A stretch of DNA of 64,000 nt, from the NCBI GenBank assembly GCA_015179025.1, contig WHUX01000211.1:1-64000 (forward strand), read 5' to 3'. The notes under the pieces are model-generated. The model made no database searches and was not told the DNA's origin. It saw only the letters and a program-made list of their open reading frames with translations. Positions 1 to 64,000 of this stretch are shown in pieces. Source of the stretch: Terfezia claveryi (lineage: Eukaryota > Ascomycota > Pezizomycetes > Pezizales > Pezizaceae). Position numbers and translations under genes: made by a program. Numbering within the stretch: the stretch's first letter is position 1; every line of letters begins with the position of its first letter.

Positions 1-199
1 GATTCAGTCAAAGTTGGAGCCAAGCCGGCGACCTACAAGGAGATTATCACGTGCGTACCGGCTTGAGCGAATAGAAGGACCCAATAGTCGTGATACGCGA
101 GGTCTAGGTATCTCGAGGTTTGATTTCACATTTCATCACACTTACTATGTCGACATTCCTGTTTGGAATTCTAAGCTTGACGACAACACTGCCAACTGA
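1..199 (+). CDS. possible 3' end of a gene cut by the window edge
   Basis: A frame open from the left edge runs to a stop at 197-199 and ends with an aromatic-rich stretch containing HHTYYVDIPVW. A second reading, DSVKVGAKPATYKEIIT in frame 1, would need a 37-nt intron at 51-87 to join the same last exon. I cannot tell which is right, and neither resembles a family I recognise. It may be non-coding. Confidence 0.22.
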   Translation, partial: IQSKLEPSRRPTRRLSRAYRLERIEGPNSRDTRGLGISRFDFTFHHTYYVDIPVWNSKLDDNTAN

Positions 200-851
200 C
201 CTTGCAAAGGCTTCGAAAGGGTTTGTTGTTTCCGTGGAGCCATGTTTGTATTCGTCCTTCGGCATACGTATATTATTATAGTCTAAGGGTGGACTGCTGC
301 GACTTTGTTATGTTCCCCCAGCTCTTAGCTACTGGGAGGCTCCAAAAAAGCAAAAGCTTCATTTTCCGATCTCTCTAGATGCTTCCTTCAGATCTAGAGT
401 GATGAGGGTCAAGTGGTCAAGAAAGGGTACACAGAGCTTGGAAAGGCCCGCAGCAATGCAGATACAATACGTAAATCAGCCAGGTGGATGAATAACAAAC
501 TGGAGGAGTAAAACGTTGCTGTAGGTATACCTAGTACCTACTTGCAAGTCGATATCGGACCGGCTGGGTCTGGCTGCAGATGACGACTTTCCAGGGAAGC
601 ATCTGTGGAGGCAGCTGTAAGCTCTTTGGTTATCACTATTGGTACATTATTCTTTGCCCTATCTATCGCAAGGCTCCGGATAACAGTTTGTAACCGTTAC
701 GGAGGCTCTAGGTATATCGGTGTATTCTTTTTTGGCGTTTTTCTCCGAGCACCCCACAGCTGCCTGCAAGTTGCAGCAACACTAGCCCATCCCCCATGAG
801 CTTGAGTTTTTGTGGGATAAAATATAGGAATAAGGGATCTGGTACTTCGCA
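200..851. other. intergenic, upstream of the transcription factor gene
   Basis: No convincing coding sequence, RNA gene or repeat is visible. It presumably holds the promoter and 5' leader of the Zn2Cys6 gene that starts at 852. Confidence 0.5.
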
Positions 852-3800
852 ATGACGGTGCCAAATTCTCCCCCGGATTTTACCACCACCTCAACCCTCT
901 CCACAGCCTCTGCCTCGGGCTCCCAGAAACGCCGCCGGCGCCGTTCGTCGTCACCCCCCGCTCCCAGTGCAACGGAACCAAAACCCAGCGTACAGTCAAA
1001 TACGCCAGCCCCATCGGCAGCAACATCTGCGACTGGAGCATCAACCTTTCGAAACGTATCAGCATGTAATAGATGTCGGTTAAGAAAGAACAAATGCGAT
1101 CAGCGTTTACCAGCTTGTTTGAGTTGCGAAAAGGCTGGAGTAAAATGTGTTGGATATGACCCCATTACCAAGCGGGAAATCCCGCGAAGGTATCTTCCCT
1201 CTTCATTTTCAGTTGGCTCGAAGTAGTCTTTGGACTAATTATGGGCCATGGGTTAAAATAGCTACGTTCATTACCTCGAAAGACGAAATGAATATCTCGA
1301 GTTCCTGCTGACTAGCAACCAAATTACATTCCATCCTCCAGACTACTTCGACCTCCCGGCACCTATAGCTGTCAACACCACCGCTGTTGCTACAACCCCG
1401 AGCAATTTCATGAAATCCCCGAGTACGCCCTCTACCACGGTTGACGGTCGATCCCCTTCTGTTCCAAAACGGCAGCGGACCTCGGAAGAACGTGCGGAGC
1501 CAGATGAATCATCCTCTGACAGCCAAGGTCGTCTCAATCAACTTGTCTCTGACATTGGCCTGATCAGTGTACAAGGTGCCAGCGATCCAAGGTATCTGGG
1601 ATCTGTATCTGGCATCAGCTTCGCGAGGGTAGTATTTGCAGCTGTGAAGTCAACTACCTCCGTGGGGACTGCCGGCTATGTCAATGGTAACGTAGCTGGA
1701 GGCAAGAGCAACGGAAAGGAAGAGGATGATGCGGATGATGCTGGACGCAGGAATGAAAAATTCGGGAAGGATGAAATGAGGGACAGTTTCTTTGGCCTGG
1801 CAACAAATAAAAAGCGTGTCCGCCCAGCAAAATGGCCAAGTAGGCAATTGGCAAACCGCTTGGTAGACTTATATTTTGGTCATGCAAATCCACAGCTTCC
1901 AATTCTTCATAAAGTGGAATTTGAAGCTATGGTCGAAGAGGTCTATTCAGCAATGAAGGCTGAAAAGTTAGATCGGGAGCGTGGCGAACCAGAGATGACA
2001 CCTCGGAGGAGAGTCGGAGCAAGAGAGTTATATATGATGAATATTGTTTTTGCTATAGGTGCAGGAATATTTCTGGAGAAGGAGACTGGAAATACCTCGT
2101 CGAGTGGCAGCAGTGATGACGAATTACGACAGAAGAAAAAGAAGAGGGCTCGAACCAGTAAGGCAAGGTTCAGTGATGGAGAAGCGGAAGCCTCAAAAGA
2201 TTGTACCTCAAATCCTGAAGGCTCATCAGACTTCCCTCGAGCTGCCAAGAAGGTTAGAAGAAATAGCGACAGTGAGGATAACATAAAACAGGAGTCACTC
2301 TATGAGTCGGGGAAAGATGATATTACGGATCACCGGGTTGATGGGGAAAGGGGGGAAAGACAATATGCACCTGAGGCTTATCACGCAGCGGCTCTTCCTC
2401 ACCTCGAAGCGTTCTTATCATCTGAATCTAAGGGAGGTTTGCAGGAACTGCAGGCGGTTCTCCTATTAGCTGGTTACGCCTTACTTAGGCCCGTCGCACC
2501 CGGATTGTGGTATATAGTTGGGGTTGCAGTGAGACTGGCAGTTGACCTCGGGCTTCACTTCGAAGATAGCAATGCTAGTACAACGGAAGGGGTATCTGGG
2601 CCCTATGTGGACAAGGAGAACATGGAGCGGTTGCGGGGGCATAGGGAGTGGGTCCGGGATTTGCGGAGGAAGCTATGGTGGTGTACCTACAGTCTCGATA
2701 GACTGGTAAGCACATGTGTGGGAAGACCGTTTGGGATACAGGACGAAGTCGTTAGCACCCGGGTGAGTTGATTTCTTGTGCTTGCCCACATATTCTGTGG
2801 AAATTCGGAACAACTAACGTATTGTAGTTTCCGTCACTCCTCCCAGATGAGAATATCACGCCGAATGGATTTTTAGTGCCAGAACATCGTGTTTCGAACA
2901 GCTCTGTTGCCCCAGTACTCCCAACCTACAAGCTAATTACTCACCACTACTTCCGATTGCGCCTGCTTCAATCTGAAATTCTTCAAGTTTTACAGCAACA
3001 GCAATCCATGTGTACATCTCCTCCTCAAGAACCATATCCAGCACATCACCCTTTCCATCTCCGAACCCCTTACCTTCGAAATTTTGCTAATCTTCAAGAA
3101 TGGCACTCGGACGTCACGGGAAGAGTGGAAAAGTGGATGAAGACCGCCCCCAAATCCAAGGCTGATACTGGTGTAGACTTCGCATTCGAGTTCTTTGAAT
3201 TAAATTATTGGCAAACAATCTTGATGCTCTACAGACCATGCCTCAAAGTTCCGGCATTATTATCAGGGGAACTGGGCGGAGGACGAGGGATGATTGATCC
3301 AGGGGGGAAAGGAGTTGGGATTGGGCAACTCAGGAGCAGTAATATTAGAGGGCGGGCAGATATGGGTGGCTTAACATCAGGCACACAATTTGAGGAAGAT
3401 AGAATTTATTGCATCGTGGCAGATGCGGGAAGTGAGGTCTTGAAGTTGTACAGGAGGCTACATCGAGTTCATCAAGTCAACTATACCTTTCTGGCAACCC
3501 ACCATCTCTTTATGTCAGGTATGGAACCTTATTTCCCTCTGTGACCGATTACTGAACTAGGGACTAGGTATCGCTTTTCTCTATGCTATATGGCACTCAC
3601 CAGTCGTCAGAGCCAAACTCTCTATGGATGATATAGATTTTACAATACTTGCTGCGACGTCTGTGCTAGGGGATTTGGTTGAAAAGTGTCCTCCCGCGCA
3701 AGCTTGCAAGGAAGCTTTTGAGCGAATGAGCAAAGCAACAGTCAGTATGTGTTTAGCAGGTAATTCAGGCTCTGCTAGTATCCCGCGAAGCCTCGGAGAT

Positions 3801-4823
3801 ATAGGCATCGGCAGTGAACCGGAACTAGATTGTGAAATGAGGAGGCGTAGTGGAGGACGAGACGGGTATTTATCCGGTGGTAGTGGAACTCTAATGTCAC
3901 CCCGAAATAGAGTCCTGAAAGACCTCAGTGGGGGGTTTCAACCGAACAACAATCAAATGCTCCTACAGCAGCAACATGATCGGATACACCGCCAACAGCG
4001 GATGCAGCAACAGTGTTACGCACAGCAGGATCAGCGCTGGCAACGTCAGATGCAAAATCAGCAACATCAACTGTTACAGCAGCAGCAGCAACAGCAGCTA
4101 CAGCAACAGTCCCGCCGCATGAATCCGCTAAGAGCAACATCAATGTTTGATAGTGGTTTTGAGAGCCTCCTCCAATTCGGCCAAGGGGTGCAAATGAGTG
4201 AGTCAAGTTACAGATCCACTCAACAGCCGTCGGAATCTCGACGGACACAGCAACCAATGAGCCATACGCCTCCAGTAGAAGGAAATAATAAGAGTACTGA
4301 AGGCACCAGACAATTTGGTAGCATCATCACTGAAGCTGGACAGCAATCAAGTTCCTCTCCACTACTTACATCACCTCTTCATCTTCCATTGGCCTTAGGG
4401 CAACAGTCTCAACAAATTCACCTGCAACAAAAACCTCAGAGGCAGCAGAGAGAACAAAACGATGTCACAGGTAACCCAATGTCCTCCACACATGTTTATC
4501 TCACATCTCATATAGATAATGAAACTACGATTGATCCCGAGCTCCAAAGAGATGAAATGGACTCGCTTTTAATCAAGCCATACCCTGGTTCAGAGAAGGT
4601 TATGCACCACTCGCCATCATTGATGAGTGACACAACTGGTAGGTATAGTAATCATAATTCAGGGATATCTGATATTTCCGGTCTGGGGGATTGGGATGTG
4701 GGTTGGGGAGAACTTGAAGGTGTCAGTGGTGGCGGAATGGGGATGGGGATGGGCATGGGGATGGGGCAGGTAGATCTCTTTGATGGTTTCTTTTTCGGCT
4801 CAGGCGGGGCTGGCGGCAATTAG
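852..4823 (+). CDS. Zn2Cys6 fungal-specific transcription factor (1261 aa)
   Basis: Four exons are inferred: 852-1189, 1262-2762, 2828-3518 and 3568-4823. The introns (72, 65 and 49 nt) have GT/AG ends and the sum is an exact multiple of three. Residues 72-99 form a Gal4-type binuclear cluster spaced C-x2-C-x6-C-x6-C-x2-C-x6-C. After it come YDPITKREIPR and a short leucine-rich linker helix (YVHYLERRNEYLEFLL) that spans intron 1. The middle matches the fungal-specific regulatory domain, starting near LVDLYFGHANPQLPILH and including RRKLWWCTYSLDR. The C-terminal third is low complexity: a glutamine-rich tract coded at about 3950-4125 and a Gly-Met run near the stop, typical of activation regions. 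It should bind CGG half-sites in the nucleus. The target pathway is not evident and no cluster partner is adjacent. The Arg-rich KRRRRR near residue 27 could be a nuclear localisation signal. Confidence 0.9.
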
Positions 4824-5493
4824 TCGAGGTCTTAACATTTTAGTATTTTACTGGGACTTAGGTCTTTGGTCTTTTGGTTGTTATTCTGAATGGCGAAATC
4901 TTTTAGGAGTAAGCAAGAGCCCATTGAAGGCGTGGTTTGCACGGATCGTTGGGATTTTTATCAGGTCATCATTTGTTTGCGTTGTACCATACCTTTTACA
5001 TCGAGTACCACCCATATCAATGAAACTGTAGTTCACGGTTACTCATTCCTGAAGTACAGTAGTGGTTGATTGCCTGAAATAGTAATCTGGTTCTAGGATG
5101 GTGTTTGTTCCAGACTCAAGCCCATGGCACGGACGAGCCCCGGTGCTACCGTGAGTACTACAATACAAGCACTTAAGTACCTTTTTGTCAACCTAAAGCA
5201 AGCTCACCAAACCATCCTCAGGTAGAAACAGGGGGACATTGATCTGAAAAGACACAGCTCTGTCAGTACCCTATGTAAGTAAAAAGACAGTCCATAATCC
5301 AATTCATCCCGTTCGGAGCTGACCAGAATATGTGAGGGTAGAAAAATTGCACGCAGCCACAGACGGAAGAAAAACACTCCATATATTCCCATAAACGAAT
5401 ACAGGTAACATCACATCCGTTATCAATATATATACACAAAGTACCCCACACTAATGGGCGGATAGCTAGCCTATAACATAACTGCAGTCGGAT
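4824..5493. other. intergenic between the transcription factor and the VWA gene
   Basis: No coding sequence, RNA gene or repeat could be supported here. It probably carries the terminator of the upstream gene and the promoter of the downstream one. Confidence 0.5.
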
Positions 5494-8400
5494 ATGCCCC
5501 AAAAGATCGGAAAGAAAACTGCCACACCTCCTCCTAAGCTGGCCCTAGGAGGAAGAAAAAGTCCCCCAGTTGAGGAAAGCTCGAGTGAATCTATCAATAA
5601 AATCATCAGGGAGCACACGCAGGGTCCAACCATCCAAACACACGGCAATGTACTGAATATAAGTCATGATTCTACCAAGCTTTCAACCTTGTTCGACAAT
5701 ATACAGGATTCCCGTAGTTCTTCTCCGGATGCAGAGAGCACGCCTCGACCGCTCTGTGTTCTGAAAGGGAGAAAGAGCTTCTTGAGCCTCAACTCAGGGA
5801 TTCCACCAAGAACTACGACACCAACACCAACTCCACAGGGGTTTAGACCAAAATCCACGGTCCAGTCACCAGATGGAAATTCAAAGGGGTTTAATATTCC
5901 TGCTCCTCGCCAGTCCTCTCCTGCAGGGTCAATTCTCAAACTTAGGCTGGCATCACCAAAGCTACGGGTGCTCCCTCCAGTGAATCCACCATCACCACGA
6001 GGTAACCTGCAGCTTGTGGATGATAAACCCAACCCAGTTGAAATTCGATTCTCACTTGGTACTGGATTGAGGCACTCACAAGCGTCTAATGTGGACCTCA
6101 CTAGGCAGAATACAATGTCCTCTGCGTCTACAGTGACATCATCAAACTCCATTATGGCACGATCAAGCGTCTCACACTGGATGAACTGGAGGCAAAGAAG
6201 CATATCAGACGGCCCTAGTGTCAAAGCTCGCTCTATTCTGGTGGATAAAGGGCCTTCGAGGGATATTAAGGTGGTTCAGCAAAGCAAAGTCTATGAAAGC
6301 ATGCGTCATGTCGAGAGCGAGCTACCTACCCCTACGAACAGCATATCTCCTAGAGTGCGTCGACGAGCGTCAAGTGCCCGGCCTGGGCTCTTTTCATTAG
6401 AGCAAGGGATTTCTAGCTTGAAGTTCACTCGACCTCTCACCCCTAGGCCACCTAACATGACCAATATTGAGTATTCTGGCTCTTCCAAAGTGGATTCCAT
6501 AGGGAAGTCTGGGGTCTTTTCGAAAGTTCTTTGCTCCATACAGGACATGTCACCACTGAGCAGGAATCGAGTACCCACGATGAGTACCAGTACCACCACC
6601 AAGGATCATAGCTTGAGGCTGTCGTCTGAACTTAGGGTGGCAGAGGCCACTACTACTCAAGTAGAGCCAGCCATGTCTAGGAGAGGCAGTCTATCTCAGC
6701 AACCCGTGCCCGTCGAGGCCCTGAAAAGTAAGGGAACCACAAAGGTGCGTGGTGCTCTTGGATCTATTCGCAGAAGATTCGGATCAGTTTCAGAAAGAAC
6801 ATTGAGAATCACCGAGGGGAATGCCCCTAGTATGATGCCAAACACTGTCCGGCCACATTTTCAGAAGGAGTGGGTCTCGCCTCCCATTTTGCAACTACAG
6901 CTGGATATACACAGTGAATCTTCCAGAGAGCATGTTGAAGGGGGCAGAGAGATCTGGATCTGCATTGAAGTGGAAGGGAGAATCAGTAATTTTCAATCGC
7001 CTCCCGGAAGGTTATTGTGTGATGGAGATCCACGGGGTTTGGACGTTGCCATTGTTCTGGACCTAAGGTACCTTTGACTGGGAGGCCGAAGCTGAAGCTT
7101 AATTAGCTGACCTTCCATTTAGTGCACATGCTTCCCCTGCGACTTTCGAGGACACTAAGTCCATGGCAAAGCACCTGATAAACTCTCTGTCAACAATTGA
7201 CAACGTATCACTCACAGCCTTCACGTCCATTCAAAGCTCTCCTGGTGTTGAAACCAAGTATCCCTTATCGAGATTAACACAGAGCAATAAAAAACAGTTA
7301 TTTGGCTTCATTGACGGCTTGTTTGGTCAAGCTGAACGGCTGGGTACTATCCGACGAGATGTCAAGTCGATCCTCATGGGAGTCATAGATGACTTGAAGG
7401 AGAGCACAAGCCGTGAAACCTTCCACGAGAGTGGCAGAACAAGTCATTTGTTTTTCCTAACCTCAAGCCTGAAGCACGGAGATATGCCTGCTGGGGCATT
7501 CGAAGCCTCAGATAAGCGAATGAAAGTGCATATTCTCGGCGTAGGCCCGCTAGTGACCCTACAAGAACGGCCATGGAAAGGTAGTTGGATCATTAACTTG
7601 GCTCCATCACCAGTGAATGAAATTTCAGAGGGTTCGGAGATTCCTAACACTTTACATCAGCGGGTTCCTACTTTGCCCCGCATTATTGATTCCTTGCGTC
7701 ACGCGGTAAATTTTGGAGAGCTAACGAATATTCAAATCGGGCTTAGCACTAGCGATGAGTGTAGGATTGTGGAAGTGCTGGGTAATACTACCTTTGACAG
7801 ATTGGTTCCTGGAGAGAAGAGAACCTTGTTTGTGAAGCTCAGGATTGGTTCCTACAATCCTGCTTCCGCGCCTGGAACATCAATGAATACCCCTGACAAA
7901 AACAAGGACCGCCAGATGAAAGTGGCGCCAAGGAAGGTATCGGTTGAGAAGGCTCTTGATCAAGGAATCATACCTGAATACAAACTTTTAGAGAGGCAAC
8001 TAGCAGCCACTTTAGGGGATATTGAGTCCAGGGCCTTAACCGTCTCTGTGAACTACGAGCATGAATATTTTGGGCCAGAAACAGTGATTACTACCAAAAA
8101 AGTTCTGAAGATACAACGTTACGATGGAGATGGCAACTGGAGCTTGAGACGGAACCCGACGAAAAACAACTCTATCGAAGTATTTGAAGGAAACCCTGAC
8201 GATTGCAAAGGCTCCATATGTTCAACAGACTTTTCGATTCCTCAGGAGCCTAGTGATGGGCATTGCGACGTAGATGTTGAATATGTCAGGACCAGGCTTG
8301 CAAAGAAAATCGCAGAGATGTCTATTGGCGAAGCGGAGGAAAACCCAAGGAAGGCATTGAGGATGGTAGAAGAGTTGGGAATTAGGGGAAAGGGTGTCTA

Positions 8401-9478
8401 TGCTGTGGCAAGTGAGCTTGAATGGCGCGTAAAAATTCAAGAAGAGGAAGAGGAAACGGAACGGACAATGAAGGGCCTTGCTGAGGAGATTTCAAGAAAG
8501 GCAACAAGACAGTCCTTAGTATTTGGTGATATAAACAACAAGGCTTTTTCAGAAGAGAACACGATGAATTCAAACTTCGAATGTACAGCAAGCAGGGAAA
8601 ATAAGCTGAATTTGCACTTATCGGATCATTACCGGGAGCCTGGGTCTTCGGATGCTAGTGTAACCGAGGTAAATCAGGGAGTACAGCAGAAGGCAGACAT
8701 AGCAGTCTGTAGACAGAGAGACTCGAGCATCATAATTCATCCTACAACCCTGCCAGACAGACGCGCTTCGCAATCTGGCGAGTCTGGTGCATCTGATCTG
8801 GATGAAACCCATAATTCTGGGCTCGAAGACATGTCCAGAATGCAATCCTCACGGCGTCAACATGACCATGTGGATGAAGCGGGAAGGATATGGAGGGAAC
8901 TGGCAGAAACTAAGATGGGCTTGAGACGAGATATAAGGCCAGGACGTCATCGTACCCCAACTTTATTGCCCCCAATAACCCGGCACAGTCGGCACAACAG
9001 CATAGATCTTTTGAAAGACAGGCATGATAAAGAAAGAACTGCGGATCTCAACTGGACACTTCTCGCATCTGGCAGAGTAAAAGGCAAGAAAAAGGAAAGA
9101 AGGCGCAGGATGAAGAAGCAAGCCATGGCGAAGAGAAGCATTACTGGGGAGGGAGGGTTGAGGACTAGCTATCAAACGTCGACGCCAATTGAGACGGCTA
9201 GCTTATATCCTGAGTGTGGAGCTGCCCAAGAGGTTGCATCAAAGACACCCGTTGGCGAACGCAAAAGGAGAAAAGATCTAGAGTCTATAAATACTCTGCT
9301 CCATGACCAGTACGAAGAACACAATGTATTCGTTACTGAAACTCAAGATGCAGTACGGGTCTCGGTAGGTCAAGCGGGGAATCACACGAACGATGAACAA
9401 AGTAACAGGGACACAATGAAGAGCTTGATTACCCTGAGGGATATCAAGGAAACGGATTTTAGTCCATGGGCATTCTGA
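5494..9478 (+). CDS. von Willebrand factor A-like domain protein (1309 aa)
   Basis: Two exons, 5494-7067 and 7123-9478, joined by a 55-nt intron that keeps frame. The first 450 residues are Ser/Pro/Arg-rich and look disordered. About residues 475-650 read as a VWA fold: a strand with ICIEVEGRISN, then GLDVAIVLDLSAH, a helix (TKSMAKHLINSL) and VSLTAFTSI. The intron falls inside the metal-site motif, which reads D523-L-S525-A-H527-A-S529 where the family has DxSxS, so metal binding may be altered. Downstream are a beta-rich region, an acidic coiled coil (KIQEEEEETERTMKG) and a long polar tail with a basic KGKKKERRRRMKKQ patch. Such architectures occur in fungal proteins of unknown role, and no enzymatic function can be assigned. 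The assignment rests on the hydrophobic pattern around exon 2, not on a database match. Confidence 0.75.
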
Positions 9479-9961
9479 TGCATCTACATGATATCCAAAT
9501 GGCACACGGAGGTACTACTGCCGTCTGGCTGGGATTTTGTTTTGTAATAATATTTAGTGATTGCCGTATTGATTGGAATTTTGGCCTGGATCATGTAATA
9601 TACAACTTGCAGATTGATGTACACTTCGGTATACGCATTATACGCGCATATATAGTACATGAGACCCAGAATGCATGGTCAATTGCGATATGCTTCAAGC
9701 ATCCTCGATATTGCACGCTACCTTTCCCCCACGCAAGTACTGTAGATCGATATCAATGTGGGATTGGCCCGTACCATGACTTGGACTGGGTATAAAGGAT
9801 ACATCAATCCTTTAGATGTTTTCGGTAATGAATTATGTCTTACTGCAAAATCTGATGAACAAGGCAGCCAGAATTATACGGAGATTGCTGGTTCAGCCTA
9901 AGTACCGTAACACTAGGTATGTATATGTAGCTGGGGGGAGAGTTGACAATAAATATAAATA
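9479..9961. other. intergenic, AT-rich
   Basis: No gene or clear repeat is seen. Short open frames here lack coding character. Confidence 0.45.
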
Positions 9962-10661
9962 AGTGGTAGGTAGTCAAATGAGAAAACTTTGGTGATCAAA
10001 TGCATAATTTTATACACGCTGATTGGTGCTTGGCAAACAACGCTGCTTTGCCAAGATCAATTATTTTTGATATGTAGCACTTTCATCTCCAGAGTCGATT
10101 GATAGATCAATAAATTTTATTTACGGTCTCACTGCGTTCGTTAGAACATCCTGGCAGTAGGGGTCTTGGCATGAGACTAACCACACCGTACCACAACCTC
10201 TATATAAGCATGTCGCAAGTTACCATCCGCATCTTTATCATATAGATGGGAAAAAGAAGAAACAGAAGATCTAATAAGCTGGATGGAGGACAATCTTGAA
10301 ATTATGAAAGGCAAGCAATTGCGCAGGCGCTTTGGTATAAGCAAGTGAAAGATGATCTTTTCGAGAGTAAAGATCAGTGAAATATCTTCTAGAAGGTCGT
10401 GATTGAAATCAGCTGATGAATCTGAGCTTGGCGCATCTTCGAGTATTTCCTCAATAATTGCGATTTCGAGATCGATCAAGATGTTGTTGGATTCGGGCTT
10501 TTTCAGATAACGAACGAGGCATGTTGATATATCGCTGATATGTTAAGCATTCACGATTAGGCGGTCAAATGGTACACCTCAATATGGTTTAGCCCGTACA
10601 GGGGAGCCTGGTCAATTTTGCGTATCAATAAAAAAAAAAATTTCTCATTTGACTACCACTA
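9962..10661. mobile_element. TIR mini-element with SANT/Myb-like ORF remnants, copy 1
   Basis: The ends are inverted copies of GTGGTAGTCAAATGAG (left near 9963-9982, right near 10642-10660). The interior matches, in reverse orientation, the element at 58717-59517, including the subterminal segment beside each end. Near 10249 the plus strand encodes WEKEETEDLISWMEDNLE followed by MKGKQ, the tryptophan/acid pattern of small SANT/Myb-like proteins linked to fungal transposons. On the minus strand (10177-10479) lies SDSSADFNHDLLEDIS. Both pieces are short and interrupted, so this copy is non-autonomous. Target duplications could not be fixed because the left end carries a small local duplication (GGTAGGTA). 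Confidence 0.7.
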
Positions 10662-11045
10662 ATTCTAACTTACATGTGTCATTTTGCTGGGTTCCGTAGA
10701 GTACAGCAAGTTCTTGGAGATATCACTATAATCCCACATGACATACAATATTAATAGGCCCCAAAAGAAAACCCCAAAAGAAAAAAACCGATCTTTTCTG
10801 TGGGGTGTTAAGTCTGGCAGATTAAATATTAACATTGGGCATACGTCAGCCGCAAGGGATCTAAATTCGTATTTGATCTGATTTTGCGCGGATCCCAAGG
10901 GCTTGAGCAGAATGCCCGATATATACGCAAGCAGAACCTGTTCATCGGTGTCCAACAGAGCCAGCTGCGATTTCATAAAGGCAACAGCTCCCCATCTGCA
11001 TCCCCAGTCAGTAGCATCCCAGGCTGCCTTTCATACTGTAATACC

Positions 11046-12654
11046 ATGCTGTCAGTCACCACGCTCACAATCGGAGGCATCTTCCTCGCCTTCCTCATCA
11101 GAAAACTCATCTATCAATACCAACTCCGGAAATTCGCTCGCTCGCGAGGATGTCTCCCACCAACTCCCATCTCCCGCTGGCCTCTGGGGATAGATACCTT
11201 CAGAGAAAGCATGCATAATTTCAAGAACATGCGCTTTTGCAAGATGAACCACGGCAGGCACGTGACATATGGAGATACTTTCAAACTCAATGTCCTCGGA
11301 GTCGTCAATATTTGCACCCGCCACCCGGAAAACGTGAAGGCAATACTCACTACCCAATTTCAAGAATTCATCCTCGCACATAGAATAGGTGGAAAACTCG
11401 ACCTCTTGCTCGGGAACCATGGGATATTCGTCCAGTGGGGACCCGCATGGGCACACTCTAGAGCTTTGCTTCGACCACAGTTCAACAAGGGCCAGATTGT
11501 GAATGATATGGATAGCCTGGAGTTCCATGTTAAGAGAATGACTAGCTTGCTCCCGGATAATGAAGTTTTTGATATCCAACCTTACTTCTTGGCGTTGACA
11601 ATGGATACCGCGACGGAGTTTTTGTTTGGAGAGAGTGTCGAGAGTTTGTTGACCGAGGAGTTGGGTGTGCCAGCCAAAGGAACGTTCTCTGAGGCATTTA
11701 ATACTGCCTCATGGTTGATTTCGAAGAAGGTAAGATCCGGACGGTGGCACTGGGCAGTTGCGAATAAGGAAACCGCTCGGGGATGTGAAATTTCTCGGAA
11801 CTTTGTTGGCAAGTTTGTCGACAAGGCATTGGCTATGGATCCGGAGAAGAAAAAGGAGGGCAAGCAGAAATATGTGTTCCTTAATGCCCTGGCAGAGGAG
11901 TACAAAGATCGCACGATTCTGACGGATCAGATCATTAATATCTTACTTGCGGGGCGGGATACTACTGCGGGATTGTTGGCCTTTGTCATGTGGTTCCTGG
12001 CCCGGAATAAGAGGGTATGGCACAAATTGAGGGCGGAGGTGCTGGAACGTGTTGGAAGGGAGAACAAGCCGACCTGGGAGATCATGAAGGATATGAAGTA
12101 CCTCAGATACGTACTGAATGAAAGTCGGTCAGCCCGCCCTCAGCTCCGCCTCTATCCTTGACTAACATTCGATACGCGAGATAGCTCTCCGCCTCCTCCC
12201 TGTGGTTCCCATCAACACCAGGACAGCCGCGAAACGCACCACCCTCCCCCATGGCGGCGGGCCCGATCAACAATCACCCATCGTAATCGAAAAAAACCAC
12301 CTAATCTTTTACAGCGTCTACTCGATGCATCGGCGACCGGAAGTCTATGGCGACGATGCAGAGGAATTTAACCCCGATAGGTGGGAGACCTTGAAGCTGG
12401 GTGCGTGGGATTACCTACCGTTCAATGGTGGGCCTAGAATTTGTTTAGGTCAGCAGTATGCTCTGAATGAGGCTAGCTATGCGATAATTAGGGTGCTGCA
12501 GAAGTATCAGGATTTAGTGGGGATTGATCCTGATACTGGAAAAGAGGTTCCTGGTTGGGGAGAGGATAAGACGGATAAGATGCTTAAGGAAAGGCTGGGG
12601 TTGACGTTGAGTTCTATGGATGGGGTGCATGTTAAATTGACTCCGGCGGCGTAG
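11046..12654 (+). CDS. cytochrome P450, CYP52-like (515 aa)
   Basis: Exons 11046-12123 and 12185-12654 flank a 61-nt intron that restores ExxR as E359-T-L-R362. The start is the ATG that opens a hydrophobic anchor ([17 protein letters not shown]) followed by a basic and proline-rich hinge, as in microsomal P450s; the frame is open further upstream but has no better start. Also visible are AGRDTTAG in the I-helix, FNPDRW and the heme loop [12 protein letters not shown] with Cys446. The heme loop and the [11 protein letters not shown] helix are closest to the CYP52 group, which oxidises n-alkanes and fatty acids at the omega position in the ER. Substrate is inferred only from family resemblance. 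The gene starts about 390 bp after the end of a TIR element, which may affect its promoter. Confidence 0.93.
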
Positions 12655-12731
12655 AGTTGACGTATTAATTCGCAAGTAAGACAGTATCACCCCGCAGGAC
12701 AGTATTGTTATTAGTGTATAAGACAGCTTTA
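12655..12731. other. 3' flank of the P450 gene
   Basis: This short stretch probably contains the P450 3'UTR and ends at the TA target site of the next transposon. Confidence 0.4.
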
Positions 12732-12733
12732 TA

Positions 12734-14449
12734 CAGTTTTTGACCTAGTACCGATCCGTGATGGTGAAACGATCCATTCAACTACCCCTGCCATGACACA
12801 TATCTTGAGATACTACGCTGGCTAAGACATCCTCTACAGACCGGGCAAATTGTTTCCTGACACTCTTGAATATGCTCTACAATATGCGCACACTAGGTAG
12901 TTGAATAACTCATGTGAAGCCATCATATGCACCAATCCACCTCGAAAAGGATGAAATTGTCCCCCCCCCCGCCCTCAGGTGACCCCTTCACCCACAGATA
13001 TTATGAACTAACAAGCCTACATAGTGCCAGCACCTTAACTTAGCATCTATATTTATGTTAGGATACAATATATCGGCATAGTGCTATATAAAAAGTCATT
13101 ATTGTTCGGCACCTAACATGCATAATTCAGCCATTTCGACCATGTCCGCCGGTTTTTCAGTATTTTGATCCTTCTCGACCTTGCATATCTTCTGCAGCCT
13201 CTTTACCAATCTATTTGCGCAATTCCTATATCCTCTATACCCTATGCACCCTCACCTTGTACCCTATATCCTACACACCAGGCTTGATTAGGCTACTCAA
13301 TGATCATTTTGCGCTATGTTTTTCCTTATATATAACATATATATATAAAGTCTAGAGGCCTCTGCTTATTGCAATCTGGAGGCTTTGTTTATTGCAGTCT
13401 GGAGGCCTCGGTCTATTGTCTCTGTCTATTATAGCAACCGCATTTGCCTTATGCAGCAGTTCATACAATATTTTAATCATGGCTCATGACTACCTAGCTG
13501 GCCTAGCGTATAATATCTATCTAGGTATATGGATTTTCATCCATATATGGCTCCTGAAAGGCTTTCGAGGCTGTTTTATGCATGACTATATATATAGCTG
13601 CTTTAGGCTACAATATCCCATTTCTGCTATAGGATATAGAGCTCAAGATATCATTTGCATACTCCATGTCATATCTCTAGCTATTTCAATATCTCCGGAC
13701 TGTTCTAGGTGAAGTGCACCTTCATTGACCTCATATCTACTCCCGCCGTTGTCATGTTGCCAGAGGCATACTATTCTTGCAGTCAGGTTACTCAGTTATC
13801 TAATCAATAGTACAGAGTAAATGGACCTAAGTTACTGGGCCTACGGGATAACAGAATGCACAGGTATAGTGAGTGTAGGAGTGGTACAGAATGAGTAGTG
13901 AAGAGGCTACAGAAGATATGAAAGGTTGAGAAGGATCAAAATACTGAAAAAACCGGCGGACATGGTCCAAAAGCTCGCAATGGCTAAATTATGCATGTTA
14001 GGTCCGTCGCATGACATTATGTCGAATCGACGTACAGACTCTAAAATAAAAATTAAAAAAAAATGCATGTTAGGTGCCGAACAATAATGACTTTTTATAT
14101 AGCACTATGCCGATATATTGTATCCTAACATAAATATAGATGCTAAGTTAAGGTGCTGGCACTATGTAGGCTTGTTAGTTCATTATATCTGTGGGTGAAG
14201 GGGTCACACTGAGGGCTGGGGGGCAATTTCATCATTTTCGAGGTGGATTGGTGCATATGATGGCTTCACATGAGTTATTCAACTACATAGTGTGCGCATA
14301 TTGTAGAGCATATTCAAGAGTGTCAGGAAACAATTTGCCCGGTCTGTAGAGGATGTCTTAGCCAGCGTAGTATCTCAAGATATGTGTCATGGCAGGGGTA
14401 GTTGAATGGATCGTTTCACCATCACGGATCGGTACTAGGTCAAAAACTG
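12734..14449. mobile_element. long-inverted-repeat DNA element 1 (1716 bp)
   Basis: The left end CAGTTTTTGACCTAGTACC and the right end GGTACTAGGTCAAAAACTG are exact inverted copies. They are flanked by TA at 12732-12733 and 14450-14451, as for Tc1/mariner-type insertion. The inverted arms are long: about 12734-13210 pairs with 13900-14449 at high identity. The right arm is broken by a small insertion (about 13993-14062) bounded by a repeated ATGCATGTTAGGT. The unique centre (about 13210-13900) has no credible coding sequence, so the element is non-autonomous and resembles a fold-back element. Confidence 0.88.
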
Positions 14450-14917
14450 TAACAGCCTAAGCTTGGCGAGGTATCCGAATCGTTGTATTAGACAGCAAGT
14501 AGTGTGGTAATCTCGACGTTGACTGAGGGTTGTTACACTCATCACCAGTGTGAGAGACGAGTTGGCTCGAAAAGGGAGGGCCTGGCTGAGGGAGGAAGGG
14601 GTGTTTTCGGTTGGGTTTTTCCTTGGCTTGGGAGGCAGGGCGGGTGTACCGAGTCTGTTGAGATGAGGGAACGGGACCGTCTTATAGCCTTAGGCTCCAT
14701 AGACATAGACTCAAAAAAGAAAAAAAAAAAAAAGAAAAAAAAAAAACACAGATTCTACCACTATCAAAGGCGGATTCCGAAGGACCTGATGTGCACAAGA
14801 TATTGTAGACTTCAATGCCGTGCGTGAGGCTGGAAAAGGATGCAATGGCTTGTCTGAAAACACCAATACATCCGGGAATTCAAACTGGCAACTACCTCCT
14901 GAGTCTCAAGACCAAAC
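14450..14917. other. intergenic with an A/G simple-sequence run
   Basis: An A-rich tract broken by G residues lies at 14711-14748. No gene is recognised; a 107-aa open frame across the tract is low complexity and was rejected. Confidence 0.4.
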
Positions 14918-15006
14918 TCCTCCTCATGGTCCCCTAACGGGACCGCATAGGAGTAATGAGTATCTTAAATAAATAAATAAAATAAAAAAAAAAATAAAAA
15001 AAAAAG
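14918..15006 (+). mobile_element. very short LINE 3' tail, copy A
   Basis: The segment contains GGTCCCCTAACGGGACC followed by GCATAGGAGTAATGAGTAT and an A-rich tail with TAAA repeats. The same hairpin and linker end the longer LINE fragment at 24543-25153 and the tail at 17033-17092. The target duplication is weak: only GACCAA is shared before and after. Confidence 0.6.
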
Positions 15007-15781
15007 GGGGGACCAACCCGACCTGTCGTGTACCTAGATGTCAATTATGCCACTGTCGGCGTGAAGGCGTCTTTCCGGAAATTCTTCTATCACAGTTATC
15101 TCGTGTTTTAAGCTAGTATCGTTATATAAGACAGTAAATCCAAGGCCCCCTCCGACACCGCCCGTTTGTAAATCAAGACAGCATTCTTTACTTGCGAATT
15201 GAAACAGTATTAACATTCGAATTGTTGTGTCAGGCTTTCTGTTTCTACTACTCCAAAATTGATGTTGATGAGATGAATGGGTTCCTTTCAGGTATTGATG
15301 CAACCCCCTTGCATCGATGGATAATTCACCACTATTGCATGACATAGTTCCAATATATGACAATCTTCCACCCCACAACGGTTGTTTCAAGTCAACCCTC
15401 CATACCTAGTTAATGGCGCATTTGCCGTCTCGTATCCTCGCTGACTGAAATGCGGAGACTGTTTACAAATCTGCGGTAAACTGACGATCTCATATACGTA
15501 AATATACTGGTCACTGAGGGGTAAAAGCCTAATATGAGAGCCGGGAATTCATCAATAGGCCGAACAAGCTGCATGGTCCAATCCGCAAACGCCCGATTAT
15601 ATCAATGACTATGGGTAGGTGAGTGCACTGTTGCCTTGATAGCCATTTAGCTTATTAGGGAACCCATTTCGCGTTGACAAGTTGGTTGTTGATTGATATA
15701 CCATCACTGCTATCAATACGGTATTCTCAATTGACTTTTTCCTCCCAGATTTACGACCTACCTAATATTAGTACTCCAAGT
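15007..15781. other. intergenic upstream of the aldolase-fold gene
   Basis: No supported gene. A 118-aa minus-strand open frame at 15034-15390 shows no domain or coding bias that I can recognise. Confidence 0.4.
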
Positions 15782-16763
15782 ATGGCCCCCCCACCTCCTT
15801 CCGCCATCTCCGCCGAGGTCCTCACGAAGGAAACCCCTGTCGCCACCACCACCTGGCCGGTCGAAGAATCCGTCTTCCTCACAACCTCCACCCAACCCGA
15901 CGCCAAACCTTTGCATCTTCTCCGCGCTCCCAAACTCACCCCCACCCTTGCCTCTCGAGCTCACGTCAAAAGAACCCTCGCCTGCGCCTTCCATATCTTT
16001 TCGCACTATGGCTTCGACGAAGGCGTCACGGGGCACATCACCGCCCGAGACCCCATCCAATCCGACTGCTTCTGGGTGAACCCCTTCGGATTGCATTTCT
16101 CACTCATAAAAGTAAGTGATTTAATCCTCGTGGATTATAGCGGAACGGTTATTGAAGGGAGAGGGATATTGAATACGGCGGCGTTCATGATCCATGGGGA
16201 GGTTCATAAGGCTAGGGAGGACGTCATGTGTGCGGCGCATAGCCACTCTATACATGGGATGACGTGGGCGGCTATGGGCAGGGAGTTGGATATGTTGACG
16301 CAGGATAGTTGTGCGTTTTGGAAGGATCATTCGGTGTATGATCAGTTTGGGGGGGTGGTTTTGGGGCAGAGTGGGGGGAAGGTGATGGCGAAGAGTTTGG
16401 GGAGTAATAAGGTTGGTGTTGTTCCCTAATATCTGCTAGATGTCAATGGTTTGAATTGAATGTTGGCTTACCTTGCTGCTGGATGGATAGGCTGTGATCT
16501 TGCAAAACCACGGACTCTTGACAGTGGGCCAGTCGATCGAGGAAACAGTGTTTTGGTTTATATCCCTGGAGAGGTGCTGTCAGGCACAGCTGCTAGCTGA
16601 TGCGGCTGCGGCGGGTAGAGGGTATCAGACAGTCAAGATTGGGGAAGAGGAGGCGGAGGTTACCAATAGGATTGTGGGGATGTCGGCTGTTGGATATTTC
16701 AGCGGACGTGCAATGTTCGAGAAGACGTTTAAGGAGGAGGGGAATGAGTTTGATGATGAGTAG
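15782..16763 (+). CDS. class II aldolase/adducin-fold protein (300 aa)
   Basis: Exons 15782-16411 and 16491-16763 with a 79-nt intron; the junction gives K-AVILQNHGLL. The first in-frame ATG was chosen, since the frame upstream has only non-ATG starts. The protein has the class II aldolase fold: FDEGVTGHITARDP, the metal-site region AAHSHSIHGMTW and NHGLLTVGQSIEE with the third histidine. Fungal members of this size are often annotated as L-fuculose-phosphate aldolase-like or Mug14-like; the true substrate is generally unknown. The metal-ligand histidines are present, so zinc binding is likely. The first exon is C-rich at wobble positions in its 5' half and G/T-rich after, an unusual shift within one gene. 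Confidence 0.9.
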
Positions 16764-17019
16764 TAGTAATTGTGTTTTTTTTGAGGTGTACGATTGGCTG
16801 AGTCAAGCTGGGCATGATATAGCCTTGAGTGTGCGGTGGCTGTCTGTTTTGAGCCTTTTTCTTTTAGGTCTACATAGGGGCCGGAATATTTATGGGTGCT
16901 GAGCATACTTACCTACATAATGATAAGTTATGCCCACTATAGTTATGTGAAGACTTGGAATGTTGTTCATGAAGTTTGTTTAGATATCGTCAATATACCT
17001 GCGTTTGTTGTGTGTGCCT
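16764..17019. other. 3' flank of the aldolase-fold gene
   Basis: Presumed 3'UTR and spacer; nothing else is recognised. Confidence 0.4.
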
Positions 17020-17032
17020 ATCGTGGACGGCC

Positions 17033-17092
17033 TTCCTCATGGCCCCCCTTATAGGGCCGCATAGGAGTAACAAGTATTAAAAAAAAAAAAAA
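17033..17092 (+). mobile_element. 60-bp LINE 3' tail with target duplication, copy B
   Basis: The insert carries the hairpin GGCCCCCCTTATAGGGCC, the linker GCATAGGAGTAACAAGTATT and a run of A. It is flanked by an exact 13-bp direct repeat ATCGTGGACGGCC at 17020-17032 and 17093-17105. This is the signature of target-primed reverse transcription with extreme 5' truncation. The family is the one seen in copy A and in the longer fragment at 24543. Confidence 0.9.
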
Positions 17093-17105
17093 ATCGTGGA
17101 CGGCC

Positions 17106-17682
17106 GCACGGCGCGAGGAGTGATGCTTTCAGCTCACTAGAGAGTTGTGGGAATCGAATTGATGTGTGTATGTGTGTGCGCGCGCACGACGTGAACAGGT
17201 CTTAAGGAGGGCGATTCAAATCGGGTGATGAGGCCTAGTTAGGCCCGGGCCTCAGTAGTTCCCTCCTCCTCATAGGTACTGATTCTGGAGGTCGGAACTC
17301 ATGATTAGGCTGTAACTACCACTGTTAGTGGCGGGTGGGCGGCCCTGGCCCGGGCCTTCAAGACACGCTAGTCTAGAAAGAGATGAAAGTGATTGCCCGG
17401 GTTGCTATAGTTCGTACGTGTCGGCATTTCTGATTGTCGAACGTCAAATAAGTGTCAAGCATATATTATATGTATTATGTACACCAATACGCAGGTTGGC
17501 ACGTGGTGGTGGTGTTGCATGTTGATGTTTGGCGGGCTGACGGCTCAATTCTGCTTGAAGTTGGAAGTGGGGGGGGCCGCCTACGAGAAGATCCGAGAGT
17601 TGGATTAAGCGCGTTGGGATAGGGGTCAAAGGAGAATACACACATGTTGAATGTACAGTACAGTACCGTATTAAAAGAATGC
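17106..17682. other. intergenic
   Basis: Contains a short GT/CG-alternating run near 17163-17188 and nothing that looks coding. Confidence 0.4.
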
Positions 17683-17699
17683 CTAGTCTGTCTGGTTGC
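17683..17699 (+). repeat. micro-insertion with 8-bp direct repeat
   Basis: CTAGTCTGTCTGGTTGC lies between AAGAATGC (17675-17682) and AAGAATGA (17700-17707). The inserted sequence is a variant of the TAGTCTGGTTG core that recurs through the window. Confidence 0.7.
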
Positions 17700-18023
17700 A
17701 AGAATGACTAGCAGTGGAGTTCAATTTCGAAAGTACCGGTACCTATGATGTGCATGCATTGTTGCTTAGTCGGAATGATGCGCGAGTGCTTATTGGTTTG
17801 CTGATGTTGACTCGACATGGGAGGGCTTGTGCCAACCAGACCGCAGATGAACCTCATGACAAGCATACCTAATATAAGCATATATATTTTTGTTAGAAGC
17901 ATACCTCCAGTGTTCCCACATAGTACCGGTAAATAAGAATATTTTGATTATAAGAATATTCTAGTTTTTTTTGGCTTAGCTACCATACATATGCTTGTAA
18001 CACGCGTTACCCTTGCTCGACCG

Positions 18024-19686
18024 GAAGTGTCCAATCACCGTCTAGTGTCCACTCTTGCAACATAGCACGTGATATATGGAACTGTAGACCGCGAGAACTC
18101 TATTGTACATAAATGCATTCACTATGAAAACAACTACGCTCTACAACATGGTTATCCTCACACACCGCCATATTCTACTCAATACCCCAACCCCGTTATA
18201 CCCGACCAACCCCCCCCACCGCCTCCTATAAGGTGAGTATCATGCAGGTGAACCCATGACCACGAGAGGGCCTTTACCTAGCATCTATATTCATGATAAA
18301 ACAGCTTCTAGGGCAGCAACCAACAATACAGGAGAACTGTCAGCTATCAAAAGAAGCCGCTCATCGCTGCAAACTGAGCCATTTTCCGAATTAAGTAAAT
18401 TCCTTGATTTATGCTATTCTTAACCCCCCCCAATACCTCAATCCGCTGCAATACTCTCTTCCCAAGCATCCTTAGCCACCACGGAAGGGTATCTAATAGC
18501 GCTGGAGCTCTAATACCCCCCCTTCAAGAATCTCCCCCTCCCATTAACTACCCCCCCTCTTCTACTCCCTCTATTGGCCTTATATTGTACGAATAGGCCC
18601 AAAACCGCTTATATCCATGGCAAATCAGTGCTGAAGATGGAGAGTGCAAAATCACCAAATTGCAGGATCTCAACCCGGCGCACTAAGCAAGTTCCGAGAG
18701 CTCTATTCAATCAGCAAAATCCACTCCATCTATACCCTCCTCAATCCCCCCGAGTTGAACTCTCCTCTCGAGCATTTTCAGCACCCCGTAGAGGTTGCTA
18801 ATCGCTCTGAGCTCCAATAACCCCCCATTTTGGACTCTAGTGGTCGCTATGGCCATGGCAGTATGCTGGCCTTTCTCGAGGCATTTTTAACCACTTTACA
18901 CGCTTCACAGCCACCACGCACTCCCCCCCAGCATTATCGATACCAGCGCAGGGTGTTGAGAGCACTGGGTTGGACACTAGGTTGGGCACTAGGTTGGACG
19001 CTACGTTGTTAGACGCTAGGTTGAACGCTAGGCTAGATCTTATGCAAGACGCGCTAGATTAGATGAGAGCGGCGAAGTTGGACTCGTGAGCGTAGGATTG
19101 CTGTTGTTTGCTGTAAGGGGGTTGAAGTGGCCTCGGAGCCTAGATGGAAGCGACCCATGAAGCCCAAAGGGGGTGTATAAGAACTCCCAGAGCTATTGGA
19201 GGCCTTTTGGTGGTGGCTGAGGATGCTTGGGAAGAGAGTATTGCAGCGGATTGATGTATAGTGGGGTTAGAATAGCATAAATCAAGGAAATTTATTTAAT
19301 TCGGAAAATGGCTCAGTTTGCAGCGGTGATCGGCTTGTTTTGATAGCTGACAGTTTTCCTGTATTGTTGGTTGCTGCCCTAGAAGCTGTTTTATCATGAA
19401 TATAGGTGCTAGGTAAAGGCCCTCTCGTGGTCATGGGTTCACCCGCATGATACTCACCTTATAGGAGGCGGTGGGGGGGGGGTTGGTCGGGTATAACGGG
19501 GTTCATATTGGGGAAGGCGGGTATAGGGGTATTGAGTCGAATATGGCGGTGTGTGAGGGTAACCATGTTGTAGAGCGTAGTTGTTTTCATAGTTATGCAT
19601 TTATGTACAATAGAGTTCTCGCGGTCTACAGTTCAATATATCACGCGCTATGCTGCAGGGGGGCCGGGCAGGGGCTGGACACTTCT
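18024..19686. mobile_element. long-inverted-repeat DNA element 2 (about 1.66 kb)
   Basis: About 18024-18490 and 19190-19686 are inverted copies of each other, aligning across several hundred bases including GATATAT, the CACGTG/CACGCG segment and AACTGTAGACCGCGAGAACT. The outer ends share GAAGTGTCCA. A direct target duplication is not clear. The arms share the segment TAGCATCTATATTYATG with element 1 at 12734-14449, so the two are probably related. The centre is non-coding and contains a short imperfect tandem repeat built on GGTTGGACACTA (18961-19034). Confidence 0.8.
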
Positions 19687-20401
19687 GTAGTCTGGTTGGC
19701 ACAACACCCTCCTTCTACTCAATTAGGTATGCTATCGATAAGAAATCTGGTTGAAATAACTAGTGCACCTGGAAGGCTTGGCAGACTACACTATGAAGTA
19801 GCCTCGTACAAACCTCGGGGGAGTTGCGAATGCTACAAAAATAATAACCTGGGTACGAGGCTATAAGTTGAACACGCAAAGCGAATATTCACAAATCACC
19901 CAGTATAACAACAAGCCAGACTACCGAGTATGCACCTCCAGACTACTAATCTCCAACAGAATGCACATGGCATCTGCACAAAGATAGTGTCAAGCATAGT
20001 CTGAGGCGGAGCGGCATTAGAACATATCCTGCGCAAAAACCCAAAGTCCATATGGCGACTGGTTTTGGAATCGGAAAAATCCCAAGAAGGAATTTACACT
20101 ATCCCAAATCAGTAAGATTCCGAATCCCAAAAGACCTCGTGGACAATTCAACATCAACCCAATACAAATACAAAAGCTTTACTCTCAATCGAAGCAGATT
20201 ACAACTGGGAAATTCCATGAATTAGACTCTGCATTATATTAGTACCCATAGTCTCCTTCCAGACCTTTTCTGAAGCCCCACACTACCTTCTTTCCATATG
20301 TACTTATTTTCTCTTAATATAAGAATATATTGGTTACAAGCATACCCCACCTGGCCCCGGTGGTATTCTTGTAATGAGGTTTATCTGTAATATGGGAGGA
20401 T
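19687..20401. other. intergenic with fragments of the TAGTCTGG family
   Basis: At 19687 a copy of TAGTCTGGTTGGCACAAC abuts the right end of long-inverted-repeat element 2. Two further CCAGACTAC segments occur near 19914 and 19949. No gene is seen. Confidence 0.4.
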
Positions 20402-20412
20402 GTAGTCTGGTT
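20402..20412 (+). repeat. 11-bp micro-insertion
   Basis: GTAGTCTGGTT lies between GGGAGGAT (20394-20401) and GGGAAGGAT (20413-20421), a near-identical direct repeat. Confidence 0.6.
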
Positions 20413-20525
20413 GGGAAGGATGGATGACGAGCACAGGAGGGTGTTAGACTAAATGACGAGAAGACAGCCACTTACATAGCACATAGGGTTAGCCGCTTAG
20501 GGAATAGGGATTTGTGGTACGTCAC

Positions 20526-20559
20526 TAGTCTGGTTGGCATAAACTCTCCTTTGAGTACC
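20526..20559 (+). repeat. 34-bp micro-insertion
   Basis: It begins TAGTCTGGTTGGCATAAAC and is bounded by GGTACGTCAC (20516-20525) and GGTATGTCAC (20560-20569), which match at 9 of 10 bases. Confidence 0.7.
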
Positions 20560-20569
20560 GGTATGTCAC

Positions 20570-21480
20570 AAGAAGTTCATCCAATTGTCGTCGGCGGATT
20601 CAGGAGTTGCACATATTTCCCATTTTGTTTCTTTTATATTATGTATGTAAGGGGAAGGGGCAGGGAACAACGTAAGGTGGGAGAACCCGATAGAGCAGGA
20701 TGCGCTCCCTCACCATAAGTTAGAATAACTTGCCTACTAGTACTGAATTAAAATAGAAATGTATATAAAAAAAAAAATGCTGAAGGGTACAGTACATTAA
20801 CATATCATATTCACATTTCTTCAGCCTCAGAATGTATCAATATTCATCTAGACCCAATGCTGGCTCTCAGAAGGACCTCTCAACGGGCCCGGCCAGGGTA
20901 GGGGTCAATCTGTAATACAATGAACAATTACGAGGCCTAGACCTTATACATTGGATCAGAATTCCAGGATAAGTCCGGAACATCACAAGAGACAATCAGG
21001 TAAGCTACCTTATGGGGAGGTATTGATTCAAAAGGCATTCATTACAAATGTCGCGCACGGCTAGATAAAGTATAATAAGAGCAAACTTAAAATATCTCTC
21101 ATGACGACCAACAGAAAGCATCTACAAAGACAACTTTTGCCTATCATCAAATTACACTGATTGGGGAATGAGAATTAAATTCCTGAATGCGATATATATA
21201 TAACTTAAAAAAAGCCTTGACGACATCAGTTCAATCATTAATATGGGTACAGTAAGTAGTCCCAAACCTCCCTGGAGTCGATCTTCGCACACAATAGCTC
21301 TGGCTTTCTCACTTCCAACGGTGCCGCTAATTGGCCAACACCCCATCCTTTAAACGAACTGGGGTGTTAGGATCATGAAAAGAAAACCACTCAGCATAAG
21401 AAATGAGTTCGAGATGTGTTTTTGAGCCTAGAAGTTTATTTTATCAGAGAATTGTTTGTTAGTTATTTGGTCGATTATAC
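20570..21480. other. intergenic
   Basis: No supported gene. An A-run sits at about 20767-20777. Confidence 0.4.
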
Positions 21481-21481
21481 G

Positions 21482-21900
21482 TTACATTCTTGAGCTACAC
21501 TCGTCTAGGTTAGCCCAATGCCCTTCCTGGATTGCATATGACATAGTGGGATATAAATCTTTGAATTGGACGTCCCAAAGCAGCCGCACAACAGCCCCGT
21601 GACCACTCATAGCTGCCCAGGTCAGTGGGGTGTAGCCATCTTTATTCTTTGTGTTAACATCCGCATCCTTCAGCCCTAGAAGCAGCCGTACAACAGCCTT
21701 ATGACCTCTCATAGATTGATACAATCACCCTGCCCAGTCCCAGGGGGTGGAACCATCTGTATCTTTTGGGTTGACGTCTACATTTTCTCGGCCCACAAGC
21801 AGCTACACCCCAGTCTCATACCTGCTCTTAGCTGCTCAAGCCAGTGGGTGTAGTCATATCTATCCTTTGGGCTAACATCTGCCCACTTACGAGATCCCCA
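21482..21900 (-). pseudogene. decayed ankyrin-repeat gene fragment
   Basis: Minus-strand reading gives ankyrin units: a repeat with GHKAVVRLLLGLKDADVNTK and a second with DGYTPLTWAAMSGHGAVV. Upstream (21725-21900) further units are recognisable in DNA, but only through stops and frame changes (for example a TGA after TGGGCAGGG). Ankyrin repeats bind proteins. This copy has no start, no flanking domain and several disruptions, so it is a relic of a larger NACHT/ankyrin-type or similar gene. Confidence 0.7.
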
Positions 21901-22231
21901 TGCCTATTCTAGGAGAGAAAGAAACGCAGAATAAAAAAGCCCTTACTATGGCCCATGGCGATTCGAGTTTTATCTCATCAAAAATTTAGATCAAGCCCAA
22001 TACCGCAGAACGTAATGCCTGAGTACCTTAAAGAGAGACCAAGATATGGATTCAAGTATTTAGCACATTTTATAGCTGGATCCGCACTTCTCAATACCCC
22101 TATAAGTTAGTGGAGGGGCTTGATTACCTATAAGACTATATAAAGGTTAGGTATTTCGTTGTAACAGACTAATTGTTGCTATGTGTTTGCGATTGAGAGT
22201 TGGCTACTTCGAAAGGTGCAAAAAGAAGGTT
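21901..22231. other. intergenic
   Basis: No feature recognised. Confidence 0.35.
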
Positions 22232-22329
22232 CGGTACTAGAAAGACTCGAACTTTCAACCTCCCGGTATTGCTGTGTGAATAGGATTCACATAACAGCCG
22301 GACGCGCTAACCAATTGCGCCATAGAACC
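22232..22329 (-). tRNA. tRNA-Asn(GUU) with 24-nt intron
   Basis: Read on the minus strand, a full cloverleaf forms: acceptor GGTTCTA/TAGTACC, D arm GCGC-loop-GCGC, anticodon stem TCCGG/CCGGG with loop CTGTTA-A, and T arm GAAAG/CTTTC with TTCGAGT. The anticodon GTT is at 22295-22293. An intron of 24 nt (22291-22268) sits one base 3' of the anticodon, the canonical position, leaving a 74-nt mature tRNA. The discriminator is G at 22232. The acceptor stem has one T-T mismatch at position 4-69, so it could be a weakened or recently decayed copy. Confidence 0.88.
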
Positions 22330-22501
22330 AGACATGTGATGTTTACAAGTGGAGTATTTATAAATGTAAGAAGATAAAGGGACAAACAATAATTTACATG
22401 GTTATCTCTGAATTAATGAATTAATCTAATGTGATTTAATACCAAAGTTTCACAATGCGCAAAACCGACGTCTCCGTCTGTAGCCAGTGCCAAAATTTAG
22501 C

Positions 22502-23632
22502 TCAAGCGGCATATGCCGAGGTCCCTCTGCCTGCAATCATCTCCTTGATACTCTCATACGCATCGTCGTCGATATCCAAAAATCGCATCTTTAGATAAGT
22601 TGCAATTAGTAATAATATAGAAGCAAAGAAAAGAAATAATGCCTGTGAGCAATGACTTCCTAAGCAAAAACAAAAGCAACTCACCATCTCTTCATTCCCC
22701 AATCCGCCCCCACCTCTACCAACCCCCATCCCACCATATAAAACGCCCTCAGTTTGACTCCCGGTAACACAGCCATTGACCCTCTCCAGCCATACACTGT
22801 GACTTTCTTCTTTAGCACCACCAGCCTTGCTTGCTTCCCGGAAGGCTCTCCATGCTCGCCATGCGCCCAGGTTCGCCGCTAGGTGGGGCGGAATATCGTC
22901 CAGAACTGACACTGACGAAAATACAGACTTCAAGTAGTATAGAACCTGGAGAATATTCTTCTCCTTTTCTGGGGAAGGTGAGGGAATGGATGGTGCTGAG
23001 TTCAAGGCAGGCTCTAGTGGTGCAAGGGGAGGATTAGGGGGAAGCTCTTTGCTGCCGGGAGATGTGGTTGTCTTTGGAGATGGAGTAGAATACCAGTTCG
23101 GAAAACCGTGCTTTAGGGTGAACGAGCCGGCGGGAAGATTCGAAATATTCTGATTGTAGTTAATGTGCGCTGCTGGGGGTTGAGGCTGTGACTTTCCGGG
23201 GCTAGAGTGGGTTGACAAGGAGGAGGGGGGTGGAGGAGGGGTTGGCGGAACGATAAGCGGGTGGTAAATGTCGGACAGAAAGGTTATTATGGGTGGATGT
23301 GCGGGATAGCCGGTTGGGAATAGAACTGTGAACTTCAGGATAGCAGAGGCAAATGGTCCTAATCAACTCGACATTAGACCTGCAGAGATGAGGTGTAACT
23401 TGTAGCTCGCTAAGAACCTTTCCGAACGAACATAACTCCCCACCATAATCTAGGCTCTTGCGGAGATAAAGACATATATATCCCTTGTGGAGAGGCATAT
23501 TTGAGACTTGCGCTGTTGTTGAAAATGGTGATGTTAGCACTCCACCCACTGGAGGAGTCGGGGCGGCACGAACAATTCGATCAGCAAGTTCTGCCGGCGA
23601 AACGCGTAGTCTGAATTTAGTGGCTTTGGCAT
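22502..23632 (-). CDS. UBC-fold protein, AKTIP/FTS-like non-catalytic E2 (304 aa)
   Basis: Four minus-strand exons: 23632-23574, 23512-23418, 23358-22685 and 22588-22502. The introns are 61, 59 and 96 nt and total coding length is an exact multiple of three. The N-terminal half is an E2-like fold: RRQNLLIEF, GIYMSLSPQEPRLWWGVMFV, then LFPTGYPAHPPIITFLSDIY and HPLIVP. At the point where active E2s carry HPN and the catalytic cysteine there is HPLI followed by prolines, so it should not form a ubiquitin thioester. LPAGSFTLKHGFPNW and SVLDDIPPHLAANLGAWRAW follow, as in fungal homologues. Animal AKTIP/FTS works with Hook adaptors on dynein-driven endosomes; a like role here is inference. The last intron is a multiple of three, and its retention would add a hydrophobic segment, giving a possible membrane-anchored isoform. 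Confidence 0.85.
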
Positions 23633-23983
23633 GCTTGAAAGGTGTGCGAGAGCTGTATGCCAGTGGTATTGGAACTCGCAGCCAGAAGGTGGTGGAGTAC
23701 CGGCGTTCAACGATAGGGCAATAAGCTTAGCTGCGGGCGTCCCGCCAAGTCGGTAGTGGGGCGAAAACAAAACACAAAACATCAGACGAGCAGCTATAGC
23801 AGGATGGTACAAACATCGACGGCTGTTACCAAATCTCCTCATAAATAATAACACATTTCTTTCTTGAGACGCCTCAAGACAATAGTTTTCTTCATCATAC
23901 GTCACTCACGAGGGCTTTTTTCTTATTTTTTTTCAAGAAATAGGCCTTCTCTAACAATTTCCAATGCTGTTCATATCCATGTG
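23633..23983. other. upstream region of the UBC-like gene
   Basis: The frame around exon 1 extends into this region on the minus strand (to 23905) but has no better start. It is presumed 5' leader and promoter. Confidence 0.35.
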
Positions 23984-23990
23984 CCAGTCA

Positions 23991-24004
23991 CGTAGTCTGC
24001 CAGA
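23991..24004 (+). repeat. 14-bp micro-insertion
   Basis: CGTAGTCTGCCAGA is bounded by exact CCAGTCA repeats at 23984-23990 and 24005-24011. It has only the GTAGTCTG part of the recurrent core. Confidence 0.5.
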
Positions 24005-24145
24005 CCAGTCATGGGTGCATACTTACCCGAGAAATTCGCTAGGTGTGAGAATAACCGAAGCACGGCAATGCACATTCTGCTTCTACATTGTGCAGCGAGC
24101 CTATACTGCAGTATCAAAAATATGATCTAAGAGCGTGATATCTAT

Positions 24146-24499
24146 CTAGGGAGGAGCTGTGGAGGAGGTAATAGTATGTAAATAATGTTCAATGACCGAG
24201 GTGTATCCAAATACATCAGAATCATCCTCCTCATCACCATCCTTTGGAAGTCGATGATATATAAGAAACATTAAGACTTCTATCATTTTCTCTCTTGAGT
24301 AGCTGCGTTTTACTCTTAAGTCCAGTTTTGCTTTTGCTCGTGACGTAGCAGAGATCGACTTTCGAGTATTAGGTAGGTGCTGTAGGATATTGGTATCAGA
24401 TACTGATATAGGCTGCAAAACTCGTCTGACTCTTGGTGGTGTCCCCCGAACATAATATACAAATAGGCTTAAGCATAAAACTAAATGGATGAACTTCAA
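24146..24499 (-). CDS. uncharacterised 117-aa ORF, possible transposon-protein fragment
   Basis: The frame starts with an ATG and a hydrophobic stretch (FIHLVLCLSLFVYYV) that mimics a signal peptide, then has a basic segment with YSREKMIEVLMFLIYHRLP and an acidic tail. The middle recalls the N-terminal helix-turn-helix part of fungal transposon proteins, but I cannot confirm that. A LINE fragment is inserted just beyond its 5' end (24531), so a longer parent may have been cut. No intron or partner is evident. Confidence 0.3.
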   Translation of the reverse strand: MKFIHLVLCLSLFVYYVRGTPPRVRRVLQPISVSDTNILQHLPNTRKSISATSRAKAKLDLRVKRSYSREKMIEVLMFLIYHRLPKDGDEEDDSDVFGYTSVIEHYLHTITSSTAPP

Positions 24500-24542
24500 T
24501 GTGGTATTCGAGTTTGCTATCTACATCTTCTGCCTTCGATGA

Positions 24543-25153
24543 ATCGTGGCTTCACAAGATCGGCAAAGCGGACTCAAGCAGCTGCTCATGTGGACACCCT
24601 ATCCAGGACGGAGCGCACATAAAGTTCGAATGCCCCCTCCTGTCTGCCCAACGACAAGCCCTAGGCAGCATTAAAGATGGGAGGATCTCGATTTCCCGAT
24701 ATGGGTAGAAGAAGGGACAAACTGGGACGCAGTGGAAGCTTTCTTTAGCTTCATTTACAAATGGATGGTTGGAAGGGGACGTGGCGGAGGCTAGAAAAGT
24801 GGAGGAAGTGGGCGGTTTATAGGCAGACAAGGAGGGGCTGACGAACATCCATTCATGCTAGAATGGGGTGGCTTTAGATGGCCAGTAGCACTCACGATTC
24901 TATTTTGTTTTTTCCTTTTGGCGCAGGCTTCAGTCAGGCCCCTCGGAGTCATCTGCCATTTGGGCGGTTAATGACAGCATGGGGGCCTCGCGTCACTCGA
25001 GTCTCTTCGTTACATCTGTTTTGAGTCCATTCCACAGCATGTATTTACCTTCATCCTTTTCTGCGCGCCGGACCTGGCAGATTAACGGTCCCCCTACTGG
25101 GACCGAATAAGAGTAACGAGTGTTTTTAAAAAAAAAAAGAAAAAAAAAAAATA
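24543..25153 (+). mobile_element. 5'-truncated LINE (Tad1-like) 3' fragment with TSD
   Basis: The 611-bp insert is flanked by a 12-bp direct repeat TGCCTTCGATGA (24531-24542 and 25154-25165) and ends in an A-rich tail. The 5' part encodes the C-terminal end of a LINE ORF2: a zinc-knuckle-like pattern C-x-C-G-H-x7-H-x4-C (SCSCGHPIQDGAHIKFECP), followed after a frame change by DFPIWVEEG and VEAFFSFIYKW. About 300 nt of 3'UTR follow, closing with GGTCCCCCTACTGGGACC and AATAAGAGTAACGAGT. The zinc pattern is typical of the Tad1/I group; reverse transcriptase and endonuclease are missing. Confidence 0.9.
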
Positions 25154-25322
25154 TGCCTTCGATGAGGTTCAGCGACTGTGTTCGCGCTAGCGAATTTTTC
25201 GAGATAATACAGTGTATTCAGCTTCTCATTATGAATACACGGAAAATACCACGAGACTTTGCCTTTTCCCTTTCCCCCTTCAGTACTCCGTATTGTCCCT
25301 AAAGATACTCGCATAATCCTTT

Positions 25323-27730
25323 CTACCCTCTACCGAAACTAAGCAGTCTTTCCCTGACTCCACTTTCCACATCTTCCTGAACTCCTGCTGCATTTTCATT
25401 CGCTATTCGGTCTCCCGCTTCTCTCACCACTTTCTCCCAGTCACAAATTAATACTGCCACAGTCTGCACCATAGCAATAACTGCCAAAGCACAGGTACAC
25501 CCTGCCCACAACCCCCGGATGCCCCATCCAAGCTTGAAACTTGTGTACAGACTGACCGGTATTGCCAGTCCATAATATGCCGGAACTTTGACTATTCCAG
25601 CAATACGCTGTCTCCCCTGCCCCTTTAATATCCCGCCTGTCACATTGGCAAGCACATCGACCACTTGGAAGGCAGCACAAACAGGCAACGCCTCTGCCAC
25701 AAAAGCAATAACCTCCTTGTCCCGGGAAAAAATCTTTCCAGCGTGTTCCCGTACAGCAATAAGTGCAACATAGTCAATGACTCCAAAAACAATGGCAATT
25801 CCCATCGCTACATAAGCAGAGCGGCGAGCGGAGGTGATGTTTCCAGCGCCAACGTACTGAGCAACGGCAGTACAGGAGGAAATCGACATCCCGAAAGGAA
25901 GCTGGTATATGAAACTCATCATAGTTGCTAGGATGGACTGAGCTGCCATTGTTGAAGTGCCGAAATAACTGGAAAATAGGGTTAGCAATTCGACAGATAT
26001 GAACTCAGACCAAATCATCGCTATCCCAGGTAGAGCAAGAGTCAAAATGGATCCCCAGTTCGTGAAGACACGCAGTGTCAGAGGATGCCAGCATTTGCTG
26101 CCTTCTATGAATATTGCATAGTATGCAAGGCATAGTGGCATCAGCCAGTTAGTAATCACTACTGCAGCAGGAGCACCATAGAAACCAAATCCCAAACCAA
26201 GGAACTCGCCCGACACGAGTGCAAAATTCATTAATGCATTGAGCGGGGCAAGGAAGGCCAAAACGGCAGTTGATGCATGAGGAATGCTCTGTGCTTGCAT
26301 ATATCTCTTTCCAGCCTCGAAAAGGGCATACCCCGGGGCACCCAAAAATAATATTCGCAAATAACCCCCAGCAAGTTCTACAACTTTCTGTTCTTGAACG
26401 ATGAGTCCAAGAATGGAAGGCGAGGACATCCAGATGAAACCAATTGGAACCGAGGTGAGCATCAATAGTATCACGCAGCGTTGGAGATGAAGCCCAACCT
26501 CTGTGTACTGGCCTGCACCATAGGACTGAGCGCAAAGTGTTTCCAGCGCTGTCACGAAGCCATGATATAATGCATAGCCCTGTCAAATCTGATTAGCGGT
26601 CACAAAACTGGTGAGAACTATATAAGGGAATAATACCGTTAGATTGGCCGTCATGGTAGCCAAAGAAACCGCTGCTAGCTCATCTTTACCAAGCTGTCCT
26701 GCGGAAAACTGCATGCTAATCAATATCTTCCAGAATAGATTTCAAACTCCCTTGCTATACTCACCACCGAGGCAAGAGTAAGAGAATGCTGTAACAGGAA
26801 CCCTACGATCAACGGGGCCTATATGACTTGCTCAGCCAAACCGCATGATTGAAATTCGATGTTGAGGCCTACCGAATTTCTAACCAAATTGAACAGCTCG
26901 AATGGCCAAGTCAAAGCAGTCTCCGCCAGCTTTATTCCACTTCCCAAGATATTGACTGCTACACCTTCATTGCCATCACTCCCATCTTTCAATATTTTAT
27001 AGGCAATCCCAATACCCCCTTTTGATATTGCCCCATAATCCATTGACTCATTGGACTGAGAGTTACTGGAGCTTGAACGGGAAGTTTCGGGTCGACTATA
27101 CAACTGAGAAATTAAAGCGCCAGTGGATAACAGAGTAGTACCTGCAGCTGTCCCTTGAGACTCAAATCTGTTGAAGCATGCCGTTAACAATCCTGACTCA
27201 CCACGCTGAAGTCAGAAAAAAACCCACTCAGTGCTGCCGCTCCCTACTATTGATCGTAGCAATGTGTTCGTAACATTTTCTATAGATACTATATCACCTA
27301 ACAGGGGGACACTCTCTTCGCTGGGAGTCTGCTTAGAACTTCCTGGCATCGGTACACTTGCATGAGACTCGGACCTGTTGCAGCATTACTTTTAGCTGAG
27401 GTCAGAAAAATCTCAGAGGCCAACCCACCTAGTGTTGCCACTCCCTACTATGGGTCGTAACAATGTATTCGTAACATTTCCCACAGATATTAGATCGCCT
27501 AACAGGGGAACATTCTCTTCGCCAGGAGTTTGTTTAAAACTGTCTGGCACTGGTCCACTCCCTCCTATTGATCGTAGCAATGTATCCGTAACATTTTCCA
27601 CAGATAGACGGCTTAATAAGGGAAAATTCTCTTCACCGGGAGTTTGTCTAGAACTGCTCGGCATTGGTGGTCCACTTGTGGGACTAGGCGTGGCATTACT
27701 TCCCTCTTCACCTGGTGGCGGCGACGGCAT
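25323..27730 (-). CDS. MATE-family efflux transporter with repeated N-terminal exons (708 aa)
   Basis: Six exons on the minus strand: 27730-27429, 27374-27228, 27167-26873, 26818-26765, 26708-26637 and 26579-25323. The introns are 54-60 nt and the total is an exact multiple of three. Two tiny exons encode the first transmembrane helix (APLIVGFLLQHSLTLASV) and FSAGQLGKDELAAVSLATM, a MATE hallmark; exon 6 supplies ALETLCAQSYGAGQ and about ten more helices. MATE proteins export cationic drugs or metabolites using a proton or sodium gradient, here probably at the plasma or vacuolar membrane. The first 150 residues are unusual: three copies of a unit like QTPGEE-xx-PLL-xx-SVxNVTxTLLRxIxGSG, at about residues 29-59, 67-98 and 116-147. 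An acidic cytosolic stretch follows, and GDRIANENAAGVQEDVESG ends the C-terminal tail. Substrate is unknown. Confidence 0.92.
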
Positions 27731-28227
27731 TGCAAATAAAATGATGGGAGGTCAAGAGATTGCTTTGGGTGGGCTTCGTCAGAAAACTAGAGAGGGAGAA
27801 GAATGCCATAATCTCCAGCAGGAAATGACTTGCGAGATAGTGGACAGAATTATTATTGACATGGCATTGGCCGAACAGAGTCATCACGAAGCAGAAATTC
27901 TTCGAATCAGAAAAACAAATTATATGTACACGTTATGGAGCAGCCAGTATAATGTCCACATCATGTACCGCAAATGGTAGTCTGGATGGCAGATCGTGAT
28001 CAAATACGAGATATAAACACGAAACATGCATATGGCCTAGACGGAGGTGCCTATTTATTGGGACACCTGTGTTTCGCATGTTAGTTCATGCAGGTTCCCA
28101 GCAGACCTATCGAGAATTAGATATCAAATAAAGAGAGGCACAAAAGCGATGGGTACGATCGAGAGTACCCAATTGTTTCCCAGAATGCGAGCCGCACACC
28201 AGAGCCAATTAGTAGGGCGTACGCAGG
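27731..28227. other. intergenic upstream of the MATE gene
   Basis: Holds the MATE promoter. Plus-strand open frames overlapping the MATE exons are shadows; nothing else is supported. Confidence 0.4.
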
Positions 28228-28261
28228 CAGATATACAGTACGTATACGTACTGTATATCTG
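28228..28261. repeat. 34-bp perfect palindrome
   Basis: CAGATATACAGTACGTA is followed directly by its exact reverse complement. A related TATACTGTACGTATA lies about 40 bp downstream. It could be a protein-binding dyad or a relic of two abutting inverted ends. Confidence 0.9.
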
Positions 28262-28507
28262 GTGCCCGAGTTCGAGCTTATGTTGTAACGTGAGGTAGAA
28301 TGGTATACTGTACGTATAGTCGTCAGCCCAAATACCGATAACAATTGCCAGCGGATTGAATTTGGAGTTGTAGTTGCGCTATTCCACAATCGGTAATCCT
28401 GACCTAACAATGGACTACCACAAATGGAAAGGTGCTTTCACTGACCACATGGCCATTGCTTGCCATTGCCGACTCCAATATGGCGATCGATCGATATCCC
28501 GGATGCT

Positions 28508-28533
28508 CTAGTTGGCACAACCCCTCGGTAGAG
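28508..28533 (+). repeat. 26-bp micro-insertion
   Basis: It begins CTAGTTGGCACAACCCCTC and is bounded by GGATGCT at 28501-28507 and 28534-28540. It lacks the TCTGG part of the core. Confidence 0.6.
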
Positions 28534-28540
28534 GGATGCT

Positions 28541-29628
28541 AGGGCCGCCGTACGTCCCTATAAGGTAATCATAATCCCACTCATGAATGCACGATTGTAC
28601 GCAGAAGCCGTAAAACATATTTTCCGGAGGTCTAGATGCTATCATCTCGAGCGGACCCCCTGGGTGCAATAGAGCTATAACATCAGGAAGTTTGTTCGCT
28701 CTAGCTTCCTCTTGCAGTGGAGATAAGGGACGTTTCGTTGTTTACACGCGTGACCGAGGATTTAAACCCTTCAAAGACTGTATGCAAATTTAATTAAAGA
28801 GGGTCTCCATTACTGGTGGAAAGCCGAGCTAGCTCCACCTATGGACTAGAATCAAATATAACAGCAACAATTCCCCCCATCTGTCCATCATCAAGCTCTG
28901 GATAGGTCTAATCCTCCCCTTTCTCACCACCTCAACACAACCGCCCCCAAAATCCAATACGACTCTCTGCTCTCTCTCGCGCTGTCCCGTCATAGATCCC
29001 CCTTTCGATAACCTACTTTCCTAAAAACCCCGCTGTGTCCGAACCCATCGCTATGCTAGGAATACAGTCTTAATGCGATCCTTTTCATCGCATCTCGGGA
29101 TTGATTTTGTACTATACCAGACTTTTCAATATTTGACACCAGTTTCGCTGTTCCTTAACTGTTGCAGTAACTTTTGACCGGATTTGAGTTTAATACAAGG
29201 GGTAATAGAGGAGGAAGTGGTACACCAGGAATGACTTTAGAACTCCAAGCTCATAGCCATCGATACAAGCATCAACATGGTAACTGGGAAAAAGAAGTCG
29301 CTCATTCTCCTATAGTTACCAGTCCTCCTCCCATGGATATTGATTGGGTCATCGGTTACGTAGGGTACCCATATGCCTTTGCTATCTGTGCTTTTGATTT
29401 ACCAGGGTGCTTCCACAGCATGCAATAGCTGCTAGTCATAGAGCTGCAGCTGCTTGATATACCGTATCATGCCGTCGATCAATACTTAGTTAGGTATAGT
29501 AGTTAACTATGTACGGTAGGTACCGTAGAGTACAGAGTAAAAGCCCGTAGTCAAGAAAGCTTGGCACTCTGGCAATAACAATAAAAAATTTGTCGAAGTC
29601 GAGTAAGCAGCCTCGTGACACCAACATC
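28541..29628. other. promoter/leader region of the Obg GTPase gene
   Basis: No coding exon can be supported. Pyrimidine-rich DNA at 28860-29010 is typical of fungal promoters or transcript leaders. Confidence 0.4.
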
Positions 29629-31596
29629 ATGCGGAAGATACCCTGCTCTCGTCAGACACTATACACATTCCTTCGTATATACCGAGGTGCCAGTGCGAAT
29701 AGATATTTGAACAACACGCTGACACCTTTCCTATGTCCCTGCCTTGCCTCTGCCAGTTTTTCTACTCGCACAAGCCCCACATTTCTCGCCCAGAACTTGC
29801 ATGAGAAGCGATGTTACTCCTCGATGCCAGACTCTCCTGCTGGGACCGGAGAAAGTGACCCAGACACAGCTTACCGGGTGCCGGTCCACTACCAAGAGTA
29901 TAATGAGACACCTTTCACCGATGTGGTATCCTTCAACCTCCAGTCTGGAAACGGTGGACACGGATGTGTCTCATTTTTAAGAGAAAAGTTTGTTGATAAG
30001 GGTCCACCCAACGGTGGCGATGGAGGTCGTGGGGGTTCTGTCTATATACAAGCCATCTACGGAGAAACAACGTCTCTACATAAGCTTGCACGCCAGGGAA
30101 CCATCCAAGCTGGTAATGGGAGGAATGGACAAGGGAAAAGCAAGAATGGGGAGAGAGGAGAAGATGTTGTAATCCGTGTACCTGTCGGGACGATAGTAAG
30201 GGAGATTGATAGATATGATCCCTCTGTAGTGCTCGAGGAAGAACTCAAGGAGTTTGAGGACGGAATGTTGAACATAGGAGATGAGGCAGAGTCAAACAGT
30301 GGATATCACGGGCCGAACGATAAATGGATACATTACCCCCTTGCTGAATCAGACAATGTCGCTTCGCCTAAATTCCAAGCAGCGAAGTACCCAGCGCAGC
30401 ATCACTTATCCTCTAGTGCAGTCCTCCGTCACACCCATCCATTACCCGTGAATTTGGATTTATCCCAACCTACACTAAAACCAATTCTCCTCATACCTGG
30501 TGCCCCTGGAGGATTGGGGAACCCACACTTCATCACTCAGAAAACCCGCTCTCCGAAATTTGCCACTCGCGGTGGAAAGGGCTGCAGGATGAGGATTAGC
30601 CTTGAGCTTAAGATTCTTGCAGATGTGGGGCTTGTTGGTCTTCCCAATGCTGGGAAAAGCTCATTCCTCCGTGCAATTACTCGGCGGAAAGCGAAGGTTG
30701 GAGAATGGGCGTTTACTACCCTATCGCCTAATCTCGGTACAGTGCAGCTACGCCCTCTCCAATCACAATCAAGAGCAACAGGGGCCGGAAGGCCCCGTGA
30801 GAGGTTCACAATTGCCGATATTCCAGGTTTAATTGCTGATGCCCATCTGAACAAGGGACTGGGGCACGGGTTTTTACGACATGTGGAGAGAGCAAAAGCC
30901 CTAGCGTTTGTAATTGATTTGGGAAGGCCCGACCCATTAGGCGACCTCAAATTATTGTGGAAGGAAGTGAAGGCATATGAAGAAGGATGGGGAGACGATA
31001 AAGTGTTGGAATACATGAGTGTGAATGGCATGATGGGTGAAATGGCGGGGAACCGAAGCATTGATAGGGAGCTTTCTCCTAATGATGATGCAATTGTACT
31101 AGGTATAGACAGCCCTCTAGAAGCGGCGGCGGAGGAGGAGGAGGAGGAGCAGCCGTCAGATGAGTACCCAGTCGAGAGATATCGAGCCGCGGCAGCCGCA
31201 ATAGAAAAACTCGGTGAGGCTGAATCACAAGACGAAGAATTGGTAGTTTGGCGTGGTAGCCGCAGCATCATGCCAAACTACTCACCATCACCAAACGCTG
31301 TTAAACCAGCAGCTGGGCTAATCAATTGCACTCGTAACATCCCAGCGGTCGCTATTAAGAGGGAGAAAATCTCCGCAAAGCCATGGTTCGTTATCGCAAA
31401 CAAAGCAGACTTAGGTGGAACTGAACAGAGGTTTTTGGAGCTCAGAATTTATGTCCAGGAACTTGCAAAGAAACAAAGACATGAAATAGCAGTGGTGCCT
31501 GTTAGTGCAATGAAGGGGCAAGGAGTGGAAGGAGCGGTTGAGGTGATGAGGCGGCTGCTGGATGTCACGGATGCGCTTGGAGGCAACGGCTTGTGA
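29629..31596 (+). CDS. MTG2: mitochondrial Obg-family GTPase (655 aa)
   Basis: A single uninterrupted exon. The start is the ATG at 29629, because the frame further 5' begins only with TTG. The first 60 residues are basic and Ser-rich (MRKIPCSRQTLYTFLRIYRG), a likely mitochondrial presequence. The glycine-rich Obg domain follows (FNLQSGNGGHGCVSFLREKF, then PPNGGDGGRGGSVYI). The G domain shows G1 GLPNAGKSS (residues 337-345), G3 DIPGLI, G4 NKAD and G5 SAMKG. Homologues Mtg2/ObgH bind the large mitoribosomal subunit late in assembly. Two insertions set this copy apart: about 70 residues in the Obg domain (after NIGDEAESNSGYHG) and an acidic run (E-rich, 31127-31160) between G3 and G4. Confidence 0.95.
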   Translation: MRKIPCSRQTLYTFLRIYRGASANRYLNNTLTPFLCPCLASASFSTRTSPTFLAQNLHEKRCYSSMPDSPAGTGESDPDTAYRVPVHYQEYNETPFTDVVSFNLQSGNGGHGCVSFLREKFVDKGPPNGGDGGRGGSVYIQAIYGETTSLHKLARQGTIQAGNGRNGQGKSKNGERGEDVVIRVPVGTIVREIDRYDPSVVLEEELKEFEDGMLNIGDEAESNSGYHGPNDKWIHYPLAESDNVASPKFQAAKYPAQHHLSSSAVLRHTHPLPVNLDLSQPTLKPILLIPGAPGGLGNPHFITQKTRSPKFATRGGKGCRMRISLELKILADVGLVGLPNAGKSSFLRAITRRKAKVGEWAFTTLSPNLGTVQLRPLQSQSRATGAGRPRERFTIADIPGLIADAHLNKGLGHGFLRHVERAKALAFVIDLGRPDPLGDLKLLWKEVKAYEEGWGDDKVLEYMSVNGMMGEMAGNRSIDRELSPNDDAIVLGIDSPLEAAAEEEEEEQPSDEYPVERYRAAAAAIEKLGEAESQDEELVVWRGSRSIMPNYSPSPNAVKPAAGLINCTRNIPAVAIKREKISAKPWFVIANKADLGGTEQRFLELRIYVQELAKKQRHEIAVVPVSAMKGQGVEGAVEVMRRLLDVTDALGGNGL

Positions 31597-32010
31597 AATA
31601 GTTGCGCCACCTTGTTTATGGGCAGTTCTAGATGGAAGATAACTATTTCCCTTTGCCTTTTTCGTTGGGACCAGATTAGAAACCCCGAGTCCCGAAAACC
31701 TTCAATGTGCCAAAAGAAGTACTAAGTATTCGGTAGTATTACCATGTGATTCCCCAGCGGAACTACTCTTTCTGATCACAAGATATTGCCATTTTCGGAT
31801 TAGTGCACTTCCCTTCTCGGACTACCACCAAAACTGAACGTTGTTTAACTTTCTCGAGGTTATCACGAGTGCGCCCAACCCGCATATGATTCATGTACTT
31901 ACGTTCCCATCAATTCACATCTGAATACCCCATTTCGCAATTGTCTCCAGGTAGAAGAAGGCCCGTTCCTCCTCCAGTCTCGATTATCATGCGTATGCTG
32001 ATGATTGAAA
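31597..32010. other. spacer between Obg gene and secreted-protein gene
   Basis: Presumed 3'UTR of the upstream gene and promoter of the downstream one; no other feature seen. Confidence 0.4.
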
Positions 32011-33754
32011 ATGCATCAATTAACTTCTGGATTCATTTTGCTCCTTCTCTTTACTCTCTCGGCTGTGAGTGCTCATCCCACTCCGAACCCCGACGCAACG
32101 AATGTCGTTCGTGAGAACTCTTTGACCCAGGGTGCCATCTCTAAGTTTGTTTCCAAGGGGCCGGAGAACCCTGCTGAGGATGGCGAAGAAGATATTGACG
32201 TTCAGCTTAAGGTTGAAGAGGATGAGCACAAGGAAGAAAAAGAGACAGAAAAGGAGGTTTTTAATTTCGGCGTTGACAATGACAGCAATGAGGAGGGTAA
32301 GAATGAGGTCGAGGTTGTCGTTGAAAATAGCAGTGGGGTTGACTTCGAGAATAATTACGAGGAAGGCCAAAGTGAGGGATCTTCCGAGGCCAAATTCGAG
32401 GTTGGGGTCAAGGCCGATAATAACAGTGATGAGGGTGATTCCGATGGGGAAGTTGAAGTCATAGTGGAGAAAGCAGAGGAGCCATGTGATGAAGATGATA
32501 GCTCTGCCCCTGAGACTGAGTATGCCCCTAGTTATTTTAGGAAAAGGTTTCAGAGGCTCATATACCTTTTTTAGGAAAAGTTATCAAAAGGAACCAAGTT
32601 ACGACTATGAGCAAGAGGAAGCCCGCCATGGTTTCAAGTTCGAGTTCGAGCCTGAGTTTGAAGAGGAGGAGGCTATCTTCTTTCATCACCTTCCTTCCGA
32701 GTCTGACCGCCAACCTGCTAGTGTTCACCTCAATCGTCTCGAGAGCAGCTGCTACCACTACTTCTATGCTAAACATGAATCCTATCCACGAGCTCAGGTC
32801 CCACAGCCTGAAGATGGGTTACCTAAGTGCCTCACAAGACCCACGGAGCTTCTACACCAGATTTTTCCCCAGGAGGAGAAACCAAAATCATATCGTCCGG
32901 GATTCCGAGGTGTTTCAGTGAACGTAACCCAGAGCCAACCCCAACCAGCTGAGGCCCCACTCCCACACACTCTGGTTCATCCTTCACCATTGCCGCAAGA
33001 CGAGATTCACCCTATAGATGCCACCAAGGCAGAGCAAGAACAAGAGCAAGGGAAAGAAGAGGAGAGCCCACACGCATGGGAGCTACAAGAACTTGAGCAA
33101 CCGGAGAACCAACAGCTTGAACAAGGGGAAGGAGATATCGGAGCCATTGTCAATTCAAAAAGCACTGAGAATAGTTTTGGGAAGCGCTCCGCCGAGCCAA
33201 AACGCCTTCCAGCTCACCACGTTATGGAGAAGCATCTTAAACTCGCAGAAGCCTCTCCTCACCTCCTCGGTATCGAGAGCGTAGATCAATTCAAAGATAT
33301 CTGGGAGAATAATCTTCCATATCCCATTGACGGAAGCCCAATGAGGGTCGGTGGTCCCATCCGCAAGCGCTCCGCTGGCAGGGAGTCCCGTATTGTCGAA
33401 CAAAGACAAAAGGAAAATGAGCTTCGCCAGGTCTACGGCAAACCTATCAAGGTCACTGCTCAAAGACCTGAAGACAAAGAAAAGGATATTGGTTTGCAGG
33501 AAATTAAGGATGAGAAGAACTCCCTCTCTGAGCTATCAAATATCGGTTACAAGCTTAATCTTGGGAAGACCGATGAGCAAATTGCCCTTGAGCAGGAGCA
33601 AGAGTTCCAGCAACAGACGCAGCAACAGCACAGGGAGTCCTATAATTGCGATGTATGCCTGGGCAATGCTGAGAGAAAGAGGGAGAAGGAGCTGATGAGA
33701 CATGGTGACGCGGGGCTTCTGGTGCAGTTGTTTCCCTCGCAGAGGCAGGATTAG
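32011..33754 (+). CDS. secreted acidic protein with Kex2-type (KR) sites (about 569 aa)
   Basis: The ATG at 32011 begins a clear signal peptide (MHQLTSGFILLLLFTLSAVS, cleavage near SAH). The next 170 residues are highly acidic, with repeats of EVEVVVE type. A frame change occurs at about 32547: DNA there has TTTTAGGAAAAG twice, 34 nt apart (32535-32546 and 32569-32580). Removing one unit, as a 34-nt GT..AG intron (32547-32580) or as a tandem-duplication artefact, joins the two frames exactly. The second part is polar, ends with CDVCLGNAERKREKE, and has basic sites FGKRSAEPKR and IRKRSAGRE, as in Kex2-processed precursors. The function is unknown; peptide release is inferred only from the KR sites. 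Without the junction both halves are separate ORFs. Confidence 0.65.
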
Positions 33755-34531
33755 CTGATTACCCTAAACTCTGAAGCCTCCTACTCGCGGGCTGCATAAC
33801 AGCGTAAGCATGGGAGAGATTAGCATTAGCATATTTTCTTACGAGCATAGCGGTATGCATTCCAAAAGTTCGTAGGCGATTGAAAGAGCTGCTGGCGGTT
33901 GAAGTCGCGCTTGTGGCGGCAGGGTCAAACATGCATGTGGTGGAACACGTGGGTTTGTCGTATATTGGGGGTCATATATTTTGTTCCCATAGCAACTCAT
34001 ATGCATATTTGTGTTGCCTTGTCCCAGAGTTGTTCTTCCTGGGTTTGTGCCATTTGATTCTTCCTGGGAACACTTCTCAACAATGGATGTGGGGAGGCAC
34101 GGCGGTTTCTCAACTTAAATCAGTTTAATATACTATTTTGTTGAATGATGTAGGAATTTTGTGAAACACGGAAAACTTATGATCACTCGTTTTGGAATAA
34201 AGCTTAGGTGACAACGACAAAAGGTAGTCTCGTTTGGAAAAAGGAAGAATAATGAGTCCCAAAGCAGGAGCAAGACAACGGCAGACCGGTCACAAGAAAA
34301 ACAAAAACAAAACAAAATAGAGTGAAACAGAAAGAAAATGCAATAGTACAGTTAATGGCTTACTCCTCATGACAATCACCGGATCACGAAAAGGCCCTTA
34401 TTATTGGCCACCCGACCCCATCTCGTAGAAAAATGTTCAAACTCAGACCATCATTACCTATCCGCAGGATGAATATTGAGTGACCATCGCCACTCAAACT
34501 CTGCACATCCTACGCCACTACAGCCTCCCCA
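33755..34531. other. convergent 3' region of two genes
   Basis: Lies between the stop codons of the secreted-protein gene (+) and RPB5 (-). No further gene is supported. Confidence 0.4.
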
Positions 34532-35268
34532 CTAGCAGACCCACCTATATGAAGCATATCTACCACTTGTCTCACTTTTCCTCACAATCTTGACCACCTG
34601 CCCCCTCCTCAACCCCAGATACTTCGCCACCGGATCCGCCTGCTGTATCCTCGGCAGCTGCGTTTCCTTCAGTCTATACCTCTGCAGAAGCGCCTTTTTC
34701 TCCTCCTTCGACAGCAATATGTGCTGAGGGACAAGCTCATGATGTGTGATATTGATGAGTAAATCACTCTCCACAAACGTCTCGATAATACTGGGCAGCA
34801 CGGTCGGGATAATTTTCAAGGCTGAGGCAGTTGGGGCAACGGTGGAAATGAAGATCCCCGTGTGGATACCCTCGAGGTGGATTGTATGTGCAAAGGCGCG
34901 CATTTCCTTGATACCGACGGAGGGAGTGGAGGAGAATTCGACCCAGACGGGGCCGACGGGGATGGGGGCCTCCGGATGGCTGGGGTCGCGGAAACGCTCA
35001 ATCATGGCTGCAGAGGGTTGGGCTTTGAATTGCATGGTTTTTCGTTGAGGCCGCCCTTCGGAGTCGCAGTAGGTGCTCCGGAATATGGAGAGGGTCATGT
35101 TGATTTCTTCGTCGGCGATTTCGTAGCCCTATTGGTGGTTGGGGGATTAGTGGGTTGACGGCTGATTGAGGGGGGTTGGCTGTGAACGTACACGGTCTCG
35201 GACCATCTCGTGGACGGTTCGTCGGACTCGCCAGAGGCGGGAGGCTTCTCGGTCGACTTCGTTGCCAT
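34532..35268 (-). CDS. RPB5: RNA polymerase subunit RPB5 (RPABC1)
   Basis: Two exons on the minus strand: 35268-35192 and 35128-34532, with a 62-nt GTACGT..AG intron. The product carries the RPB5 pattern: [20 protein letters not shown] at the start, the jaw domain and the conserved C-terminal assembly domain with [40 protein letters not shown] and a final [13 protein letters not shown]5 is shared by RNA polymerases I, II and III. Oddity: the only nearby ATG (35268) is one base out of phase with the LWRV frame; no upstream in-frame ATG exists before a stop. A one-base error or real indel just after the ATG, or an unseen upstream exon, would explain this. The body of the protein is intact. Confidence 0.93.
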
Positions 35269-35953
35269 TATGGGGGTGGCGGGGATGGAGGTGAATGAAG
35301 GTGGTGTCGGTCAAGAGAGAGGGACGTCAGGTTGTGGCTCAAGCTGCGCTGAAGGGCTGTCTCAAAGCTCGAAAAAAGATCAATTGCCCGCTAAGCCCCG
35401 TATGGCTGGGGCCGCCGGGACGCTTGGCGGGCGCCGTGTAAATCTTGGCAGCAAGTCTATGTGCGCCGAAGAGAACAGCCTGGAGGTTTCTACTATAGAA
35501 TCACAGTGATGTGAAGGCGAAAGGCAGAGAACTCATCCTCACCGGAGTCAATGGATGCATCAGTGCATCTCCTCTCGCGTGCATGTGTGTACTTAGAGAT
35601 CTATGAGATCTAGCAAATGCAATTGCAGCAGATCGATCGCGAAGCTCGAAATCTCGGGCTGCATGTTCCGTCCGCCCAATGATAAATAGCAAAATAGGCC
35701 CATACATTTACTTGGTAGTTCCCCGTCTAGAAAATCTTCAGTGTCCCTGCAGGTCCATCGAAACGTTTCGTTCACAAAACGAAAGTTGGCACAAAGTTGC
35801 GCCAACCAGATTATACTTGTGGACTACATATTCTTATTCCATCCCAAAGGGATCACTCGCTCGCTTCCCACCAAAGCATCGCCCCTCTTTCCCTTTCCCT
35901 CTCCTTCATTCTTTCTCTATCATCCCGTTTTTATCCTCCCCTAACTTGCATTC
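35269..35953. other. divergent promoter region of RPB5 and BFR1
   Basis: Both genes are transcribed away from this interval. It contains GTTGGCAC near 35786 and GCCAACCAGATTA near 35800, an inverted pair resembling the TAGTCTGGTTGGCAC family. Confidence 0.5.
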
Positions 35954-37660
35954 ATGGCTACAAAGACTGCGGCTGATGCTCAGATGAAGAAGTTTGTTGA
36001 GAAGCCAGAGAAGCCAGATGAGGACAAGTTCAAGGCAGAGAGGGAGGTGATAGAGAAGGAGCTGCAGGATGTTAGGGATAAGCTGGTAAGTTGGGATATG
36101 CCTATCTCTGGCTACCATCCCTCCCGTCTCGGCATGCTGCTCTCGGCCCTCTGCCTCTTGGGATACATAATGGCAATGGCACTAACAATGTCCCTCCCTG
36201 CAGAAAGCCGTTCAGGATAAAATTTCTCAGGTCGAACTACCATGGTCAAACAACGGCGAGAAGCCAGGCCAGAACACCGTGCAAAAGCAGCAAGCCGAGC
36301 TTCGTGCCGAGCTCTCCAGCATCCGCAATGCCCAAGCCGGATTCAAGAGCTCAAAGCAAAGGATCCATGATCAGATCAAGACTCTCGACACATCCATCAA
36401 GGCCAAACTAGCCGAGCAAAAGGCCGCAAAGTCCAAGATCCCATTCAAGGCGGTCGCGGAAATTGATTCCGTCATTGCCGGGCTCGAATCCCAGGTTGAG
36501 AGCGGTACCATGAAGATCGTAGAAGAGCGCAAGGCTTTGGATGCGATCTCCACCTACCGCAGACACCGAAAAATACTCCAGAGCCTTGATGCTGGTGAGA
36601 ATGGAATTGCCGCTGAAAAGACCAAGATTGCCGAGCTTAAGGCACAGCTGGTGGAAGACCCAGAGCAGAAGGGACTCAGTGATAGGTTCAACCAAATCAA
36701 CACGGAATTGGATAAAATCAAGGCCGAGCAAGATGAAGTGTACAAGAACCTTAACTCTCTTCGTGACGAACGCACAAAGCTTTGGACCAAGGAGAACGAG
36801 CAGAGGGATGCAAAGAGGAAGCTTGAGCGGGATTTCTATGCTGCGAAGGATGCTTATCGTGCATATGAGAAGGCTGCGTATGAAGTGAGGAAGGAAAGGA
36901 TTAAGGCCGAGAGGGAGGCTAAGGATAAAGAGTATAAGCGGCAGATTGCTGCGCAAAAGATGGAGGAGGCTAGTCAGCCGGCATTCCAGGCGGAAATCAA
37001 TACTTGTGAAGGATTAATTGCACACTTCGACCCGACTTCGCCAGAGGCTCAGGCCACCAAGACCAAAGCAAGTTTGCTTAAGGATGCGGGGCTTAAGGCT
37101 CTTGCTACTAGGGTTGTAGAAACGGAGCTCAAGGGCAAAAAGCTTGTCAAGGAGGAGGAAGACTATTTTGTTGGAAAACCAAAGAAGGGAAAGAAGGGCT
37201 CTGGCAAGGGATCTGGTACTGCTACTCCTACAATTCTGCCTACTAGTGAGGAGAAGGAGAGGGGCAAGTTCCAGCTCAACCACGGGATTTTGGTCGAGCT
37301 TGGAAAGGTAGATGTGATGGCGCCCACAAAGTGGGATGATGTTCCAGGGTGTGTGGAGACGCTGAGGGAGAAGTTGGCCTGGTACAAGGACAATTCTGAG
37401 CGAGTGACCAAGGAGGTATGTATCATTTTGATGCTTTGTTCCTTACATAACTTTGCTAACATATTTGTTTGTAGAACATCGCTAAGGCACAGAAGGAGAT
37501 TGACCGCCTTGAGAGTGTTAGCGGAAAGGAGGAACAGGGGCCGAAGACCCCAATCGTTGAGGAGGAGACCGCCCAGCTGGAGAAGGAGGAGGAAGAGGAG
37601 AAGCCCCTTCCAGTGCCTGAGACCATTGAGGAGGCTAAGGAGGAGGAGAAGGCGGAGTAA
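35954..37660 (+). CDS. BFR1: Bfr1-like mRNP/nuclear segregation protein (509 aa)
   Basis: Three exons: 35954-36085, 36204-37415 and 37475-37660, all phase 0, with introns of 118 and 59 nt carrying GTAAGT/GTATGT donors. The protein is almost entirely helical coiled coil (QKQQAELRAELSSIRNAQAG, QLVEDPEQKGLSDRFNQINT) with a lysine/glycine-rich break (KPKKGKKGSGKGSG) and a C-terminal segment KWDDVPGCVETLREKLAWYK that is typical of the family. Yeast Bfr1 is a cytoplasmic, polysome-associated RNA-binding factor linked to the ER, brefeldin A resistance and ploidy control. No catalytic residues are expected. The acidic EEEEEKPLPVPET tail is encoded by the last exon. Confidence 0.92.
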
Positions 37661-38232
37661 GGCAACTTTGTTTAGGATTTGTTTATTAGTGTCTTCAGCA
37701 AAAGCAGCGTGAGAGCGGTTTTTCATGATCAAGCTGCCAGTTGCATCGTTATTTCACTTTAGATCTCTTGTGGTGTGGGTTTTTGTGGCGGGGTTGGGAA
37801 CCTGAACGGATATCGATGTTGATAACTCAAGCATTTCATGTGTTTCTTACCCTGAAATAGAATTCACCTGCTCTGTGAGCCGGGTTGAGTACCGTCGAGT
37901 CGAGTGCCTGCTTGGCGCTGACTGATAGCCCGGTTCCCTACAGCAGCTGCTAGTGGGGTGAAAAAAAAAAACCATACGGTAGTTCGTTCTGCGAAAATTT
38001 CCCAGTCGTTGCTCTTCCTTCTCATCCTCTTAAAAGTATCAAAGCCCACCACAATTGAAAGAAGTACATCTTCTGTGCTTCTTCTGCTCTTCGGCGCATT
38101 ACACCTCGAGTGTTAACCCAATCCTCCTCTACTCCCCTCCCCTCCTTCTCCTCTCTATCCTATTTCCTTTCCTTCTGCCTTTCCGTCATACCATCACACC
38201 TGGTCTATTGAACCAGCACGACGGAAGCAGTC
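37661..38232. other. spacer between BFR1 and the helicase gene
   Basis: A pyrimidine-rich stretch at 38080-38200 directly precedes the helicase ATG, typical of a strong fungal promoter or leader. Confidence 0.4.
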
Positions 38233-41101
38233 ATGTTTGCTACTCTCCGGCGCCAGGGTCTCCGCCAGATTGCGAGGATACATACCTCTACACTCCCTAA
38301 TACATCTCTTCGCCTCGCTCTTCCAAAGAATGGAGCGATTGCATCTCTACCAAAGACTGTGTCTTGTGTTCCGTCTTCTACTCGTCTATTCACCATCTAT
38401 AGCCAAAAACTCTCTGTAGCACAGGCTGCCCTGCAGGAAGATGCAGAGGCGGCTTTCGATGCAGTGAAGGTAGCCACTACGCAAAGGATACCTGATTTAC
38501 TCAAGTTCCAAGATTTGCTTGACCATAAATTGATTGATAGAAGTGTTATGAGGGCTATTCTTGAGGATCTGAAGTTTGAGAACATGACCGACGTGCAGAG
38601 CAAGACTCTGAGGGCGACCTTGGAGGGGAATGATGTGTAAGTAAATTTATTCTAAAGTACAAGTCTCCATTGCCACTAACGCAAGACATAGTCTCGCTCA
38701 AGCAAGGACTGGGACCGGCAAGACAATTGCCTTTTTACTCCCTGTCTTGCAACGCATCATTGCCTCAAACAGACCAGTTGAGAGGCACCGAGTGGGCCAG
38801 CCATTGGACATCCGCTCAATAATCATTTCTCCAACTAGAGAATTGGCTCAGCAAATCGCCAAGGAGGCAGAAATTCTTACCACATATTGCAAGAACATTC
38901 ACATTCATACTGCTGTGGGAGGAACCGGAAAGTCTATAGGTCTCCGAAACATGCACAAAATTGGATGCAATATTTTGATCGCTACACCTGGCCGTCTGTA
39001 CGATTTGTTGACTGACAGTGCCTCCGGTGTTAACGGAAGGAACATGGAGATACTTGTTCTCGACGAGGCAGACAACCTTCTTGACCAAGGATTTGCAGAT
39101 GCCCTTATGGACATCATCAAGCTCCTTCCTTCAAAGGATAACAGGCAAACAATGCTTTTCTCCGCTACCGTCCCAGCGAAGGTACAAACTATGATCAATG
39201 CTGCCTTGAAGCCAAAGCACAAGGTTCTGAAGTTAGTTGCTAAGGGAGATGTTCTCACCCACAACAAGGTCGAACAGCGACTCATCACCGTCAACGGTTT
39301 CGAGAATCTTCTCCCCACCCTTTATGAGCAGATGATGAAGGAAATTGCCACCACCATAGCTGACAAGGGGAATCCATTTAAGGCTATCGTCTTCTTCCCA
39401 ACCGCCAAATACGCTGCCTTGGCTGCAGACACTTTCCAAGCTCTCAGGGATCCCAAGACCGGCTACAGCCCATTCACTGGAACCCCAATGATTGAGATAC
39501 ACTCCCGCCTTTCCCAGCCTCAGCGTGAAAGAGCTGCCAAGAAATTCCGTGAGGGAAGGTCTGCAGTGCTGTTCTCTTCTGACGTCGTTGCTCGAGGAAT
39601 GGACTTCCCAGATGTCACCCATGTTTTCCAAGTTGGATCTCCTAGGTCCCTGGAACAGTATATTCACCGTATTGGACGTACTGGCCGTGGAAACAAATCC
39701 GGATTGGGCTATATCCTCCTTGCCGATATCGAGAAGACCTATGCCTTGAAGGAGCTTCGTCCGGAGATCAAGCTAGTTGACTACAATGAGCATTCTGCCA
39801 TTGCCGCTGTCGACATGTCTAAGGAAAGTGTTCTTCCAAAGGCCGCTGCTGAGGCCCTCACCCTCGTAATGGAGGCCTCGCAGAGCATTGAAGATGACCT
39901 CAAGAGGGGTGCTTATCTCGCCAACCTTGGGTACTATTCTTACTTGGGTAACAAAAGTGCGCTAGTAGCTAGCTTAAACAGGTGGACTGCTCTGGGCTGG
40001 GGGATGGCGAGGCCACCTAGGATTAGCTCTATGCTGATAGGGAGACTTGGTTTGCGGGGAGTTCCTGGGATTGAGGTCGGAGGTGAAGCCGTCGCTCGCC
40101 CCGGTGGACAACGTGGATTCAATACACGTAGCGGTGATGGCTTCAAATCCCGCGATGACAGAGAAGGAGGGTTCAGACCTAGGGAGGGTGGATTTGCGCC
40201 AAGGGGTGACCGTGAAAGTGGGTCTCAGTCAAGGGGGGGTGAGTTTGCTGCCCGTGGTGACAGAGAAGGAGGAGAAGGAGGATTTAAACCTAGGGAGGGT
40301 GGAGTTGCTCCAAATGATAGGGAGAGTGGAACCAAGCCAAAGGAGGGTGGATTTGTTCCCCGCGGTGATGGGGAGGGTGGGTTTAAGCCAAAGGAGGGTG
40401 GATTTGTTCCCCGCGGTGATGGGGAGGGTGGGTTTAAGCCAAAGGAGGGTGGATTTGTTCCCCGCGGTGATAGGGAGGGTGGGTTTAAGCCACGGGATGG
40501 ATTTGTTCCCCGCGGTGATAGGGAGGGTGGGTTTGCTCCGAGAGGTGATAGAGAGGGCGGATTCAAGCCAAGGGAGGGTGGATTTGTTCCCCGTGGTGAT
40601 AGGGAAGGTGGGTTTGCTCCGAGAGGTGATAGAGAGGGCGGATTCAAGCCAAGGGAGGGTGGATTTGTTCCCCGTGGTGATAGGGAAGGTGGGTTTGCTC
40701 CGAGAGGTGATAGAGAGGGCGGATTCAAGCCAAGGGAGGGTGGATTTGTTCCCCGTGGTGACAGGGAAGGTGGGTTTAAGCCAAGAGAGGGTGGGTTTGC
40801 TCCAAGAGGTGATAGAGAGGGTGGTTTCAGGCCTAGGGAGGGTGGATTCGCTCCAAGGGGTGACCGCGAGGGTGGATTCAAACCAAGGGAAGGTGGGTTT
40901 GCCCCCCGCGGAGATCGCGGAGATTTTAAACCTCGAGGTGACCGCGAGGGTGGATTTAAGCCAAGAGAAGGTGGTTTCGCTCCCCGTGGTGACAGAGATG
41001 GTGGATTCAGGCCTCGTAGTGACAGGCCAGAGTTTAATAGCCGTCCTCAAAGGCCATGGGAGGGTAGGGGAAGACAGTCCCCTGGAAAGAGGTTCAACTA
41101 A
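38233..41101 (+). CDS. mitochondrial DEAD-box RNA helicase with long Gly/Arg-rich repeat tail (937 aa)
   Basis: Exons 38233-38636 and 38692-41101; the 55-nt intron splits the codon just before LAQARTGTGKT. The N-terminus is basic and Ser/Leu-rich, as in mitochondrial presequences. Helicase motifs are complete: Walker A ARTGTGKT (residues 139-146), PTRELAQQI, TPGRL, DEAD at 259-262, SAT, then SSDVVARGMDFP and YIHRIGRTGRG. The closest known group is Mss116/Cyt-19, which helps group I and II intron splicing and mitochondrial translation. From about residue 600 to the end the protein is a repeat of GGFxPREGGFxPRGDREGG units, an RGG-like RNA-binding tail far longer than in yeast Mss116. The repeat is nearly identical at DNA level in places, so copy number may vary between strains. 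Confidence 0.95.
40140..41060 (+). repeat. coding minisatellite in the helicase tail
   Basis: Tandem units of about 30-36 bp encode GGFxPREGGF and PRGDREGG blocks. Higher-order units, such as the roughly 87-bp block seen three times between 40500 and 40770, are almost identical. The G-rich repeat leaves several other frames open on both strands, which produces long spurious ORFs. Confidence 0.9.
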
Positions 41102-41840
41102 ATGGCCATACGTTATACTGGGCTCGAATGCAGTGTCCATGATATTTTGTTGATATAGACGGGTTGGATCATGTTTTATTTTACTTCTCGGGCTGACTTT
41201 TCTTCTCATCTTCCATTTTTTCTAAATCTTACGGACGGTTTGGGCAACGTTTGTTTGAAGAAGGGTTGGCAGGGAAAAGTTCATTTGTTTTTCTGATTTT
41301 GTGGTGCTTTTAATTCATGGCTGCTTGGGATTGTTGGGCTTTATCTTTTTCCTACGGATTGTCACGAAACAGTCATTATCTATCATCATCATCACTACTC
41401 CCTATTTCATTTTTCTTGCATCGTGTTTTCTTTCAAAGCTCATTGGCAATTTGATTGGGCTTCTAGGCTGTTTGTTCGACAAAAGTCGGCTGGGGGTTCT
41501 AAATGAGGTTTGAGGGATATCTTATGTCTTCTTTTTGTTTCCTGTGTCTCTCATGCCATAAAAATACCTGTACGATACAGGAGGACATAAAATAAGGGGT
41601 TTAAGAGAAGTGAATGAATTCTTTTCATGCGTACGCGTGGGATGTTGAGGGGGTTGTGCCTTTTCACTTGTAATGTTGGGCTCCTCTTGGAAAGCTTATG
41701 TTGCATGATATTAGGGCACGAATCCGGAGCAACCAGCTGTGGGAATCTGGGGTTGGCCGACAAGTGGTGGAAGATACTTTGACTTGGGGGGTGTAGGTAG
41801 AAGTTCTAGATAAAGCAACGTTTTTCAAGCTCTATAAGAT
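41102..41840. other. intergenic downstream of the helicase
   Basis: No gene supported. Confidence 0.4.
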
Positions 41841-41906
41841 ATATCCCATAACCCGTCGTGAAATATCCCATAACCCGTCGTGAAATATCCCATAACCCGT
41901 CGTGAA
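41841..41906. repeat. three exact 22-bp tandem repeats
   Basis: ATATCCCATAACCCGTCGTG plus AA is repeated three times without change. Confidence 0.95.
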
Positions 41907-42990
41907 AAAAAGTGTGATCTGGTATGGTTCTCTTCTGGCACCTATGCTTTTCCCAAAGAAACATATATATTAAAAACAAAAATCTCATCAAGCACCAGTT
42001 TTTATGACCACAGAGCATATATATTTTCAATATATTATATCCGCCATTGAATGGCGGCTCTTCCCCCCTTCCCTCCTTCCCCTCGAGAATACTGTGAATT
42101 GTAGGAGATGTATGTATGTATTATGTATGTACTTGTTGTGGGGGGGTCCATTTGGGGAATCAAAGCCGATCCGAAAAAAAAGATCACTAACGTAACGGAT
42201 CACACGATATAATCTGCATAAACATGTTCTAAGGACCGATAGAGTTACTCACCTAAAAACCAACTGTACGTCAGGCTCAGATATCGATTGGAAGCAAGCC
42301 GCTGCTGACGTATGTTAACTACTATACATATAGAGTGGGTTTTTTTGTGCTCCTCGCATATGTTAGATCCCGTTGAGAGGGGGAAGTAAACGTTAGGTTG
42401 GAGTTTGATGTATATGGATTGTAAGATGTAATGTACAAGTACAGTATGTAGTTACCTATATGTTGTTCTGCTACTATTCACTCTGCTAACTGTGTCTCTA
42501 CTGTGATGCTCGCAGTTTTGAGGGTGTACGTATATACAGGCTGGAGCTCGGTATTTAACCGAGAAGTTTCTATAGCCCCAGGTAAGTATATAGGTTGCCA
42601 GTTTAATAGGCCCCCACCCCAACGGCAGTCTACCACGAGCACACAAGTACACAAAGTATACCCTTCTAGCAATTGGCCTACGCACTCGAGGTGTGTTCCT
42701 TTACATCAAAATACTAATCGTGTCCGGTGGATAGATCAGCATAGAGGAATAATGGGAATCGCTACCACAGTGAGATGTGCGTTCCAAAAATGATCGTGAT
42801 TTGTATAAGGCAAAGTTTCCCCCCCTCACCCCAAACCTCCACACGTATTATATTTATATTAATCATTTAAGTATGAGACTTGAGATTTCAGGATCATGGT
42901 TGTTACTTGATACACAGCTTGTGATTATATATTAAAAAACTTTAATCTACTGCATTAAGGATGTAGGACAAATATAAACTTGGTCTGATC
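41907..42990. other. intergenic
   Basis: Short open frames only; no recognised gene or RNA. Confidence 0.35.
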
Positions 42991-43032
42991 CGACCTGACG
43001 TGACCTGACCTGACCTGACCTGACCTGACCTG
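42991..43032. repeat. pentanucleotide microsatellite
   Basis: A run of GACCT units, with slight variation at its 5' end (CGACCTGACGTGACCTG). Confidence 0.9.
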
Positions 43033-43320
43033 TTATAGTGGCGTGTGGGGTATGTGGGTTGGGGGGGGTCCCATTCTATGGACATTCACTGCACATACGT
43101 AGCTCTTAAATAGCCTGAGGTTGATGTTTGAACAGCAAAGGAAAATTCCAGGCCAATATACCTACTTAGCTCATACCTCCGTTCTTCGAAACATTACATC
43201 TCCCGAAGTTAGTGTCATTTATTATCGAAGCTGTTTCGATCAATTGATAGGTACCAGCAATTCGATATAAACCGTCAATTTCCCATTTCGAATTCCCCAC
43301 TAAAGTAATTCAAGCCAACC

Positions 43321-43327
43321 ATGTCGA

Positions 43328-43359
<32 letters not shown>

Positions 43360-43912
43360 CCACTATCGTCATCATCTTCTCCCACCTCCGCCAAACCTCA
43401 CCCAATATTGACCACCACCCCTGCAAGTCAGCGTTTCGCGGCATTCCTCGCTGCGCATTCACCAAAATGCAAGTGCGAAGTTGACGTTGGTGGTGGCGAC
43501 TCGAAAGTTACTTCGAACGGTACTTCTAGTTCTACCACCACTAGTCCGGTATTGATATCGACGCCCAGTTATACTCCAGTACAGCATGCGCAGAAAAGGG
43601 TGAGTATCTCGCCTGAATTCCCACCGGTGCAGTTCATGGAATTGTCGCTGGCGTGGTATTCGTGACTTTACACTGTCATGGGAGTTATCCTTTTTTTTGG
43701 AAGGGGGGGTTTGGGAACTCATATATGTAACATATGGGTTAGTTCTATTCAACATGCTAAAATGCAAAAAGGTCGAGAAAATTGCCCTTGTGTCAACTGA
43801 AAGTGGGAAAGGGGCTGGCTTGTCTGGGGTTTCCATCAACCCCATTGGGAATTTGATATCTTTTCTCGAAACCTTTAATGCTGTAGGGATATTTGGGTCT
43901 TTTTTTTTTTAG
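43321..43912 (+). CDS. small Ser-rich hypothetical protein
   Basis: The ATG at 43321 opens a poly-Ser run coded by TCA repeats, then KPHPILTTTPASQRFAAFLA and HSPKCKCEVDVGGG. Unspliced, the frame ends at 43665 (114 aa). A GTGAGT donor at 43600 and an acceptor after TGCTAAAATGCAAAAAG at 43771 would join exon 1 to 43772-43912 in frame, giving about 139 aa ending in GVSINPIGNLISFLETF. Either form lacks a known domain. The AAHSPKCKC part looks conserved in style, but I cannot name a family. Confidence 0.4.
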
Positions 43913-44039
43913 TTTTTTTAAATGTAATCATTTTTGTAGCAGTGATTTTTTGATTCAGGAATCAAATATTTTCTCATCCATGTTTATGGTTATAATCAAA
44001 ATTCCTCTATTCTCCCCAGAGCCCCCATCATACATGAAG

Positions 44040-44130
44040 TGCCCATGTATAGAGGACTCTTGATACAAGCATATTGTTCGGACCAGGAGAAGTATACTTG
44101 TAACCAATATATGCTTATGGCAAGAGAAAA
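44040..44130. repeat. degenerate terminal-repeat fragment (CTTGATACAAGCATA family)
   Basis: CTCTTGATACAAGCATA is followed within 90 bp by ACCAATATATGCTTAT. The same strings occur at 59700-59820, and related ones near 17875-17995 and 20310-20350. They look like eroded ends of a pogo/Fot1-type DNA element. Confidence 0.45.
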
Positions 44131-44601
44131 TAGGTAATTATAAAATGAAGTTAACTAGTGCTAGGAAATATTGTGAGCATATAAACAAGAAATATCCAAA
44201 CGAGAGTAGTAGGTGTAGAGGTAGAAATGTCAAGGAGAGGAGGCACTAGAAAGTTAGTGATCCTGCACTAAACATGCAAACGCCTGCATTGAATTTCTAG
44301 AGTCTCAATACTTTTCTCCTCACACTATAGAACATCTTGTAGGTCCTTGATATTAGCTGTAGGTTCAGCTTGAAGAGAAAAGGGGAGTAATCCTTCAATA
44401 TGTGCAGGCACTACTCTGAGGTATAACCAGTCAAGCTTTGACTATACCTAATACTATTGAATAACCAAAGATTTGGAAGAAGAGGCCATTGTTTTCACAG
44501 TCGGTATGTATACATCATCGGATCACTTGGTCTGATACAAAACCAAGTAAGCTAATTTGACAGTGAAAGGTGACATAAAATTGAAAGTGCATCACTATTT
44601 G
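44131..44601. other. intergenic
   Basis: No feature recognised. Confidence 0.35.
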
Positions 44602-44724
44602 ACATCTACGACCATAGACTGAAGAAAACGAGGCATCCCGTCCGCTCTGCCATATCTAAGCTTCAGATCGCCAGGCTAGTACTGCAGTGGGTGACCACGC
44701 GATAAAGTCTCCCATCGCAGCACT
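44602..44724 (+). pseudogene. 5S rRNA pseudogene, nearly full length
   Basis: The 5' end ACATCTACGACCATAGACTG and the internal blocks GGCATCCCGTCCGCTCTGCC, CTAGTACTGCAGTGGGTGAC and CACG match fungal 5S rRNA in order and spacing (about 123 nt). The 3' arm that should pair with ACATCTACGAC is replaced by TCGCAGCACTAAAC, so helix I cannot form. It is a dispersed, decayed copy. Confidence 0.8.
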
Positions 44725-45439
44725 AAACAGGCAATCTGCAATTATTTTTTCTGGCATTGTTTGATTACCTTTTTGGGAAGTCACACTAGTCAGTACCGAT
44801 TTGGCCTCTAGTCTCATAGACTACCATTTTAGGAATTGTGCTACTCCTCTTTTGGCACACCACGCCAGTATTCTGCAACACCACACCAGTACTCTACAGC
44901 CTTTTGTTTTTTTATATACTCAGTCCCGACATAGTACTCTGCAGCTGCCATATTCTCGGCCCCTATACCAACTTTGAACGGCTTGGTTTATCTCGACATG
45001 TCCTAGGATATGAGAGATCATTTGTTTTTCAGCCAGGCCCTCAGGATCAAAAACTATATATTGTACGGTCATTCCCTCCTTCTTGAACCACCAGTCTCTA
45101 CAGCCCCTCCAGTCATCACTGATAGGCCTTAGGAAATTCAAATTGCAGTCATACTGTCATTTGCCTCCTAGGCCCCGTATCCTCTGCACTTCCTCTGCAT
45201 CACTCAAATATATTGCAGTTGCACCGTCATTTGCCTCCTCCTATGGTCTGCCACTCTTTTTCCGGCATCTCCGATAGACCTCCAACATATTGTCTACACT
45301 TCCAACATCAATCTTTCAACATTAATTGTTCAACATCAATCCGAAACACAATCCTTTTAAGCATCATAGCCATGGATACTGCAACTCCTTCAATGCCCTC
45401 ACTCAAGCTCACCCTGGCAGGAGTGCAGCTGATTACCGG
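44725..45439. other. intergenic
   Basis: Repeated small variants of CACCAGTACTCTRCAG occur at 44865-44945, perhaps an eroded tandem array. No gene is supported. Confidence 0.3.
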
Positions 45440-45676
45440 ACGTTCCAGACCCTCTTAACAACAGCAGTCACTTCCATCCCGAAGAAGCCTTATCTAAAAG
45501 GCACATCGCGTAAGCTGGACCAAAATGAACGAAAGTTCACAGACTTTTGCATAAATACCTTGGGCATGCTCGATGTAAGATACAGTACCGATGCAGTAAT
45601 TCCATACCTTCAGTCGTTATATGACATAACAAGCGTTATTCAACGATCAACACGGAATGGACGAAACTGCAAATGA
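45440..45676 (+). pseudogene. possible fragment of an uncharacterised gene
   Basis: A plus frame reads SAADYRTFQTLLTTAVTSIP then YLKGTSRKLDQNERKFTDFC, with coding-like composition but no ATG in frame. An ATG at 45373 begins another frame that meets it one base off. It may be a frameshifted gene relic, or chance. Confidence 0.2.
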
Positions 45677-46169
45677 TCTCTAACACTAGATACCACGGTA
45701 ATTGTGGAACCTGCAACACTACCGTAGTCCGCAAGTTCCTTGGCCTTATTCAGTGGAAACCAATTGCAAACAGTGAATACAAGACAAAGTCTGTGGCCAA
45801 CGGGGATGACTCGCTGTGGGCCAAATTTGATGTTCGTGAGATGAGAGTATTTCAGATAATGTATGGGACGGGTCAGAAAAAGTCGGTGCGTCCGGACGCA
45901 GATTCCTTTCTGCTGATGTTATTGCAGATTTGCTCCCCATCTAGCCTCGTAGTAACCAGTCTGTTGTCTCTGGGGTGGATACGAGGTCACGAACACTACA
46001 ATATATTCTGTGACCAAGTGACAAGGGTCTCAAATTCATTCAAAATATAATGGCATAGTAATCAATAGCATCACCTTCCTACCCAAACAGAATGCTGAAA
46101 GAAAACAAAGAAAGGGAATTCAAGTAAGTACTCAAAAGAAGCCACGAGTCTTTACTTTCAATTTATTGA

Positions 46170-46345
46170 CATGCATTTCAGGTTATCCACGGGTCCCCCA
46201 ATGCCACCTCAATAGATATAGCATTCTGCAACTTCCTGACATAGTTGTACATGGAATTTCTTTCATCCTCCTGGATAAAGAGAGAAGTATACTCCATTAT
46301 CAGCTTCCCAACTGAATATATGTCTGTTTCCTTTCGGTAGCATCA
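46170..46345 (-). pseudogene. kinase C-terminal fragment (second kinase copy, distal part)
   Basis: Minus-strand translation gives an end resembling that of the kinase at 48799: a GKLIMEY segment, DERNSMYNYVRKLQNAISIE and VALGDPW, aligning with GQLMNAH, FMQKLIKEELDVE and VAFSDAW there. It is separated from the rest of its domain (47670-48390) by a 1.3-kb minisatellite-bearing insertion. Confidence 0.6.
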
Positions 46346-46478
46346 GGCGCTTCATATGCCCCAGTCTGCGTCGCGTCGCGTCCCACCTCCGTCATGCATC
46401 CTTACCCCTATGGCCTGCGTCAGGTCGCCTACTTTCCGTCACGTCGCGTCCCGACCCGTCTATCTCGGCACTCATCTA

Positions 46479-46744
46479 CATGGTTTTCATACATATTGAG
46501 AGCTCGCGAGAGCATGGTTTTCATAGATATTGAGAGCTCGCGAGAGCATGGTTTTCTTACATATTGAGAGCTCGCGAGAGCATGGTTTTCATACATATTG
46601 AGAGCTCGCGGAAGCATGGTTTTCATAGATATTGAGAGCTCGGGAAGCATGGTTTTCAAGCATATTGAGAGCTCGCGGAAGCATCGTTTTCATACATATG
46701 AACAGCCCGCGAATGCATGGTTTTCATACATATTGAGAGGCCGC
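46479..46744. repeat. 34-bp minisatellite, about eight copies
   Basis: Unit: CATGGTTTTCATACATATTG followed by AGAGCTCGCGAGAG, with scattered substitutions (CATAGATATT, CGCGGAAG). The arrangement is a direct tandem without spacers. Confidence 0.95.
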
Positions 46745-46964
46745 CCTAAACTTCCCACATACCTACAGCTATTTCTTAAAGTAGGAGTGCAGGTAAGACA
46801 AGTTCTGAGACAGCGTCAGTCAGTTGGGCAGCTGGATCCGACATCAGGGGGCCGGGGGCACGGAGTGTCCCTTCCCTATTTCCAAGGTGTGGCCGGCTGG
46901 GACTTAGAGATATTCTCGTGTTCATTGCACAAGACTACGGATTTCTATGCTTCTCTACGCTACC

Positions 46965-47290
46965 GAGCCCATATGGACGCGGATATCAGGCAAGTAAGGA
47001 CCCCCCATTGCAGGCTCGCATGGACGCGGATATCCAGGCTAATAAGGACCCCCAATTGCAGGCTCAAATGGACCCGGATATCCAGGTGAATAAGGACCCC
47101 CAATTGCAGGATCATATGGACGCGGATATACAGGCTAATAAGGACCCGGTATTGCAGGCTCATATGGACCCGATCCAGGCGAATAAGGACCCGGTATTGC
47201 AGGCTCATATGGACCCGGCGATCCAGGCGAATAAGGACCCAGTATTGCAGGCTGATATGGACCTGGATATCCAGGCGAATAAAGGGACGG
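46965..47290 (+). repeat. 48-bp minisatellite, seven copies, open in frame
   Basis: Each unit encodes about 16 residues of the form AHMDPDIQANKDPVLQ. The frame is open at 46918-47316 but has no convincing ATG or flanking domain. One unit is shortened by 3 bp, keeping frame, which could mean past selection or chance. Confidence 0.9.
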
Positions 47291-47669
47291 AGATGTTGGA
47301 GTGCAGTGTGTGTTAGTATAGCGTTAGTAGATTCTCAAGAATAAAATGGATTATTTCAAAATGTATAATATGCAGGCAAAGTGCAAGAACAAGCGCGGTA
47401 GCGCAGGCGCGGCTATGCTAGCAGACCATTCACGTCGGAATTTAGAATGAGATGTTGACTGCGCAGAGGGTGGGGGTTGAGGTGGATATGAATCTGAGAA
47501 TATGGCTTCAGTCAATTAAGATGTGGATACGTTGGTGTAGGTTAGGATATATTGTAAGAAATGAGTTGCGTCCAGAAAGCCCAATTTGCGTCGGACGTAG
47601 GAAAATGTTAAAGTTGGCTTCAGATTCGCCAGGCGTCAGGTGCTTCTGACGCACCTGACGCAGATATTA

Positions 47670-48390
47670 TTTTTGCTGATGTACTGGCCTCCGACTAAAT
47701 TTGGCCGATGGTCTAAGGCTAACTCCAGATCTGGGCGTCCTTCCAGACCTGCATATTCTAAATCAATTAATCGGGCACGCCCATTACACTCCTTAATGAT
47801 GTTTACCCAACGAACATCACGATGGACATAGCCATTGCTATGTAACCATTGTAAACCATGCAAAACGTCACGAATGATAGCTTTGAGTTCGGTGATTTCC
47901 TTCGGGCGGGGGATAAAGCCAACAGGGCTGAGTTGTAAAACAACATTAAATCTCTTATACTCTGGTCCTGAGACGAGGTTGATTAGATTTGCTGGAAGAT
48001 CTCTCTTAACCAGTTTGTAAAGGTCGTCAAGTGCCTACCCAATCATCAATATCCAAATCAATCAAGAGACAAAAAAACTTACGTCCGTGAAGTTAACAAT
48101 AGGGATTTTCTTAGCAACGTATAATGGATATATGATGACCTAATGAAGAAGTTATAACATGTATATCTCCTGTGATGTACTTTTGACCAACCTTGACACC
48201 ATTCGGACGCTTCATCTCGTCATACAATTAGACCGTTTCAGTTGGAAACAGCGGCTCAAGAGACCTTAAGCATCTAAGGATATTTACAACGGTCCGAAAG
48301 ATAGCAAGGCGGTGAGATGGTAATTTGGCGTCGAATATGCAATTAGTCAAGCGTTGAGCATGCTTAGAACAGTTGCATCTGGGTTATGTG
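47670..48390 (-). pseudogene. atypical protein kinase fragment, second copy
   Basis: Minus-strand segments align with the better copy at 48799-49680: SHRLAIFRTVVNILRCLRSL, an in-frame stop, LYDEMKRPNGVKV, then GFIPRPKEITELK and VLHGLQWLHSNGYVHRDVRW with a catalytic-loop-like HRDxxWxN and LIDLEYAG in place of DFG. It is broken by a nonsense codon and by the insertion at 46366-47669. Confidence 0.7.
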
Positions 48391-48798
48391 TAAGCTCCAT
48401 GTCGGAGGTGATTGTATTTATAACTTTGCAATGAAAAAATTCGGGTGCACCTTGTATGAGAAAGTACCTATGATTAAGAACGTAACGATGATTAAGAAAG
48501 TACTCAAGAATAAGACGCGGAGAGAGCTTTTGGCAAAATCGCCCCTCCGTAAATAAGACTGCAGTCTTAACCGCGAGATTTTACGGTATTCGCAGGCTGA
48601 ATATCTCTGCTACCTCTAACATTCGCAACCTTGATATATGTCAGGAGTTCATGCATTCGCAACCTTCAGTTATGTTCTGGGGAGCAGTTGGATATGAATA
48701 TCATACGCCTTCAAAGGGAGCCATAGCGAAAAGAACATGATTCAAAACAATAGGAAGGGTTAAAGAAAAAAAAAAAAAAAAAAAGGGACACAAAGTGG
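48391..48798. other. spacer between two kinase relics
   Basis: Contains an A-run at about 48763-48784. No gene recognised. Confidence 0.35.
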
Positions 48799-50642
48799 TC
48801 AGGAGTCCATATTATTTCCTTGCAACCAAGCATCGCTAAAAGCAACCTCAACATCCAATTCTTCTTTGATAAGCTTTTGCATGAAGACCAATTCACTATC
48901 CTCCAGTAAATGCCTGTGCGCGTTCATCAGCTGACCGACTAAATATAAATCTGCTGTCTTTGGGAAGAAGCTTGCTGCTGCCGATGGCCAGTGCTCCAAC
49001 TTAAAGTTAACAGCTCCAGCTTTGCCTGCATATTTAAGATCAATTAAGTGTGCGCGTCCATTTCTGTCAATAATAATATTATCCCAGCGAATGTCACGAT
49101 GAACATAATCATGATTGTGTAGCCATTTCAAGCCTTTGAGCACATCCTGGATGATGTGTCTCAATTGAGCTTCCTTGCATGGGCGTGGTTTAAACCCCAC
49201 AGGATACAGATGCAAGGATGTTATGTTTGAGCCATATAATGGCTGTTGAGTGAAGTTGACAATGTAGGAGGGGCGTTCAGCCAAAATAAGGCTATATAGG
49301 GCATATAGGTCCTATAACGACATTAGCTTCAGCTTCCTCAATCCCCCAGCCCACATCCAGAGCCCTACCTCAGTGATGCTTGCTGTCGGAACTCGTTTAA
49401 TTACTTCCGACGGATAAATGGTCACCTAGTATATGATATTATTCAGTGTACTGTAGTATCGGGTTACTGGGATTACTGACCGTGATACCATCTGGACGAT
49501 TGTGACGAGTGTATAATCTAATGAGTTCTGGAGGCAATAATGGTTCAAACGTCCGTAGGAATCGCACAAGGGTGATTGTGGTGCGGAATATGGATAAGCG
49601 ATCAACTGCGAAGCTGGCATCATAAAGCATTTGATTTAGGCGTTGACACCGACCGTCAGGGGTTAAGAGGCAAAATCTAATTTATGTTAGAAAAGCTCTC
49701 TCTGCCATACCACTGGAGATGCGTCGAATATTGATGCAGGAGCGGGTATTAATGTAGGATGAAATAAAATAAATAAATAAAATCGAATTTTACATACTGT
49801 ATTTTTGTGCCGCTAGTAGCATATGCAAATATAAATGGCAGTTGACCATAAAAAGCCGGACTCCATTTACCAAATTGACTGGAGAGTTCCATATAGGCAT
49901 CTTCAAGATTTTCGGTGGCACTCCTCCTCCCCTCGAAGAACTAGTGCCCCTCGCATCCAACAAAGAAAATCCGGTCTTGTTTTGTCAGCAGTAGTCCCAG
50001 AATGATATTTGTCTGTCGAATTTCTCAAAAAATCGAGCTTTGTCCTATAAGTCATGAAGAGTGTCTGCATAATAAGATCATCCCAGACACAATGGTAGCT
50101 ATCCTCAGTGAATTGGCCATGGTAAACCGGCCTGTCCAGCAGGGCCATGCCAATGAGGCTGTTCATGTCTGAGAAGGTATTTTTTGCCTGAGAGATAAGA
50201 TATGGATGCGACTGTTGTATGTGCAGGGGGATTTAATCTATATAGGGTATTGAGGTAATCAAGGGAGACTCAAGGAATTTATCTACTTGGTCTGCTGTTG
50301 GGTGGTCTGCTGTTGGGTGGTCTGGCAGCTCACTAAATGGCGCTGTGAGAGCATCGCAGAATTGTTGAATAGTAAATTGAAGTTCTTCATCAACCGTCTT
50401 GGGTTTCTTCGGCGGGCGTTCACCTAGACACAGTTAGGGCAATGCAGAAAGCCAAACCGTGTGTGACAGTAGAGTTCCACTTACCAGCAAGGAGAGCTTC
50501 AGCTTTTACAGTACATTTAGCAAATATGCGTGCTTAAAAGGAATGAGTGTTACTTACCAGGACGCTTTATTGCGATGTGGATTGTTAAGCAAGGGAGGCT
50601 GCCCTGAAAGTGGTCGTTTATGATGTGCTGTATTGTAGCTGA
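48799..50642 (-). pseudogene. Crinkler-like gene body: nuclease-like module plus atypical kinase, disrupted
   Basis: Minus-strand exons read in the order of fungal Crinkler-type proteins. First comes the end of the ubiquitin-like header (TIHIAIKRPG) and a linker (KKPKTVDEELQFTIQQFCDA). Next is a module resembling PD-(D/E)XK nucleases: MQTLFMTYRTKLDF, TRPDFLCW, ALVLRGEE. Last is a kinase with the loop HRDIRWDN and LIDLKYAG instead of DFG (48799-49284 and upstream exons to 49680). Introns with good GT/AG sites separate the blocks. It is disrupted: a TAA at 50233-50235 lies in frame, the usual GEEK lysine is lost where the frame shifts near 49925, and the 5' header lies on the other side of a transposon (50645-52069). 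Such proteins are known as effectors or in inter-genomic conflict; this copy should be inactive. Confidence 0.75.
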
Positions 50643-50766
50643 TACCGGGAAAACTGGTGAATAAGGCACCTTGTCGGTTTTTGAGACATTTCTAATTACA
50701 AAGCGCACTAATATTAATTCTACCTGAATCTGTTGCTTGGACAGGGGGCTCGGCATGAACACATTA

Positions 50767-51560
50767 AGGGTTGTCACCAATTTAAAAAACTGCTTACCAC
50801 CCTTGTTGCTTAACCTAGGTGTTTAACCAAATAGAGATGAGAATGTGATTTAATTGCTGTAGTCTGGTTGGCACTAATTGCTGATACCTCTTGCGACACA
50901 ACCATTTGCATTTTATTTAACTGCTGACTCATGGGGCAAATCAACACAGCCATTCCAGCATTGCATACTCTAGCATGCTGCATATGTACCTATTCCGCAT
51001 ACCTATTCTGCATACCCCAAACGAAGCCAGCATGCCCTCCCCCCGTTCAAGCAAGAGGTCTATGAGCAGATTGCTTCCCTCGTACCTAACTTCTCTTGAT
51101 TATCCTCTATTTATCTAACAAGCCTTCCTATGTCTGATTTATCCCATGCTTTGTAACCTCTGTCGCCGACGCTGACGCCGACGTCTTACCGATCGGTCGT
51201 TTGGATGAGGGGCGTGTACTTGGCTCTTCCGATGGGGATGGTGGGCTGGATTGAGCTGGTTGGCCAGATGGAGGGTGGGAGCTCAGAGAGAACACCGTGA
51301 AGTCGTTGGTGATTGCGGTTGTGGAGCTTGATTCGCCTTCGTTGAGTTCATGGAGTTGCGTTCACTGCCTTATGACTCAGCAACTTAAGCAGGTTTGAGC
51401 AGGTTTAAAGCACCTGGAGTGCTTTAACTTGCTTAAAGTTGCTTAACCATGATATGATTGCTGATTGGCTGGTTGCCGTTGTCGATTTGCATGGGTACCC
51501 CACACTAAGGTTAAGCAACAAGGGTGGTTAAGCAGTTTTTTAAATTGGTGACAACCCCCT
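50767..51560. mobile_element. nested TA-flanked element
   Basis: The left end AGGGTTGTCACCAATTTAAA and the right end TTTAAATTGGTGACAACCCC (plus CT) are inverted copies extending through ACTGCTTAACCACCCTTGTT. TA flanks the element at 50765-50766 and 51561-51562. The interior (about 700 bp) has no transposase, so it is non-autonomous. It contains dense short inverted motifs built on TTAAGCAGGTT near 51385-51450. Confidence 0.85.
50859..50874 (+). repeat. 16-bp micro-insertion with exact 8-bp TSD
   Basis: GTAGTCTGGTTGGCAC lies between two exact TAATTGCT copies (50851-50858 and 50875-50882). It is the cleanest member of the family and sits inside the nested element. Confidence 0.85.
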
Positions 51561-51619
51561 TATTCTATGCCGTCTGTAGCCTCTACTATATTCTCAACCT
51601 CTTCCATCTATCTGCCATG

Positions 51620-51765
51620 CCCTACCGTAATATCTGGTAGGCCACGCACATAAAGCTTTATATTTTCAGTCCCATTAGGGGATATAGAAATACCTGCCTG
51701 TTTAAAAGACTTAATAATACTCTCCTTTTTCTCTGTATGTAACCAAAGCCATGCTTGTCCAACTG
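51620..51765 (-). pseudogene. pogo-like transposase C-terminal relic
   Basis: Minus-strand reading contains QAWLWLHTEKKESIIKSFKQ then AGISISPNGTE and YVRGLPDI, the typical end of DDE transposases of the pogo/Fot1 group (helix, KSF, G-I-S, acidic turn). It fits the TA target site of the surrounding element. Confidence 0.55.
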
Positions 51766-52071
51766 CTTCAGTTATGAGAATACCTCCGGTTCAGAGAATT
51801 GACACTCCTGGGTTGTAGAGCAGTAGATTTGCCCTTAGGCCCTGGTCAGGTGGACTTAGTAGCTGAGCCTAGAATTGTTGACATTATTAGGTATTGGAAT
51901 ATTGAACTTTAATCCGATAATCTCGATAATCCATACCTACATTTTTCCTTTTCCTCCTACTATGTTAACCGTGTTGCCAACTTTTCATATTGAGATCTTG
52001 CCCGGTTGCATGGTGGCTTGCAGATGTCTCAAAAACCGACAAGGTGTCTTATTCACCAGTTTTCCCGGGTA

Positions 52072-52303
52072 CCGGAAGCTCATCGTCATCCTTAAAAACG
52101 AACTCATTCCTCGCTTTTTTGGTGTCGGGGATGTTAGCAACGCAAAGCTCGAGCTGGGGGGCATCAAAGCCGTTGAAGCAGTTGGGGTTTGCGGTCACAA
52201 TAGCCATTTTGAGGTGTCCGATAGTTTTATTCCAGTCAATGTCGATGGGAAAGGGAACCAAACTTGGGTCCCCATGGACCCAACAAATCAGCGTGGTTTC
52301 CAT
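52072..52303 (-). pseudogene. Crinkler-like ubiquitin-like header domain
   Basis: The minus strand starts METTLICWVHGDPSLVPFPI, continues with NKTIGHLKMAIVTANPN and FDAPQLELCVANIPD, and ends at DDDELPV. This is the ubiquitin-like header of Crinkler proteins (LICWV, K-x-V/I-G-x-LK, L-x-L). The coding sequence runs directly into the transposon end at 52069-52071. Its continuation (SATIQHIINDHFQG) lies at 50600-50642 on the far side. Confidence 0.8.
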
Positions 52304-52484
52304 AGTGCTGGAGCCGGAGTTAAGCAGCTGCTGGAGCTTTGATGAAGGGGCGGCTGATGAGTGGGTCGTGATGGGTCATGGAGTTTAAGGAGGAGGGAGG
52401 AAGGCGAGAACAAGGAGGATGATGGAAGGAAGTAGAAAACTAGGCTCGCCAAGTGTTCCGCCAAGCCGTCAACCCTAGTACTGC
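52304..52484. other. upstream region of the Crinkler-like header
   Basis: Presumed former promoter. No other feature. Confidence 0.3.
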
Positions 52485-52541
52485 AAGCTTCAGATCGCCA
52501 GGCTAGTACTGCAGTGGGTGACCATGCCCACCGCAGCACGC
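52485..52541 (+). pseudogene. 5S rRNA 3'-half pseudogene fragment
   Basis: AAGCTTCAGATCGCCAGGCT and the following AGTACTGCAGTGGGTGACCA are identical to the relic at 44602-44724. The match ends soon after at CCGCAGCAC. The preceding CTAGTACTGCA repeats a segment inside the fragment. Confidence 0.75.
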
Positions 52542-52598
52542 AATGGGTATTTAGAAATTTTGACTTCTTGTTTCGGTTCGTTGGATGGTTGCCTTTTT

Positions 52599-52609
52599 GT
52601 AGTCTGGTT
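52599..52609 (+). repeat. 11-bp micro-insertion
   Basis: GTAGTCTGGTT lies between exact GCCTTTTT copies (52591-52598 and 52610-52617). Confidence 0.75.
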
Positions 52610-52617
52610 GCCTTTTT

Positions 52618-52650
52618 GACAGCTACGGAGGGGTTGTGCAACCAGACTAG
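52618..52650 (-). repeat. 33-bp micro-insertion
   Basis: On the minus strand it starts CTAGTCTGGTTGCACAACCC. It is bounded by GCCTTTTT (52610-52617) and TCCTTTTT (52651-52658). It thus shares a target copy with its neighbour in opposite orientation. Confidence 0.7.
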
Positions 52651-52790
52651 TCCTTTTTTGGCCCATACCTTTTCCATGTACCTATGTCTACCCTTTTTGT
52701 AATTAAGCTAGTCCTATATTGGTAATCTCCTACCACACCAAATTCTTAGGCGGGGATGTTGTGCCAACACCACGACTGAGCGTGCCAGAC

Positions 52791-53000
52791 TACCGCAAGA
52801 ACTCGGAATAAGACCCCCCCAGCCGAACTAATGTTGGTTGCTATGTCTAATACTAATTCTGCCTAAATTATGCAATAGGAGGTGGGTCTAGGCAGAATTA
52901 GTATTAGACATAGCAACCGACATTATAGTCTGGTTGCACAACTCCTCGGAACCCGACATCAGTTCAGCTGGGGGTCTTATTATTCCGAATTCTTGCGGTA
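52791..53000. repeat. hairpin MITE (about 210 bp)
   Basis: The outer arms TACCGCAAGAACTCGGAATA and its complement TATTCCGAATTCTTGCGGTA, and the inner arms GTTGCTATGTCTAATACTAA and its complement, fold into one long hairpin. It is interrupted only by a 29-bp insertion at 52924-52952. ACTGAGCGTGCCA occurs just outside both ends. Confidence 0.85.
52924..52952 (+). repeat. 29-bp micro-insertion in the hairpin arm
   Basis: It starts TATAGTCTGGTTGCACAACT and is bounded by CCGACAT (52917-52923 and 52953-52959). Removing it restores pairing of the hairpin arms. Confidence 0.75.
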
Positions 53001-53008
53001 CAACTGAG

Positions 53009-53023
53009 CGTGCCAACCAGATT
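53009..53023 (-). repeat. 15-bp micro-insertion with 10-bp direct repeat
   Basis: CGTGCCAACCAGATT lies between exact TACAACTGAG copies (52999-53008 and 53024-53033). Confidence 0.75.
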
Positions 53024-53033
53024 TACAACTGAG

Positions 53034-54759
53034 CCTAGATATCAGCGAGCAAATCGGCTAGAATCCTCCAAATCAACCGCGTGCAAATAAGCCTTGTAAT
53101 CTATGAGAACACTTGTAACCCACTATTTGAATAGTCTCGATCTCTGGGTGTAAATCGGCTGGCTTGCAAATGAGGCTCCGTTGTTTCCCTGAATTTCCTA
53201 CAGTCTTCATAACCACTGTCCCATGCCGCCTCTGTTAAAGCTTCTTCCGTCTCCTTCCTCTATAAACCGGCTTCTTGTTCCCCTTGCCTCCCTGTCTCCC
53301 CTCGGGTCGCTACCTTCATATGTGTTTGCCATGGAGGGGCTTTCGTTGAATTTTCTCCCTACTCGACGTGTCTCTATTCGGGCTTTAAATCCCAGATCAT
53401 CCTTAATTTTTTTCTCCGCTTTTGTGAGCCTCTCACTCCTCGATCATTCGAGCTTTCAGCTCCAGTACTCGACCCTTCGCCTTGCTCAATTGTTTGTGTG
53501 CGTCTCACTCGTGCTCAAGTTCCTGAACTCGCATCCCCAGTCTGCTGCCTGTAGTCTTTCTACCCTCCCCAATCTCAATGTCTAGCGATGGGATGGTTAA
53601 CCCGGTGATTGTTCCCGACCCCGAAACATCTGGCATCGAAAAAAATCTCATCAGGTTCAGCGCATAAATACCACGGGTCTGATTGGCACCAGGGGTATTT
53701 ACTACTCTCCAAGTAAGAAATTACCTTTGTGCAATATCCCTATTAGACAACAAGAAGTCACCTTGCCTTCTCCTGTAAGAAGAATTCTTATGTTGATCGT
53801 GATAATCTCCTGTATAATTTATAATCTAAATAAACTCAATATTATTTGATTTTACATGGATATAACAGACATGAAAAAATAGAAAAGGAGGAGAGAAGAG
53901 CAGGCCTCATAATATCCAAACATGGTGACGTTGTGTTCAATTCAAAATTGTCTTGGCAGCGAACCAAGGTTCAAAACACTACCTACTCTACCTACTCGTG
54001 CCCAGACTCATAATTATGCTTAGCGCTCCAATAAGAGTCTGGGAGTAAACTCCTCCGAAATTACACGCTAGTGTGCTCCGAACCGGCGCAGAATGCCAAG
54101 CCCAAGGTATATTGCGCTAGTAGCTCCGAATGTATTATGTATGTTAGCTTGTTTTCGTCACTCCCGCCTGCACGCGTATACTACTCTGAGGGATCTTCCA
54201 ATTACTGTAGACAACTGGGATCCAATTCTAATAACTGCTGAAGAAGCATTGTGGGAACCACGGGTATTCCTGGTCTGCGAGCTGTTGCACAATAGCAATA
54301 TGGATGTGATCTTGTTCTTCACACGACTTATGAGTTCAAAATCAAAATGCCTGAAGAAGAAATAGCACAGCTTCATGGAGAACAAAGGCGTCAAGAAGGT
54401 GTTTGAGGCAATGTTGAGTGTGATGAGTTACAATACAAAGAAGAAGCAGAACTCTACCACTTCCATATTGGAGTAGAAGCAAAAATTAGGAGTAGGGTCG
54501 TCCAGAACCAGATTTTTTTTTATTATCCATATCAAATTAATTCGATTCTTTTACTATACAAATCTTAGAATCAGAGCATAGTGTAGAGTATTTTGAGTTC
54601 ATTCAGAGTTATAACGCTGTTCTGAGTTATAATGCTTGATCGGCTTGTTCTGGAGTTATCCACTCATTTTAGCTCATTCCAATTATTATAGAGCTCATGT
54701 AGCTCAATCGGAAGTTATAGGGCTCATTCAGCTTATTCGGAGGTTATTCAACCTCTAGT
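53034..54759. other. degenerate intergenic DNA
   Basis: A minus-strand segment near 53430-53570 has coiled-coil-like composition with stops and may be a gene relic. The rest (53600-54759) is AT-rich with imperfect GAGTTATAAT-type repeats leading into the array below. Confidence 0.3.
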
Positions 54760-55110
54760 TTATAGGCTCGCTCAGTACGTTATAGGCTCATACAGCACCT
54801 TATAAGCTTGCTCTAGACAATATAGGCTTACTCAGTGCCTTATAGGCCTGCTCTGGGCAATATATGCTCGCTCAGTGCCTTATAGGCCTGCTCCGGGCAA
54901 TATATGCTCGCTCAGTGCCTTATTGGCCTGCTCTGGGCAATATATACTTGCTTGGTGCCTTATTGGCCTGCTCTGGGCAATATATACTCGCTCAGTGTCT
55001 TATAGGCCTGCTCCAGGCAACATATGCTCGCTTGGTGCCTTATTGGCCTGCTCCGGACAATATATGCTCGCTCAGTGCCTTATTGGCCTACTGTTCAGGA
55101 CAATATAGGT
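54760..55110. repeat. 40-bp minisatellite, about nine copies
   Basis: Unit: TATGCTCGCTCAGTGCCTTA followed by TTGGCCTGCTCTGGGCAATA, with frequent A/T, G/A exchanges. The 40-bp period is not a multiple of three, so successive units are read in shifted frames; the open frames across it are by-products. Confidence 0.9.
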
Positions 55111-55147
55111 ACCAATAATGACTGTCAATTGTCCTGGATGTTTCCTC

Positions 55148-55186
55148 CAGGCATCACCTGCATTACAGGTGATGTAATGATGCCTG
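55148..55186. repeat. short imperfect hairpin
   Basis: CAGGCATCACCTG and CAGGTGATGTAATGATGCCTG pair over most of their length. It marks the junction between the 40-bp array and the 177-bp repeats. Confidence 0.7.
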
Positions 55187-55199
55187 AACTATTCCCACA

Positions 55200-55690
55200 A
55201 TCAACCTCCACAATGCTGGAGCATACCTTTCAGAGCTTCAACCCTTTCCTCGAGTGCCTCTCTTATCATATCTCTGCTCCGGTGGCTTTAGCTACAGACC
55301 CAGTTGAACTAGAGCCAGTATCAGGATACTAAGTAAGCAGAAGTAAACATACTACATGAGGCACTTCAGCAAGAGTTCCCAACTCCACAATGCCCGGAGC
55401 AGACCTTTCGGAGCTTCAAACCTTTCCTCGAGTGCCTCTTTTATGATATCTCTGCGCCGGTGGCCTTATGTACAGACCCTGTTGATCTAGAGCCAGCATA
55501 AAGATACTAAGTAAGCCGAAGCAAACATACTATATGAGGCACTTCAGCAAGAGTTCCCAACTCCATAATGTCCAGAGCAGACCTTTCAGAGCTTGAAGTC
55601 TTTTCTCAATATCCTCTCTTGTGATATCTCTGCGCCGGTGGCCTTAAGTACAGACCTAGTTGAACTAGAGCAAGTATACTCCTAATGTAA
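55200..55690. repeat. three diverged tandem repeats of about 177 bp
   Basis: Copies begin at about 55206 (CTCCACAATG), 55382 and 55561 and share CAGAGCTTC, TATCTCTGC-CCGGTGGC and TGAGGCACTTCAGCAAGAG. No coding potential is visible. Confidence 0.9.
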
Positions 55691-56010
55691 GCGTGCTGAT
55701 TCTCCTCAGGTCACGTGAGTATTCTGCGCTGGTCACGTGTATTTCTGCTCCGGTTTTGTCTAAATGACGCTAACAGCTCCGGAAATGACGCTAACAGCTC
55801 CGAGAACACTACCTACTCTACTTTATCCTCATATTCAGAACTTTATACATTTGGATGATTGCTGACTGCTGCAGTAGTCATCCCTTTGCTTGAGGAGAGA
55901 CTAAATTTCTTTCCCTACTGTCGTTTGTGGTGATACTTTCTTTATCTAATCTCTTTTCTGGTCTTCGTCGACCCTATCTCAAATCGTCTCTCTATCTTCA
56001 TTATTTCCTC

Positions 56011-56025
56011 TGCCAACCAGACTAT
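56011..56025 (-). repeat. 15-bp micro-insertion
   Basis: TGCCAACCAGACTAT lies between ATTTCCTC (56003-56010) and ATCTCCTC (56026-56033), upstream of the deaminase start. Confidence 0.6.
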
Positions 56026-56164
56026 ATCTCCTCCTATTGCCCAAGCTCTCGCTTCTAGTCTGGCGAGTCTACCTCAAGATCAAGAGTTAGCTGTTCTCTA
56101 ATTCTCCCCTCGGAAGCAAATCTTGAAACTACTCAGCTATTCTACTTGCCTATCCTCCACAGCC

Positions 56165-58365
56165 ATGTCAGCACCAGCCGTGCTCCCGCAAAGGTACGTA
56201 TACATCCATGCTATTACGTTGATGTATAGAGCTAATTAAAGTTTCAGCGCTCAATTCGAAGGGGGTGGTACTACTCTTAGGCGGGGTTGTTGTGCCAACC
56301 AGACTAGTACTACTCCCCTTGCTGTTGCATCCTTATCTGCTCATGATCTACGCACACGAACTCTTACATTCATGATATCTGCACTCAACACCACTGACTC
56401 AAATTCCCGTGCTGCGGCGTTTACCTCACTGGAGCCCAATCCTGTCGTATCAGATGATCCCGACAGTACTGACAGTAACACTCGCTGGTTAAAGCTACTC
56501 AACCAGATTGCATTGCTGCTGGTTCGCGAGCACGAGATTGTCGCTGTTCTTCCTAAACAGTCGGGCCCACATGCTCATGTTAATATCATGGTCACCACGG
56601 ACTCGGACAGTGAGGAAGATCACTCTCTCCATAGCCAAGATCCTCAGCCACCCCCTCCGGCAAAATACTTAGTGACACAGAACCCCACCTCCGACTCACC
56701 TGACTCACCAACTCCTACTGCCGACTGTCTCACCCCGGAAACCCTCAAGACCTCGGATTCACTACTGGAGTATCTTAATAGTCACCGACATGACTCTTTT
56801 CCAATACATGTACTCAGCGTTGAGGCGCTACTCAACAAATGCATTGCTAACCCAAGAGCCGGCATGGCCTTATTAACGCTTTACATCACCTTCCGAGCTG
56901 CACCAAAGATGAATCGGCGGTTCAATGCACCCACACTCACATCCTTCTTTCGGGCACTCCAGTCCTTGACTCCAGAAGAGGTCTCTAGGAGTGTTCGTCA
57001 AAACAACCTCACCATCAGTATAGGAGGCGAGGGCGAACGAAATCTCATTGCAGACATTCTCCACTCTATTGTTGTAGACTCACTTGAGGCTGAATATCCA
57101 TATCTCTACAAACAATGGCAAACCACTAGTCAAGCAATCTATGATGGTAGAAGTGCCTGGGAATTCCACAAACTCCTTGTGTACACCTTCTCCTTGGCTA
57201 AAAAATATGTTGCTTCCCTCATATCCGCACTGAAATTGCCTGCCTCAATCCCCAAAGTCTCGGTAAGCATTGCAAGCAAGTGGATGTTCTCTCTCCACAA
57301 ACTTATTTACCACTCACCTATTTTTCAAGCCCACATCGGCGCTCTCGAATCCCTGGTTGCAGAGAAAATGAAGGTGGCCATGAAAAGGGGGTTCAGTGAC
57401 CCACCAGTGCCAAATGAGGATTTTGATGATGGTATAGATTTAGAGATGAACCTTGAGCAGGCGACTTCTCCTAGCCGCATGGTGCAAAAAGCATTGTGGC
57501 TTGTAGTCTCATATCAACAAGCAATGGAAGTTGTCACCAATCGCCGGGCACTCCCAAAATTCCCACTCTCATTTACATTCCTGGAACCTCCTACTAAGCG
57601 TAGCATAACAGAAATGGAATCATGGACAGATGTGATTCATAGCATGTATCCCTCCACTACCACTCCTTCTATGCAACCATCTTCACAAGCGATCACAGCA
57701 CAGAAGCTATTAATGCATTAACTATCTTTGGTACCAAAAACAAAGGAAAATCAACCCACTTCGCTGGCCACCCACATCTATTCTGCGGAGCTTATCACGC
57801 CGAGAGCATGCTTGGCACACTTTCCTATCTCTCCTACCACCCCCACTGTGTTACCCACGATCAAGATACCCTGCTTATGCGACGAACGAAAGAGGAGCTC
57901 TTGTTGTTCAAAAACACATATGGGACAATTGGGGTCTCGAAGAGATGTTGTCCAGTGTGTACAAAGCTGCTTTCTCTTCTGTATAAGCACAGCCAGGGGC
58001 AGATTCGGGCGATGATAGGTGGATCTGGCAATCAGGGCATGCCAGTTTTACACCAGCCAGAGCTAAAAGTCTTGAATTCTCATTGGAATATATACCCCAC
58101 TGCTCTTCCGCCGTTTTTGCCCAAGGAGGTAGCTGAGGAATTAGTTAAGTGGTTGGAAGGCTTGTTGAAGCACGCAGTGAAGAAGGTTGTGAGTGCGGAT
58201 TCGAAGGGGCAGAGCCCAGAGCCTGAGGGGTCAGGACGTGAGGAGTTCCCAGTTGTAAGAGTTGCGCCGAGGGGTAATACAGCTCGTCCATGGTGGCATT
58301 GGACGGCTCAGGAGGTGGCAGAGGCAGAGGCTGCGGAGGAGGCAGAGTGGGCGGCAGAGGAGTAG
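56165..58365 (+). CDS. OTT_1508-type deaminase-fold protein (697 aa)
   Basis: Three exons: 56165-56193, 56248-57645 and 57699-58365; introns of 54 and 53 nt and an exact multiple of three overall. The large N-terminal region (about residues 50-475) is helical and unassigned. The C-terminal part has the zinc-deaminase signature: FAGHPHLFCGAYHAES with H509-A-E511, then IGVSKRCCPVCTKLL with C560 and C563. The HAE/SK-CxxC arrangement is that of the OTT_1508-like deaminase family, expanded in fungi and predicted to act on nucleic acids or nucleotides in conflict or mutagenic defence; activity here is inferred. Exon 2 contains a 31-bp micro-insertion plus 8-bp duplication (56277-56315) that adds 13 codons in frame without a stop. 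The tail is an acidic Ala/Glu repeat. Confidence 0.82.
56277..56307 (-). repeat. 31-bp micro-insertion inside the deaminase exon
   Basis: On the minus strand it starts CTAGTCTGGTTGGCACAACA. It is bounded by exact TACTACTC copies (56269-56276 and 56308-56315). Together with one repeat copy it adds 39 bp, a multiple of three, so the reading frame survives. Confidence 0.85.
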
Positions 58366-58716
58366 CAAAACCAATGACGGGATGGATACGGCGGCGGGGT
58401 TTTGTTTGTAAGATTACGAGGTTATATGAGCGAGGAATTGTGAAGAGAATAGGTTGAATGTATTCAAAGTAATGATAACGGAGCTATCTTAGGTATCGCT
58501 ATAGTCTTAATGCTACGTGTGATGTGAAGGTTGTTCATTCTCTCAAACTACCTATACTACGCTCGCATATGTACATATACAAACGGATATGCCAAGGCAC
58601 TACTTAGGGGCAAGGTTGCATACCGCATAGGCCAGCCCCACACATTCCCCTAAGCCAACGACGGGCAAGGCAAAGAAAAGCCCCTCCGCGCAACACAACA
58701 ACTGGGGAAAGCAAGA
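58366..58716. other. 3' flank of the deaminase gene
   Basis: Presumed 3'UTR and spacer; no other feature. Confidence 0.4.
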
Positions 58717-59517
58717 GTAGTCAAATGAGAATTTTTTTTTTTTGATTGATATAATATACAAAATTGACCAGCTCCCCCTGTACGGACTAAACCATATTGA
58801 GGCGCTCCATTTGACCACCTAAATTGAAAAAAACTGATGGGTGTTAATTGTGATACTGGAACCATATGAGCTATCAACATGCCTCGTTCGTTGGCACAAC
58901 CAAGCAGACTAGTTCTACTGAAAAAGCCCGAATCCAACAACATCTTGACGATCTCCAAAATGCAGCCATTGAGGAAATCCTCAAAGAAATCGGACTCATC
59001 AGCTGACTACTATCACAACCTTCTGGAGGATATCTCAAGAGCTTTAGAGAGCATTAATATAAAACGATAGATCTATTTTCTATTTTATTCAAAGTGCCAT
59101 GATCCCATCATTACCTTTGAAAAGCTCATCTTTGACTTATTTAAACCCAAGCACTTGCTTGCCTTTTATGGTATCAAGATTCTCCTCTATCCAGTTAATG
59201 AGATCTTCTGTTTCTTCCTTTTCCCATCTATATGATGATGAAGATGCGGTTACTTGTGACATCCTTGGATAGAGGTTGCGGTAGGGTGTGTTGTGGTGGG
59301 GTAAGGTGGGGTGTGGAGATGTTTTTAAGCCGTAAGACAAAATTCTGATCAATCCATCAAGATCAATCAACTCCGGAGTGGATTGATGAAAGTACTGCAT
59401 ATCAGCCAGAACTGATCTTGGCAAGGCAGGGTTGTTCGCCAAGGGCCAATCAGCGTGTATGCCAAGATCGGAATTTATGCATCAGATCGAGAAATTTTTC
59501 TCATTTGACTACCACTA
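58717..59517. mobile_element. TIR mini-element with SANT-like ORF remnants, copy 2
   Basis: The ends are GTAGTCAAATGAG (58717) and CTCATTTGACTACCACTA (59500-59517). The sequence matches the element at 9962-10661 in inverse orientation. The minus strand near 59137-59260 encodes WEKEETEDLINWIEENLD then IKGKQV and, past a TAA, VKDELFKGNDGI, a SANT/Myb-like segment. The plus strand at 58990-59070 encodes SSADYYHNLLEDISRALESI. The two coding relics point in opposite directions in both copies. Confidence 0.72.
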
Positions 59518-60932
59518 GTTATCATATGTATGGTGACAGCTCACATCTCTTCGCTGGTGAAGTGGCTCTTTATTGACCATATCTATTTCTCCGCTTGCTC
59601 GTGTTGCTAGCCTGTCAAACCAATATTTCCAATAGGTTATGAGCCCGGCCAATATCTATTTCTCCGCTTGCTCATGTTGCTAGCCAAGCGGAAAAAAATA
59701 AGAATATTCTTGTAACCGAAATATGCTTATCATTTACTATGTGGGACCGGCGAATGTATGCTTGTAACCAATATATGCTTATATCCGGTATGCTTGTATC
59801 AAGAGACCTCTGTATATGTATAGCTTTCATAACAGGAGTCCAGTATACCAATCTTTCTCCGCCTGCTTGGATCCAAACATCTTCCTATAGAGGAATAAAA
59901 AACTATATATGTTACTACCGTCTAATGAAACTATGACCATAGGATTTATTCACGGCTCTGAAACAAAGGTTCTGAGGGAATGAAGCTCAATGATAATTTT
60001 GGTTACCTGATGGGGACTAGGAATCGATTCAGAACCCAATAATAACTTACCACTAAACACCTGCACTTATGATATATACTGTATGTATGTACCTAAGTGT
60101 GCACGCGCCCGCCGCCGCATTGTGTTTGTACTGTACATAAACGAAACCATTTCATTCTCGCTCGGGGATTTATATCCAAGTTTACTACTTACTACTTTGA
60201 AACGATAAATTAGTTGAAAGTAAACATGGATTACCTGAAAAGTGGCAGTTGGGGCTGCCCGCAGCGGGATTAGTTTCAAATTTTTGTGGCTTGGGCCACT
60301 ACGTCGAGATTAACCTGTTGGTTCGGTAGATGTGAACTGGGGTATGCTCCCCCCACCTCCAGTATTGAACCGGGACGATGAAACCAAATAATAAAGAAAT
60401 CTTTACGAACCTAGAATAATTAGCCTAATAATGTACGGAGTATAGCCTAGGTTAATGATAATTTTTACCCCCCCCCCCTCCCCCTCCCCTTACTACTTAA
60501 TTTAGTTACTTCAATGATAAGCCTAGGGTGGTAAAATATCAAAATTGTAAGATAGTTAGGACTGAAACCAAGTCAATACCTTCAGCAATTGTAATACGAC
60601 AGATTGTATACATTCCTGCAAAGGAGCTTGGGTTCTGGTTGGTCCTTTTACACATTATACATTGTGCAATGCCTTCATCTCTGTAAAGGTAGTTGTATAG
60701 ATATATATACTGTACTATGATTGAACAGAATGTATACAAAGGTAAGCATTTGGTTATGCCGGGTATAAAAAAACAGAGGAGTACATGCAATCCGTCCCGT
60801 CCGGTAGCAATTTGGCACCAAATACAACAAAAAGAAACGCCCTCCCAAGATCCCAGTGCCAGAAGGTAAGAAAAAGGAAGAAATAAAAAACCCTGAGACT
60901 CTCGAATACACTCACTCGCAACTCCCATATCA
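59518..60932. other. intergenic with eroded terminal-repeat fragments
   Basis: 59700-59820 has AACCAATATATGCTTAT and TATGCTTGTATCAAGAG, the inverse of the strings at 44040-44130. A C-rich run lies at about 60469-60490. The 144-aa minus-strand frame at 60539-60973 runs into the 3' end of the next gene and is not supported. Confidence 0.4.
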
Positions 60933-62742
60933 TCACTGCGTGCATCTCGCTGAAACCTTGACAACAACCTCACTCGTCATCATAATTTGATTATCCATGC
61001 CCATAGCCTCCATCATTGCCCCATGCCCCATCCCATTGCCCACCACCGGGTAAACCCCAAGAGTATGCACTAGATCTTCAATACTCTCCACCCTTCCATT
61101 GCCCATCACCTTTGATGCATCAGCAGCATCCCCACCTTTCCTATTCTTCCCGTGATAAAGCCTACTGAACATACCCCTCTTTGGCTGGTTCATTGTATAT
61201 TCCCCATACGCATTTGCATAATTCCCATTCCCCAAATCTCCATTCTTTCGTTCAGGATCATATGCCCATGTTAAGAAATCCTCTGCGGTATAAGACTTGA
61301 CGGTCAATTGTCCTGGCCTCGGGGGATGAGCGAGAGGTGTTATAGGTCTATGGATAGATTTTTGTGAAATGTCGGATGCGAACTTATTCGGTGCGGCCTC
61401 CGTCAATTCTAAGGAGTCCCGGGAGAAGTATCGAGGATCGTTGTGGCTGTTGCTTATTGGTGGGAGAAGTTTTTGCTTCCGTGCTTGAGCATTGTGGAAT
61501 AGCGCAGTGAGGGCGGGGACAGAGGCTGTGACAATAGCGAAAAGGTGTTCTAGCTGCGCAGCGAGGGCAATTATAGAAAAGTTCCAGCCGATGTCTAGAG
61601 AGCGCCAGGCAGTTGGTTGGTAGACTAAACGCCAGAATGCAGCGCCGATGGCTCTACAATGATGTTAGCTCCATGACCTCTCTCGCAAGATGTGATTTCA
61701 ATATGGGAGAACACGCACATTATACCCATACCAAAGACACAAGCCAGCCCCAATCTCTGCTTAAGAGGTAATTTCAAACTCCACAAGAACCTTCGATGAC
61801 ATTAGCAAATAGCCCACTTCCAAAACCCAGAGACCACTTACTTCATCGGTAATAATATAACAATTATATCAAATGCCACGGAAACACTCCTTATCCCTGA
61901 ATACATTATTACACTCCTTTCTAGAGTGGGGCATCCTGAATACCGCTGTGAAATCACCCAGAACGAGTGAATAGGTTTACATTGGAATATGGATGCAAGA
62001 CAGCTGGCAACAGCGTAGCAAAACAGCATTACAATAACTGCTGAGAGACAAAACTGCATCCGCCTCCAAGTTTGTGGGAAGAGTCGCTTATAGAAAAATA
62101 ACAGAGAGACTTTCACTATGAAGACGTTGAGGGAGTATAAGAGGATGTGATAAAATATAGCCTACAGAGGTTAGCAGCTGTTTCCAAAAAAACTTGCCGG
62201 GAAAAGAGGAGAGTATTACTTTGAGGGTAATACTGATTTCTGCTATAGTAGCATCGTAGATATGTCTCCCTATTGCTCCCGCTAGGATTCCTATTCCACG
62301 GATGCAGGTTAGCTTCTGTACTATCATTCATTAGAGCGCACCCAACTGAACTTATGTCTGTTCATCTAGACAAAGCGAATGTGGGAAACCTACCATAAGA
62401 AGTCACCCCAACAGTACACCACATGATAGCCACTGCCATTACAATTGTCCAGTCATCCCATCCAATCCTTCCTGCCACAAACATTCTCGTCAAAAACCTC
62501 CCCAGCACCACCAGTCCGCATATGCCCGCTGTCACCAACTCAAAAACCAACAACATCTCCCCTCGGTCTGGCGGAACATAGTTCAGTGGGTCACAAAAGG
62601 CTGGCGGTAAAAAGTCGTTGGGGAATTCATGATCTCCATTCCTGTCCATAATATCAACCATGGCAAGCCATGTTTTTTTCTCAATAGGTAGCTCGGAGGT
62701 GATGTTGTGGCAGTTCGCCCAGGTGTAATTTAAGGGATTCAT
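60933..62742 (-). CDS. fungal seven-TM rhodopsin-like membrane protein (510 aa)
   Basis: Five minus-strand exons: 62742-62394, 62290-62220, 62161-61842, 61790-61719 and 61653-60933. The introns are 103, 58, 51 and 65 nt; the total is an exact multiple of three. The fold is that of the fungal rhodopsin-domain family: GWDDW after the first helices, SYGILAGAIGRHIYDAT, IFYHILLYSLNVFIVKVSLL with FFYKRLFP, a loop with cysteines (FQCKPI and YSGCPT), PMKFLWSLKLPLKQRLGLAC and a last helix block. The C-terminal 190 residues are cytosolic and polar. Members sit in the plasma membrane or vacuole; a few act near secondary-metabolite or host-signal pathways, but most have no known role. No CFEM domain is present at the N-terminus. 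Confidence 0.88.
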
Positions 62743-64000
62743 TAGTGTAGATGTCGATTATGTGTATCTGGAGGAATATGTTACAAAGGAACCTCTGTTT
62801 TCGACAGAACCCGGTGAAGAGAACTGGTGGTGATCGGCCAAGTATGTAAGGGATGGTATGGTCTGCCGTTACTTTTTCCTGCAAAAGGAATAACTCCTGC
62901 TTCCTCGTATTGCCTGAGCCGTTTTCTCCTCCAAGCTACATTCCTCAACGGCCGTCAATGCTTATGTTCGAATCGTCGGGGATCGATGTCGAAAAATGCA
63001 AATATATGCAACAGCCACACACTGAACTTACATAATCAAACCAAAGGGTGTGAGGAATCATTGCATAACATATACAATAAACTACCCATAAAATAAAAGT
63101 AGAACACCAACATTTCATAAATACTCGGCCAAATGAACCTTGTATATAACCAGCAGCCGGCAATTAACGTACCTTACCTTCAGATTACCTTCAGGAGGAA
63201 GAAGGGTGTGTGATCTACAGCAAAAAGAGTAACCTAAAACAATATGCATGGGTCAAAACATGTTCAAGGTATGTATGTAATTGTAGTTTAACGGCTTGAA
63301 ACGAGATATGCTTCGTTCACGATCTCTACTAGAAGGATGAATGGGTAACTTTAGGGCCGGCTAATGTATTCTCGTGCCCGGTTTGGGAGGGGTATCCATG
63401 AATCGTTATCCACAGCCAACCTACAATAATTAATTTCCTCCCATACTACATTAGTCGGCAAGATGATCCCCCTGTCTTGTCACAAGGAACACAAATAACA
63501 AGGAATACGAGGGGGTATCTCAAGGCTCCAGTGCACATTTGATATTTCTTCCTGCAATGTAAACAATGCTGACTTCTATTCTTGCTAACGTCGCTTGCAG
63601 TTAATATAATGTACTGCAAAGTTCCCACAGTATCTCATTAGTCTCGTGCCAACCACGCATTTTGTGCAGGTGATAGCTGTGACTAGGGAGGTTGTTCGCA
63701 TTTATCAAATGGTCTTCAGATGAGCCGAGGGGCACCTTTGAATTTCTCCCTGGTTTCTAGAACGTTAATGTAGCGTGGGAGTCAGCACCCAGACTAGGAT
63801 TTGGAAAAACTTAAGCCGCAAACATCTAAATTTCTCTCGATCCCTAGGGTTACTCACACATCACTCGTGCGTCTGCATGTCCCATTGAGGGTTGGATTCT
63901 ACGAAAATAGCCCATCTGATCCGACTCCTACAAAAAGCTCTGGTTCACGGAACTGAGCGGTATTATCTCAGCTTAGCCTATTATTATGTTTTGTACGAGG
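62743..64000. other. intergenic to the window end
   Basis: The first part is the promoter of the rhodopsin-like gene. A TAGTCT-CGTGCCAACCA string near 63641 may be a decayed micro-insertion. No other gene is supported. Confidence 0.4.

Follow-up and report, generated by a model that had tools for sequence, protein, structure and literature searches.

Introduction

DNA transposition is taught as requiring two paired ends, and MITEs carry two terminal repeats and have a fixed length, usually 50–500 bp. Tn3 is also known for one-ended transposition, and the target duplication survives the loss of one end or of the interior in solo terminal repeats of DNA transposons and in the deletions left by abortive gap repair, the known cases being longer derivatives of recognisable parents. 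Mutator-like elements (MULEs) make target-site duplications (TSDs) of 8–11 bp (PMC6446971) or 9–11 bp (PMC3310237) and typically have long terminal repeats (PMC6446971, PMC3310237); the ‘solo TIR’ of one of these sources is an extra repeat within a MULE (PMC3310237). One-ended fragments of IS801 (229, 360 and 679 nt) have one fixed and one variable end and stop at a tetranucleotide, and IS91-type transposition has been likened to a round of plasmid replication (PMC3189936). Introners are very short transposon-like insertions that can reach more than 2,000 copies, some of them flanked by duplications of 3–9 bp; they are introns whose families have median lengths of 30–654 nt, and neither a TSD nor a TIR is present in the ascomycete families (PMC9860276).

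Here we describe micro-insertions in Terfezia claveryi that resemble each of these systems in part. Like MITEs, they are non-coding, dispersed and flanked by 9-bp duplications, with a constant terminal motif in both orientations; unlike MITEs, they are one-ended in 102 of 108 classified repeat-flanked copies and only 10–38 bp long. They share the 9-bp duplication with MULEs, but no coding element with TAGTCTGG ends was found in the sampled loci. The fixed and the variable end recall IS91/IS801, whose pieces, however, are hundreds of bases long, and the lost end with a retained target duplication recalls gap-repair deletions, which are longer and have a recognisable parent. Introners are likewise very short, multi-copy and in some cases flanked by duplications, but they are introns. 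In the window (the whole 64,000-nucleotide stretch analysed, from contig WHUX01000211.1) all sites lie outside the listed open frames of 200 aa or longer. None of the papers listed in literature searches appeared to describe such one-ended micro-insertions. The 12-mer core string is present in two unrelated papers.

Results and Discussion

Abundance of the family and copies in the window

The micro-insertion family is real and spread across the whole T. claveryi genome. Its core, TAGTCTGGTT, has 7,569 exact matches in the 72.6-Mb genome compared with 161 for a reversed-sequence control, and the 15-mer TAGTCTGGTTGGCAC has 2,885 compared with 0; extending the 15-mer by AA leaves 1,616. Copies share the start sequence, differ at the other end, and are dispersed in both orientations. 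Among the 40 commonest 8-mers listed from 264 kb, no rival micro-insertion family recurred like TAGTCTGG (29 times), the remaining listed 8-mers being pieces of the same family or resembling tandem or low-complexity repeats.

Nine exact TAGTCTGGTT copies lie within the window, where 0.15 were expected and none of 100 shuffles reached nine. Seven of them (20403, 20526, 50860, 52600, 52926, 56024 and 56306) have a 9-bp direct repeat with at most one mismatch; those at 19688 and 52649 have no such repeat. Scanning for the core at ≤2 mismatches gave 11 window sites with a 9-bp repeat (≤1 mismatch), four of them exact, against a mean of 1.76 (largest 9; 0.62 exact) for shuffled motifs and 3 for the reversed motif. 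Two of the 11, at 38689 and 47041, look like chance matches. The site at 47041 sits inside a tandem repeat.

On the plus strand, the 16-bp insert TAGTCTGTCTGGTTGC (17684..17699) lies between AAGAATGCC (17675–17683) and AAGAATGAC (17700–17708), the 11-bp insert TAGTCTGGTTG (20403..20413) between GGGAGGATG and GGAAGGATG, and a 35-bp one-ended insert (20526..20560) between GTACGTCAC and GTATGTCAC, each a 9-bp repeat with one mismatch. Two further plus-strand copies were read from the sequence: the 12-bp insert TAGTCTGCCAGA (23993..24004), flanked by CCAGTCACG and CCAGTCATG with one mismatch, and a decayed 26-bp copy, CTAGTTGGCACAACCCCTCGGTAGAG (28508..28533), with a damaged constant end and 7-bp repeats GGATGCT. 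The core at 23993..24004 is too diverged for the motif scan. A 25-bp arm copy, TAGTCTGGTTGGCACAACACCCTCC (19688..19712, plus strand), has no recognisable repeat.

Exact 9-bp repeats flank the 15-bp plus-strand insert TAGTCTGGTTGGCAC at 50860..50874 (TAATTGCTG, 50851–50859 and 50875–50883) and the 10-bp plus-strand insert TAGTCTGGTT at 52600..52609 (GCCTTTTTG, 52591–52599 and 52610–52618), for which an empty paralog was found at L015:3870-3976. A second, longer, inverse piece, TAGTCTGGTTGCACAACCCCTCCGTAG (52623..52649, minus strand), has no clean 9-bp repeat and is missing from the same paralog. The 27-bp one-ended insert at 52926..52952 (plus strand), between CCGACATTA and CCGACATCA (a 9-bp repeat with one mismatch), has its empty paralog in the window itself (52865-52791). 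On the minus strand are the 16-bp insert AAATCTGGTTGGCACG (53009..53024; first bases decayed) with the exact 9-bp repeat CTCAGTTGT, the 14-bp insert TAGTCTGGTTGGCA (56011..56024) with the 9-bp repeat GAGGAGATA/GAGGAAATA (one mismatch), and a 30-bp one-ended insert (56277..56306) with the exact 9-bp repeat GAGTAGTAC. An alternative parse of the copy at 53009..53024 gives a 14-bp insert flanked by an 11-bp repeat.

The original prediction had named twelve sites in this region. Those at 50859, 52599, 53009 and 56277 have exact repeats 9 bp or longer, and those at 17683, 20402, 20526, 52924, 56011 and 23991 have 9-bp repeats with one mismatch; the site at 28508 is the decayed copy with a 7-bp repeat, and the one at 52618 is the inverse second piece, which itself lacks a clean repeat. 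The predicted insert lengths of 11–34 bp were about right, becoming 10–36 bp with the repeat set at 9.

Target duplications and empty sites

Flanking repeats were assessed at 232 sites from 101 loci (297 kb), counted after removal of duplicate sites and of sites too near a locus edge. Loci besides the window were picked for containing the 15-mer or, in 32 cases, a 25-mer, and class ratios are therefore skewed to exact and longer forms. The flanking 9-bp repeat was exact at 84 of the 232 sites and carried one mismatch at 38, where a control with flanks dealt anew gave expectations of 1.58 and 3.90; chance would account for about five of the 122 repeat-flanked rows, and the other 110 sites lack a repeat even with one mismatch allowed. 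Target preference was weak (T at position 1 in 7/69, A at position 9 in 8/69).

The longest exact abutting repeat peaks sharply at 9 bp (57 sites at 9, 11 at 8; n = 232). This length lies within the 8–11 bp, usually 9 bp, of Mutator-like elements and differs from the 8 bp of hAT elements. The duplication had been predicted to be 8 bp long, which is wrong, and the argument for a hAT enzyme built on that length fails with it because the repeat peaks so sharply at 9.

Five insertions (10, 27, 29, 33 and 34 bp) have diverged paralogs in which the 9-mer occurs once and the insert is missing, and one insertion is common to two diverged paralogs (window 50860 and L004:4720). The family thus has the target duplications and paralogous empty sites of MITE-type elements. 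The original prediction of a dispersed family, constant at one end and variable at the other, with target duplications, is borne out; flanking repeats in the sample were far above control, and the paralogous empty sites of the five insertions lack the core, as the proposal demanded of empty alleles.

One-ended and both-ended copies

Among repeat-flanked copies, 102 rows were one-ended, as opposed to six both-ended copies (12 rows); eight rows longer than 40 bp were excluded from the one-ended count, which contains a few paralogous or nested cases (e.g., L089/L090, L004/window and L006:9484). The TAGTCTGG family thus lacks the two terminal inverted repeats of MITEs and has instead the one constant and one variable end of one-ended transposition. 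Insert length is quantised, at 15 bp (the commonest single length) or ∼24–36 bp: of 69 one-ended cases with an exact repeat, 14 are 15 bp and 42 are 24–36 bp long, longer forms being over-sampled. In the longer class the end often falls at or just past a hairpin loop. A terminal fold-back stem of 3–5 bp occurs in 19 of the 102 inserts compared with 2.7 when the remainder is shuffled; stems are 0–1 bp in 46 (control 68) and 2 bp in 37 (control 31). Three different hairpins (GTTG-GCA-C, CCTCC-ACA-G and CTC-GTA-G) show repeated end points immediately beyond a 3-base loop, and the loop strands ACA and TGT are both present.

Inward-facing pairs number 46 genome-wide, against 2,885 arms and an outward-facing baseline of 26. 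Since 46 is not far above 26, part of the inward set consists of separate insertions. Of the 46, 27 are wholly covered by two known one-ended pieces overlapping by 0–5 bp, among them a pair at C157:168310 that joins pieces of two different subfamilies, and 18 leave more than 3 bp unexplained by a two-piece parse. The shorter piece is 15–16 bp in 21 pairs, a figure partly made by the search, which demanded 15 exact bases on each side. Near-perfect palindromes with a central gap of ≤6 bp make up 17 of the 46; the one at C712:239236 is 51 bp long and has 24-bp arms, and the one at C2:632017 spans 50 bp without a gap. Seven both-ended copies (25, 25, 30, 34, 35, 50 and 54 bp) have 9-bp repeats, six of them exact; at least three inward structures in the loci examined have none (L021:249, L008:4240 and L031:124). 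A head-to-head make-up of the both-ended copies is compatible with these data but not proven.

Search for a parent element and transposase

No longer parent with TAGTCTGG ends, and no transposase gene bearing them, was found in the sampled loci or among genome motif pairs. Of 1,028 inverted pairs in 47 loci, three had a 9-bp repeat, with spans of 25, 30 and 34 bp; none of the 40 most similar pairs of downstream sequences listed spanned two loci. Shared flanks are seen in the known paralogs L004/window and L089/L090. For 47 no-repeat sites in long loci, the left 9-mer recurred 100–3000 bp downstream in one (0.48 expected), and inward pairs at 61–91 bp (18) were fewer than outward pairs (26). 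On these scans, a long parent element was rejected. Palindromes fared no better: one of 25 bp as parent of the 15-bp class has only two copies genome-wide, and a perfect one of 30 bp has a single copy.

MULE domains gave 21 hits in the genome, and the loci of six were examined; terminal repeat and duplication were settled for two of these, L043–L045 being among the others. These two MULEs (C61 and C89) have exact 9-bp duplications and share the terminal repeat CGGACTGACTC, which is unlike TAGTCTGG and occurs four times, all within the two elements and never alone; this resident family has no solo ends. At the MULE locus L046/L117 the only duplication candidate is 8 bp long and lies inside its 1.1-kb arms, and the core motif there points outward. 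hAT domains are abundant (150 scored genome hits), and nothing ties them to the TAGTCTGG family: loci L110, L112 and L113 contained no TAGTCTGG, L114–L116 no TAGTCTGGTTGG at one mismatch, and the single copy at L111, on the minus strand at 229, is a micro-insertion flanked by a 9-bp repeat and not a terminal repeat. A hAT origin was rejected on the repeat length, and the full-length partner that the original prediction had asked for was not found in the sample loci and the minority of transposase loci read.

Proposed mechanism and alternative explanations

Our preferred reading, which we rate somewhat short of an even chance, is that a MULE-type transposase inserts short end fragments at a 9-bp stagger and that repair mostly retains one. 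We infer a Mutator-like enzyme because 9 bp is known for Mutator-like elements and was seen in two resident MULEs; we likewise infer that free fragments are the substrate, and the repair steps. A transposase with a 9-bp target stagger, most likely Mutator-like, would read TAGTCTGGTTGGCAC as its terminal repeat. It would join to new sites short end fragments that had earlier broken from a small palindromic element. Two fragments would attack both target strands, leaving a break with the 9-base target on each end, together with no more than one fragment per end. Usually one of the two would be cut off precisely at the junction, for example as a 5′ flap, and gap filling and end joining would yield 9 bp, a single fragment and the same 9 bp; survival of both would give a head-to-head join, the rare both-ended copy. 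Fragment length may be fixed by the cut position, after TAGTCTGGTTGGCAC (15) or near a hairpin tip (∼24–36). The original prediction had noted that the inserts are too small for two normal terminal repeats, and insertion of a single end, one of its suggestions, is supported as the best reading. Against fragment insertion, two-stranded cutting normally needs two ends, and ∼97% loss of one fragment must be assumed.

The 17 palindromic inward pairs, C712:239236 and C2:632017 included, are explained no less well by deletion from full palindromes than by joined pieces, and because of them we have lowered our rating of fragment insertion to the level given above and raised that of abortive gap repair, which we still regard as unlikely. 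Here ∼50-bp palindromic MITEs would insert with 9-bp duplications and excise, one-sided copying would halt at the fold-back of the palindrome tip, and the stub would be joined to the other target copy. Interrupted gap repair is an established explanation of internal deletions in Mutator elements, and it accounts for both 9-mers being kept exactly, for one-endedness and for ends near hairpin loops. It requires, however, that complete elements were inserted and cut out again at thousands of sites, while both-ended copies are few (46 against 2,885 arms), it needs an ectopic template at C157:168310, where two subfamilies are joined, and alone it leaves the sharp 15-bp class unexplained, a matching 25-bp palindrome occurring only twice. 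More doubtful again is a self-contained hairpin, a folded single strand whose blunt base is one transposon end and which would join by its 3′ end and be copied to the loop, the other arm being trimmed; one-ended copies could then re-form the hairpin by self-priming. The recurrent ends past 3-base loops, the occurrence of both ACA and TGT loop strands and the excess of 3–5 bp stems agree with it, but 10–14 bp inserts contain no such hairpin, the 0–2 bp stems of most inserts lend it weak support, and we know of no eukaryotic transposase that acts so with a staggered 9-bp target.

In general look the micro-insertions resemble truncated LINE copies, which are constant at one end, variable at the other and flanked by duplications. 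Extreme 5′-truncated LINE/SINE-like retroposition of an RNA ending in ...GTGCCAACCAGACTA is nevertheless already disfavoured and very improbable: the duplication is fixed at 9 rather than variable, there is no excess of long copies, the downstream similarities listed stay within single loci, and both-ended copies have the same duplication. Least credible of all, and almost certainly wrong, is an origin in library adapters, assembly errors or a misread ordinary decayed MITE family. The elements are very short and Tn5-based libraries also create 9-bp duplications, but the core differs from the Tn5 mosaic end, the copies are mutated, and the shared insertion, the five empty paralogs and the reversed-pattern controls (0 and 161 against 2,885 and 7,569) all speak against it.

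Significance

Although the chances lean against it, the family may form a separate class of mobile DNA, single-ended nano-elements of 10–36 bp amplified beyond 7,000 copies. The inserted unit would then be a lone transposon end, in many cases with a hairpin tip closing it, with no second end and no surviving full-length parent; if such elements are real, we know of no smaller mobile DNAs. Repeat-annotation programs are likely to miss the micro-insertions because of their size, and the family would be an unnoticed source of 19–45 bp insertions (insert plus duplication). Thousands of one-ended copies, with about half of the sample (122 of 232) between 9-bp duplications, would make single-end insertion and its repair directly testable.

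Abundance and Target Duplication of the Micro-Insertions

The micro-insertions have one constant end and one variable end, and their sequence is far more abundant in the genome than chance would allow. Nine exact copies of the 10-mer TAGTCTGGTT were found in the window, where 0.15 were expected, and seven of these lie between 9-bp direct repeats with at most one mismatch, bearing out the original observation of a dispersed core with flanking direct repeats. Across the genome searched (72,558,070 bases in 794 contigs, with the window at positions 1-64000 of contig C126), the 10-mer occurred 7,569 times against 161 for its letter-reversed control, the 15-mer TAGTCTGGTTGGCAC 2,885 times against none for its reversed control, and a 17-mer with the CACAA end 1,616 times. 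The window also holds a tandem repeat of the GGAGGGTGG motif within a DEAD-box helicase open frame (40294-40470), a solitary 5S rRNA gene (44604-44723) and a GTPase whose closest named relatives, among the matches listed, are from Terfezia claveryi (77% identity), Tirmania nivea (67%) and Peziza echinospora (62%). These matches, taken with a fungal transcription-factor domain, indicate that the DNA comes from the Pezizaceae or their near relatives.

The length of the duplication was assessed at 232 sites of the terminal motif TAGTCTGG in 101 loci (297 kb), a sample enriched in exact cores and in longer forms because the loci outside the window were picked for holding the 15-mer or, in 32 of them, the 25-mer arm TAGTCTGGTTGGCACAACACCCTCC. 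Directly next to the core, exact repeats reached a maximum of 9 bp at 57 sites, 10 bp at 15, 8 bp at 11 and 7 bp at 7; abutting repeats of at least 7 bp were present at 100 of the 232 sites, compared with about 1.65 when left flanks were dealt anew. With the repeat fixed as a 9-mer, 84 sites had an exact match and 38 a single mismatch (1.58 and 3.90 expected), and 110 had neither. The duplication is 9 bp long, with a weak and symmetric target site preference. The 8-bp duplication and hAT-type origin that had been proposed did not hold against this peak at 9 bp; hAT elements are defined by 8 bp, and membership was rejected. Degenerate tandem repeats in the window at 46479-47240 (units of roughly 34-48 bases) and 54831-55080 (roughly 40 bases) add to the background of short direct repeats.

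Empty Sites and Insert Anatomy

Empty sites were sought by splicing the two flanks together, leaving out the insert and one copy of the repeat, and comparing the result with the sampled DNA. Clean empty paralogs were recovered for inserts of 27 bp at window:52926 (paralog at 52865-52791 of the same window), 10 bp at window:52600, and 33, 34 and 29 bp at the sampled loci L093:178, L001:5903 and L088:179, respectively. The micro-insertions are genuine insertions. One 15-bp insertion is common to two diverged paralogs, window:50860 and L004:4720, and these insertions are therefore old enough to have been inherited and are not library artefacts.

Among 69 exact one-ended inserts, 26 were 10-16 bp long (14 of them exactly 15 bp, with the form TAGTCTGGTTG-GCA-C), one was 20 bp and 42 were 24-36 bp. 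The longer inserts consist of the arm followed by the beginning of its own complement (CCTCC-ACA-GGAGG, CCTCC-TGT-GGAGG, CTCTC-GTA-GAGA and others), and often end at the loop or shortly past it. Of 102 inserts, 19 ended in a fold-back stem of 3-5 bp, compared with 2.7 after the sequence beyond position 15 had been shuffled; the corresponding numbers were 37 against 31 for 2-bp stems and 46 against 68 for stems of 0-1 bp. The hairpin regularity is therefore carried by the longer stems and the recurring loop-plus-one end points, and not by all inserts.

Several individual loci show further arrangements. At L021:470-590 (G000:C2) two micro-insertions lie in tandem with the 9-bp repeat CGTCAGATC present three times, as if one target had been used twice. 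On the same contig, a 34-bp family copy at L022:225-312 is interrupted by a 15-bp insertion with its own exact 9-bp repeat. Near a hAT domain, L111:229 (G000:C190) holds TAGTCTGGTT as a 10-bp micro-insertion between copies of GTTACAAGC, its 9-bp repeat.

Search for a Parent Element

No element longer than 34 bp with the family ends was found among 1,028 inverted pairs examined, and the best 40 pairs listed had no interior common to different loci. Distant repeats of the left 9-mer showed no excess (1, with 0.48 expected). Domain searches of the genome gave 21 MULE and 150 scored hAT hits, and MULE ends were analyzed for six of the 21 (C61, C89, L046/L117 and three further loci); of these six, C61 and C89 yielded a terminal repeat together with a 9-bp duplication. 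Two MULEs of about 2.6 kb, at L041:103-2738 (G000:C61) and L042:541-3158 (G000:C89), have matching terminal repeats starting CGGACTGACTC; next comes an internal hairpin, GGACAGGTA-CTTTC-TACCTGTCC, whose loop is CTTAC in the outermost copy of L041. Their target duplications, TTGTTGAGG and TGCTACCTA, are exact and 9 bp long, showing that MULE machinery with a 9-bp stagger has acted in this genome. Their end was found at only four places, all within these two elements, so this family does not habitually insert single ends. For a third MULE (L046/L117), whose arms are inverted repeats of about 1.1 kb, the sole duplication candidate was 8 bp long and lay inside the arms. Each arm carries TAGTCTGGTTGG (L117:987 and 3387, G000:C773) in outward orientation and with no evident flanking repeat; it may be an old micro-insertion duplicated along with the arm.

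Both-Ended Copies and Possible Mechanism

In having a target duplication of MULE length, the micro-insertions resemble products of DNA transposition, but they lack the two ends that define a MITE. One-ended transposition is known in bacteria from IS801, whose one-ended products are much longer (PMC3189936). Among very short insertions in high copy number, the introners come closest, but those of ascomycetes are reported without duplications or terminal repeats (PMC9860276). Among the papers listed by a literature search with thin coverage of subscription journals, none apparently describes such elements.

The 9-bp stagger suggests that a MULE-type transposase is responsible, and the both-ended copies bear on how it may have acted. 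Such copies are rare: the genome has 46 inward-facing pairs of the exact 15-mer at up to 60 bp, with 18 more at 61-91 bp and 26 outward pairs at spacings of 0-30 bp. A 9-bp repeat flanks seven both-ended copies of 25-54 bp, exactly in six of them, and was absent from at least three inward structures among the loci read. Two known one-ended pieces, placed head to head with 0-5 bp of overlap, fully cover 27 of the 46 inward pairs; this fit leaves 1-3 bp in one pair and more in 18. Speaking against composition from two pieces, 17 of the 46 form palindromes 30-51 bp long whose arms are separated by no more than 6 bp, such as C712:239236 (51 bp, 24-bp arms) and C2:632017 (50 bp, gapless).

The main rival is abortive gap repair following excision, which accounts for much of the same data but needs near-complete conversion of full palindromes, of which there are few. 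A third possibility is an intermediate in the form of a single-stranded hairpin. We favor the joining of short, pre-broken end fragments to the target, because both-ended copies often correspond to two pieces of lengths that are also seen alone and, at C157:168310, to pieces from two subfamilies joined. By such fragment joining, one-ended copies would arise when one fragment is lost exactly at the junction, which may be a natural outcome of 5' flap trimming.
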